In this document: positions 1-64,000 of the stretch, piece by piece | Layout of the letters: each line of letters begins with the position of its first letter | How positions within the stretch are numbered: the stretch's first letter is position 1 | Source: Sipunculus nudus | Taxonomy: Eukaryota; Annelida; Sipuncula; Golfingiida; Sipunculidae | Reading direction: 5' to 3' | DNA: 64,000 bases | NCBI GenBank assembly: GCA_026874595.1 | Contig: CM049308.1 | Span: 79,468,124-79,532,123 of the forward strand | The notes under the pieces: model-generated | What the model was told of the DNA's origin: nothing | The model's input: the letters and a program-made list of their open reading frames with translations, nothing else | Databases searched by the model: none | Made by a program: the position numbers and the translations under genes

Positions 1-605
1 CCACTATTGGCAAGTGAGCTATATATTCAAGATGGAAGACCTGAGATGAAAGTTTGGCTTAAAATGCATCCACAGTATCTTTTAAGATGCAAGTCCAGTG
101 ACCTTGACCATGACCCAAATGTAAATAGACCTCATCCCATAACCCATCTCTCTACATGTGCATAATATGAAAGAAATCTGTCCATTAGTTTTTGACTTAT
201 AATGCTTACAGTACTGTCAAGTGGCAATTAGGGGGTATTAAAAGGCGTAAAAACAAGAAAAGGATAATAGGTGGCGCCACCAGTTTCCGGTATATCACAA
301 GGCTATCCAAGATCTTTGGTCACCTTGATTTTTGGACCAGTCCATGCAAGCTTACTTAAGATACTTAAGAATTTGTGTTATTTTCAGCAAAAATGGACCT
401 ATTCAAGGTCAAGGTCACTCTCCTAGCATAGGTCATGACCCCATTTTAAATAGGCTTCGTCCCCTTACCTATATCTATACAAATGTAAAGTTTGAAAAAA
501 ATCAGTGAAATTTTTTTTAGTTATCCTGCTCACAAGGTTTTTCTGCGGCGGCAGCGGCGGGACCGTCGTGAAACCATAGTATCCCGACTTTGTCTGGGGA
601 TACAA
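1..605 (-). mobile_element. Helentron-like element H0, fragment cut by the window start
   Basis: The right end (about 480-605) matches the 5' region of the other H elements in reverse orientation: a phenylalanine-codon-like T tract, a GCGGCGG-rich patch, ACCATAGTATCC, then an imperfect hairpin closing GGGGATAC. One GGTGGCGCCACC palindrome lies at about 272. The interior, with CCTTGACC-type motifs, differs from H1-H4, so this is a diverged subfamily. The other end lies outside the window. Confidence 0.5.
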
Positions 606-999
606 TTATAACCAGCTAAAACAAATATGGCTACTCATGCAGGACACATCGTATCTACCAGATCATTGTGAAGAGAAAAACTGTTGTGAAACATAAACTG
701 GAGATTCATTGTAAAATTCTTAACTGCCATATTAGGTTTTCACTTCCATATGTTGTTTTCTAAGAAATTATGGGAAAATATAAACTTTTTAGAAAATTAT
801 CTACAAATAAACAGGTGGACAGCAGATGGTGAAATGAACTTTAGTGAAAACTGTTGCAAGCTCTGTTTGAAGTGAAAACTCAAGAATACACACAACAAAC
901 CTATAAAGCCAGCTATTCACCTGCTTTATCATAGGAATTTATGTATTTTCTGGCTTACTCTGGATACGTTTTGATGAACTCTAGGTGATTCCTGTTAAA
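606..999. other. AT-rich stretch; right part is dispersed family F
   Basis: No gene is seen. Positions about 940-999 (CTCTGGATACGTTTTG to GATTCCTGTT) match intron 2 at about 32705-32750 and are the left half of a dispersed sequence interrupted by element E1. Confidence 0.45.
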
Positions 1000-3630
1000 A
1001 ACAAGGGATCAATGGGTCAAGGCGCTCAGCTGTTACATATGATAAAAAAATATGATTTAGAAATGAGGCACATGCTTGTTTTGTGTGGAAATAAATATAA
1101 GCTGTATTATGAGTTGTGGGTGTTTAGCTTATGTATGATTTTGATAGTACCTTTGAAGACAGGGAAGAGGATTGATTTCGTTTATTTTATTAACAAATGA
1201 AGTGCTATTGTCACACAGATTTTGACTTGGCCATATATAAGCAGAACATATAATATAAGAGATTAACTATTTAATAAAAAATTATAAATTGTCCCAAATA
1301 TAATTTTTATTAAAAATAATAAGAGAATCGTATGATTTTTTCAAATAAAATACAACTGAAATGATTATTTAAATAATATCGAAGAATATATTCATGAATG
1401 GTTTCATTAATACAATTTGAAAGTATTTGCACTGGTATTCATATACTTTCATTTTTACCTGAATTCCCATTCTTATGCAAACAATTTTATAATGGAGTAC
1501 ATATTCATATTCGTCTTCAAATACATTTGCAAAGTATTCGCACCATGTCTGGTATTTATTCAGTTTTAACCAAACAATGATGATGAGAATCCAGAATATA
1601 CAAAATTCACACATTTAAATAATGATCATAAGTACCTGGTTTTATGGCTTTTATTCATATTAAAAAAAAATAAATGTAATATATTCATTTTGGACTAATT
1701 TCACATCAATGTACACACTAGACACAGCAGGAATCTATATTAATATTATCAACTGCATCTTAGTCTATCATTAATTTCCTTCATATGATCCCTAATGATT
1801 AGTAATGAAAAATATGATTTATATTTTTATCATTAAAATTGAACTGAAAAATACCATAGGTAACTGCATGGTGTTATTGAGAATACGTGACATTCTATCA
1901 ATCGATACAAGATTCTTATATCATCAGTAACTGCAAGTTAATTTCCAGTTATTATCAACTAACAAATTCCTTTCCCATTTTTCTTTAATTTGTTATTAAA
2001 AACCAATAAAAATTTATTAATTTTTTGTTTATTGTTGTGTTGTTTGTTAAAACTACTAGATGAGTTGGGTTGGACACCTGGATCAACTGTGGCTGGCCAT
2101 AAGCTGCCTGGCTGCCCCAGTGTATGCCTCATGTCAAGCGTGCATAATTTGATGAAAGGTCAACAAGGTCAACATACAGGTGACTCAAGAGGGGCTGGGG
2201 AGAGCTAAGGTCTGACATGGTCTCATAAAAACATTAATAAAAGCTACAATTTTTGGCCAATTTCTTTCAGCTTTCTAAACTAAAAAGCTGAAATCCTTAT
2301 GTATGCATGATATGAAAATTATATCAACAGTGCTCACAGGAAACAAACGTGCCATGGTCAAACTTTGGCAAAATTTAAGGTACTAATTTTATATTTATAC
2401 TAATAACTTATAAAATTTGAAAAATTCATAACTAATTTTAGGTATTCAATTGAATCTTGATAAAATAATGTTACATCCCTGACAAAAAATCTCTAGCTTC
2501 AGCAATCCTCTTGTTAAGGGAGTAAATATATTTCTTGATTTTTTACAAAGTGCATTATGTTTGGGCCCATAAGTTAAAACAATTACGCAATACTGACATC
2601 ATTTCTGGCATGTGCATAGAGAATGTATAGAAAAATATGTATATTATATATGATTAAAGTCAGATCAGTGGTTTTGATATTAGGCAGTTAGGAAGTGTAA
2701 CAATGGGTTTTTAATGGAAATATGAAGTTTTTCATTAATATCTCGAAGATATTAAGTCCTAGTGACCAAATTCTTGGCATGGTAGGGGATTTTGGAGACA
2801 TCTTATTGTATGCCAAATTTTAGGAACTGAGAGCTGAAGCTAGGGAGCTGAGCTCTTGCAAACTGCATAACACTAGCTTGATGTAAACAATATGTTACAA
2901 TGTGCTTGAAAACTTGAATTAAATCTACAATTTTTGATCAACTGGTTTCAAATTTTTTGTGTTAACAGACAAAATGCTAACAAAAACATGCAGTGAAAAT
3001 TAAATCCACAGTACTTACAGGAAAAAAACGTGCCATGGTCAAAGTTGGGCAAAATTTAAGGTACAAATTTTTTATTTTTGTTAATATTTTAAAAAATTTA
3101 AAAGATTTTGATCTAATTTTGGGTATACAATTTAATTTTGACTAATTAAAGTTATATAACTAGAAAAAAGTCCATAGCTTTAACATGTTTTGTGTTAAGT
3201 GATCAAATATCTTTCCTGATTTTTTACAAAATGCATTATGTTTTGGCCCATAACTTTTTTTATGTTATATAATACAGACATAATTTCTGGCATGTACATA
3301 GGAACTATATAGGGGAATATTTATGGTAAATATGAGGAAAAACAGATGAGTAGTTTTGATATTAGGCAGTCCTGAAGTGTGAAAATAGGTTTTTAATAAA
3401 AAATTGAGGTTTTTCCTTAATTTCTCAAAGGAACAAAGCCGCAAAGACCCAGTTTTCTGCTTGGTAGGAGATCTTGGGGACATCTAACATTGCCGAATTT
3501 TGGATTCCTAGGACTTACAGTTTCAAAACATGCCACATCTACGGATGGACGGACGGCATGACAGACGGACGGACAACGGACAATGGAACATGACTATAGC
3601 TCAGATGACTTATAGTCAGCTGAGCTAAAA
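1000..3630 (+). mobile_element. E-family interspersed element E1 (2.6 kb)
   Basis: The 5' end reads AACAAGGGATCAATGGGTCA, then GCTCAGCTG. The 3' end is a run of ACGGACGG-type simple repeats (3542-3585) and the terminal hairpin TAGCTCAGATGAC-TTATA-GTCAGCTGAGCTA followed by A's. The interior contains two diverged copies of a roughly 680-bp unit, near 2310 and 2990, each with ACGTGCCATGGTCAAA. Its reverse complement recurs at 41023-44405. No transposase or other coding capacity is evident, so it is non-autonomous. Boundaries are supported by the flanking dispersed sequence F, which is uninterrupted in intron 2. Confidence 0.75.
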
Positions 3631-3936
3631 ATCTTATAAAGCCTCTGTGATGGATATATGAGCTTGCTTATCTACAAGCTGTTTGTAAACACAGCAATGT
3701 TGATAAAAACAGTAAAATTTTATAACCTAGGGTGGTTGGTTGTTTTGTGAAGAAGTTTAAAGGACACTAGTCACAGAACGTCCTTTGCAAAATTCTGGTT
3801 CTCTGACTTGCTGCCAGAGGTCCTTGTTGAATGTGTGTTGATTATTTTGGCAGGCTCCCCACCCCATGTTATAAACACATTGGTGTGAGAAGAACAACCA
3901 TCCTGAGTGTGGTGGGATTTGCATTCTCTGGATAAT
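3631..3936 (+). repeat. Dispersed repeat F, right half
   Basis: The stretch TTATAAAGCC...TGTGATGGATATATGAG through CTACAAGCTGTTTG to GTCCTTGTTGAA matches intron 2 of the ARHGAP11A-like gene at about 32752-32970. With 940-999 it forms one copy split by E1. Its class is unknown and no coding potential is seen. Confidence 0.55.
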
Positions 3937-4832
3937 TGTATCCGCCAAAACAGAGTTTTGCGGATACTATGTTTTCAGCTCCACGCCGCCGCCACGTAGG
4001 TGTCCGGAGAACTCCTCCGTAACCGCTGGGCGGAATTTTACGAAACCCGGGATTATGTTCGGGTCACATGTGAACTGCTGTGCCCGGATTTTGTTTTGAC
4101 CTCTGACCTTTCCTCTGCGCTCTGCGTCCGTTTGTGCGTCTGTTTCCACACATAAACCATCATATCTCGGGAACCGTTTGACCGATCAGTAAATTTTTTT
4201 GCACAAATGTAGCCCTTGGAGAGCTTTATAACATACACAAAAAATGGTGGCGCCACCTGCAACCATGTTTGCACAGTGTCCATCTGTTCGTCTGCCTTGG
4301 GTTAAAATCACTCATATCTCTGCAGTGATTTGACTAATTCACCTGAAATTTGGCATGCGTATAAATCCTGCATAGCTTTTCTAATTTTGTGACAGGTGGC
4401 GCCACCTACATTCACGTTTACGCTGCACACATCCAAGCTCATATCTCGGGAACCGTTTGACGGATTGGGCCAAAATTTTGCATGTGTATAGATCTCACAT
4501 AGCTCTTTATCATACGCAAAACTGGTGGCGCCACCTTCAACCATTTTTGCACAGCGTCCAACTGTTTGTCTGCCACAGGCTAAAATCACTCATAAACATA
4601 TAGTGGTTTGACATATCTGCCTCAAATTTTGCATATGTATACAACTTGGACGGCTTTCTGGATTTTGTGGTAGGTGGCGCAACCTACATACACCATTTGG
4701 CTGCAGACATCCATGCTAATATGCAACACTTCACTCTATTTCCCCTTGCCGCTCAATCCATGCCTCACTTCACCCGTTCCACTCTGATTTAGGCGGATAC
4801 ACGTAGTCGCTTGTCGACTACCCGTATTCTAG
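3937..4832 (+). mobile_element. Helentron-like non-autonomous element H1
   Basis: The 5' end is a hairpin formed by GTATCCGCCAAAAC and GTTTTGCGGATAC. The 3' end has GCGGATAC again, then GTAGTCG-CTTGT-CGACTAC (7-bp stem), CCGTATT and the terminal CTAG followed by T. A hairpin about 10 nt before CTRR is the Helitron/Helentron 3' signature. The middle has GGTGGCGCCACC-type palindromes at 4246, 4395, 4524 and 4673, spaced 149/129/149, so a 278-bp dimeric tandem repeat. No protein is encoded. Confidence 0.72.
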
Positions 4833-7800
4833 TTTTTATAAAAGGTTTAAGGGACTATCTTGAGTTAATAGACATCAGATATTGGAAAAGGCCCGTTTTA
4901 TTTGCATAAACCAGTTTTATAATTCAATGGATATAAATTAGACTTGTTGCTTGGAGACCCCGGCCAACTAGTTAAAATACTGTGAGCTCTGCTTGGAATG
5001 AAGATTGTTGGATAACCACACCATCACATGGACCTAGACTTTTGTACAACAAATGTCAAGCATAATTGACCGTCATGCAGAAAATCCAGGAAAATTCATC
5101 AACTGAGGCAGCCTTAAATAGTCACGACCTTCACCACGCTCCACCAGAATCCACCGCATCATGCCAGTTCCTTCTTGGTATTGTGTATCTAAATATTGAT
5201 TAAGAATTAATCAAGTATGGTCTCATTTCTATAACTGTATTTATAAATAGATGGAACTTTTTTTAGCCATCTATGTCTGTCTCCATGAGCTGCTACCTGC
5301 CTTGGTACAGAGACTGGCCTACAGGCTTCCCAGGAAAACCTGAATAGTTCCAAAGAAATTAATTTCATACAACAATCTGCTGTGCGTATCCTGTTTCACT
5401 CAAATTAATTCCCATTTGACATGAACTGCAATGAAGGTAGAATGTGTTAATCTCCATTTTATAATGTTCCACAATCACTTTCTGAGAAGTGCATTTCAGA
5501 TGACAAGCCTCACCGGAACAATGCGATATATTCAGAGAATCTACTTGACAGTAATCAAGTTTTCAATGAATGAAAAGGTAGCAGAGGATGAATGATCATG
5601 AATAATAAATTTATTTGTGCGGTTCTTTACTTTGAAAGACAATTACTGTCAGTTACATGGGCTGTACATATTTCCTAGAAGACACATTCCGTGATCTTTA
5701 CAAATATCATGCAGCCATGTTTGTAAAAGATTTTATTCAAATACATTTACAGAATGATTCTAAAAGGAGATTTGTATGCACCACTAAAAATTAAGCTTAA
5801 ATAATCCATCCACAACTGCCATTAACCCTTACATACAATAGTTATGATTTTAATAATGATAACAGACTCTCTTCTGTGCCTAAATCAAATTTAGATGGCA
5901 ATTTTCACATGGTAACACTAACACAAATGCGGCTGGCTTGGACAAAAAGACAGCTGACTGTAGTAGTAAGCTGAGTTTCATGTCTCAACTCTGCTTGCAA
6001 AATGTCAACCGACATAAACTGACCTAAATGCCTATTCATTTGACGATGTTACAAATGTTTTATCTAAACAAGTTGTCTATATTACATGTGACATATTGCA
6101 TCCATTTTACATTTAACTAGTCTGTGATTAAGTATGGAGTATAGTTCATCCTGGTGGTATCATAAGCCAACACTTTCATACTTAAACAATAACACTGTCT
6201 CCTTTCAGCAAAAAGAAACAACAATAACATAACCTGAGACATTTCTTTCAGGCTTTTTTAGTTGCATAAGATTTGTTTTGTAATTGTATTATATTTTTCT
6301 CAAACCAAACTGTGCTGCACAAATTCCGTTCACTTCCGCTTAATGATATATCAGCAGCACCTCCTGATAAAATCGGCTCCGCTTTATCTTAACTGGGCTG
6401 GCAACCGCACAAAATTGCAGCGGCGCCAGGCTCTAGTACAAGGTTCCAATGAAGTTTCAGTATAAGAGAATTTAATCCTCCACAGTTGGGGCATCTTTTT
6501 CATGGAGAATTTTTATTTTGGTGATGATTTTCCTTTTGTGAATATCACAAATTTGAAACCCTCAAGAACAAAAGGCTTACCACAGTAATACATACTGTAA
6601 CCAACCATATAATCAGGATCCTGGGAAAACCATAACATCTATCAATAATTTGTAAATCCAATTAATTATTATAAATTGACTATATTAATTGCAGGAATCT
6701 CTCCAAAGTCTTGTCAAGTATTTATCATATCACTCTAGCAGCACTGTACTGATTGTTGTCAAAAACAAGTTATCTGATTTTTATATTGTTAATAGCTGTG
6801 TGCATTATACAGCTGGCAAATTATGATCAATTTAATACTGTTAAAGTCAGACTTGTGTGTATTAATTAATTCCTGATAATTATATGTAAAACCAAGGCAT
6901 AACTTGATAATGCAATTTCATTAATGATCTTTAAGTGGCTAATCATTATAATTTTAACAGTCACAAGTGTTAAAATATGGAAAAACTCTTCAAATAGCAC
7001 GGTTATCTTAAAATAAAAATTTGTGTATTTTTAAGTCTGGTACTTGGAAGAGGTACTATTTTTTTTTTTCCTTCCATTATTGCAGCCATTTATGTGTGTG
7101 CCATTTTTGCAGGTGTGCAATTTTTCCACGTGTGCAATTTTTCCACATCCCATTTTTATGTTCCCTTTAATGTCTATCACCTGTATCTTAAGTTGACACT
7201 GCATCACCTTTAGTCCAAGGTACAAACTTTAAATCATGTGAGCCATGGGTCATGACCCGATGCTGATGATTTTTGCTGCTGCACTGATCCAAATGAAGGT
7301 TATAGCATACATAAACACTATGTCTTAAAATTTCAGAAGTCTGCAGTCAAACTATCAATCATTTGGTGTCTCACAGGTTAATACTGGCCCTTATATAGAA
7401 CACAAAGCCCACTTTGGGCTGGCATTATTGCAGATGTTCCCCCTGAACAATCATAGTTTCACAGATACAGATCTATTTCCTGTATTAGTGAATTCATGGG
7501 GCCATTTGAACAACATTTGCTTGAGTACAAACAAAATGAATTTTGGTAACTACAATGGGAAAAGCCAATGATTTCAAATAAAAATCCTGTGGATAATTAA
7601 TAAAGTGAATATGATGATTATAATGGAACTTAGTTTAACGCTACATAATTATATACCTTCATGCTCTTGTCTAGTTCTGACTCTGAGCTGAAAATGACAA
7701 TCATTTCACAGCAACAAAAAGTTATTGTGAGCATAATACCTGATGATGGCGAAACTCACCAAGTGACAAAGCATAAATAGCTACAATGTCTGCATGATTA

Positions 7801-10800
7801 ATAAATTATATTACAGGTAATATAACACTAATTATAGTGACACTTTATGCAAGCACCTAAAGTAAGTGTGACAATGTGCACTGCACTCTTCATTGAAAAA
7901 GACTGAAAAATTGAAAGCATAAACACCCATTAACATTTCAGCTTTTAACTAAATCTGTAAAGCCTCCTGTGTGGCCTTCAGATTTAGTCTCTGAGAATAA
8001 CTTCTATTACCATGCATGACAAAATGTACACATTGTAAAAAAGATGCCACATAAGTTTAAGGGCACAACATCACAGTATCACATGGTAATATAATAATTA
8101 TGGGCTAACTTTAAATTGTCAGTTTCAATATGACATCACAGTATCACAGGTTATGTAATAATTAAGTGCTAACTTTAAATTGTCAGTCTCAATATTTAAT
8201 ATATACATATGCTGTATAAAGGCAATAAAAGGCAATAAAAGACCTAATAAAGAGGTTGTCACAGCTCATACCTTTATCTTTTGAAACACAGGCATACATG
8301 CACACGCTCATGCCTGTGCTACAATTGACATTTCTGAAGTCTTACTACTGAGCACACTGCCATCACGCCAAACCAATTCACAGTCGGTTGGTCCTGAACA
8401 AATGGCTGCAGATCACCATGGCCACAAGGACAGAATGGCAGTCTGCATTGAGGAGAGAAGGCTGTCCAGACGTTCTCATACCGCTGTCCTGATCAGGCTA
8501 GTATTGAACACTTTCCTGCCCATGTTAGTCAATATGGAGACCCAGATAATGGAAAAATCAGAAAGAAGGGGACCTACCCACTTGCGCTTAGTGGAGGTTC
8601 CAGTCTGCCACGCCTGCTGCCCAGTCCATGTTGCCGGCAAAAGTATCCTTGATAATTGCTGAAGGTATCCTTATTACTGGCTGCTGCAGCTCTGATATTC
8701 CAAACCCTGCTGGACCAGCCACACTGCCAGCCTAGCTTAATCTTATTTGCCAGCCCTACAGAAGTGTGTCAATAGGCAGCCAGTAGCCGATCTGCCAGGG
8801 TTATTGTAATATGTGCAGCCAGCACTGTTGCCTAAGATACCCTTCCCAGACAAATGACCTTTAACCTTACAAGGACAAGGTAACATGAATATTAAATGAA
8901 TTGAATGTCTTCCATGGATTTATCAAGATACGGCATGATGTCAGACGCCAGCTGGATCTCTAGCTTTCAAGAGCTTCTTCATGCGTGTGGACTAGCCCTG
9001 TGCCGGCTGGTTCTTATACCTGATGATTTACAAGACTCAAGCCTATGTCTATTGATGATTCTTTGAGATAAATTCATGAGGAATTCTTCCCTAACAGTCT
9101 TGTTAATTCATTCTTAAAATAAATCATTACTCGACTACATTTGGCCAGACTCATGATTTCCTTCAATCTTACTGGACAATACCTGTACAGGATTTCCGGC
9201 AATTAATTTGACCACACATTTGACATAATTATTATTCTGGCTTAACTTTGTCCATATATAATGACATAGCAGGTCCAAAATCATTTTTAATTGCTAATGC
9301 ATGTACTGACATCTCAGATTTTAATTTATTCAGAATTAGATACATATGAACATAAATTTACAGATTTAACATTTATTATTTTTTATTTGACAATACATGC
9401 TGATATGCTTGATGTTATACTGATTTCCATACTAATATAAAGAAAATTGAGATAATCACTAATTTTAACTTGACTCATGTATATGCACATTGGTAACACT
9501 TGACATGCACGTAAACAGACATTCCTTTTGTTCTTTCTAGACTGCACACAAGTACACTTATGCTAAATATAAACACAGTTAAGATTTTATTGATTATTAA
9601 TATTACCAATTTATTCTAACTAGACCTTGCATACAAACATTCCAGATATTAACTTATTTTGACTAAAATCTGAAAAAAAACATTAAATATTACTTTAATA
9701 TGCACATTATCAGAATGTTGCAAAGATAAATTTTTTCTTAATTAACTGAACCTGCTTAAAAGCCATAACATTAACATATATTATTAAAAGATACATATTT
9801 ATCACAATTTACTTAATTACAAAGGATAGTTCTTGGACAAAACTGCAGGTGGCTCTGCATATCAAATAAGAATGCAGGTAATAATTAATACAGTTCACAT
9901 TCCCATGAGCCTGTGACACTATTCAATATCAGCTGTAATTTTGTGATCTATCATCAGTTAAAAATAAATTGACTACCAACTGATAATCAGAATTTATCAG
10001 TTGTGTAGTAGTATGAAATTTCTGACTGTTTTCTGACCCTGTACATGGTCTTATAAGATATTTAGGCCTACATGTTTCCTAATTTATATGTTCTATGTGT
10101 GTGTGTATGTAACACCCTTAGATATGGATAATTCATAAACACAGTTTTTTTTCATGAGTTTGCTTGCATGAATTAAATGGAAGCTTAAATTTCCTCATCA
10201 CAAAGATTAAGGTTTATGCCAGACTTTGTAACTGATTATGTCACTGCAAAATCAATGATAAGATCAGTTTACATCAAAAGACCAATCATCAATATAACTG
10301 ATCACTGCAAGTGGACTGCTGCTGTGTTCAGGTCAAGTGAAAAAGTCCCAAGATATCACCAGAGACCCCAACAGGAGGCTAACCTTTATGGAAAATCAGG
10401 ATTGGCATCACCTGAGATAAACAAGTATAATCTTTCTTTGTCAATATAACAGACCCAAACATTTAGTGTCACTAATCACCAACAGATGTCACTGGTGTGG
10501 TGAAAACCATATCTAATGGATATTTTATACAATACAAAGATACATTTCCCTTTGTCATTTGTAAAAGTGGTGATGCACAGCCACGACACAGATCCTCATC
10601 CACAAAAGAAAATTACTCACCAGCTGACATAGATCAACCATTCTCAATTAAAAACAAGAAAATAATACAGCAATCACCAGTTACAAGAGTCCTAGTCACT
10701 AGGGATGGCTATCATCCATTATCAGGGTGGCATTATTATAAAATATCCATATTTTACAACAGGAGATTAAGTAAAATTTAACTAACACTGTAGCACATTT

Positions 10801-11340
10801 TTGATTAAGCAATAAGAGGAGAAAGACAACACTGTCTTGATCAAAATGAATTTTTCAGTTGTTCTAAATCTGCTTTGAAAAATCTTGAAAAACCAGCAAT
10901 GCTTTTTGGACGACACAGCTTGGATTAACCTGAAAATTTGTTTGTCTATTGTAACACTTAATAGAGAATTTAGTTTATGTTTCATATTGATTCAGGAATT
11001 CATCAGAGCAACCATTAATCATATTGATTCATTTTGGATTCTTAAATAACTGTAGAGTTGAAATAACTCTTGTATAAATCAATATGTATAATAAAAGTAA
11101 AAGTAAACTGAAAAATATAAATATATTATGTAGCTCCACCAGGAACCTGACCAAACTTTGGCATATGATACACAGAAAATTGTGTGTCATGGTTCACCAA
11201 CACCATTGTTGAATCACATGTGAGCTCTGGAGCAAAGAAAGCCCATAATACCAACAAATGGCTCTAGCTCTTCGTCAGGGTAAAGAAATTACTGTATCCC
11301 TCACAATGGTATAATATCCATTACAATAAAACTCATAAGG
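4833..11340. other. Gene-poor intergenic stretch
   Basis: I see no gene in these 6.5 kb. The sequence is AT-rich with short, composition-driven open frames. About 6540-6600 resembles the right end of the Tc1/mariner-like MITE family (AAACCCTC...ACCACAGTA), a possible fragment. About 8280-8830 is less AT-rich and more unique, but its 86-codon frame at 8402-8662 shows no recognisable domain. Confidence 0.4.
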
Positions 11341-11850
11341 TGATCTTGTTTTAAATGGTGTTCTAGATTACCCATAAAATTTAATGGATGGTTCTTTGGG
11401 TGTTTTCCTAACAAAAATGTCAAATAGTAAAAAAATGTCATTAAACAAGTTCAAAACTTACATATTGCATGTAATAAAAGTCAAGGTTGTGGTATTGGTA
11501 AAAGAGTTTGGTGATCTAGTTTTTAATGGTGATCTAGATTACCCATAAAATGTAATGAACAGTTCCTTGGGTGTTATCCTAACAAATATGTCAAAATGCA
11601 AAAAAAGTCATCAAAACAAGTTTATAACTTACATATTGCATGTAATAAAAGTCAAGGTTGTGGTATTGGTAAAACAGTTTGGTGATTTAGTTTTTAACGG
11701 TGATCTAGATTACCCATAAAATTTAATGAACAGTTCATTTTGGTGTTATCCTAACAAATATGTCAAAATGCAAAAATGTCATCAAAACAAGTTCATAACT
11801 TACATACTGCATGTAATATAAGTCAGGGTTGTGATTTTGTTAAGTGTTTG
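11341..11850 (+). repeat. 171-bp tandem repeat, about three units
   Basis: TCTAGATTACCCATAAAA recurs at 11362, 11533 and 11704, exactly 171 bp apart, with conserved flanks such as TTACATATTGCATGTAATA. A short related piece (ATTGCATGTAA...GTCAGGGTTG) reappears at about 13586-13640, beyond element E2. The array may therefore have been split by the E2 insertion. Confidence 0.8.
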
Positions 11851-12042
11851 TCCCCCCCCCCCCCTTCCTGTTCTTCCTGTCACTAACATTCATATTGCAT
11901 GAGTCTAAACAAAATTCATCATAAAATCATATTTACACCTCCTCTTTGTTTCAGTGAAGTTCCTGACAGACAAATAATTAGCCACAATGAGAACAATATC
12001 TAATAACCTGGCAAAGATATTGCCAGGTAAAATGGCATGGGC

Positions 12043-13515
12043 AACAAGGGACCCAGGGGACACTGTGCTCAGCTAAAGGGGGATGAACAACACTTCTGCA
12101 TATACATACAGGGCAAACAAAGCTTGATCTCCAGTTCTGCTTAGGCAGGAAAATAACGAAACAAATGTTTGTATTAGATCCTCATTTTGTTATCACATAA
12201 TTTTTTTTTATTTTATGTTTATATTTCTATACATTTCAAATATAATATATATATATCTGAATAAAAAAGTTGATTTATAATTCTATACTGCATTATCATA
12301 AATTTCAATCAGATAAAACCTCATCATGCATACAAATGTACATTTATTTTTTACCACAAAACATATCTTTTAAATTTGTAAAACAATAACTATCTATAAA
12401 TAATACTAAACAGATTTCACAATTTTATATTGTGCCTTTATTTATTGATAATTTGCTTCATATTTTATAAATCTATGCATAGTGATGGGTTTAATTATAT
12501 TTTAATTTGTTAAAATCTTTAAAAAGAAAATTGATTTCTTTAAAACTGTTACATTAACACAACACTGGCATCTTCTGGATTACTCCTGAAATTACATTTC
12601 CAGAAATGTTTTGTATATTGGAGTGAAAACACCACTACAATTAAGGAAATGCAGTGCAAACAATTACAATAACTGCATAACACTTGGTGGGGAGGGTTTG
12701 GGGATGGGGGTGATATGAGATTAACTGTACACCTGTCACAGCAGTCCCCCAGTGACTAACAAATCAGGAACCATGGCATAGCTGACTTACAGTGACCAGG
12801 AGTGAGTTATTGCATCTGGACAAGCAGTGATTACAATAGAGCTTCAAGTAGCCTAATTTTCAAGCTTTTATTTCAACTTTCAGATTTGAACTAATTAAAT
12901 ATGTATGTTTACATGCTGTGAAAATTAAATCAACAGTACTCACAGGAAAAAAAACATGCCATGTTCAAAGTTGAGCAAAATTTAGGGTACTGATTTAATT
13001 TTTATGCTAAAAAAAATTTACAAAATTAAGATCTAATTTAGGGACTACAATTGAATTTCATTAAAATAAGTTATAAACTTGGAAAAAAAGTCTCTAGCTT
13101 CAAAAATTTTCATGTTAAGTGAGCAAATTTTTTTCCTGATTTTTTACGAAGTCCAATATGTTCAAGCCCATAACTTATAGAAATTACAATTAACAGTCTT
13201 AATATCTGGCATTTATATAGGAAATATATAGAAGAATACTCCTGGTAAATATTCAGAATAACAGATAAGTGGTTTTGGTATTTTGGCAGTCCTGAAGTGT
13301 GATAATAGGTTTTTAATGGAAATAAGAGGTTTTTCCTTAATTTCTCTAAGGAACGAAGTCGCAGTGACCCAGTTTTCGATTTGGTAGGAGATCTTTGGGA
13401 TATCTAACAGTATACCAAATTTTGGATTTGTAGGTTTAACAGTTTCAAAATGTGCCAGTCTAAAAGACGGACAGACAGACGGAAAACGGACAACGACTAT
13501 AGCTCAGCTAAAAAT
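12043..13515 (+). mobile_element. E-family element E2
   Basis: It starts AACAAGGGACCCAGGGGACA, then GCTCAGCT. It ends in a short ACGGACAGAC run and a shortened terminal hairpin, CTATAGCTCAGCTAAAAAT. The first half matches E4 (ATAACACTTGGTGGG; Ca/G-rich tract near 12690). The second half has the unit containing ATGCCATGTTCAAAGTTGAG shared with E1 and E4. No coding capacity is seen. Just upstream, ACCTGGCAA-AGATA-TTGCCAGGT (12006-12028) is a perfect 9-bp-stem hairpin. Confidence 0.7.
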
Positions 13516-13767
13516 TGCTGTATTCAATAAAAATAGGTACAAGAACTAAATTTTAAAAAGAGAAATTCAAAACATCACAATCCAACATCACATATTGCAT
13601 GTAAATTAAGTCAGGGTTGTAGTATTGGTAAATGTGTTTGTTCTCCCTTTCCCTCACCCAACCCCTTTTTTTTCCTGCCAGTTTCTTTTATTTACTGTGA
13701 TCAAGATCTGTACAACAAATGCATATGCATCTGTAATTTGAATACAGGCTTTCGTTATGGAAGCGAA

Positions 13768-14162
13768 AGCTGTGTTTCCATTCATCCGTAAATCTCGTAC
13801 GTCTCGTACGCAAAAAATCGGATCCCTCTTTTTGAGATGAACTGTTTCCATATGTCCATTTTAATGTGCTCCGCATGCGTATCTGCAAAAACGGACAGCA
13901 TCGAAATGGATCCGTGAGTGATTCATCCGTTTTACGGATGGCAAAAATGCCTACATTTCCCAACAGTGCCCCGGCGCTGGGTGTAATGAGACATATTGAC
14001 CTTCTTCCTGCCTGTCGTCCTTGCAGTTTAAAAAGAGGCACGTTAAAGGGTATTCGCAAGAAAAATGTACGTACTTATGGAAACAGTTTGCGGATTGCGC
14101 ACTATAGAACGTACGTACCTCTTTTGCGGATACGTTTTTTGCGGATACATGGAAACACAGCT
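13768..14162. mobile_element. MITE-like element, 395 bp, CpG-rich
   Basis: The terminal inverted repeats are AGCTGTGTTTCCAT at the left and ATGGAAACACAGCT at the right, extending imperfectly to about 25 bp through ATCCG/CGGAT. The interior is much richer in CpG (CGTACG, GCGGAT, GGCGCTGG) than its surroundings. No clear target duplication is visible. It has no coding evidence; open frames in both strands arise from the higher GC content. Confidence 0.6.
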
Positions 14163-14263
14163 TAAAACACAAACCCTACTTGCTAGAACTAATCAAAGGG
14201 AGGTGGACAGCCTGACCACTTCAAAACATTCAATGGGAAAATATTAAAGTTGGTGGGACATGA

Positions 14264-14715
14264 CACTATGCTGAACATGACCATGGTATATGGCTGTTGT
14301 CCTAACATGAACATGACCATGGTATATGGCTGTATGTCCTAACATAAACTTGATCATGGTACATGGCTGTATGTCCTAACATGAACTTGACCATGGTATA
14401 TGGCTGTATGTCCTAACATGAACTTGACCATGGTATATGGCTGTATGTCCTAACATAAAATTGGCCATGGTATATGGCTGTATGTCCTAACATGAACTTG
14501 ACCATGGTATTTGGCTGTATGTCCTAACATGAACTTGACCTTGGTATATGGCTATATGTCCTAACATTAACTTGACCATGGTATATGGTTCTATGTCCTA
14601 ACATGAACTTGACCATGGTATTTGGCTGTATGTCCTAACATGAACTTAACCATGGTATTTAGCTGTATGTCCTAACATGAACTTGACCAAGGTATATGAC
14701 TGTATGTCCTAACAA
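14264..14715 (+). repeat. 37-bp minisatellite, about 12 units
   Basis: The unit contains GACCATGGTATATGGCTG and TATGTCCTAACATGAACTT, repeated about twelve times with a few percent divergence. One early unit is shortened. Each unit holds CCATGG. There are no unique spacers, so it is a plain tandem array. Confidence 0.93.
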
Positions 14716-14780
14716 ATTGCACAAATGCAGCCAAACCCATCTTTTTCTGAGATAAAGTAGCTACCAATGAAATAAGAATA

Positions 14781-15120
14781 CTGTGGTTGGCTTTATATTT
14801 ACCGGGCTATATTTTCGCGCTCAAGCAATTTCTCATAGTTTCAAGGGGTTCGATTTTGGCGATGTGGCATATGTTAATATTTTTATAAACACCAAAATAG
14901 GTATGAATTTTCTATTACATAAAATTTTGTTTTGCTCAAACAACAATGAATGATCGTCACTGCCGGAACCTGGCTAAGCCACTTCAAAGGGGCATTGGTT
15001 TCACAGTTTGGCCATTACATATAAATATAAATAGGGCCCTCCACTCAACCTTGATCATATCATGTTCGGATTACGAATATCGCGAATTTGAAACCACCGC
15101 AAATAACAAGCTAACCACAG
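14781..15120. mobile_element. Tc1/mariner-like MITE, copy 1 (340 bp)
   Basis: The ends are CTGTGGTTGGCTTTATATTT and the inverted TTGTTAGC...AACCACAG form. The element is flanked on both sides by TA, the target duplication of Tc1/mariner. A second copy is at 47187-47547. The interior has GCGAATT-type motifs near the right end, and it does not code for a transposase. Confidence 0.68.
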
Positions 15121-18100
15121 TATTTAGGAAAGGTAGTGAATTTTGATGCAAACTGAACAGAATCATTTTCTCTATAATCCACAAGATGTTGCTCCTTTAT
15201 GCTCAAAGGCAACAGTGTATTTGAGACAACAGGTGAAGATCAACAACGTGTGAAGCAGAGAAACAATATCAGGAGCTGTTTCAAGAATGTGACCATGACC
15301 TATGTATTTCATTCTGTTGAAGTTTAAGGCCATAACTGATCTGTATTTACTAGGTTATTGCAGTGTACTGTTAGGTCCAACGAGTTCAATAGTGTAAAGT
15401 TCTCTTAAGGTTTATATGATGACAAGGCTGTGTTATGTTTATTCATTTTAATTATTTATTTTATGATTTCAAAATAAAACAATTGTACAATTCATCTAAG
15501 GAGAAACAATTTGCTTCAATATGTTCGATCAATCCATCCGAAGTTTCAATCCATGAAAGTTACAAAATGTGCCTTTTTTATGGACAGCAGGACAGGTGGC
15601 CAGATGATGAACCTTGGACTGATTCTGGGACACCGAAAGAAACCTGGAAAGTGTAATATATATGTCAATGATGCCTTACTTAATGGCTTTAGACAATACA
15701 TGTGAATAAGAAAGTGTAGGTTTGACAGCCAATTAAATCCTGTATTCTACATTGCACTTCATGACATCTTATGTTTTAAGCAAATGGAAAATAGTCCATG
15801 AGCCCTGAGGGGGTCATCAGTAGCCCCCCCCCCCCCCCCCCCCCCCCGAGGAGGCAAAATTCAATGATATTATTAGCAGCATTACATTATATGAATTTGA
15901 TTTTTGTATGACTGATAGCAGTGACAAATGAGTACCTTTGAGATACCACACACATGAAACTATAGGTACCAGTAATCAAGAAAACAAACAGAATTTTCAA
16001 AGTACTGAAATACGAAGTGCTGGTTACCATAGTTGGAAAAGTTTCAATGCACCTTGTTATTCATGTTTTCAGTTAAAATGGCTAATAAAATTGGGAGAAC
16101 CTCTACCTTCAATTTTATTTCACCATTTGATCATATTCTTTTGAACCAGTTTTTGTGCTCTTTTCCACGATATCAGGCATTCTTCACATTTTCATCTGTG
16201 GGTGCACAGTTTTCGATAAAAATATAATCTGAATGCTTCATGTAGAGGGGAGTATCTTTTCATATTTGATGTTAAAGTAGATTTGTTTAGTATTTCTTAT
16301 CTAATCTGGAAATCCTTTTATGAACCTGAGAAAAGTTTAATTATTATTTTAAATTAATATTAAGTTTCCATTTATTAAACTCTGAGACCCACTAGCACTA
16401 TGTAATATTACATCAAAGCTTCCAAACACTGTTTCCAAAATTTATAATACATTAATTGAGTCCCAAATCAGAAGTATTTCTTTACTCGAACACTTCGTAT
16501 TTGAAGAATCTGTATTCTTGACCTGAAGGTTAATTTTGTTAAATTTGAGCTTGTTCTGATAATAGGCCATCTTTAAGTTTACCAATAGGTTTTCATTGCA
16601 AAATTGAGGATTTTTCTTGGTATCTCTATGTAAGGAGGTCTGCTTAAACATGCTAAGGTATGGTAATAGTTTTTGTCTGAAATGGACACTCACATCATGA
16701 GCAATTTCACAGCTCAAACTATGATGGTTTTGAATTGAGCCCTATTAACAAACAGCTGAACAGTCAGACAGCTGGCAGTCGGGACGATACAAGATGGACC
16801 ATGGCAATACCTTAGTGGACTTACAGTCAGCTGAGTTAAAATACTGTGACAGATTCTCAAGGAAGCTCTCAAATGTTATGTAAACAGAAACATATACAGA
16901 GCAGCCAAAGAGACTTTGTCTGCAGAGGGAACCTAAAGTTTCCTGTTGACAACACCATTTGTGGAATTAGTTTTTTCCTGGAAACAAGGTTATCATTTCC
17001 TGGAATCATTTCCTTGGTTCTCAAGAGCATGAAATCAAATTTTACCTTTCAATCAGGAAAATATGAGTTCATATCCATTAATTCTTTTATTTAGAATTAA
17101 GATCACTACACTAAAGGTAATAAGGCAAGCTGAACTTTTTCATGTGTGCACATTGATAGCTCAATTGGGGTTTACTCAAGAATTCAGTAGGATCATTATT
17201 CATTACATCACACTGGGTCAATATGAATAACATAACACAAGTGTAACTGTAAGACCATCCGTTTTTAGTCAAAAGGCTTGCATGCAACACCTCAAGCATA
17301 TATTGCTAGTACTAACTGGATGGATACAGCTGCATTTGGTGGGTTTTCAAAGCATGGCTTGGCGAATTGCCAAACTACATGAAACATGATAAAAAGACCC
17401 CTTAAAATGGTGGTATCAATTTTTAAACCATACTGAATTATCTAAGTAGCATTTATTTATTAAAAACAAATAAATGTTTAATGTTTAGAATTTAATAGCA
17501 GCCAGACAGAGAGAGTATAATTTGAATAATAAACACTATGGAATAATCAATGGGCATAATCAAAAGGCAAGCAAATCTTTTCAAAGGCATGGAAAAAATT
17601 CAGGTCAGTCAATCTGAAATAAACCTTTTAAAGAGAGAGAAAATGTATGCACTGTTGGACAATAACCTGAAGCTAAGACGTGTGCTCAGGACTTAGGAGT
17701 TAGTTACAATGTTTACTATGTAGATATCAAATTGGTCATTTGATAATTTATTGCTGAATCAGAAATAATTAACTTATTTATTCAAGTAATTATGTGATTA
17801 ATCATGGAAGGTAAAAGTTTAAATTAATGTCCAAACTATGATTTGATTTAGATAAATTTCTTGATAAGTCAAATCACAATGTAAATTAACTGACAAATTG
17901 TTTCCATCTCATTAGTGCACAAAAATCTAAATATCAGTATACCATAGTACAGAATATATGTACAGGTATACTGCTATAGAAAGGGACCTGGAAGTCTCAT
18001 CCACAGAAGTGGATCCAGGGGTTGGGGGGGGGGGGGAGGAGTCTGGAATCCCCCCTCCAATTTTTCAGCAGGAGCAACCTTTTTTTTTAAGGATTTCAAA

Positions 18101-18224
18101 CCAATTTTTGGCACCTGGATCCCTTTATCAGGACCTGGGGACATTTTTTTAGGTTTTATCATTACTCCTCCTCGGTTGGACCCCACCTTTCCTGCCCCTG
18201 TTATAGCTATAAAAAAAATCCAGC
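15121..18224. other. Intergenic stretch with a C homopolymer and an E-tail fragment
   Basis: No gene is seen. A run of 24 C lies at 15824-15847. At about 16750-16846, ACTTACAGTCAGCTGAGTTAAAA resembles a decayed 3' end of the E family, without a recognisable body. A G-run is at about 18023-18036. The remaining sequence is AT-rich with no conserved reading frame. Confidence 0.4.
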
Positions 18225-18232
18225 TTACATAT

Positions 18233-18670
18233 GAGGGTTTTCATTTAACCCAGGTAAAACCTATTTACCCAAAATAGTTGGTAAAAACAGGTTACAAGTA
18301 TTTAACAAATACGTTTTACCCAGGGTTTTGCCTAGTTTATTACCCTAGTTTTTTTTCTTAAGTACATTTGCTTTTATGAAGCTGGACCTATGCCTAGTTT
18401 CTTTCTGACTGGTCAGCAGAAGTTATATGCAAATTTTGAGATTGAGAATTAGCTGGCACATTTTGTGAATTTTGAAAGCAAGCCATGTGGCTCTGACCAC
18501 ATCACCCCTAACTAATGGAAGCCATTTACAACTCACACTTAAACTCATGTTTGGCTGTGCAAAGCACATCAACCCACTCAACAGGAATTAGGGGTGAAAC
18601 CCAGGAACCCTTGGTAATACCTGGTGAAACCCTGGTTTTACCCATGTGTTGGGTAAACCTGCAAACCCTG
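18233..18670. mobile_element. hAT-like MITE (438 bp) with 8-bp target duplication
   Basis: The left end is GAGGGTTTTC and the right end GCAAACCCTG, the inverse of CAGGGTTTGC, typical hAT termini. The flanks are TTACATAT (18225-18232) and TTAAATAT (18671-18678), one mismatch in 8 bp, and fit the hAT preference nTnnnnAn. Subterminal GGTAAAACC/GGTTTTACC motifs occur near both ends. There is no transposase. Confidence 0.65.
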
Positions 18671-19348
18671 TTAAATATGGCCACCTACCTGTATCTATAT
18701 CCAGAAAGATAAGCAGCAACTGCCAACAGCAAAGTGAGCTGAGCAAAAAATGTTGTGAAATAAAACCTAACATGATCATATTAGTTATTATCTTGATTAA
18801 CAAAGTGATAATCATCAATCTATTTAATTACCATATCCCATAGTTAATAAATTATAAATGTTGAACAATTAAATGAAAGTCTCTTGAGGATTAGCCTGGA
18901 TTCTAGAGGCTCTCAGCTGAAAATGCCACAGGGAATATCACATTCTATTTCACTTACACTGATGAAATTTTAATATGATTTGCGACAGATATAGACCTTA
19001 TGTCGCTTATCTGGATCAATGAATTTTCATTATCTTTCATTTACATGAGACCTGTTGAGAACTATATTTATTATAATAATACAAAGGTAGCCAAATAAAG
19101 CAAATGTGAAAAGGTACCAGACTGGTTGATCTGTTGCTTAAACCATACCTGAACCATAAGAGGATATCCCAAAAATTCAATAGAGGGTAAGAAATTTGTT
19201 CAAAATACCTGGTAAACTAGTTATATAGTAATTATGGACTGATAAACAAGGATATTTGTACACCTTTAATCTGTTAAACAGGCCTCATACAGAATGACTT
19301 TCAATTTCATGAATATGATTTCCTATGCTATGATATGCAACCCTTTAT
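18671..19348. other. AT-rich intergenic stretch
   Basis: I see no gene or clear repeat structure in these 680 bases. Confidence 0.35.
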
Positions 19349-19532
19349 AACAAGTGACCCATGGGTCATGACGTTCAGCTGACTGGGAAGAGATTCGCAA
19401 AAGGAAATTTTATCATCAGAATGGTAGTATATACCCATTCAACTGAAGCATCAAACAGATTAACCAACATGCCAAGATTTAGTCTGTATTTATATATCTC
19501 AAAAATAGAGAAAAATGTGTAAACTTTTAAAA

Positions 19533-20705
19533 CTAGAATACGGGTAACCGACAAGTGACTACATGTATCTGCCAAAATCGGATAGTGAGGCATGGATTGA
19601 GTGGTAAGGGGAAATAGAGTGAGGTATGTTGCATATTAGCATGGATGTCTGCAGCCTAAATGTGTATGTAGGTTGTGCCACCTACCACAAATCCAGAAAG
19701 CTGTCCAAGTTGTATACACCTGCAAAATTTTAGGCAGAAAAGTCAAACCACTACATGTATATGAGCGATTTTTGCCCATGCCAGACAAACAGACAAACAC
19801 TGTGCAAAATTCTTTGCAGGTAACCCCTCCAGTTTTGTGTATGATAAAGACCTATGTGAGATCTAAACACATGCACAATTTTGGCCCAATCGGTCAAATG
19901 GTTCCTGAGATATGAGCTTGGATGTGTCCAGCGTTAACTAGAATGTAGGTGGCGCCACCTGTCATAAAATCAAGAAAGCTGTCCACGATGTATAAACCTG
20001 CAAAATTTTAGGCAGTTATGTCGAACCACTACAGAGAAATGAGTAATTTTAGGCCACGGCAGACTAACAGACAGACGCTGTGCAAACATTGTTACAGGTG
20101 GCGCCACCATTTTTTGTGTATGTTACAGAGCTATCAAAGGGCTACATTTGTATAAATTTTATTTCCTGATCGGTCAAACGGTTCCCGAGATATAAGCTTG
20201 GATGTCATCAGCGTGAACGTGAACGTAGGTGGCGCCACCTGTCATAAAATCAAGAAAGCTATCCTGGATGTATACACATGACGAATTTCAGGTGAATTAG
20301 TCAATTCACTGCAGAGATACGAGTGATTTTAACCCAAGGCAGATGAACAGATGGACACTGTGCAAACATGGTTACAGGGGGCGCCACCATTTTTTGTGTA
20401 TGTTATAAAGCAATCCAAGGGCTACATTTGTATCAATTTTATTTCCTGATCGATCAAACAGTTCCCGAGATATGAGGGTTTATGAGTGGAAACAGACCCA
20501 CAAATGGACACTGGATAGAGGGGAAAGGTCAGAGGTCAATGCAAATTGGTTAGGCACCAGTTTACATGTGACCTGATAATAGGTGTAAGTTTGGGAAAAA
20601 TCGGTCCATTAGTCTCCGAGGAGCTCTCTGGAAATGAACGCCGCCGCGGCGGAGGAACTCGGTCAAAAACATAGTATCCGCAAAACTTCGTTTTGGCGGA
20701 TACAA
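19533..20705 (-). mobile_element. Helentron-like element H2 nested in E3
   Basis: Read on the minus strand, it starts with the GTATCCGCC/GGCGGATAC hairpin (20674-20703) and ends CCGTATTCTAG at 19533. It carries the palindrome GGTGGCGCCACC or variants at about 19673, 19950, 20100, 20230 and 20380, alternating roughly 150 and 130 bp. The 3' hairpin is decayed compared with H1. E3 sequence (CTCAAAAATAGAG at the left, AAAAATACAGGTGGC at the right) flanks it. Confidence 0.68.
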
Positions 20706-22684
20706 AAATACAGGTGGCTCCACCAGTCTGCAGAAACTAATAAAAACACTTAATGGTCAATATCCATGCAAAAAATCATGGTGATCTCTGCATTAGTTGT
20801 TCAGATACTTCAGTTTTTGTATCAAATTGTCCATTATTCTGAGGGATACTTCGGAGTCCTATAGCTTGAAGGATATGGGTAACAGAGACCTAATTTCAAG
20901 TTTCCACAGGCACCTTTCATGGGCCTCCTTGCACGACAAGAATGAAGATTCTAGGTCCAGTTGTTGCGATTTGTACCCTGTTGACAGATAACCACATCTT
21001 TAAAGGTCTCAAAAAAAAAGAAAAAAATTCGTAAAAATTTGAAAAAAAAATAGAGGTGGCACACCCAGTCTGCAGAAACTGATGGAACAGCTCATGATCA
21101 ATATGTATGCCGAAAATCATGACCATCAGTGTTGTAGTTATTGAAATACTGCAGTTTTTGTATCAAATTTTCCATTATTCTGGGGGGGGGGGGGGGTATT
21201 TTGGACCCATACAGCTTAAAGAATATGGGTAACAGAGACCTAATTTCAAGTTTCCATGGAGACTTTTCATGGGTCTCCCTGTGTGTCAAGAATGAAGATT
21301 CTTGGTCCAGTTTTTATGATTTGTGCCCTGTTAACAGATGTTCATATCTTTAAAGGTCTCAAAAATACAGAAAAATTTCGTAAAAAAAAACCGAACAAAT
21401 ACAGGTGGTGCCACCAGTCTGCAGAAACTTATGAAACACTCCATGATCAATATCCATGCAAACAATTATGGTTATCTCTGCATTAGTTGTTCAGATACTT
21501 TAGCTTTTGTATCAAATTTTCCATTATTCTGAGCTGTACTTTGGAGTGCCATAGCTCAAAGGATATGGGTAACAGAGACCAAATTTCAGGTTTCCATGGA
21601 GACTTATCATGGGTCTCCCTGTGTGTCAAGAACGAAGATTTATAGGTCCAGTCGTTACGATTTGTACCCTGTTGACAGATAACTACATCCTTAAAGGTCT
21701 CAAAAATGGAGAAAACAATTCGTGAACATTGAAAAATACAGGTGGCGCCACCAGTCTGCACAAACTGATAAAACATCTCATGATCAATATGTATGTCGAA
21801 AATCATGACCATCAGTGATGTAGTTAATGAGATATTGAAGTTTTTGTATTAAATTTTTGACTATTCTGGGGGGTAATTTTGGGCCCCATAGCTCGAAGGA
21901 TATGGGTAACAGAGACCTAATTTCTGGTTTCTGTGGAGACTTTTCATAGGTCTCTCAGTGTTTTGAAAATGAAGATTCTAGGTCCAGTCGTTACGATTTG
22001 TGCCACGCTAACAGATGACAGCATCCTCAAAGGTCTCAAAAATAGAGGAAAAAAATCGTAAAAAATCAAACAGTACAGGTGGCGCCACCATTCTGCAGGA
22101 ACTGATTGAACATCTCATGATCAATATGTATGCCAAAAATGAAGACCATCAGTGATGTAGTTATTGAGATATTGAAGTTTTTGTATGAAATTTTTTACTA
22201 TTCTGGGGGGTACTTTGGGGCCCCATAGCTCAAAGGATATGGGTAACAGAGACCTAATTTCTGGTTTCCAAGGAGATTTTTCATGGACCTCTCAGTGTGT
22301 CAAGAATTAAGATTCTAAGTCCAGTCTTTATGATTTGTGCCTTGTTAACAGATGTTCACATTTTTAAAGGTCTCAAAAATAGAGAAAAAAATTCGTAAAA
22401 AATCGAAAAATACAGGTGGCGCCACCAGTCTGCAGGAAGTGATGTAACATCTCATGATTAATATGTATGCCAAAAATCATGACCATCAGTCAAGTAGTTA
22501 ATGAGATATTGAAGTTTTTGTATGAAATTTTTGACTTTTCTGGGGGGTACTTTGGGGCCACATTGCTCGAAGGATATGGGTAACAGAGACCTAATTTCTG
22601 GTTTCCAAGGAGATTTTTTATGGACCTCTCAGAATCCCAAGTTACAAGGTTCTAGGTCCAGCGGTTACGATTTGTGCCTGGTTA

Positions 22685-22748
22685 ACGGACGGACAGACCG
22701 ACAGACGGACAGACAGACAGACGGACAGACGGACAGACGGACGACGGA
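22685..22748 (+). repeat. ACGGACAG simple-sequence tract of E3
   Basis: A tract of GGAC/AGAC tetramers directly precedes the terminal hairpin. The same composition occupies the same place in E1, E2, E4 and, reversed and shorter, in E6 and E7, so it is part of the element's 3' end. Confidence 0.85.
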
Positions 22749-22954
22749 CAAAGAGTGATCGCTATAGCTCAGATGACTTTCAGTCAGCTGAGCTAAAAAC
22801 TGGACATGGCAGCCATGCAATTCCTGCAACTCTCTGCAACAAATCTGCATTGCAAACCAATGCATGTCTGCAAACACTCCTCACATGCTGCTGTATGCAA
22901 TATGTAATCTGATTTGTCATTCAGATAACTATGTTCATATTCTATATATACTAT

Positions 22955-23333
22955 ATTCATATTAGACCAAATAAGGTATACATTATTTTAAACCTGGTAC
23001 AGTGATCTTTCTGACAGTATTCATATTTTTGAATTTTTCACTCATTTTCAAATGATTTTGTTACATTTAAAATAATTTGAATTTTTAAAAGGTACACTAT
23101 CTTAAGCCCCCAGAAATGAAAATCCACTTTTTAATGGACTAATATTAAACTACATGACAATATCTCAAAGAAGATTTTTTTTGTTTTTCCTTTGTCATGA
23201 TTCTATCTACCCTAAAACTGAAATTTCAAGTTTTTATTCAATGAAAATTTAATTATCAAAATATATGTATATTATCTGAAAGATCACAGTACCAGGTTTA
23301 AAATAATGTACACTTTATGGGGTCTATATGAAT
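22955..23333. mobile_element. Fold-back MITE, 379 bp
   Basis: Long inverted ends of about 55 bp contain ACATTATTTTAAACCTGGTA at the left and its complement at the right, with GATCTTTC inside. The core is shared with the longer fold-back element at 54314-54768. There is no coding potential. Confidence 0.65.
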
Positions 23334-23594
23334 GTCAAGCACTTGTGAACTGAATTACAATATCTATAGGAGTTCCAAACAAAAATGATACCTTAATACT
23401 CACCTGACATTTATATGGTTATACTGAACACGCATGATTAAGTAGGCAGTGAAGGTGTATTCAACCCTTCATATTTTGCAGAAAATTACAAAATAACCAT
23501 CTAGGATGTAAGCACACCTTTATGGGGGAAAGGTAGCAGATGAATTATATGATATATTCACTACCTGGTATGTTATCTCTTAACCATATGATTA

Positions 23595-24584
23595 AACAAG
23601 GGACCCATGGGTCACTGTGCTCAGCTGACGTTAACCCTGAAGGTAAAAATCTAAAATAATATCTAATGGAGATAAAGTGTAAGAGGAAGAGGTAATAAAG
23701 GCCATGGTTGGTTTATATGATTGGTTTGTATTGATGAGCAAGAAATTGTTGCAAAAAATATTTTGTGACCTGACCATGTGTTTCCTAATGTTGAAACTAA
23801 AGCATGTGAGCAGTTTGTGAACAAATGATCTGTACTATTACCATGATCATTAGTTGTTTTTTTTTATTAACTGTTGACATTTCAGTAGTTTACACATTTG
23901 TTCAATTGCATCTATTTTTTTGTATAATATATATTATTAAATATATATGTATTTTTTTTATGAAATGTATACAGTTGAAATATAGCTAATTAACAACATA
24001 AAACAGGGCAAACAAAGCCTGATATCAAATTCTGCTGAGGCAGGAAAATAATGAACAAATCCTGATTTTTTTATCACATCAATTATTTTCTAATTTAAGT
24101 TTATATTTCTATACATTTCCAATTTAACATATATATCTGAATATAAAAGTTGATTCATAATTCTCAATTGCATCATCATAAATCTCAATCTTGTCAGATA
24201 ACACCACATCATGCATACAAATGTTTATTTATTTTTTACCACAAAAATATATCTTTTAAATCTGCAAAACAATAAATATCTAAAAATAATACTTGATTTA
24301 GATTTCACAATTTTTAATTGTGTCTTTATTTATCCATAATGTGCTTCTTATTTTATAATAATTTAAGCATACTGATGGGTTCATTTATATTTGTTAAAAT
24401 CATTTAAAAGAAAATTGATTTCTTTAAAAATGCTACATTACACAACATTGCATCTTCTGGATTACACCTTGAATTATTTTTTCAAGGAAAGTTTTTGTAT
24501 ATCGGAGTGGAAACAGCTTTACAATTAAGGAGATACAGTGAAAACAATAACAATTACTGCATAACACTTGGTGGGTTGGGTTTC

Positions 24585-24615
<31 letters not shown>

Positions 24616-25484
24616 AGGTGTGATTGGGGAGGTTATATGAGAATAACTGTAAACCTGTCACAGCAGGGGATCTCCCCCAGTGACTGTAACAAATCAGAAA
24701 CCCTGGCATAGCTGACTTCCAGTGACCTGGAGTGGGACCCTGCATCTGTAATCAAAGCAAGTGACTACAGAAAAAAAATCAATAACTAGCTTAATTTTCA
24801 AGCTTTTATTTTCAAATTTCAGATTTAGACAAACTAAATATTTATGTTTACATGCTGTGAAAATTAAATTAATGGTGCTTACAGGAAAAAAACGTGACAT
24901 GGTCAAAGTGCGGCAAAATTTAAGGTACTGATTTTTTTTATGCTAATAACTTAAAAAATTTACAAAATTCAGATCTAATTTTGGGGTAAACAATTGAATC
25001 TTAATTAAACATAGTTATATACTTGAGAAAATAGACTCTAGTTTCAAAATTTTTCATGTTAAGTGAGTTATTATTTTTCCTGATTTTTTACAAAGTCCAT
25101 TATGTTTGGGCCCATAACTTAAAGAATTTATACTTTACAGACTTAATTTCTGGCATGTACATAGGAACTATATAGAGGAATAATTATGGTAAATATGAGG
25201 AAAAACAGATGAGTGGTTTTAATATTAGGCAGTCCTGAAGTGTGATAATAGGATTTTAATAAAAAATTGAGGTTTTTCCTTAATTTCTCAAAGGAACGAA
25301 GTCGCAAAGACCCAGTTTTCGGCTTGGTAGGAGATCTTGGGGACATCTAACATTATGCTGAATTTTGGATTCCTAGGCCTTACGGTTTCAAAACGTGCCA
25401 CATCTACGGACGGACAGACGGACAGATGACGGACAATGAACCACGACTATAGCTCAGATGACTTATAGTCAGCTGAGCTAAAAA
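23595..25484 (+). mobile_element. E-family element E4
   Basis: The 5' end is AACAAGGGACCCATGGGTCA, then GTGCTCAGCTGA; this is the best preserved copy of the palindromic start. The 3' end is GACGGACAGACGGACAGA followed by the terminal hairpin (about 25449-25480) and A's. The left half matches E2 and the right half matches E1/E5 (AAAACGTGACATGGTCAAAG). A 29-base G run at 24587-24615 corresponds to a shorter G-rich tract in E2. It is non-coding. Confidence 0.75.
24587..24615 (+). repeat. 29-base G homopolymer
   Basis: An uninterrupted G run lies inside E4. Its length may be uncertain because homopolymers are error-prone in sequencing. Confidence 0.9.
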
Positions 25485-28400
25485 TCTTTTCCTTAAGCAT
25501 GAGCCTGATCAAGACTAAGCTTATTCCTTATTTAAATATTGTCATTTTTTTTATTTTAAATGTGCCTAAGATAACAGGCAAAAAGGGTTCACATTTTGAA
25601 TTTACCAAACCCTGGTAGGGGACACTCTGTCAATCAACCTGTCAATCAGCCTGTCAACCCACTCCCCCCCCCCCCCCCCCCATGTTAAAAATGTAAGTGT
25701 GCTAAATTGCTAATTACAAATATGGCTTGTGCTAATTTGCTTTCTGACTTGAATAGCCCTGTCATGCTAATGACAGGCCATTGAGCTGTTCATAATAAAT
25801 AATGAAATTAATACAAATGGTGTTCCCTTAGTCCAAAGTATACACTGCCGCTGCTGAATGGCCTTTACCAATTTAAAAGAAAAACACTACCCAAAACACA
25901 GCCAGGTACAGCAAAGGAGAATCCCCAGGTTAAATATTTAGCAGAATTCTATTTCACCAGCTGTCATCTGAACATGGATCCATTAAAGAACTTGATATTT
26001 CTGTTGCTAAATGACATTTGTTGTTGCTACCAAGAGTAATCATGCAGAAAGCATTCTAACTCAGTAGGGGCTTTACTTGAAATTCAACGTGTAACATCAT
26101 TAGAGATCTTATATGCCCAATAAATATTTCCGTAAATTCCTCTATTTTATGTCTGACAAAGAATAGGAAAGTAGGTTAATATTGTAAATTTTATAAAACA
26201 AACCCCAATAATTTAGCCAGGATTTATTTTAGACAGGAGGCACAGTGGTGGTCCCTCTGTATTGAATTTAAAATCAACATTCTGAAAGTATTTTCATATT
26301 TAACCACCAATGTAAATAAAACAGCTTAAACCTGGTAATAAAATGATCAGCACATTTTTGCCCAATTTCCAATTGCAATTTCAATTGAGCAAATGCCATG
26401 TCAGCTGACACACAACATATTCATGAGCACACAGGGTTTGATACCACCATGACTATAATTATGTGGCCTTTCATTGGCTCAAAAGTTAATTTCTCATCTG
26501 CATGGCCGAATAGCCAAAGACATGATAGCTCACTAATATTCTTCTGAATATTGCTCACTATTACCATGCATAAAGCTGCCTATAAATGAGACAAATTATC
26601 CAGTTTCTAGAGATTACAGGTGGTAACAAGACATCTCAAATAAGTTCTCTCCAAAGAGGAGGGTTATATTCAATTTTAATTAACAGGGACGCACTGCTTA
26701 ATTCTCTAAAAGAACATTTTTTAATAATGTGGCATTTTCTATATCCCCTATACTAAAGTCTGAGTCACCCAACCAATTTCAAAATTTCAAGGTGCATTCA
26801 TCTGGTTCATGAGTATATTAAAACATTGTCTTGAAAAAGATGCTCTTGAGGCAACCAATCCCCTAAACAGCACCAAATGACATTTCATCAAACAAGTTTC
26901 AACATGAAAGGTATAATTCCAGTGAAGGCTTAAATGAGTCTGATACTTTAAATATTTAACTAACATGGCATTAAACAGAACTTTGGCTTGTTTCTTTGAA
27001 GAGTACAGTGACAGCTCACACAACATTAAAGATTACCACAATTGCTTAGAAATCATTTCAAATCTGATGGAAGAGTCCTAATAACAATCTGTCTATGTTT
27101 GAACAATAAATCCTACAAATGGGGTGACCATATTCATGTTTAAAGTTTTTTTAATAAAGCAATATTAAGACTGTGGATTTGTTTACCTTTATGAAAAAGG
27201 AACACACAAAGGTGTGCAAATTTCCAGGGAGCCTTAAAAACAATCAAAGGCATTCAAATATTTTAAAGTTTCTTTCTGGGACATTTATCTTTAGAAGATC
27301 AAACCTGTAGTTCTAGATGCCTGAAATGTTGAAAAAAATACTAACATGGCACAGAGTGCTGTCATTAACAAAAAGCTAGTCTACCGCAACTGATATTGAT
27401 AAGAACAACCAGACTTTGCTAACAACCTGTCATGTTCTTTGTAACTGTTTATTCAAGTAATGGAAGTATTGCATTTACTGATAATGACATTCATTCAGTT
27501 ATGAACGATTTATCTGCCAAGGCTTTCATTCATCCCTCTGGGACAATCGATTTTTTAATTTGTAACTTTGTACTTGATGACATTTGTGGTCTTTTTGTGA
27601 GTACAAAATTAAGTTTTAAAAGTCCAATCCCATTAGCAGACTAGAACTTGATTGTGTGTGCATTTGTCCTTGAAGACCTTTGTAAGCTATGCAACTTAGA
27701 ACTCGTTCTACTTGTCATATGTTATATATATATATATAGTAGTGACAATAGACCTGGGTTCAATTTAGATTTTTTAATTTCAACTGTATTCTCAAGGTAT
27801 ATGAACCTTACATTCCAGTTCAATTCAATGAGCTTTGCATGCTATCAAATTTAATCCATTCAAATAGTTTTAATCCATCTTTCAAATAAAAATAATTAGC
27901 TCTGTGTCTGAGAATATTGATGTACATAAAACAGTGAAGGTACATTTCATTCCCTAGCTTTTGTTTGATTGGTCAATTCTATCATATTTTTAGCCAACAT
28001 GGTTGAAGAAAGAGCTATAAATAGTGTAAAAAAGGATCTACATCCTACTTCTACTTCATATCACTGCTACACATCTCATGAATGCTTTTCTCACTGATAC
28101 ATCTGGATGAGAGCTTTTATATTATTGCTTTTAAAGCTTGAGCCTGTTGAACATGAAAACCCACAGCATATCAACAGGTGGTGTTGAACAAAGGATGTGA
28201 CAGGGTATTTTTTTTATTTTATTCAAGGACCGTGCAAACTGTTGGATTTATGAGGAGATTCACCCAGAGCAAGCCAGCAGATATTCACACTAAGGTATGG
28301 TTTATGTGTTTAAATATACCCAAGAAACCATGACAGTGGCTGAAATTAGTTAGATACACATACAGTGTAAAACAGTGCTTTTCTGCCCATACAAAATTAC

Positions 28401-30239
28401 ATAAAACTGACTGAGGGTTATGTTATGATGCACTTGCAGTTTTCCCTTGATCTAGTATATCTCATATTATTTGCCTTAAATTGTAATAAAATTACTCATT
28501 AATTAATGTTTTACTTCCTTTAGTGTTTGAAAATATCACTGTAAAACTCATTGTAAGCATTTCTGATTCAAAGACATGGGCATGAATAATATGGTAGATC
28601 TCTTTTGTTTCTATCATCATATATAGTACAATAAGGATGTTTGAACCTGAGATGTAAACTGTGTATGGTCTCATATCATATCATTACCCAACAGAGCTTC
28701 CATTGCATGCTGATCATCTAAAGAAAGCACCTGGGAAAGATCACCAATTTACAGTAAACATGCAAAGGAAACATATACTTGTTCCAGTTTAAATCAACCT
28801 TTAAATTTTTGTATTTCCAAAGCTAACTAGTGTATCAATTTGCTGAAAACTGCATGTATACCAAGCATATATATCAAGACTGATTTTTTAATATCATATT
28901 AAGGTTAGGATAACTGCATTTGGCTCTGTGACTTCAATTGTGAATTTAATCAGAAACATGGCTGGGATTATATTATATTTGCCAATGTAACAATAAAACT
29001 GACCTTCTAAAATTCTATACAATAAATGATACAACAAAAAAGATGAAAATTCATCAAACATTGGCTGTTAAATATCACAAAAAGAAATAATCTCAAATAA
29101 AATGCAACATTGTCATTTATGATATATTGATAGAATATGTAGACCTACTGCACTTAATTAATTCCTAAGAACAACATAAAATCACCCCCTGAATCTATGA
29201 TGATTTGAGGATAAAAATATAAAAAGTATTTACCTCTGAAAAAAAAATATGAAAAATAAATCTTTCTGCAAAAAAAGTATGCTACTTTTGAAAAAGTATA
29301 GAGTGGCAGCACTGTCATTTGAAATAAAAAAGTAAAACAGTTTTGAAACCCATTCACATCTGTAGGTGATAATTTTATAAAACTAAACATGAATGAGTCC
29401 ACATGAAAATCTACATTTAATTCTTGGTAACTAATATTTTATCTACTGTCTTACAGGAATCAAAATGAGGCAATCTAACGTAACATAAAGACTTGAAAAC
29501 AGTGATTCTATACAGGATAACTGGTTCTCCTTTTGTGTGGTTTCCCTTACAGATATGTGAAGTTTTATATAAATTTATAAAGCAAATAAATGCTACTAAC
29601 TCTAGTGAAGTTCAGGTTATACATACCATTAATTCAACATTTATTACATAATTTTCTTGAGAATAACTGTGATTACTGAAAGCAATTTTCAGAAATTTAA
29701 AGAAAACATTTTTGCTTGTGTAGATTCACTTATAGAGATGTGAAATCTTAGAATTTTTAAGCTAAATAATGCTACTCATTCTAGTAAAGTCAAGATTATA
29801 CATACAATTTAATTAACAAACATTACATCACTTTCTTTAGTATAACCTGGATTTTGAGAAATTAAAGAAAAATGATTTCTCTTGGTTTTTACTTATATCT
29901 AGAGATATATAAAATTTTACCTTTATACAGAGCTCTAATTAATGCTCCTGGCTGGATGAAAAGTCCGGATAATACATACAACTAATTCAACATATATTAC
30001 ATCACTTAATTTAAAAATGTTGGGGAAATGTAATCAGAATTTGATAAATTGAAAAAAAATATATTTCTTTTGTGTGGTTTCACTTGCATACATAAATCTT
30101 AAATAATAAGTTGCTAAATATTGCTTGGAATGGAAATGATAACATTTTATCTAAAATTTATAATATATATGTAACATCAATGGTAGCTTAAATGCGGGTT
30201 CAATACAATAGGAATCCCTAAATTTCCAGTTAAACAAAT
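25485..30239. other. Upstream flank of the ARHGAP11A-like gene, no gene seen
   Basis: These 4.7 kb are AT-rich and hold few recognisable repeats. A C run is at about 25664-25681, and a TA-repeat at about 27723-27736. Two consecutive in-frame open stretches at 27432-27854 separated by one stop show no domain or splice logic. Because it is poor in repeats and lies just upstream of the gene, it could contain regulatory sequence, but I cannot point to specific elements. Confidence 0.35.
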
Positions 30240-30873
30240 AAAACGGTGCGGTCAGCTGATCAACAAAACGACAGATGTTGGCTTCACAGTGATGGCTAGG
30301 GGAGACAGCGTCGCGCGTCTTTTGTGAAAATCACATTTGTACAACAACGTCACGGTAAACAGATTTACATACCCAGCGATTCGTGTCAGTACCCTGTCCA
30401 GACAACCTTGCAGACGAATTTTCAATGCAGATCTTCTGTTCTTTCTTTCATAATTAATGGCCGTTAGACGCTTTCAATTTTAGAGCGTTCTACCACCTGT
30501 TTATGCCATGTTTGTTGTGCACCTGTCAGTCGAGTCGACCGGCCTTGACCCTTCACCTTATTATTGTTAATTTAATAACAACTTCAGTGAATCGCACATA
30601 AAATAATATAGATTGAATAGTTTTCTAATATTTATGATTCAGAAAGCATTTGGGATGACGTATCAGGGTATATCATGTTCTGATATTTGATTTATATTAT
30701 TTTCATATTTTACGACAATCAACCTAGCCTTCAATGGACCAATGAAAAGTCTTGTTACATATGCGCCACCAAATTCAAACTCTGACATCTTCAACCAGTC
30801 AACACATCGAGAGCATGGGGCGGCTGTGAGGTCTTCGATGTAGGTTTGATTTTAAAGAAACCACAAATTAATC
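30240..30873 (+). promoter_or_regulatory. Putative promoter and 5' leader of the ARHGAP11A-like gene
   Basis: This stretch is visibly richer in CpG than its surroundings (for example GTCGCGCGTC near 30310). It holds CRE-like half-sites (ACGTCA at 30347, TGACG at 30656), an inverted E2F-like GCGCC at 30763, a CCAAT box at 30739-30743, and TTCAAA at 30774-30779, the reverse of the CHR core TTTGAA. CCAAT plus CHR is the known arrangement of cell-cycle genes, and vertebrate ARHGAP11A is G2/M-expressed. The transcription start cannot be placed from sequence alone. Confidence 0.4.
30815..30843 (+). promoter_or_regulatory. Two minimal upstream ORFs, including a start-stop
   Basis: Upstream of the main ATG lie ATG-GGG-CGG-CTG-TGA at 30815-30829 and the bare start-stop ATG-TAG at 30838-30843. 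If the transcript begins upstream of 30815, both are in the leader and could reduce or gate initiation at 30874, only 30 nt downstream of the start-stop. Confidence 0.35.
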
Positions 30874-31002
30874 ATGAAAAACATATTAGATATCGAAGAC
30901 CTCCCAGCTCTGCGGGCACTGGTCATCCAGGATTTAAAAGAAATGGGAATTAAAGTGCCAAAAGCTAAAAAGAACAAGAAAGATGGGAAGGATGATTTCA
31001 CG
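30874..31002 (+). CDS. ARHGAP11A: ARHGAP11A-like exon 1 (N-terminus)
   Basis: This encodes residues 1-43, ending in DDFT, with a lysine-rich stretch at about residues 27-39. LKEMGIKVPK resembles the short GIKVK stretch near the vertebrate N-terminus. The donor is ACG|GTAAGT at 31003 and the intron is phase 0. The ATG follows in-frame stops TAG 30841, TGA 30847 and TAA 30853, so no longer N-terminus is possible without an extra upstream exon. Confidence 0.85.
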
Positions 31003-31559
31003 GTAAGTTCAGCTTTCAATCTTGTGCCAGTTCAGGCAGTTGTGGACTGACCAGGCTGCTGACAGCGATCCCGATGCACGCTGATTAACCCCTTTGTGGC
31101 TTCACTGTTCGAAGCCATCCTTCCAATGTTCATCTATTAACCCTTTGTCTTTCAGGATCGCATTATCAATAATGTTCAAACTTGCAAGCAATTTTTTTTA
31201 TCCATAACCCTATAATAAGCCGCTATATTTTTAAATTAAATGATTAAAATAATATTTACTTAAGTCGATATAAATTATCAGATATATTATATCAATCATA
31301 ATCAACATCCTGCACTTTTAGAATTAACTATTTTAAATATTTGATTTTAAATTACTGAGGCTGACAGTATAAGGCATGTGACTTTGGAATAATTAAATTG
31401 GGTAGATTCTGCCAGGAAAACCAGGGGTTTGAGTGTTTGGCCTTTAAAAGTTAAAGGGTTTAATGAAAAGATTGCAATGAAAACTTGCACATAATGAATT
31501 ATTTTTTCACAGGGTTCATGTTTAGAGCAGCTGATAGCCACCCTGATATGGATCATGTG

Positions 31560-31595
<36 letters not shown>

Positions 31596-34500
31596 ATCAT
31601 TATATGTGTGTGTGTGTCATTGTGTGTTCAGCAGGTATAGGAAGGTGGTGGCTTCATTTGTTTTCTATCACCTCTGTCTCTGGCTTTGCTAATCTGTAAC
31701 TAGTATAAGAGTATAATCACTTATAGTTCTCTTATGAAATAAAATAAGTCAGATTTTGCTCCCTATATGTTACTTCCACATCAACCTTTTATGACATTAA
31801 GATTGTTTTATTGTGGCCATGTATCTGTTGTTAGAAAGAAGGATACCAGCCCGGCAAGGAGTGCCCAGAGGTTGTGTTGTTACATTTCATTTTGGCTGAC
31901 AGCTCACCGGCCCAGCAAACTGTACATCACACTGCCAGCACAGGGCCGTTGTGTTTTGTGTGTGATGATACATCAGTGGATGTTATGCAAAACCTTGAAA
32001 ATGAGGATTACCTGAATAAAAGTAAAGGATTGCCTACTAAAAGCTCCCTGTTCCTCTTGTTCAGTTTCAGGAAATGTTGGCTGGGCAATAATGCCTGATG
32101 ACTTAGCACTGATGTATATTATTTCATATACCAGTATCCATTTCCTGCACAAGAGAGGTTGCCCTGAATTAGATTATATTTAGCAATGTTGCCCTAATTT
32201 GTAATATTACCATACCATTATTTTTTTTTCTGCAGGATGCTGACCTTGCAGACCAGTCAGTGTTTGGGAATAGTCTTCAAAGCAGCTCCTGTGTTTATGT
32301 TGATCAGTGTGGATATGTTCCCAGGTAAGCAAACTTGTGGATCTTGAGCAGACTGTTTCTGCTTGAAGTCTTGGACTGTAACAGTAAAGTTATACCAGTG
32401 CTTCAATACATCACAGTATCTTCAAAGTCAGATATTACATCAATATTTTCCCATCTATAGATGTTCCAGTATCATTATGTCAACAATATTTGTTCAGAAA
32501 GATTATATGGAAAGCAGTTCTCCACATTAAATAATGGTCTCTCAGTGGTGAAAAGGTAATTAGGGGAAACAGCTTAGGTCAGGAGCAAGGTGGACTACAT
32601 CTGTCAGCTGATTATTCAGAAAAAACACTGATGCATGATTTCGGGTTAGTGCTAGCTAATCACCTACCTTTTCTATAGATTTTTTTTTTTGCAACTTCTG
32701 GTTGTTGACTCTGTGCACATATTAATGAACTGTAGGTAATTCCTGTTTGGAAAAGTATTATAAAGCCCCTGTAATGGGTATATGAGTTTCTTAATCTACA
32801 AGCTGTTAGGAAACACTAAACTCGGTACATGCGCCAGTGTTGACAAACAGAAAAACCATTTAACCTAAGGTGGTCAGTTGCATATGTGCAGTAGTTGATA
32901 GGGAACAAGTTGCAAAATGCCCTTTGCAAAACTTGTTAATCTGCTAGATGTCCTTGTTGAAGATGTTTGGCTTACTTTGACGCTATATTTCTTTCTGAGT
33001 TATGTTTTTGTGTACTACAGGTATATTTGAAATTGTATGATGGTTTTTATTTCAGATTTTTGGTTCAGGCAACTAGGGCGATGGAAAACCACTTGAAGGA
33101 CGAAGGCATATTTCGTAAAGCTGGGTCTATATCAAGACAGAAGGAACTAAAGGTATTTTATCTGACGTCATTTTTTTCATGTCATTGTTTGTTGGCCGGT
33201 GACTCTCCTTACTCTAGGTATATGGCAGCAAAAATTACATGGTTCCATCCCAAGTATGTCTCTTGTGAGCTCTTATTGACAGCTACCACACTGACCACAT
33301 AATTCCTGCTGAACTCATCCAGTTACCTCTGTTCACCAAACTGTTTCCTCAATCATGGTCATGCCCTCAGTTACACCTTTATTATCATACCTGCAGTGGT
33401 TTCTGTGTAGTTTGTGTGTATAGTTCTCTATTTATTTGAATGTGTTACATGAGTAGTCCTCCAGAATTAACTAAAAGTAGTCAATGCATCCTGCAAATTG
33501 TTAATTGCTTAATTTATGGAAAATAGAACAATTCTTTGTAACTCTATGCTGTACTTAGTCCTGCTGATAATTCTGCTACATGTAATGCTCTGTATTTATC
33601 ATATGTTAATATATTTAGTATAGCTGAGAGAACTATGGCTGCAGTTGGAATCAAATAAACCCAGTGAAAGTGTCATAGTTCATTTTACATTGATTCATTG
33701 TTTGATAATATGTATAATTATTTTCATGGTGGTAAAATAAAGGCAGATAAATATTTGCATAGGATGTTGTAATGCATTAAACTGTGATAAAGAAAACATA
33801 TTCAAGTATATTGGAAATTACATGTTTGTGTCTTCTTTCTTTTTACAGCACAAGTTAGAGGACGGATGTGAATTAAATGAGGCTTCAGTCCTGGATGTGG
33901 CCGCTTTGATCAAACAGTTTTTCCGAGAGCTACCAGAGTCTGCGTTTTCTTCACATTTACAAGACACATTCCTTAAATGTGTGTCGCTGGAGTGTCCAAG
34001 CAAACAAACTGAAGCAGTTCTGTTGCTGTGTCTGCTTTTGCCTTGCAGCCATTTAAGCACACTGCGTTATATCATGTTATTTTTTGCAAAAGTTGTCTCA
34101 GATTCAGAACACAATAAGATGGATTCGTATAACTTAGCTGTGTGCCTGGCTCCCAGCTTAATGTGGGTGTGCCGTAAAAACGAAAAAGCCAAAGATGTAG
34201 CGAAAGATTTTGACGAAAAGAACACGCAACGTGTGGCGGTAATACAAACTTTGATCTCAAATGCTGCCGATGTTGGTATGGTAAATGAAAGTCTATGTAG
34301 AAAGGTGGTACAGATGGGGACGTATTTTCCTTCAGATAACGAACTTGAAAAAAGCTGTGATGCTCATGATGAGAGTAAAACCAAAAAGAAGAAACGAAGG
34401 AGTGGCTCATTACAAGGTGAGAATCCATTTTGTCAGAGATACTGGGAATTCATTTTGGCAAGGTATTGTTATGATAGGTCAGGGTTGGGTTTTATCTGGA

Positions 34501-37500
34501 TAAAATTGTTTAATCCAGGACAATGGATAAAACTAGGTTTTATCCGGTTTTATCCAGTTTTATCTGGATAATAGAGGATTAAACTGGATCAAACTAAGAA
34601 TCGCCTTGTAAGATTTAATAAAATTAACATAAATGCTTATCTGGATAAACAGGTTCAGAAGGTTTATTGATATATTTACAGTATTTAAGTTCGTATCCAA
34701 TCGGCAATTTACTCTAGGTTCATGTTTCACTGTTGCCAGCACTCAGCAGCCACTGTAACTTATGCTCAACACACCAGAATGAGCAGCAGTCCATTTGCTT
34801 TAATGTAACTCTTCTGACTAGTGGTCAATTTCTCAATAGGATGTATCATCTTTATAGCATCATCCTCAGCCATCAAATATTTACTTATAAGTCACAGGAC
34901 AAGCTTACAGGGTGACTCTGCAGCCCAATTGTCAACAACTTATAGAGTCTCGTGGAGGAGGATGCCTGAAGGACTTTGATCCAATGGAGGTTTCTCCTCT
35001 CAGACTGTCATAACTGGCTGGCTGTCAAATGGTAGCCCACTATTGCTGCTTGTGTAAAAAAGCCTTAAATTACCAGTTGCAAAAAGACAATCACCTTTCT
35101 ACCACACATTCAGAGAAACAAACTTGGGCAAGATAGCTTTTAAGCATTTTATCATTTGCGTCTGAGAGGTCCTCCCCTCACAATTATGGGCAGATGATAT
35201 CACTGTATATCTTAAGTCATTTATGCAATATATGACTGGATTATGTGCATTTCTCTCAGATGTAAGAATTCATATTTATCTGTGAATATATGATATTCTA
35301 TGGTACTACTGATTGTTTAACTAAACGTGTGAACTGCAGTTGTTTAGCTGTTATATAGTGTAATGTACAAAATAGGTGATAATGTTTTAACAAGTCACAC
35401 TCTGCCTGACCTCTCTAAAGAAGAGAAATAATTTCAAGATTCCAAATTATTATTAAATTCGTCATGGCATCCCTATCTGAGACAAAAAAATGTGTTTTAA
35501 GTATTAATATTTGGTCACATAATAATTCAGTAAGCTAGACACAAATGTTTCTTATTATATTGTATTATTGTACAGTAAAAAGCTTAAACTTAATAAAATG
35601 TCTACTTCACAGACAGTATACACCCAAGCTTCAGATAAAACTGGATAAAACCTGTTTTATCCAAACCGGATTAATCTGGATTTATCCAGTGGATTAAACT
35701 GACTGCGGATAAAACTGCCAACCCTGGTCAGTGTGCGTTTTGTGCAGAGAATAAAATTTGGTGTTGTTATTGCACATCATGTTATTTATGCATGTTTATT
35801 AATTAAGGCTTTTTAATATGACTGATTAAAGACAGATGTGTCCCTTTGTGATCATGTCACCCTTATTTTACTCCAGTAATGTAAAAGCAAAGAACTGAAA
35901 GTGAATGTGGCTTTGATCGGCATCACTGGAGATACATCAAGACATCCAGATCTATAAATCAGTAAATCTTGGGAAGCATCAGTTTATTATCAAGAATGTA
36001 CTTTGATAGCTATGGTTTCAGCCCACAAAATCTGATGGTTTGAGATAAATCTGCATTTTGTCCTCATTATGACGTAAGATTGTCAAGAATTTTATTAAGA
36101 CAGTGACACTATTGGCAGTAGTTGTGTTAGGCCAAAAAAAATAAAAGGTGTGGTTCTCAGGCACCGCCCGCATCAATTTTTAACCCCCGCATCAAAAATT
36201 TTGATTTTTATCTTTCAAGTAGATAAATAATACAATTTATGTAGTGCTTTTACCTGTTTAGCAAAAAAAATTGTTATTTTAATGCTTTTCACTGATCATA
36301 TGACATTTTAACGGAGCATTCAAAAAAGGTCAAAAATAAAATACTGCCCGCCCGCACCGATTTCTGAAAAAAGTGCCTGAGAACCATACCTTATTTTTTT
36401 TTGGCCTTATAAGATCTGTGTATTTTAGTGTTTTGACATATTTCAGGTTTAATGAATAACATCAGTAACAGCTTCTCTAAATGGAGGAACAAGGACAAGA
36501 GCCATAACTCTAGCAGCCTGAGCGAGCGGTCCACGATCAGCATCGCCAGCACGTCCTCCGCCGGCAGCGCTTCGTCAGACACACTCTGTCCGACAAACAT
36601 TCTCCTTCACCACGCGGATGCTACTCCCAAGGTCATGAGAAAGAGGAAAGCTTCCATGGAGATGCATCCATTCTCAGCAACCAAAAAGTGAGCAGTGACC
36701 TGCCATTCTGCTATTTAATATAGATAAAGATAGGCCATGGTGAACCTACCCTCCTCAGCCGTGGTTATACACTGCAGTGGTCCCAGACTTCCTTTCATGT
36801 AAATTGTTAACACTGCTTTGTATGGCAAGGTTCTCTGGGCATGACCACCAGGGTGGGCCAGAGTAAAGTATTGTAATCAGACCATTGAGTGTGTGATGTT
36901 GCATTGTGTATCAGCTCAAATTTTAAACATGCAACACCCACTCTCAGTGGCCTGATTACACCAGTTCTGGCGCAGAGCCAAGAATCAGACCAACGAGAGC
37001 AGCGGCTGCACGTAAGGATGTATGGGATGACTGCAGTGTAAAACTGCTACTTGAGGAGTGTACATTACAATTGTCTACACCCATTCTATTAGAATGACAC
37101 CCCAAGGGGACAATTCTGATGTTAGAAACACCAGTTTCTGAATGTGCATCACTATATTTCATTTGGATTCCATGTCTGTGTATTCTTTTTAAGATATACT
37201 TCTGTCTCATTACCCCCACCAAGCAGGTTATGTATCAACCTCGTCAGTTTGTTAGCTTCTAGTCTCTCAGCAGGATTACACAAAACTACTAAAATGAATT
37301 ACATTAAATGTTCACTGTTAAGGGCTGGGGCATAGGTCAGGGAAGACCCTGTTAAATCTTAGCATAGATTAGGATAAAGGGACGGATAATGAGGATTGTT
37401 TTGCTGCAGTGGGGGAATGTCTATTGACTGTATATCTGTTTTCATATAAAACAACTGTGCAGTACTTTATTCTGCATGATGTATAATGTGTCATTGATAC

Positions 37501-40500
37501 CATATTACAGGAAAGCTATTTTGTCCAAGATGCCCCAGATGTCAGCACTGGGCAGCACACCATTCACACCAGCATCAGCTGCCAAGGTCAGATGTAAGTA
37601 TTCAATCTCTGTCCAGCCTTGTAGATCAAATAGATGCATCAGGAAATTTATGAAATTTCATCGTCTTACATTAAGAACATCCATAATACGTAAGTATGTA
37701 GACTACCACTTGAAATTTTTTTATGAATCCCAGACATCAATATTTACAAAACCATTTTCATGTATAAAAAAGTTAAAAATAAACAAATTTTAAATTTACA
37801 GCCAAAATGAAGAATTAAGATTTTCTTTGGGGGTTGGGGGACAGTTTGTCATGATAAGTGATAATGCACCAAGGACCATGGTTTCCTAATATAATGGGTT
37901 GAGGATCAAAAGTTGTCAGGTTGTTTTCTCTCCTTTATCTCTTTCTGAAAAATAATGTGTATTTTTATGAGATATCAACATTATTTACACATTTCTGTAA
38001 AAAGATATTTGAAATTTATATTTGCAAATCTGGTTAACTTTCACACAGTATGTAAATACATGGACAAGAATTTATTCCCTCAGAATTGAAAAAAAATGGT
38101 AATTAATTATTTAGCAGATATTTATTACAGTGAGATGACTGGTTATGTTGTAGGCAGCATGATAGGCCGCCGTCAAAGTAAAAAGGGTGGGGTTAAACCC
38201 CAGAAGGGGTTACCACCCTCAGGGGGTAGGTATCATAGAGCCATCTGATAGCTGAGCACTCTTTTGTTCTGCTTTTTTCACCTTCAAACACTGTGCTGGG
38301 CTATGTTTTAACTGCAGAGGTATACAGTTAATATATAGGTACTAGGTCGGTCAAATCTTGTCAGGCTAGAAGCCTTCAAACTATGCTATTAGTGGTAAGG
38401 ATATATTTTCATTATTTTTCCTTGATAAAAGTTTGTCTCTTGTCCTTTTTCTCAGTGGGACACTGAACATGTATCATAAATTTACTTATGGTTGGACTGT
38501 ATCAGTCGAGATACAGATTGAAGTTCCTGTTGATGAGTCATTTTAAACAATCTCTGTATTATATGGGGCTTAATAGAACAAGTCTGCTTAAGGGATATTT
38601 TCAATACCTTTTATTTCATTTCTGCTTTTGATGTTGTGCCTCTATTTTTCCTTCTTTGGCTCTCTGTGGTTTGGGCTTATTAGTTGTGCCCACTTCATAT
38701 ATTAATAAGTCACAACTGTGATACTTAATGGGTTCTTTCAGTACATGCCCATTTAAGGTGATCTTATTTAGATCTTTCTTCCTGAAGTTTCCTTTTTTTT
38801 ATTAAGTACTGGGTATTAACAAGAAGTATGTAAAAACATTGTGGAGGAGACATTTGTTCCCAAATGTGATTGCATGGTACAAATTTGTTAGTTAACATAA
38901 TTTGATGATAGATAAGGATGCCATTCCATTTAAAGACCTGAAAAATTTGGTTTTCCTGCAGAAATGTTTTACAGTAAGAATATGGTAAAACCCAAAATAT
39001 AAGTGACACACATCTCTGTTGTGTCACAGAAAAATTACATTCCTTCAGTCATTGTTCAGTGGTCAGGTTACATTTATTTAATAACCCCTTTCGTTTAGCC
39101 ACTGCTTTCCATTGCAGAGTTTGCTGTATATCACTGCCAGGGTATTAGCCCCTGGCAAGTAATGTTCTGCTGGTCTGGAAATTTGCAACTAAGTTTTATA
39201 CCTGTTATTCTTCAATTTTGTTTCTGTCAGAACAACTGGTATGCCAACTCCCTTGTAGCAATATACAGCAAACCCTGCTGTTGAAAGCAGTAGTTTAGTA
39301 TGTGGAAGTGGTAGTAAAAGAATGGTCATGTGACTAGGAGATGACAAAATGTTGGTATTGTTCTTTCACTGCGAGTGTGTTAGATAGTGCTTAATGTGAG
39401 AGAATGCTTTCATTGTTGTGGTACACAGTAGACTTTTTGCTATATTAGACAGTGACAGGTAGTTCTGCTTTATCATGGATAACAGAAACAGGCTGACATG
39501 GGTTGTGTAGTACCAGGAGAGGCCTGCACAGATGGGTTATACCTGCGTGAGCTTATCTCTGGACAGATGGCATATTTGTCCCAACAGAATAACAGATAAT
39601 AAAACAGGATCAAAGCAGTATTTATTTAAAAGATGGTATACAGGGGAGATTATCTTTATTTTCTGAGTAATGCTTATAAAATCATTGCAGATGAAGAAAA
39701 TCTTCTACATTTTGACTTTCTTTTATTAGAAAAAATTGCTATTTATACTCATTAATGGTTGTTTAACATTTTTCCTACATTTTATCTTTTATTTTTAGCT
39801 GTCAAGTGGTAGATATTATTCTTTAATCTTGTAATGTTTTCCAGGATTCAATCCTTCTATACCAGTGTTAAATGACCATCATGTGTATTATGTCAGATAT
39901 ATTGAAACAGATGAAGGGTAAGAGTAAGTGCAGGTAACAGATATATATAAATCACTAAAGTTTACACATTTTCTTCATTCCAGCTCGGGCAGCACAGTTT
40001 GCATTGGACAGCCCATCCATCCACTTCACTGACGACTCACAGGTGGAGTTTACTGCCTCCCCAGGCCGGTCTGCCAAAAAGGGTGAAAAACAGTACTCAC
40101 CAATGATTAAAAGCAAAGGGTAGGTACCTGTTTACTTATAGTATTTCTTTTATATATTTTAAACTGTAACAATGACAACTCCTGTGCTATTCAATATATG
40201 CAGCTTCAGATTTACATAGATCTTGCAAAGGAGGTTATGTTTCTATCAATGTTTGTTGGTAGGTTTTTTTTTGTTTTTTTTTTTCAGGATTACTTCTGAA
40301 AATGTGTGAATATATTTTCTTGAAACTTGGTTAGGTGCTGACACCTGGTAACAGGTTAAGCAAGAACTAATTCCTTTTTATTGTAGATATAGATCAGGAT
40401 GTGTATCCATAATTAATGGTTTGCATTAACAAGCATTGTTTCCATTTCAAATTCAAGATTTGTGATTTAGTTCTTCTTTATTCAATGTTTAACCAGTGCT

Positions 40501-43500
40501 GCTCTTATGAATGTACACACTCTATATTATGCAAAGTGTATGGTCTTTATTGAATTCTAGGTGCTACTATTGGTACCAAAAATGCTTACTCTGTAATTCA
40601 TAGAGAGAGCATCTTTTTTTTTAATTTTACCATTTTTCTTTAAAAATTACAAGCATTGACTGTTGTCATGGTAATGCAATGCCAACATTTATATGAATTG
40701 TCAGAGCCATCTGGTGTTTATATATTTTTTTTGCAGCACTCTTTCTTCCCCTTTCTTTTTCATTGAAAAATTTCTGATATATACTTTTTCTCTCCTGCAT
40801 AAAGAGTCCCATTAGATCTAGAACACTTCACATTTTCATGTGTGCAAATATCCAGGATATAACACAATATGTGGAAAATAGTTCAAAATGCCCTTAAGTA
40901 TCTTCTTGCAGGGGGATGTGCACCATGTAAGTTTCTGATTTTGGGAGTAATATAAATACACATACGTAGTGTGCGCAGCACATCTTTATTCAGTCTGTAA
41001 TTAAAAAAATGGGGAAAATTCCAAAATTCAGCATAATGTTAGATGTCCCCAAGATCTCCTACCAAGCCGAAAACTGGGTCTTTGCGACTTCATTCCTTTG
41101 AGAAATTAAGGAAAAACCTCAATTTTTTATTAAAAACCTATTTTCACACTTCAGGACTGCCTAATATCAAAACCACTCATCTGTTTTTCCTCATATCTAC
41201 AAATAATTCTCTATATAATTCCTATGTACATGCCAGAAATTAGGTCTGTATTATATAATTTAAAAAAGTTATGGGCCCAAACATAATGCATTTTGTAAAT
41301 AATCAGGAAAGAAATTTTATCACTTAACACAAAACTTGTTAAAGCTAAGCGCTTTTTTCCCAGTAATATTACTTTTATTAATCAAAATTAAATTGTATAC
41401 TGAAAATTAGATCAAAATCTTTTAAAAATTTTTAAATATTAGCAAAAATAAAAAAATTGGTACCTTAAATTTTGCCCAACTTTGACCATGGCACGTTTTT
41501 TTCCTGTAACTGCTGTGGATTTAATTTTCAAAGCATGTTTTTTTTAGCATTTCAACTGTTAACACCAAAAATTTGAAACCAGTTGATAAAAAACTGTAGA
41601 TTTTATTCAAGTTTTCAAGCACCATGTCACATATTGCTAGTGTCATGCAGTTTGCCAGAGCTCAGCTCCCGAGCTTCAGCTCTAAGTTCCTTTAATTTGG
41701 CATACAGTTAGATTTCTCCAAAATCCCCTCCCATGCCAAGAATTTGGTCACTAGGACTTAATTCCTTCGAGATATTAATGAAAAACTTCATTTTTCCATT
41801 AAAAACCCATTGTTACACTTTAAGACTGCCTAATATCAAAACCACTGATCTGACTTTGATCATATATAATATACATATTTTTCTATTCATTTGCTATGCA
41901 CATGCCAGAAATGATGTCAGTATTGCGTAATAGTATCCACCCAAACAGAGTTTTGCGGATACTATGTTTTCAGCTGCAAGCCGCCGCGTATGTGTCCGGA
42001 GAACTCCTCGGTAACCGCTGGGGGGAATTTTGCGAAACCCGGGATTATGTTTGGGTCACATGTGAACTGCTGCGCCCCGATTTTGTTTTGACCTCTGACC
42101 TTTCCTCTGCGCTCTGCGTCCGTTTGTGCGTCTGTTTCCACACATAAACCCACATATCTCGGGAACCGTTTGACTGATTGGGCCAAAATTTTGCATGTGT
42201 ATAGATCTCACATAGCTCTTTATCATACGCAAAACTGGTGGCGCCCCCTACAGCCATTTTTGCACAGCTCCCGTCTGTTTGTCTGCCATGGGATAAAATC
42301 ACTCATATCTCGGCAGTTGTATGACATATCTGCCTAAAATTTTGCAGGTTTATACATCCCCGACAGCTCTCTTGATTTTATGACAGGTGGCGCCACCTGC
42401 ATTCTAGTTTATGCAGCAGACATCCAAGCTCATATCTTGGGAACCGTTTGACCGATTGGGCCAAAATTTTGCATGTGTATAGATCTCACATAGCTCTTTA
42501 TCATATGCAAAACTGGTGGCGCCACCTTCAACCATTTTTGCACAGCGTCCATCTGTTTGTCTGCCACAGGCTAAAATCACTCATAAACATATAGTGGTTT
42601 GACTTATCTGCCTCAAATTTTGCATATGTATACAACTTGGACGGCTTTCTGGATTTTGTGGTAGGTGGTGCAACCTACATACACCATTTGGCTGCAGACA
42701 TCCATGCTTATATGCAACACTTCACTCTTTTTCCCCTTGCCACTCAATCCATGCCCCACTTCACCCGTTCCACTCTGATTTAGGCGGATACACGTAGTCG
42801 CTTGTCGACTACCCGTATTCTAGTTGTTTTAAGTTATGGGCCCAAACATAATGCACTTTGTAAAAAATCAAGAAATATATTTACTCCCTTAACAAGGGCA
42901 TTGCTGAAGCTAGAGATTTTTTTGTCAGGGATGTAACATTATTTAATCAAGATTCAATTGAATACCCAAAATTAGTTCTGAATTTTTCAAATTTTATAAG
43001 TTATTAGTATAAATATAAAATTAGTACCTTAAATTTTGCCCAACTGTGACCATGGCACGTTTGTTTCCCGTGAGCACTGTTGATATAATTTTCATATCAT
43101 GCACACATAAGGATTTCAGCTTTTTAGTTTAGAAAGCTGAAAGAAATTGGCCAAAACTTGTAGCTTTTATTAATGTTTTTATGAGACCCTGTCAGACTTT
43201 GGCTCTCTCCAGCCCCTCTTGAGTCACCTGTATGTTGACCTTGTTGACCTTTCATCAAATTATGCACGCTTGAGGCGAGAATCCAGGCAGCTTATGGCCA
43301 GCCACAGTTGATCCAGGTGTCCAACCCAACTCATCTAGTAGTTTTAACCAACAACATAACAATAAACAATAAATTAATAAATTTTTATTGGTGTTTAATA
43401 ACAAATTAAAGAAAAATAGAAAAGGAATTTGTTAGTTTATAATAACAGGAAATTAACTTGCAGTTACTGATGATATAAGAATCTTGTATCCATGGGTAGA

Positions 43501-46500
43501 ATGTCACATATTCCAAATAACACCATGCAGTCACCTATGGCATTTTTCAGTTCAATTTTAATAATAAAGAAGTAAATCATATTATTCATTACTAATCATT
43601 AGGGATTATATGAAGGAAATTAATGATAGACAAAGATGCAGTTGATAATATTGATCTAGATTCCTACTGTGTCTAGTGTGTACATTGATGTGAAATTAGT
43701 CCAAAATGAATTTTTTACAGTTATTTTTTAATATAAATAAAAGCCATAAAGCCAGGTACTTATGATCATTATTTAAATGTGTGAATTTTGTATATTCTGG
43801 ATTCTCAACATCATTGTTTGGTGAAAACTGCATAAATACCAGACATGGTGCGAATACTTTTTGATTGTATTTAAATACGAATATGATTATGTACTCCATT
43901 ATAACAATTTTTTTGCATAAAGAATGGGAATTCAGGTAAAAATGAAAGTATATGAATACTTGTGCAAATACTTTCAAAATGTATTGATGAATGCATTCAT
44001 GAATATATTCTTTAATATTATTTAAATTATCATATCAGTTATATTTCATTTTAAAAAATCATATGATTCTCTTATTATTTTTAATAAAAATTATAATTGG
44101 GACAATATTTGTAATTTTTTTTAATAAATAGTTAAACTCTTATATTATATGTTCTGCTTATAAGTTATATGGCCAAGTCAAAATCTGTGTGACAATAGTA
44201 CTCCATTTGTTAATAAAATAAACGAAATCAATCCTCTTCCCTGTCTCCAAAGGTACTATCAAAATCATACATAAGCTAAACAACAACAACTCATAATACA
44301 GCTTATATTTATTACCACACAAAACCAGCATGTGCCTCATTTCTAAATAATATTTTTTTATCATATATAACAGCTGAGTGTCGTGACCCATAGGTCCCTT
44401 GTTTTTCCAGAGCACTTACTCTTTTTTTAGCCATTCACCTTAGGCTGCCATACTCATGAAAGGTTTGAATAAGGAAATGACATGATGACAATTATGGTAC
44501 TTTTATCCATAATGATGCAGCTACAGACTAATCTTAAAAATGAGACTGTGCCTTTTTTGATTATTTTCTTTTAATCAGTAGATGGTTTCCTCTTACCAGT
44601 ACAGGGACATTTTACTTGTTGTTCAGGTAATTTTTAGCTCAGCTGACTGTAAGTCATCTGAGCTATAGCAATCGCTCTTTGTCCATCAGCTGTCCGGCCA
44701 TCCAACCATCCAGCTGTCTGTCCGTTAACAGGGCACAAATCGTAACCACTGGACCTTGAATCTTCTAACTTTTTCTATTTTTTAAGATTTTTTCTCCTAT
44801 TTTTGATACCTTAAAAGATGTGGTCATCTGTTAACAGGGCACAAATTGTATTTGCTGGACCTGGAATCTTTTAACTTTAAGTCCAGAGATGTCTGTGAAA
44901 AGTTTCCTTGAAAACCTGGAATTAGGTCTCTGTTACCCATATTCTTCAAGCTATGGGGCCCCGAAGTACCCCCCCGGAATAATGAAAAAAATTATACTTA
45001 AGCTCAGGTATCTGAACAACTAATGCATTGATCACAATGATTTTTTGCATGGCTATTGATTATGGAGTGTTTCATTACTTTCTGCAGACTGCTTGCGCCA
45101 CCTGTATTCTTTTGATTTTTTACTCTATTTTTGAGACCTTAAAAGATGCAGTCATCTGTTAACAGGGCACAAATTTTAATCACTGGACCTGGAATCTTGT
45201 AACTTTACATACAAAGAGGTCCATGAAAAGTCTCCTTGTAAACCTGGAATTAGGTCTCTATTACCCAATACTTCAAGCTATGGGGCTCCGAAGTACCCCC
45301 AAGAATAATGAAAAATTTGATACAAAAGCTCAAGTATCTGAATAACTAATGCATTAATCACCTTGATTCTTTGCATGGATATTGATCATGAAGTGTTTCA
45401 TCAGTTTCTGTAGACTGGTAGCACCACCTGTATTTTTATATTTTTTTCTATACTTTTGAGACCTTTAAAGATGCGGTCATCTGTTAACAGGGCACAAATT
45501 ATAATTGCTGGACCTGGAATTTTCTTACTTTATATCCAGAGAGGTCCATGAAAAGTCTCCATGGAAACCTGGAATTAAGTCTCTGTTACCCATATTCTTC
45601 AAGCTATGGGGCTCTGAAGTAACCCCCCGCCCCCCACCGGATATTGAAAAATTTGATACAAAAGCTCAAGTATCTGAACAACTAATGCATTGATCACCAT
45701 GATTCTTTGCATGGATATTGGTCATGAAATGTTTCATCAATTTTCTCCAGACTGGTGGCGCCACCTTTATTTTTTTAAATGCAATTTTATCTTTATTTTT
45801 GAGACCTTCAAAGATCTATGTGGTTGTCTGTTGACAGGGCACAAATCATAACCATTTGATTTGGAATCTTCATTCTTGACATCCCAGGAGGTCCATAAAA
45901 AATCTCCATGGAAACCTGAAATAAAGTCTCTGTCACCCATATTGTCCAACTATGGGGCTCAGAAGTACCCCCCAGAATATCAAAATAATTTGATACAAAA
46001 GCTCTAACTAGTATCTAAACAACTAGTGCATTGATCGACATGATTCTTTGCATGCATATGCATCATGGAGTGTTTCCTCAGTTCCTGCAGACTGGTGGCC
46101 CCACCTGGACTTTTACAAATTGTTAACTCATTTTTTCTCTATTTTTGAGACCTTCAAAGATGCGGTCTTCCATTAACAGGGAAAAGATTGTAACCTTTGG
46201 TCCAAGAATCTTTTTTAACTTAAAATCCATGAAGGTCTGTGAAAAATATCCTTGGAAACTTGAAATAAGGTCTCTGTAACCCATATTCTCTGAGCAATGG
46301 GTCTAATAAACACCCCCAGCATAATTAAAAATTTGATACCAAAGCAGGGCACAAATCATAACCATTGGGCCTGGAATCTTCTAACTCTAAATTCTGGGAG
46401 GTCCATGAAAAGTCTCCTTGGAAAAATGAAATTGGGCCTCTGTTACCCATATTCTCTTAGCAATGGGTCTAATAAACACCCCCCAGCATAATTGAAAATT

Positions 46501-49500
46501 TGATACCTAAGGAGGGCACAAATCATAACCAATTGAAACAGAAACTTTAACTTGACATCCTGAGAGTTCCTCAAAAGTTCTCCCCAGAAACTTGTAATTC
46601 AATCACTGTGAACTATATTCTCAGAGTGTTGGGGTATGTTTGAGCACCCCAGAAATAATGCAAAATAGACACAAATTGCCAGGTTCCTCAGGGAGGGCTG
46701 GTTGGATTGTCATCAAATTTGTTGTCCTAATGGGTCTTGATGAACTTAAGCTAAGATGCATGAACAATGATGCCACCTACATTATCTTAATTAGTTGCCT
46801 GTGCAAGGACAACATGTCAGTAGGCTGAGCCCCCATTGGTCACTTGTTAAAATGTACCTCCCATGATATTGAAACTGCAATACTTTAAACAAAAAAGATA
46901 AAGTACATGATTTTCAGTGAACCAGTGTGGTGATTTCAGTTAAATAAAGTTTCATTTTCACTTAGTAGACATGGAGTTACCAAGACAGGATGCTTCTCTC
47001 CCAAGACAACAAAAAGACGAAGTGTCAAGGGTTTCTTCCGCAGGCTCAGTGGCAGCAAAGATCCTCAGGTTAGAATCATTCAGGTTTTTTTATGTTTATT
47101 AAAAAGCAAGTTTTGAAGTCCTTTATAAAAGCATTTCTTAGCCTGTTTTTTTTTTTTTTTTTTTTTTAATGTCAATCAAATAAATACTGTGGTTTGCTTT
47201 ATATTCACGAGGCTGAAATTTCACAATTTCTTCATTTGAAAGTTTCACAACGGTTTCATTTTTGCGATTGCACTAGAACCTGTAGAATCAGGATATGTTT
47301 TGATGTAAAATTTAGAAAATAAGTCCTACAAAACCGTACTAATTACTGGTTCAGTCATTAAATTATCACTAGTATCACAGTCGATATGAATCATAGCCTG
47401 TGAGTACAGCTAATGCATGATAAGGTGGTTTTCTGAGGTCATCTTAGTTGATGGGGCATCTTATTCCAGAGGGTTTCATATTCGCAATTATTTCACATTC
47501 GCGAAATTGCGAAATTAAAACCCTCGCAAATAAAAAGGCAACCACAGTATATAATTGAGGAGAACCGACAGATGCTTTGAGAAATCCTGCTTAAACATAC
47601 ATTTATTCCTCATTCTTCTCAATAAGTGTTCATATCTTTAGTAATTAATTCATAATAAAGATACTTTAGACCCTTGTTCTTTAAATAATTCAGAGACAGT
47701 AAAAACGTTTGAATTTATTAGGTTGTTTTGATCAGAGCTTGACATTGACTATTTAGTATTTTCCCAGTTGGGGGTAACATCTAACTTTAGCTTACCCAAC
47801 ATTAATTGTTACATTCCCAACAAAAATCATTGATCAGGGCTGCAAACACGAAGTGTGATCCACATGATTGTGTTGCATGTATTTTTGCATGTTACACAAT
47901 CAATATATTAAAATATTTGTAAGTTAATTATATCTCTCCTTCTTTTAAAAGAAAGAGGTCTATTGATAATGATAATCAATATTAACAAAATGGCTAACTG
48001 AAAATAAAGTAAGAGTCAGGCCTTTGAGTAAGGATTATATTGGACCTGTTTGCTAAGTCAGGTAAATGGGAGCCAAATTTGGTTGCACTAGCACCATTTA
48101 CTGGAGTTTTTACTTATCCTGGGCATGCAGTTTGCCATTAATGTTGACAATAACAGGTTTTATCTGAACAGTATATACAGTAAACCTCACCTAACGACAA
48201 TCTCAGATTAGAGACTACCTTAAATAACAACCACTTGTTCGCGGTCCCAATTCTCTTTTGCTCTTTATATCAGACCTCGCTTAGACAACCACCTCGAAAA
48301 TGTGACCACTTTATCCAGGTCTTGTTGGTGGTCATAACTTCAAGATTTCACTGCCTATTTAAAAATTATACAGTCCTCTAAAAATACCAAGTTTACAAGT
48401 TTCAGGTATTTAACTCACTATTGTCACATTGTTAAAGGAATTACAGTATATATGGAAGCTGCGAGCAAACACAAACAATCAGTTGATAGTCTTAACTGTT
48501 TTGCTGGTGATGTTGACAACATAGGGTAAGTAATTAAGCAAATCATAAATTTATTAACAAGAATAGTTCTATGATGCTTTTGTTATTGTTTCAGCCATTG
48601 CCATCCTGTGGGTTACAAGAGTCTCCGGATGTGGCGTACCGTTTAGCTTCAACCAAGTTGAACACCTCTGGTACACCACAACACAAGAAAAAGAACAGTC
48701 TCTTCAGGCGTCACAAGCGCACTCCTAGTTCCCCCGCACGCCTCATAACACCATCACTCACAGCGGAGGAACTGACAGCGATGGCTAGACAGGCAGCCAT
48801 GACGAAGCATGGGCGGGAATGCATCTCCCTTCAGACGGATGACATTGATCATGAGGATGCTGATGTGGAAGATGAAGGTGATGAGGAGCAGTTGTCAAGG
48901 CGAGGACGAAGCTCATTAAATGGGGAAGGCACGCCAGGTTTAAGGAGGGGCAGACCCAATTCAGTGAACAACGGGCTGCCTCCGCAACGTTATGTACCTT
49001 CTCCAAACCGTAGCCAGCAAGATGCAGAGAACATGGGATGCAGGTCCCATGATGCAGATAGTGACGCAGATGATGAGATGGGTGATGGAATGGCATGTGA
49101 TGAGGAAGACATGGATACTTCACAAGCTCAGGCTTTTAGCACGACTATTATATACGCACACCACGCCCCTGATTGTGGCTTACCCTCAGATTCAAAAGTT
49201 ATAGATTTATCTCGTTTAGACATGCTGGACAGTGAACCTAAAGAAAATTATGAAGAGGCATTGGATCAGTCTGAATTACCAATGGATCAGTCGTTGCAGG
49301 GAGATTCCTTGGACCAAGGGTTTCTTGGTGAGGGTTTAGAGGGAGTTGATCCTTTAGATATATCAGGTGTGGCATACACAAATTCTCCTCAAAATGTCTT
49401 AGATAATATAGACCAAGAAAAAGTTGATGCTGATGGTTTTAAAATGCCATTGGCTGTGAAAACAATTGAGTCCGATGCTGAATCATTAAATAAATCAGTC

Positions 49501-50808
49501 ATTAGTGAAACATCAGACTATGAGGCAGCGGGGGGTATCCCTAAAAGTGATAGTTCAAGCAGCATCCGTAGCAACACCAGTAACTGTAGGTCATCGAGAG
49601 AGCAATGCGTACAAAATTCCACTCCTGTTGATACCACAGCTGCTGCTGAGCCACACTTGCGTAAAAGTTGCTCGTACTCTGTAACCGGTGACAGGCCTGT
49701 ACCTGTAATTGATGGGAATAGAAGACAGAGTGCAGGTCCTAGGTTATTAGGACTGGCTAATAAAAAAACAAGTGGCCAGGCAGATAGCTCACAGCCTTTA
49801 ATGGAGTACTACCTAGCTGCACAAGAAAAAGCTAAATTACGGCGTGAGAGGGCGAGAGTGAAAGGCGGGTGTGATGCTTCTAAACTGGAGGATACTCTGG
49901 ATGAATCGGCTCCATTCCTGAAAGGTGCCGAAGTCAGGTTGCCTTCTCATAACAGCGTAAAAGAACTGCAGGAGAAGAATGCTGGGAAAGTTATGGCAAG
50001 TGTGCAAAAAATTGATGAACACCCGAAGTCTAGTCACAGTTCGGTGTCACCAGAGACACAGGAGATATTGGAACGGCATGCTGAACCCCTACGCTTCCCG
50101 AGTTCCACATCACGTGGCAGGTCTCCTGTCAGAATCCCATCCATATTTGTTAAAAACGATAAAGACGCAGCAAAATTCAGAGACTTGGCCTGTGCCTCAC
50201 TACGAATGTCTCCTGTACCCAAAGGCAGACCTAATATTCCTATCAGTACAAACCTTGTGAAATCTTCTGTAGTGGAGCAGGCGGTCAGTAGACTTGGGCA
50301 TGCTGTGGAGGCGGATCCCACACGGCAGGGCGAAAAAGTAGTTGTAGATGCCCCAGGACACACTCCAAAACATTTACCACAAAAGAAATTTGTCACAGTA
50401 GAAAACACTGGCCCTGTTGATCCAGACGCTACACCCAAAGCACGCAGGGCTTTAGACTGTGGCGATGTGGGACCAAACAGGACACCCCTTCGAGATAATA
50501 TTGATGTTTCTAAACCTGTGTTACCACCAGGACCAAAAGGTGATAAACCGCCTGGCATGACCCCACGAATCAAGGCTCCCATTATCCCAACAAACAGTAT
50601 AAGTAAGCGGTTATTGCAGCATCAGTTTGATGTCACCCCCATGCGTGGCAATCCAAAACGGGCCACTCACCGCTCACCCATCAAGCCAGTCAAGCGACTG
50701 GACTCACCCTGTGGAAGAAAGTCACCAAGGAGACGATCACCACTGAAGCAAGCAGGGCAGAGAGGTTTAAGTCCGGTCCCATTCACTGGTGGCAATGGTA
50801 ATTTCTGA
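30874..50808 (+). CDS. ARHGAP11A: ARHGAP11A-like Rho GTPase-activating protein, 10-exon gene model
   Basis: Joined exons: 30874-31002, 32236-32324, 33056-33152, 33849-34416, 36447-36687, 37511-37593, 38154-38225, 39984-40119, 46966-47068, 48595-50808 (3732 nt, 1243 residues plus stop). All introns are GT-AG and phases stay in frame. RhoGAP domains speed GTP hydrolysis on Rho GTPases; vertebrate ARHGAP11A acts on RhoA and in mitosis/cytokinesis. The domain spans roughly residues 56-248. Visible blocks are VFGNSLQ and CGYVPRFLV, the arginine finger in EGIFRKAGS (R93), LIKQFFRELPE (K127, R131) and NKMDSYNLAV. The family block APNLL reads APSLM (S208). GCFSPK (480-485) and the basic RKRKAS patch also resemble vertebrate ARHGAP11A. 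The tail is long and probably disordered, and the protein is longer than the roughly 1020-residue human one. In-frame stops precede the ATG (TAA at 30853) and A is at -3. The ortholog name rests on remembered vertebrate sequence, not a search. Confidence 0.9.
31003..32235 (+). other. Intron 1 of the ARHGAP11A-like gene
   Basis: The intron has no recognisable mobile element. It contains a (TA)n microsatellite at about 31557-31597, followed by a short (TG)n tract at about 31605-31617. Confidence 0.8.
32236..32324 (+). CDS. ARHGAP11A: ARHGAP11A-like exon 2
   Basis: This encodes residues 44-72 plus two bases of R73. The acceptor is a T-rich tract ending TGCAG and the donor is CCCAG|GTAAGC. The reading VFGNSLQ...CGYVPRFLV aligns with the vertebrate IFGVPFN...YGHIPSFLV segment that begins the RhoGAP fold. 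Confidence 0.9.
32325..33055 (+). other. Intron 2 with an uninterrupted copy of dispersed repeat F
   Basis: Positions about 32705-32970 match 940-999 joined to 3631-3850. This is therefore the unoccupied version of the site where E1 sits. Confidence 0.6.
33056..33152 (+). CDS. ARHGAP11A: ARHGAP11A-like exon 3 (arginine finger)
   Basis: This completes R73 and encodes residues 74-105. It carries MENHLKDEGIFRKAGS, where R93 is the arginine finger that RhoGAPs insert into the GTPase active site. The acceptor is TTTCAG and the donor is AAG|GTATTT. The intron after it is phase 0, in the same place as the vertebrate ALK/NKV junction region of the protein. Confidence 0.92.
33153..33848 (+). other. 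Intron 3
   Basis: An AT-rich intron of 696 bp with no repeat that I recognise. Confidence 0.8.
33849..34416 (+). CDS. ARHGAP11A: ARHGAP11A-like exon 4 (bulk of RhoGAP domain)
   Basis: This encodes residues 106-294 and one base of the next codon. It contains the conserved helix LIKQFFRELPE (126-135), the LLCLLL helix, NKMDSYNLAV (194-203) and APSLM (206-210). The exon ends in a very basic stretch, KTKKKKRRSGS, at about 282-292. The acceptor is TTTTACAG and the donor is CAAG|GTGAGA. Serine 208 sits where human ARHGAP11A and most RhoGAPs have the catalytic-site asparagine. Confidence 0.93.
34480..35726. mobile_element. 1.25-kb inverted-repeat element in intron 4
   Basis: The left end CAGGGTTGGGTTTTATCTGG mirrors the right end AAAACTGCCAACCCTG. 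The inverted repeats extend about 100 bp and are built from repeated GGATAAAAC/GTTTTATCC motifs. CAGGGTTGG-type ends suggest a hAT-related non-autonomous element, but I see no convincing 8-bp target duplication. The interior has no transposase frame. Confidence 0.6.
36130..36406. mobile_element. PIF/Harbinger-like MITE in intron 4 (277 bp)
   Basis: The ends are GGCCAAAAAAAATAAAAGGT at the left and the inverted form ending TTTTTTGGCC at the right, sharing about 33 bp including GGTTCTCAGGCAC. It is flanked by TTA on both sides (36127-36129 and 36407-36409), the 3-bp TWA duplication typical of Harbinger elements. It ends 40 bp before exon 5. Confidence 0.75.
36447..36687 (+). CDS. ARHGAP11A: ARHGAP11A-like exon 5 (serine-rich linker)
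   Basis: This encodes residues 295-374. It begins GLMNNISNSFSKWRNKDK, matching the position and character of the vertebrate segment with GALNKFK. It continues into a Ser/Ala-rich stretch and ends with the basic patch MRKRKAS. The acceptor is TTTCAG and the donor is AAAAA|GTGAGC, leaving two bases that join exon 6 to make a lysine codon. Confidence 0.85.
36688..37510 (+). other. Intron 5
   Basis: An 823-bp intron. I see no clear repeat or coding sequence. Confidence 0.75.
37511..37593 (+). CDS. ARHGAP11A: ARHGAP11A-like exon 6
   Basis: This encodes residues 375-402 and one base of the next codon. It reads KAILSKMPQMSALGSTPFTP and on to AAKVR, a Ser/Thr-Pro linker. The acceptor is ATTACAG and the donor is AGAT|GTAAGT. 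The phase (2 in, 1 out) fits its neighbours exactly. Confidence 0.82.
37594..39983 (+). other. Introns 6 and 7, or one intron if exon 7 is skipped
   Basis: Apart from the candidate exon at 38154-38225, these 2.4 kb show no mobile element that I recognise. Confidence 0.6.
38154..38225 (+). CDS. ARHGAP11A: ARHGAP11A-like exon 7, possible cassette exon
   Basis: This 72-nt exon is open in the required frame and encodes 24 residues, including SMIGRRQSKKGG and QKGLPP. Its acceptor GTTGTAG has a weak pyrimidine tract; its donor GGGG|GTAGGT is good. It enters and leaves in phase 1, so leaving it out keeps the frame: exon 6 would join exon 8 as VR-S-RAAQF instead of VR-C...A-RAAQF. Either form is plausible, so it may be alternatively spliced or may not be an exon. 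Confidence 0.5.
39984..40119 (+). CDS. ARHGAP11A: ARHGAP11A-like exon 8
   Basis: This encodes residues 427-471 plus two bases of G472. It reads RAAQFALDSPSIHFTDDSQ and ends QYSPMIKSKG. The acceptor is CATTCCAG and the donor is AAAGG|GTAGGT. The following intron is 6.8 kb and almost entirely repeat. Confidence 0.83.
41023..44405 (-). mobile_element. E-family element E5 in intron 8, 3'-truncated and interrupted
   Basis: This is the reverse complement of E1. On the minus strand it begins near 44405 (ACAAGGGACCTATGGGTCAC) and follows E1 colinearly, including both 680-bp units, to 41023, where the match stops before the simple repeat and terminal hairpin. Element H3 (893 bp) interrupts it. Without H3 it is about 2.49 kb against about 2.51 kb for the same part of E1. 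Confidence 0.8.
41931..42823 (+). mobile_element. Helentron-like element H3 nested in E5
   Basis: It starts TAGTATCC, with the hairpin partner GTTTTGCGGATAC. It ends GTAGTCG-CTTGT-CGACTAC-CCGTATTCTAG, nearly identical to H1. GGTGGCGCCACC-type palindromes are at 42237, 42386, 42515 and 42664, with spacing 149/129/149 exactly as in H1. The E1 sequence shows the uninterrupted target (GCGTAA joined to TTGTTTTAA), so there is no target-site duplication and insertion fell between A and T, as expected for rolling-circle elements. Confidence 0.8.
44631..46850 (-). mobile_element. E-family element E6 in intron 8 (tandem-unit subfamily)
   Basis: On the minus strand it begins ACAAGTGACCAATGGGGGCT, then CAGCC, near 46850. 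It ends with the hairpin TAGCTCAGATGAC...GTCAGCTGAGCTA and A's at 44631. The body is diverged 337-bp-type units with TATGGGTAACAGAGACC, decaying and shortening toward its 5' end (46300-46640). No H insert is present, unlike E3 and E7. Confidence 0.72.
46966..47068 (+). CDS. ARHGAP11A: ARHGAP11A-like exon 9 (GCFSPK block)
   Basis: This encodes G472-Q506, with VTKTGCFSPKTTKRRS and GFFRRLSGSKD. The GCFSPK followed by basic residues matches the vertebrate ARHGAP11A block AGCFSPK followed by RRSLRL, supporting orthology outside the GAP domain. The acceptor is a tandem TAGTAG. Use of the second AG (exon start 46969) would drop arginine 473 only. The donor is CAG|GTTAGA and the exit is phase 0. Confidence 0.87.
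47146..47167 (+). repeat. T homopolymer (22 bases) in intron 9
   Basis: A plain poly-T tract lies about 20 bp upstream of the intron 9 MITE. Confidence 0.85.
47187..47547. mobile_element. Tc1/mariner-like MITE, copy 2, in intron 9 (361 bp)
   Basis: The ends are CTGTGGTTTGCTTTATATTC and the inverted form ending AACCACAG. TA flanks both sides. It shares ends and the CGAAATTGCGAAATT-type right part with the copy at 14781-15120. Confidence 0.68.
47548..48594 (+). other. Remainder of intron 9
   Basis: No repeat family seen elsewhere in the window is recognised in these 1.05 kb. The acceptor tract TTGTTATTGTTTCAG ends it. Confidence 0.6.
48595..50808 (+). CDS. ARHGAP11A: ARHGAP11A-like exon 10 (long disordered C-terminal tail)
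   Basis: This 2214-nt final exon encodes residues 507-1243 and the stop. Visible features are a basic S/T-P start (FRRHKRTPSSPAR), an acidic run at about 588-605, a KEN tripeptide (722-724), and repeated DQS/LDQ motifs around 728-745. There is also a predicted basic helix after PLMEYYLAAQEKAK and many S/T-P sites. The last 50 residues are basic and SP-rich (RSPIK, KSPRRR, RSPLK), fitting a nuclear-localisation and CDK-phosphorylated region. The acceptor is TTGTTTCAG. No globular domain is evident. Confidence 0.88.
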   Translation, partial: PLPSCGLQESPDVAYRLASTKLNTSGTPQHKKKNSLFRRHKRTPSSPARLITPSLTAEELTAMARQAAMTKHGRECISLQTDDIDHEDADVEDEGDEEQLSRRGRSSLNGEGTPGLRRGRPNSVNNGLPPQRYVPSPNRSQQDAENMGCRSHDADSDADDEMGDGMACDEEDMDTSQAQAFSTTIIYAHHAPDCGLPSDSKVIDLSRLDMLDSEPKENYEEALDQSELPMDQSLQGDSLDQGFLGEGLEGVDPLDISGVAYTNSPQNVLDNIDQEKVDADGFKMPLAVKTIESDAESLNKSVISETSDYEAAGGIPKSDSSSSIRSNTSNCRSSREQCVQNSTPVDTTAAAEPHLRKSCSYSVTGDRPVPVIDGNRRQSAGPRLLGLANKKTSGQADSSQPLMEYYLAAQEKAKLRRERARVKGGCDASKLEDTLDESAPFLKGAEVRLPSHNSVKELQEKNAGKVMASVQKIDEHPKSSHSSVSPETQEILERHAEPLRFPSSTSRGRSPVRIPSIFVKNDKDAAKFRDLACASLRMSPVPKGRPNIPISTNLVKSSVVEQAVSRLGHAVEADPTRQGEKVVVDAPGHTPKHLPQKKFVTVENTGPVDPDATPKARRALDCGDVGPNRTPLRDNIDVSKPVLPPGPKGDKPPGMTPRIKAPIIPTNSISKRLLQHQFDVTPMRGNPKRATHRSPIKPVKRLDSPCGRKSPRRRSPLKQAGQRGLSPVPFTGGNGNF

Positions 50809-53168
50809 AACTCTAGGCATGAACAGCATTGGACATGGGTACTAACAAGGTGTGCATGACTAATCAATTATATAAATATGAAATGGTAAAACTATATTTT
50901 AGAGGCCAGCTAAAATGTCTTCCTTATTTTTAGTGTTTTTATTCTTGATTTTGATAAGATCCCTGTGCAGCATAGAAGCCAAGCAGACATAATAGGCACC
51001 AGTATAATAGTTTATCTACATGAACCAGCTGCCCCTGGTCAGAGTTCCTGTTTTTGGGGGACAGAGGAGGGGTTACCTTGTGGTAAAGATCATGGCCGGG
51101 GGGGCTTAGATTGGAAAAACCTTAAAATTAGACAAAAACTTTTGCCTGAAAGTGCTGCACTTATTCTATCCATTACACCACCACACTTCAGTAAATGCCT
51201 ATTTTAGCATATTTTGTTAAAAACAACCATGTGACTATCCACAGTAAATGAATGATCAAAATTTCACACGAAGAAGCAAGAACAGGAGATCTTAAGCTGA
51301 CTATAAAACTTTGACGAATGAGCTGACCTCTGATATATAGTTAAACCAAATGAACTTACTATATGATTATATTACACCATTTACAGACATGATTGTCTTA
51401 GTAGTCTTCCCAGCAATGATACAAAATTAGATCATGTTTTTGTAGCTGTGATTTACCAGTATTTTCCAGCAGCCAAATTGATGCAGTTTCTACCTGTGAA
51501 ATTGCTCCCAGTGAATTACAGTGAATGTTACAGATTTACCAAAGTGATTTTCATTGATTATCCAACTCTTGCCTGTGAATAGAGCTTGCTGATAATCCCC
51601 CGTACAGAAAGTCAAACACCTTGTTAAGGTTCTTTCACCATGATTTGTCTAATTAGTTGACAAAGTCTTTAGTTCATTTTAAGCACTGGCAGTAATTTGT
51701 ATCTTTTCTTGTCTTCTTAGAAAAATTGTCTTTCAATTTTTGGAAATTGTCAATTGATCAGTTTTGCATTGGCAGCATCACTTATAAATGCTTATCTTAA
51801 TTGTTATTGAGCAGGTCTACATTGTTTTTTAAAAAGACAAATACTCTTGAAAACAATTAATGCAAGTGCAAGTATCCACAAGCGATCTAATAGGTTAGTT
51901 ATATAGCACATATAACACCTCTGTTAGAGACTAATCCAGCACATTATGCCCAAGGGAGAGTTAACGGTTTCCATTTTGGTATTAAGATAATATTTACAGA
52001 TTTTTTTGCTTACTAAGTACTTCTGTTTAGGGAGTATTTGACACGTATGGGGCATGGTAAGCACTAACATCCATCGTGAATCACCTGAACACATTTATAA
52101 AAAACAATTGTCTTTTTGGTTTCTCCTTACTTAAAGCAGTTTATGTGTAGGGAGAAGTAAATACTCATTAGGCATGTTTTGTACACACATGTACAGTTGA
52201 ACTAAGATTATATGAATGCCCTATATCTGATACATTTTTATCTCAAATGTTTAAAGGAGTACCAGGACTTTAACCATATATCTGAACATTGTTGTAAAAT
52301 TGTTTAAAGTATATTGAAAAGAATTGTTGACAAGATTAGTTCATGATTAATAGGCTTAGTCTGTGATTGATGGGTTTAGTTTGTGCTTAATGGTCTTACT
52401 TTGTGCTGGTCTAATATAACAATTTGCACAATTATTTCAAGCGCAAATGTAAACATATTCAACAAATGCCATCACTAGTAAAAAAATTGCACTATATGAA
52501 AGACTAAATATTGAAGCAGGGTTTTTGTTGTGTCACACAGTGGTTGAGTGGAATTAGTTACAGAACAAATGTTGTGTGACTGATACATTGGGTGTATATA
52601 ATCTCCTGATCTGTGGATTTTTTGCTAAACATTATCAAGCAGTTGCTTTTACTTTTCAGATACCTGTGTGTGAAGATGAAAGTCAAGTTCTTACCATCAT
52701 ATATGATGCCCAACCAGGTGGACTGTAGAATGTCCCTGCAAATTGTCAGAGTATACTAACCTTTGTGCTTTTGATCTGTCAGGTTTACTGACTGACCCTT
52801 GAACATATTACTCAGCTACACTCAGGGTGTGGTAAAATTAACACACTGTGGCAGAGATGCTGTGTCAGATGTGGCGTGGTCAGGGGTAACTTATCTATGT
52901 AGATGATCTTATGGATTTTTATATGAATGTACAGTATGGTCTTCAATCTGCCATGGTGCAACATTACTCCTCCCTGTTAAGATCTGTGAATGTTTTTCCA
53001 CCACACACTGCCAGGTATTTTAAATTACTTTCTTTTCAGTTTGGGAGGAATGTCTATCAAAGTCTGTAAATCAATAACCCCACTGTCATAAGAGCTACTT
53101 AAATGCTTCAAACATTTTGTCACAGAAATTATAATACTTACACAAAAAAACAGTACAGAGAAAGCATT

Positions 53169-53213
53169 GTGTGTGTGTGTGTGTGTGAGAGAGAGAGGGA
53201 GAGAGAGAGAGAG
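53169..53213 (+). repeat. (GT)n(GA)n compound microsatellite
   Basis: About nine GT units run directly into an imperfect GA tract. Confidence 0.92.
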
Positions 53214-53739
53214 TTTGTGAGGAAGTTTGAAAGAAAATGTGTGAAAGGATATTAATAACTGTAAATAAGACATTCTTTTAATCTGACACCACTGTACCTA
53301 AATGTCTCATTGTGTGGGTGATATTGTAGACTTGTAACACAAACTAGCATTTCCACAGTGCAATGGGACGTCAGTTCTGTATTTGCATCAACAGTATGCC
53401 CTGTGTACATATTCTCAATGTAATCTATATATTTGTGAAAAAGTAGATTAGAGTTAAATTATCTGAGAATCAAATGAATCATCTGTGAGTCATCTTCACT
53501 ACTGTAGCATCTCGTACATAGACAAGAACTGTACAAATTCATGACTGTTCCTGTAGTTATGCTGGTGGTCACGTTAATTAGAATATATATGCAACAGTCT
53601 CCTCACTGGTTACAGGTCATATTATCATAAGTAAAGTAAATTTCTAAATGGATTTTGTCATATATTCAGTCATTGCCAGAAGTTTTCCTGCTGTGGTTTG
53701 GTTCATCTCTGTTAGTGTCTTGACAATTTTTTTTTTTTA

Positions 53740-53745
53740 AATAAA
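53740..53745 (+). terminator. Candidate polyadenylation signal AATAAA
   Basis: I see no AATAAA in the first 2.9 kb after the stop codon. This is the first canonical hexamer I found, implying a 3' UTR of about 3 kb if used. Others lie near 57160 and 57959. A variant hexamer closer to the stop could be the real site. Confidence 0.25.
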
Positions 53746-54313
53746 TTATCAGGACCCAGAACTCTTGCAATATAAGGCTTATAATATTGTATAGTCTATT
53801 AGCCAATATTTTGAAAGATGTGTGTGTAAAACTTGTAAAACTGTAAATACTTGCCAGAAAATTCCAAGGATACTGTGTTGTGTTTAATTTGCTCAAGTTA
53901 AAAATATCCTTGTGTCAAAGACATAAACTGCGAACCTGTCCCATATAAGAAATGTCTTATCTAAAACCTGCTTGTCAGACAGTATGTGTTTCTGTCATAC
54001 CCCTTTCACATGAAGGCCAAGAAGGGATAATGCACTCCTGGCCAGGTCTTCTTAAATAGATCAATTTGACTGAGGTGTTGTTTTCGATTTAAAGGGGTTT
54101 TTCTTTTTCGCTTGGTTAATTTTCCTTTGAAAAGAAATGTTCATATGTGCTTTATGCTATAAAAATGATACATTGCAAAGGAAAATATACTGTTAATGCT
54201 CCCATGTCAGAATCTGAGACAAATACCCTTTCAGGTAGCAAGTGCAAACTGAATGTATTAACAGTGTATATTTGTAAGTGCTGAAACCTTCCTTTCAAAC
54301 CTGGTCAGTGAAT

Positions 54314-54768
54314 GGTTTAAGGTAGCATCCCTAGCAAAAACACCTAATTTAATGATAAATCTAAAAGCTGTTTTAAATGCATATTAGATCCCATACATCA
54401 TTTTAAACCGGGTACAGAGCTCTTTCTAATGTTTAAATGAAAAAATTAAAATTGAATTTTAAAATTTTGATTTAATAAAAAAATTTAAATTTTATTTTTA
54501 TACATGAAAGAAAAACAAAAATTGGTTTTGAGATATTGTCATGTAGTATAATATTACTGGCTGCTTAAAATTGTGAACCATAAAAAAATTTAAGGATTTC
54601 AAAATTGGTAAAATATCATATGAAAATGTATGTGAATGTCAAAAAACATATACCATCAGAAAGAACACTACACCGGGTTTAAAATAATTTATACTTCATG
54701 GGGTCTAATATGCATTTGAAACAGCTTTTAAAATTAGGGGGTTTTTGCAAGGCATGCTAGCTTAAACC
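54314..54768. mobile_element. Long fold-back element, 455 bp
   Basis: The inverted repeats cover about 110 bp at each end, from GGTTTAAGGTAGCATCCCTA to the matching GCATGCTAGCTTAAACC. Internal landmarks TGCATATTAGA and ATTTTAAACC are mirrored. The inner part of the arms is shared with the 379-bp element at 22955. The unit-length arms leave only about 230 bp of unique centre. No coding sequence is present. Confidence 0.7.
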
Positions 54769-57700
54769 ATTTAATTTCCTTCATCACCCATGATAAAGAA
54801 GACTGCTTTGACTTCATGTTTATCCACACCTGAAATTTATTGTCTTTGTTTTTTGGGCATTACATCACATGTTCAGACTGTTTGGAACCACCTGCAATCT
54901 GATTAGAGCATTTTGCCAGTGTGCACGCACAAATTTTTGTGGCTTTATCTGCATTGCTCAAGCTTCTTAAAAGGTTTGTGTATGAAAGGGGCACAGTGCA
55001 GGCATTGATGATAAAAAGTGACTTATAGTCATTCTGCATGTCATTGGTCATTACCACTTTCAGGGATTTCAAGATCTCAGCCTGTTCCACAAATTGTTGA
55101 CATTTTACACAAAGACATTGGTTTGGTATTTAGATACGTTGTACTGTTTCCTGGTACAAACTGACAGCATGTTATGCATCAGTACACTTTTAAATGTGAA
55201 GGAGGGAGTTGAGCATTCTGAAATGTTAGAAACTACTTTGGTTCGGATTTTGAGGTACTGTTTCCACAGTCAGATGGGCCTTTCAGGTGTATTGAGTGTG
55301 TGTATATTCTGTTAAATACCCCTAAACAAGCATTAACATTTGCTCAATTTACAAATGTATAGGCTTCCACTTTTATCAAGATATGGACATTTTATGAGAA
55401 TTCTTATTCTGATGTGTGGATGTTCACCAGTGCACACATTAAGGGAACACTTGCTTCCATTAGAAGACAAATGACATTGCTTGTAGCATCAGAGACTGTT
55501 TTCACAATGCTTACAGCAGCTACAATAGGTGTTACATAGACACTTCTGAACAGTAGAGTGCCATGTTTCTTTTCTCAGAAATTTGCTTTAAGATTTTAGT
55601 GTGAAACAATGCTTTTCCGGCCTTAAAAAGCCTCCTAGGTTAAGAACTTTGTGATACAATAATATATATATTTATTTTGAAGATTTTGCCTTTTTTTCTA
55701 GCACTTTATAATATGATGAATATACAGAAATGCACATTGATTCTTAGACTTTACAAACAGGGTATGTCATTGACAGAATTTTCAGTTACACACAGGACAC
55801 ACACACTTAGAACTGTAGACCAAGTACATCAGTTTTTATTCAAAAGCATGATTTATGAATAATGATTTCTGATGCCATGCATAAATATAAAGATAAACAG
55901 AATCAATGCAAGGTATGTATACTAACCTAAAGTAGGCAGATGGTTCATATAAAATATAGGGTAAATACCAAGGTGATATTATGTACATTTTTTTAATGAA
56001 AGGGGTTCATAAATAACATAACAGACATCAATTATAAAAGGGACATTTTGATCACTAAAATGACTACAAAGCAAGGTGTGTTTTAATGACATAATGGGCA
56101 TGGCGATTATTGGATGTAATACATAGGTGTTTGATATCTTCAGTTTAAATTTCCATACAGAGCTTGTACTCAGAAACCCTATTTGGAAATCTAATGAAAA
56201 CAGGGTTAAACCAGAGATCTTCTGTCAGAAGTCCTTTGAAATTCTTAGAAGATTACTCCCTTGCCTTTAACTGTAACATTGGTGTTATATGAGAGATGCT
56301 TTCTTCTATTAGGCTCACGACCAATAAACTTTCTATATGTAAATATTGGTGATGATACTGAAGGCCTTTGGTTAATGCTTGGCTCATAGTGAGTATAGGG
56401 ATTTCATACATGCAGCAGACAGCACTTGATGAATGTTTGCAATGAAAACCAAATGTCTTACCAGAAGGCAGAATTGGGGAATTGTAATTATGGTGACCAC
56501 ACACCCTTGTACCTTGTTCTATCTACCTGTGATTTGAGGGTCTGGAGTGTGTATGTAAAAAAGACAGTATGGTCCACAAGTATATTCGCAATAATGTATG
56601 CATAATATAAAAATGAACTCTGACTTATGGTATTATTATGTTTTACTTAATCAAGGTATGTATAGTGAATGAAAGATTTTTCTTCAAATACTTCTTGTAC
56701 ATAGTGCACACATCAAGCGAGATCATTTTAACGTTGTATGTATGAGTTTGATCAGTTTAAGGTTAATGTTTGTAATGAAAAATAGAAAGTCATAATTTTT
56801 TTAATAGGAATACCACTGTGCAAAGGTTAATTTTGCTTGCATACACTTTTTCACAGACATTGTCATTAGAAGTACCTTCATGGTACTGACACATACACTA
56901 ATATCAGCTGAAATTTTTGTTTTTATGGCTTCTCTAGGTGATTTGAAAAATGTGTATTCTTGCAAAACCCTGTTCCTGGAGATTGAAGAAACCTGAATGC
57001 CATCAAAATTCTTTTCAGCATTTGTTTGTGATAAAATAACATGAATGCAGTCACAAATAAGATTGTTTCTAAGTCATTGAAGACATGATTTTTCACAAGT
57101 TAAATTCCTAAAAAGGCTATTTTAATGATGTACATGTACAGTGTTTTTCTTTAAAAAATAAAAATAAAACATGTTTAAAGTTTTTTGGATACTGATAATA
57201 ACCATGCTTTCTAGGTTAAGGGTATGAGAAGGTATTTATGGTATTACTGAACTAGATACACTTAATATTGTGCAATGCTTTACAAGTTTTGTATTCTGCA
57301 ATTAATGCTATATAACATCCACGACCCTTGTGTTCTCTTCATGAATGTTCAGAAATGGGAGATACAACAGACAACAACTTTTTGTAAAAACAAATTGTAA
57401 TGGATTGAATTTATCTGGAAAATGTGCAGAGTGCTTAAACATTTAAAGAGCCTGTATTTAAGTTTATTCATCCTTTATTATCTATTTATTTTATTTTTAT
57501 TTTTGTTTTCTTGATCTCAAAAATTACATTATTCCAGGAATATAGTCAGTAATTAATTTGTTTGTTCATTATAGTCATACCTTAGTCTAGTTTTGGAAAC
57601 TGCTTTAATTATATACAGATATGGAAATGTAATGGCTCAGAAATGTATATTCAATGTCCTTTTTTAAAATCTTAGTCCCAGTCCCTCCATAACGTGGACA

Positions 57701-58879
57701 AGTGATTCATTCATCTAGCTTGGAGATTAAGTGAAGAAGTCCGAGCATTAGGGCCTTGGTGAAACAAACACATCTATTAAAGCCAGGTTATATCTGGTTT
57801 TAACATGTACTGTACCAGGTTTAAGTATGTAGATATCTCTGGTGTATTCCATTTGGTGCTTTTCAAAGTCACAACTGAGGATACTTCAGTATCATTTAAG
57901 ACATTTCTTTAAAAAAAGATGACCACAGTTCCTTTATTCTACAGTATAGACTTTTAGAAATAAAATACATTCCATGTGGCTCCGTTGGTTCTATAATTCT
58001 GTAGACTATTTGTAGATTACTGCAATTTCTCACTCTTGAGTACAGTTATGGTATATCAGAATAGCTTTATTACTGAAATTTGTTTTTATATTGTAGATGT
58101 AAATATTCATATGAAAAAGTATGCAATCAATGAATATAGTAAAGTACAAAATCACTAACACTGTATAAACATCACTGATTCTGGCACACCCATTCTGCTA
58201 TCACAACGTTCCAAAGTACAGACATTATTTTCTTGACAATTTTGGAAGACTTTTTTTTTTAATTTTTTTTTTTAGGGATATGTAAATTATTCTTCTCACT
58301 GTTTGCACTGTGAACTCTTAAGTCCAACATTGATAAAACATGATGTACAAAATGTAGAGCTCACAAGTGAACTGAAGAAAATTTGTTATATATAGGGAAC
58401 AAGCTTTGAATAACACTCAGATTTTTGCTGGTAATACACCCCACACTGCCTTCACGTAGGTGAAAAACAGATGTGTAGCTATTAATCATATTTTACATGT
58501 CATGTTTGTGTTTGTTGTGTAGTGCTGCACGGCTCATGTGCTGCATGCTGAATGATATATATGAAAATAGATGCTATAATAATTTAATCCTTGTCTTCTT
58601 GTCTTTGTTTTCTGTTAAAACAAGAAAGTGTAATTTGGTTGGTTTCCAGTGCCAGTGTTTAAAACATTTATGTTATTCATTACACATATTGACCTATGTT
58701 GGTGGTGCTGTTGATGGTGGTTTCAATATGAAAAGTTGTGGTTTGAAGGGGAAGTCAATGTCCCTTCCTGGTGGGAGCAGGTCCTTCCACAGCAGCTGTA
58801 GGATATTGTCTGGTTTGTGATGGGCTCTGCTATGGCCCAGTTTTTCAATCTTCCTCTTTTCACCTCAAGGTTGGCAATG
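54769..58879. other. Downstream intergenic stretch
   Basis: No gene is recognised in these 4.1 kb. AATAAA hexamers near 57160 and 57959 could be distal polyadenylation signals for the upstream gene. A T-rich tract is at about 58252-58273. Confidence 0.35.
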
Positions 58880-60560
58880 CAACATGCTTCAAATGTAGTA
58901 ATAATACCCAGGTGGATGGCGTGGTACCAAACATTTTGGTAAACAGCACATATGATCCACTGTTTGTGTGTTGGGTGGAGTGGGGTTGATGTGTAATGCT
59001 GTTAGGGCCTTCTTTAGCCTATACTTATGCTGTCTCCTGGGTGCATCTCTGTTGTGATGACTAGTCGACACTGTCATAATTTAATGCTATCTTTGATTGG
59101 GGGTGATCTGCCACTATTTAGATGTGACCAACGCTATGCAGCTGCAACTTCATTGGAGAAGCCATGATGCCGGTGACCTTGGCTTTCTCAAAACCTGTCT
59201 GTTTTGACATAATCACACCATTAGATTTTCAGTAAGGATTGCAAAAAGCATTGGTCTAATCTCACCTGGAGGCGAATGTGATGAAGTGGTATCTTTGTTT
59301 TTTAGGATGACATTACTCCACACCAGGCAGCCGTCCCAAGGCGCTGTTTGGTCTACTTCCTTTTCAGTTCTAGCGCCCATGAAGATGACACTCCCGAGAG
59401 CTCAGAGATAGTGCACTTTATTAAGGTTGGGTTGCTTTGTGGAGATTCTTGTGGGTGTTCTTTTGGGGGATCAGGCTGGTGAATGACTTATTGGAGGAGG
59501 GTGTGGCAGATGGGCATGATGTGCTGACCTTTCAGGTTAAAGCAGATCTTGTGGTTCCTTGTTCTCATCAAATTAGTTTACTTTGACGAGAATTTCATGC
59601 ATTATTGGACTGTCTGCAGCACAATATTTACGAGGTGGTCCCAAACTGCTTAGGTTGCCAGTCATTTTGGTAATTGACACCCTCAAGTTGGAGTTGCCTT
59701 GCTTAGGTTTATTTGGAGTTTTTAACATCGACACTCTTTCCTCTGTGGAGAATGTGTCAATCTAATTTTGGCTTCAACATTATGTTGAGCTGACAGCCGA
59801 AGAGGTGATGGTCTTTGTATCATTCTGCATTTTGTGTATAGCACGTCTTTCAGGTATCACAAGCATCAGTACAATGCCAGTATTTGGACCATGATAACTT
59901 AAGCCAGTTGTTCTGTTGGAAGATGGTGTTGGTGATGTCAAACTTCTTTCAGGACAATCGCGGCAGTAAGCATCCAGTTTTCTGTAAAATGTTACCTGGA
60001 ACATAATTACATTCTTCAACACCATGGTCTATTCTTGCGTCGCCTTCAGGGTCGGAGCATAGACGCTGTATATAAGGCATGCTGCTGGTTATCCAGTGGT
60101 AGGGTCACTTTGGAGGCACTTACCCTGAACCCGACACCTTCGAGGTATCTCACTTCTTGTGGTGTCCTTGCAACCCTCCAGTGGAGTGTGTAGCCTGTGC
60201 CTTGAAACTTCATGGCAATATCGATACCCAGTCTTGGTATGGAGCGGGCAGTGCTCTGCCTCAATAAGACTGCCTTGACGTGAAGCGGTGGTGCCTGTTG
60301 GTGGTGTTGTCTCTAATGTAGGATTGGGACTACGGCTTCCACTAACCTCTACCTGCCGTTTTGCTAGTTCCAAGGGCTTCGATGGCGTTGTTGGACAGGC
60401 CACTCACGTCTGCGTCATATCTTTTAGGTTGAGTGCAAGTTTATGCAGAACCGGCCCGCCCTTTTCACCTGGGGCTCGTGTGTCTTTGCCAGGCAATCCA
60501 GGAGAGTGACAGTGAGTTCATGAGGTTGTAGGTTTTACATCAGAGTGTTCATCTCTTAGG
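58880..60560 (-). pseudogene. Decayed endonuclease domain of a non-LTR retrotransposon
   Basis: The stretch is less AT-rich than its neighbours. On the minus strand, several frames contain consecutive pieces that resemble LINE-encoded APE-type endonucleases (the craniofacial development protein 2-like group). In order they are GYTLHWRVARTPQE...GVGFRVSA, a KVTLPLDNQQHA-like strand, YSVYAPTLKATQE, FYRKLDAYCRDCPE, QKNTHKNLHKA, then VIFMGARTEKEV and CLVWSNV. Their order matches the fold, but they lie in different frames with stops between, so the copy is broken. No reverse transcriptase was recognised downstream. The assignment is by remembered family pattern. Confidence 0.6.
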
Positions 60561-61135
60561 CAGCCACCAACCAAGTTTGAGGGGTCTGTCTCGACTGAGG
60601 TGTCACGGTACTGTCAAAAGAGATGAATGGAAGACGCTTGATGGGCTGTCTAGGTTAACAACTGGTTCCTATCTGGACTGGATTCATGAGTGTCAGAGCG
60701 CGCCGGTTTGCCATGCACATTGCAACTTAAGGTTTCCTGTCCAGGTCCCCTGAAACTTGGCCTGAGGCTTCAAGTTACATAGTGTTGGTGTTGAATCATA
60801 AATTTATACCTTCGGATTTGTAGGATGTTGGCAAGTTTGAGTACTGAGTGGACGAACCCTAATTTGAATTCCGCCAGATACTCCAGGACAAAATGATAAA
60901 ATCTTGATTGAACCACAGAGATTCGTTCTGTTTTATTAAGAGGTTATTACTTACGGATTATTCCTAGCCCCACACATCCTGAAATCTGTATGGTATGATT
61001 ACCTTCATTCTCATTCAGTAAATGAGACCACTAAAAAGACGTGAACATATCCTTTCAAAGAAGAAGGAGCTTATATCTCTTTATTTTTCTAAGCCATATA
61101 TCACCTCAAAATAGTTGCAATTTCCACCTCTGATG
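60561..61135. other. Stretch between the retrotransposon relic and E7
   Basis: No gene or clear repeat is seen. The left part may still belong to the decayed retrotransposon. Confidence 0.35.
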
Positions 61136-64000
61136 GTTTTTTAGCTCAGCTGACTGAAAGTCATCTGAGCTATAGCGATCACTCTTTGTCCGTCTGTCCG
61201 TCCGTTAACCAGGCACAAATCGTAACCGCTGAACCTAGAACCTTGTAACTTGGGATTCTGAGAGGTCCATGAAAAATCTCCTTGGAAACCAGAAATTAGG
61301 TCTCTGTTACCCATATCCTTCGAGCTATGGGGCCCCAAAGTACCCCCAAGAAAAGTCAAAAATTTCATACAAAAACTTCAATATCTCATTAACTACTTGA
61401 CTGATGGTCATGATTTTTGGCATACATATTGATCATGAGATGTTCCATCACTTCCTGCAGACTGGTGGCGCCACCTGTATTTTTCGATATTTTACAAATT
61501 TTTTTTTCTCTATTTTTGAGACCGTTAAAAATGTGAACATCTGTTAACAAGGCACAAATTGTAAAGCCTAGACCTAGAATCTTCATTCTTGACACCTGAA
61601 TTTTTCGATTTTTTTCCTCTATTTTTGAGACGTTTAAAGATGCTGTCATCTGTTAACGTGGCACAAATCGTAACCGCTGGACCTAGAATCTTCATTCTCG
61701 ACACACTGAGAAACCTATTAAAAGTCTCCGTGGAAACCATAAATTAGATCTCTGTTACCCATATCCTTCGAGCTATGGGGCCCCAAAGCACTCCCAGAAA
61801 AGTAAAAATTTTCATACAAAAACTTCAATATCTCATTAACTACTTGACTGATGGTCATGATTTTTGGCATACGTATTGATCATGAGATGTTCCATAAGTT
61901 CCTGCAGACTGGTGGCGCCACCTGTATTTTTCGATTTTTTTACAATTTTTTCCTCTATTTTTGAGACGTTTAAAGATGCTGTCATCTGTTAACGTGGCAC
62001 AAATCGTAACCGCTGTACCTAGAATCTTCATTCTCGACACACTGAGAAACCTATTAAAAGTCTCCGTGGAAACCATAAATTAGATCTCTGTTACCCATAT
62101 CCTTCGAGCTATGGGGCCCCAAAGTATCCCCCAGAAAAGTAAAAAATTTCATACAAAAACTTCAATATCTCATTAACTACTTGACTGATGGTCATGATTT
62201 TTGGCATACGTATTGATCATGAGATGTCCCATCACTTCCTGCAGACTGGTGGCGCCACCTGAATTTTTCGATTTTTTACGAATTTAAAAATGTGAACAGC
62301 TGTTAACAGGGCACAAATCATAAAGACTGGACCTAGAATCTTCATTCTTGACACACTGAGAGGTCCATAAAAAGTCTGTATGGAAACCTGAAATAAGGTC
62401 TCTGTTACCCATATCCTTTGAGCTATTGGGGGCTTCCAATAACCCCCCAGAATAATGGAAAATTTGATAAAAACAAACTGCAACATCTCAATAACTACAA
62501 CACTGATGGTCATGATTTTTGGCATACATATTGATCAAGAGGTGTTTCATGCAGACTGGTGATGCCACCTGTATTTTTTCAAATTTTCACAATTTTTTTT
62601 TCTCTCATTTTGAGACCTTTCAGGATGTAGTTATCTGTCAACAGGGTACAAACCGTAAGGACTGGATCTAGAATCTTCATTGTTGACACACAGGGAGACC
62701 CATGATAAGTCTCCATGGACACCTGAAATTAGGTCTCTGTTACCCATATCCTTTGAGCTATGGCACTCCAAAGTACAGCTCAGAATAATGGAAAATTTGA
62801 TACAAAAGCTGAAGTATCTGAACAACTAATGCAGAGATCACCATAATTGTTTTCATGGATATTGATCATGGAGTGTTTCATCAGTTTCTGCAGACTGGTG
62901 GCACCACCTGTATTTGTTCGGGTTTTTTTACGAATTTTTTCTCTATTTTTGAGACCTTTAAAGTTATGAACATCTGTTAACAGGGCACAAATCATTAAAA
63001 CTGGACCTAGAATCGTCATTCTTGACACACAGGGAGACCCATGAAAAGTCTCCATGGAAACCTGAAATTAGGTCTCTCTTACCCATATTCTTTAAGCTGT
63101 ATGGCTCCAAATTACCCCCCAGAATAATGGAAAATTTGATACAAAAACTGCAGTATCTCAATAACTACAACACTGATGGTCATGATTTTCGGCATACATA
63201 TTGATCATGACCTGTTCCATCAGTTTCTGCAGACTGGGTGCGCCACCTCTATTCTTTTTCAAATTTTTACGATTTTTTTTCTTTTTTTGATACCTTTAAA
63301 GATGTGGTTATCTGTCAACAGGGTACAAATCGCAACAACTGGACCTAGAATCTTCATTCTTGTCATGCAAGAAGGCCCATGAAAAGTGCCTGTGGAAACT
63401 TAAAATTAGGTCTCTGTTACCCATATCCTTCAAGCTATAGGACTCCGAAGTATCCCTCAGAATAATGGACCATTTGATACAAAAGCTGAAGTATCTGAAC
63501 AACTAATGGGGACATCACCATGATTCTATGCATGGATATTGATGTTTGTAAGTGTTTTTATTAGTTTCTGCAGACTGGAGGAGCCACCTGTATTTTTGTA
63601 CCCGCCAAAACGAAGTTTTGTGGATACTATGTTTTTGACCGGGTTCCTCCGCCGTTGCCGCGTTCGTTTCCAGAGAGCTCCTCTGGGACTTGATTTTATC
63701 AGCTTTCCAAGCTCATATCTCGGGAACCGTTTGACTGATCAGGAAATAAAATTTATACTAATGTAGCCCTTGGATAGCTCTATAACATACACAAAAATGG
63801 TGGCGCCACCTGTAACCATGTTTGCACAGTGTCCATCTGTTCATCTGCCTTTGGTTAAAATCACTCATATCTCTGCAGTGAATTGACTAATTCACCTGAA
63901 ATTCGGCATGCGTATACATCCTGGATAGCTTTCTTGATTTTATGACAGGTGGCGCCACCTACATTCTCATTCACGCTGATGACATCCAAGCTCATATTTC
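61136..64000 (-). mobile_element. E-family element E7 with nested H4, cut by the window end
   Basis: Its 3' terminus (TTTTTTAGCTCAGCTGACTG, then the CGTCTGTCCGTCCG simple repeat) is at the left. Tandem 337-bp-type units follow, with GGTGGCGCCACC near 61465, 61913 and 62249 and variants near 62567, 62899 and 63239. At 63597 an H element interrupts the unit at the same junction as in E3. The 5' end lies beyond the window. The order and orientation of E and H parts equal E3. Confidence 0.72.
63597..64000 (+). mobile_element. Helentron-like element H4, 5' part, cut by the window end
   Basis: It starts with the hairpin GTACCCGCCAAAAC/GTTTTGTGGATAC, followed by the TCCGCCG-rich patch and CATATCTCGGGAACCG. 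GGTGGCGCCACC palindromes are at about 63801 and 63949, 148-149 bp apart as in H1 and H3. The 3' end is outside the window. Confidence 0.7.

Follow-up and report, generated by a model that had tools for sequence, protein, structure and literature searches.

The elements in this stretch of DNA raise the question of how one pair of ends comes to enclose unrelated interiors. Seven related elements (E1 to E7) lie in the window, which is the whole 64-kb stretch analysed, and their coordinates are most likely those of the E1 to E7 described in an earlier note. The E family very probably consists of non-autonomous Helentrons (HINEs). The ends are probably constant because a borrowed copying enzyme requires them, while the middles, partly satellite-like, vary freely. 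The earlier note had suggested one end-recognising machinery, swapped interiors and perhaps a rolling circle, which is the printed explanation of HINEs in PMC4067079 and PMC7492417. That suggestion is supported in part and needs correcting on two points. The elements read in the opposite direction: the hairpin placed at the 3' end is the HINE 5' subterminal inverted repeat (subTIR) with its inverted partner (IR), and the palindrome placed at the 5' end belongs to the HINE 3' end. The family is also not without a published name, which is HINE (Pearl and Cg_HINE in bivalves, DINE-1 in flies).

Anatomy of the E family

In HINE orientation, the 5' side shows a T-run, an 11-12-bp subTIR (AGCTCAGCTGAC) and the IR, which together form a hairpin. 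Inward of it lie a GTCC/GTCT microsatellite and the central units, which are tandem in interior types A and C. The 3' side carries the inverse subTIR, a short palindrome and CTTGTT. Judged by described anatomy, this order of parts matches that of the published HINEs DINE-1, Cg_HINE and Pearl. The elements and their parts are listed below, with strands in HINE orientation, opposite to that of the earlier note.

1000..3631, minus strand: E1, type A HINE; both ends; two units 681 bp apart and ~1.2 kb unique
12043..13514, minus strand: E2, type B HINE; both ends; 5' hairpin collapsed through internal deletion
19349..22799, minus strand: E3, type C HINE; both ends; 337-bp units; nested N element
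23595..25484, minus strand: E4, type B HINE; both ends; 11/11 subTIR
41017..44403, plus strand: E5, type A HINE; HINE 5' end (hairpin) missing; nested N element
44631..46848, plus strand: E6, type C HINE; both ends, 3' end degenerate; without N element
61138..64000, plus strand: E7, type C HINE; cut by window edge; start of nested N element
3597..3627, minus strand: E1 HINE 5' subTIR and IR hairpin
22765..22795, minus strand: E3 HINE 5' subTIR and IR hairpin
25450..25480, minus strand: E4 HINE 5' subTIR and IR hairpin
44635..44665, plus strand: E6 HINE 5' subTIR and IR hairpin
61142..61172, plus strand: E7 HINE 5' subTIR and IR hairpin
22688..22750, minus strand: E3 microsatellite, (GACA)/(GACGGACA) on the plus strand, GTCY-type in HINE orientation (Tandem Repeats Finder)
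16794..16847, minus strand: degraded orphan HINE 5' end; has a GAC-rich stretch of its own
7230..7258, minus strand: possible degraded HINE 3' end (profile E=0.028, below inclusion threshold)

Profiles of the left and right ends, as the earlier note had them, were trained on five copies per end and searched against the window. All training ends are recovered, the five on the left at E<1e-10 and the five on the right at E<1e-20. The untrained matches that pass the inclusion threshold are 46851(-) for the left end (E=4e-4) and 16794 (E=3.5e-9) and 13476 (E=0.0012) for the right; the opposite strand of the five hairpins passes as well. The left-end motif has 17 matches at up to 3 mismatches against 2.16 expected, some of which count a single palindrome on each strand or are chance sites unrelated to the family, and the hairpin arm has 15 at up to 2 mismatches against 0.77 expected. 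A family with shared ends around differing interiors is real. The first 39 bp are identical at 36-39 positions in the 10 pairs of five copies, and the last 38 bp at 25-32 positions in the 10 pairs of E1-E5, where the random 99.9th percentile is 20. The 3' end of E6 scores 18-21/38 against the other copies, about the top of the random range. The common start described for six copies is visible in six of the seven elements, with that of E6 degenerate. The 5' terminus itself is five Ts, near but not equal to the 2-4 nt given for mite HINEs in PMC4067079.

The hairpin said to finish every intact copy is present in five of the seven elements, while it is collapsed by deletion in E2 and missing in E5. 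All five intact hairpins fold at -10.6 kcal/mol, a value that 0/200 shuffles equal in each case, and all five have a 5-nt spacer between subTIR and IR. The inverted copies claimed for the two ends are perfect in E3 and E4, with 11/11 positions reached by 3 and 2 of 2000 random pairs, and weaker in E1, E2 and E6, whose 9/11 is matched by 204-236 of 2000 (~10-12%); the partner end is missing in E5 and lies outside the window in E7. The 3' palindrome is weak, being clear in two or three copies. Only E3 and E4 have 7/8 half-pairs (a score found in 56 and 62 of 3000 random 34-mers), E5 has 6/8, the level of 498/3000, and E1, E2 and E6 are at chance level. As a hairpin it is better than shuffles in none of six copies (38-164 of 200 shuffles equal it). 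Outside E3, GTCY-type microsatellites were read by eye in E1, E2, E4, E6 and E7, and these are shorter and imperfect.

Interiors and nested elements

The grouping of the interiors into three types, proposed from the sequence alone, holds. Type A (E1 and E5) is 92% and 90% identical over two blocks, type B (E2 and E4) is 80% identical over 1.48 kb, and type C (E3, E6 and E7) carries tandem units with a period of 326-339 bp. Type A has two units 681 bp apart and type B has one such unit; central tandem repeats are an optional feature of HINEs. Between types A/B and type C, similarity at E<=1e-3 is limited to the termini, 38-88 bp at the start and 33-35 bp at the end, the nested element described below aside.

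Nested within E3, E5 and E7 is a further element, with units of 280 bp, which belongs to a second HINE-like family (N).

3937..4833, plus strand: N1, HINE-like, 280-bp units; outside E elements
41932..42824, plus strand: N2, nested in E5; paralogous empty site in E1, T^T, no target-site duplication (TSD)
19532..20704, minus strand: N3, nested in E3, within a T-run of a 337-bp unit
63597..64000, plus strand: N4, start only; nested in E7 at a place equivalent to N3

N2 was inserted between two Ts without target-site duplication, as read from the empty site in its paralogue E1. For the E elements, which have no empty site, the flanks were read directly: there is a T-run at the 5' border and a duplicated flank in 0/5 copies with both ends. 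A second HINE-like family is nested in the first, with a paralogous empty site, and this nested insertion is a visible route of interior exchange, added to the published picture.

A 12-bp palindrome, GGTGGCGCCACC, occurs in both the N units (280 bp) and the type C units (337 bp), which are otherwise unrelated. If 1 mismatch is allowed it is present 25 times, 18 of them exact, where 0.04 are expected; N units hold 13 of these matches, type C units hold 11, and 1 lies elsewhere. Since tandem copies are not independent, these amount to two or three independent occurrences. A low-probability reading of these counts is that the palindrome is a functional module, a site for protein binding, recombination or priming, which makes satellite arrays grow and be exchanged between the ends of Helentrons and would account for the interior swaps. 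That it occurs in central repeats of unrelated kinds offers a modest lead, open to testing, on the origin of the arrays. In the open-literature library searched, GGTGGCGCCACC matches a single paper, on a bacterial endochitinase.

Alternative readings

A canonical Helitron derivative, in the orientation of the earlier note, would begin with 5'-TC, carry a hairpin shortly before a 3'-CTRR and insert between A and T. The hairpin does run into CTAA, compatible with CTRR, and canonical Helitrons likewise lack TSDs and have a 3' palindrome. However, the shared start is AACAAGGG and not 5'-TC, and the E hairpin includes the CTA, whereas the published canonical hairpin lies ~11 bp before the end. All five intact ends run on to AAAAA, but the base after it varies (T, C, T, T or A; T in the case of E6), which means that A^T does not hold throughout, and the subTIR, IR and microsatellite are HINE features. 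These points make a canonical Helitron very unlikely.

The inverted copies at both ends would also suit a cut-and-paste MITE with terminal inverted repeats, and HINEs themselves were formerly named MITEs, as PMC4067079 and PMC7492417 record. The E repeats, however, are subterminal and asymmetric, at 5 nt and ~25 nt from the ends, and the five copies with both ends have no duplicated flank, which leaves this reading hardly credible. Equally remote is an immobile origin, as a dispersed satellite or as local segmental duplications sharing borders by chance. Type C is largely tandem arrays and all copies lie within one 64-kb window, but a single pair of end modules encloses all three interior types, and the flanking sequences in view vary between copies. 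The HINE reading is thus preferred.

Search for an autonomous partner

The earlier note had proposed looking for an autonomous copy with Rep/helicase or another transposase between the same ends. Six-frame Pfam scans of 42.7 of the 64 kb found no Rep/helicase; the other 21.3 kb, a few edge bases aside, are 1-996, 12036-13515, 18401-23589, 35471-35899, 40881-50809 (bar one ORF) and 60781-64000. The only Pfam matches in the scanned part are RhoGAP and DUF2105, the latter below cut-off (E=0.049), and the RhoGAP match is a positive control for the scan method, not for Helitron domains. The six frames of E1 and E4 have no Pfam match, which counts for the non-autonomous HINE reading. An old 9.6-kb autonomous element was looked for between the candidate 3' end at 7230 (E=0.028; 20-26/38 against the other copies) and the orphan 5' end at 16794-16847, but six-frame Pfam scans of 7200-12035 and 13516-18400 gave 0 families; these may equally well be two unrelated degraded ends. 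Exact searches with the hairpin pattern gave 0 matches in the viral-contig and genome-contig collections, and, within the open-literature library and by title and start of abstract, none of the nine papers matching the four end strings is on transposons.

Proposed mechanism

Following the published model, an autonomous Helentron located at another place in the genome would supply a Rep/helicase that recognises the E-family ends, copies one strand by rolling circle and inserts it into T-rich DNA. Interiors would be replaceable because only the ends matter. They could be replaced by the insertion of another element, as observed in E3, E5 and E7, altered through gain or loss of tandem units, or, we infer, replaced by bypass of an end and capture. 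Three interior types between one end pair within 64 kb support the published picture of exchangeable, satellite-like cargo.

Comparison with known systems

HINEs as a group carry paired subterminal inverted repeats of about 11-15 bp. The DINE-1/HINE elements of Drosophila, mites and Culex have subTIRs, an IR near the 5' subTIR, a 3' stem-loop and a microsatellite, prefer TT for insertion and code for no protein (PMC4067079). The E family resembles them in its subTIRs, IR, microsatellite and lack of protein coding. Autonomous partners are known there, in contrast to the 42.7 kb scanned here; the DINE-1 subTIR is 13 bp against 11-12 bp, and the 3' palindrome is weaker in the E family. Pearl of bivalves (Gaffney et al. 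2003) carries short central-repeat arrays and was re-categorised as a non-autonomous Helentron (PMC7492417, PMC11136912). Its repeats are ~160 bp, against 280, 337 and ~680 bp here, and the likeness is one of description, not of sequence.

Cg_HINE of Crassostrea gigas has a 5' subTIR of 11-12 bp with a complementary IR after 1-12 bp, followed inward by a microsatellite, in many of these elements of GTCY/GTCC/GTCK type, a satellite-like array, a 3' subTIR and a palindrome; it targets oligo-T without TSD, and some elements have two arrays (PMC7492417). Unlike in Cg_HINE, a second array in E elements belongs to a nested element that has ends of its own. The units of types A and B are also longer, at ~580-680 bp, and these types contain extended unique sequence besides. 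Cg_HINE_3 and _6 have related flanks around unrelated arrays (PMC7492417), so constant ends around unrelated central repeats are already published for them. Compared by description, not sequence, the E family shares with Cg_HINE both the order of its parts and the placing of unrelated arrays between related flanks.

Constant ends around exchanged interiors

Seven related elements in the window were identified as HINEs (non-autonomous Helentrons) and are numbered E1 to E7, most likely as in the earlier note.

1000-3631, E1, interior type A
12043-13514, E2, type B
19349-22799, E3, type C (337-bp tandem units)
23595-25484, E4, type B
41017-44403, E5, type A
44631-46848, E6, type C
61138-64000, E7, type C

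That note's proposal of constant ends around swapped interiors is borne out in the window, where end-motif counts lie above chance. Two end profiles, each trained on five copies of its end and searched in the window, recovered all training copies. Outside the training sets, three ends passed the inclusion threshold: a left end at 46851 (minus strand) that completes E6 (44631-46848), a right end at 16794-16847 that is an orphan, and at 13476-13509 part of the right end of E2. The five hairpins also passed it on their opposite strand. Degraded E-like ends lie at 7230-7258 and at 16794-16847; these could bound one old 9.6-kb element enclosing E2 or be unrelated.

In HINE orientation, the first 39 bp are identical at 36-39 of 39 positions in all 10 pairs among the five copies with this stretch intact. 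Over the last 38 bp, the 10 pairs of E1-E5 share 25-32 positions and E6 shares 18-21 with E1-E5 in ungapped alignment, against a random mean of 10.2 and a 99.9th percentile of 20. Nested element aside, types A and B match type C over 38-88 bp at the start, over 33-35 bp at the end and nowhere else, and some such pairs share one end only or nothing (E<=1e-3, plus strand). Types A and B share about 640 bp adjoining the hairpin (77-85%) and diverge beyond it. Such a pattern would follow from recognition in trans of the ends alone. E4 also carries a run of 29 G (24587-24615).

Anatomy of the ends

In HINE orientation, opposite to that of the earlier note, the 5' side reads TTTTT, AGCTCAGCTGAC, a short spacer, GTCATCTGAGCTA and a stretch leading into a GTCC/GTCT run, followed by the central units. 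The 3' side continues with GTCAGCTGAGC, a few bases, the variable GACCCATGGGTC and CTTGTT. Folding predicts a hairpin from the 5' blocks in 5/5 intact copies (13 pairs with one mismatch, -10.6 kcal/mol); E2 has lost the inner part, and E5 lacks the hairpin end entirely. The 3' subterminal inverted repeat (subTIR) is the inverse of its 5' counterpart, matching at 11/11 positions in E3 and E4 and at 9/11 in E1, E2 and E6. The score of 9/11 is not notable alone, since among 2000 random pairs 204-236 do as well. E3 and E4 have a clear 3' palindrome and E5 a partial one; in E1, E2 and E6 it does not rise above chance, and it folds better than shuffles in none of six copies. No duplicated flank was found in the five copies having both ends (E1, E2, E3, E4 and E6).

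A second element nested in the first

Inside E3, E5 and E7, the 280-bp units are parts of a second element, N, with its own subTIRs.

3937-4833, N1, free-standing
41932-42824, N2, in E5
19532-20704, N3, in E3
63597-64000, N4, in E7 (start only)

N begins with GTATCCGCC and its inverted partner, which fold in all three copies tested (z = -7.5, -5.4 and -6.3; 0/200 shuffles as good in each). The other end consists of GGCGGATAC, a stem-loop and CTAGT. Shuffles fold as well as this stem-loop in 3/200 cases for N1 and N2, whose sequences coincide at this point, and in 33/200 for N3.

In E5, N separates GCGTAAT from TGTTTTAA with no target-site duplication, and the same site is unbroken in the paralogue E1. 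Reading this junction as GTAA/TTG, a canonical Helitron insertion between A and T is possible, and N does terminate in CTAG, but its subTIR layout favours a HINE. In E3 and E7, N sits within a T-run of one 337-bp unit, and the adjacent units carry no N. The 280-bp units of N and the 337-bp units of type C, otherwise unrelated, both contain the 12-bp palindrome GGTGGCGCCACC; its 25 sites lie between 270 and 63959, and the one at 270 is isolated.

Mobilisation and neighbouring features

What is known of the family suggests that an autonomous Helentron would move the E elements in trans by rolling circle. Pfam includes a Helitron N-terminal domain model. A six-frame Pfam scan of 42.7 of the 64 kb, with E3, E5, E6 and E7 outside it, found no Rep/helicase domain; the identical method recovered a RhoGAP domain.

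33741-34571, exon of an ARHGAP11A-like gene, RhoGAP domain

The best solved-structure match of this gene is 3eap_A, Rho GTPase-activating protein 11A (E=7e-24). The gene points to an animal host, perhaps, going by the kind of HINE, a mollusc. A 756-aa open frame at 48538-50808, with no Pfam match, may belong to it as a later exon. Two tandem repeats have no link to the E family: a 37-bp minisatellite at 14272-14714 (12 copies) and a 171-bp array at 11339-11833 (2.9 copies).

Comparison with published HINEs

A text search confined to open literature found no transposon paper containing the E end strings, so the E family, as a particular family, may be undescribed. PMC4067079 characterises HINEs by subTIRs and a 3' palindrome, with targets that are T-rich and left unmodified, and gives DINE-1 an IR (inverted partner) and a microsatellite. 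PMC7492417 describes 11 oyster elements, including some with two arrays and one group with related flanks but completely unrelated repeats. There, the order of parts is that of the E family and the microsatellite is of a like kind in several, and PMC11136912 repeats the oyster layout.
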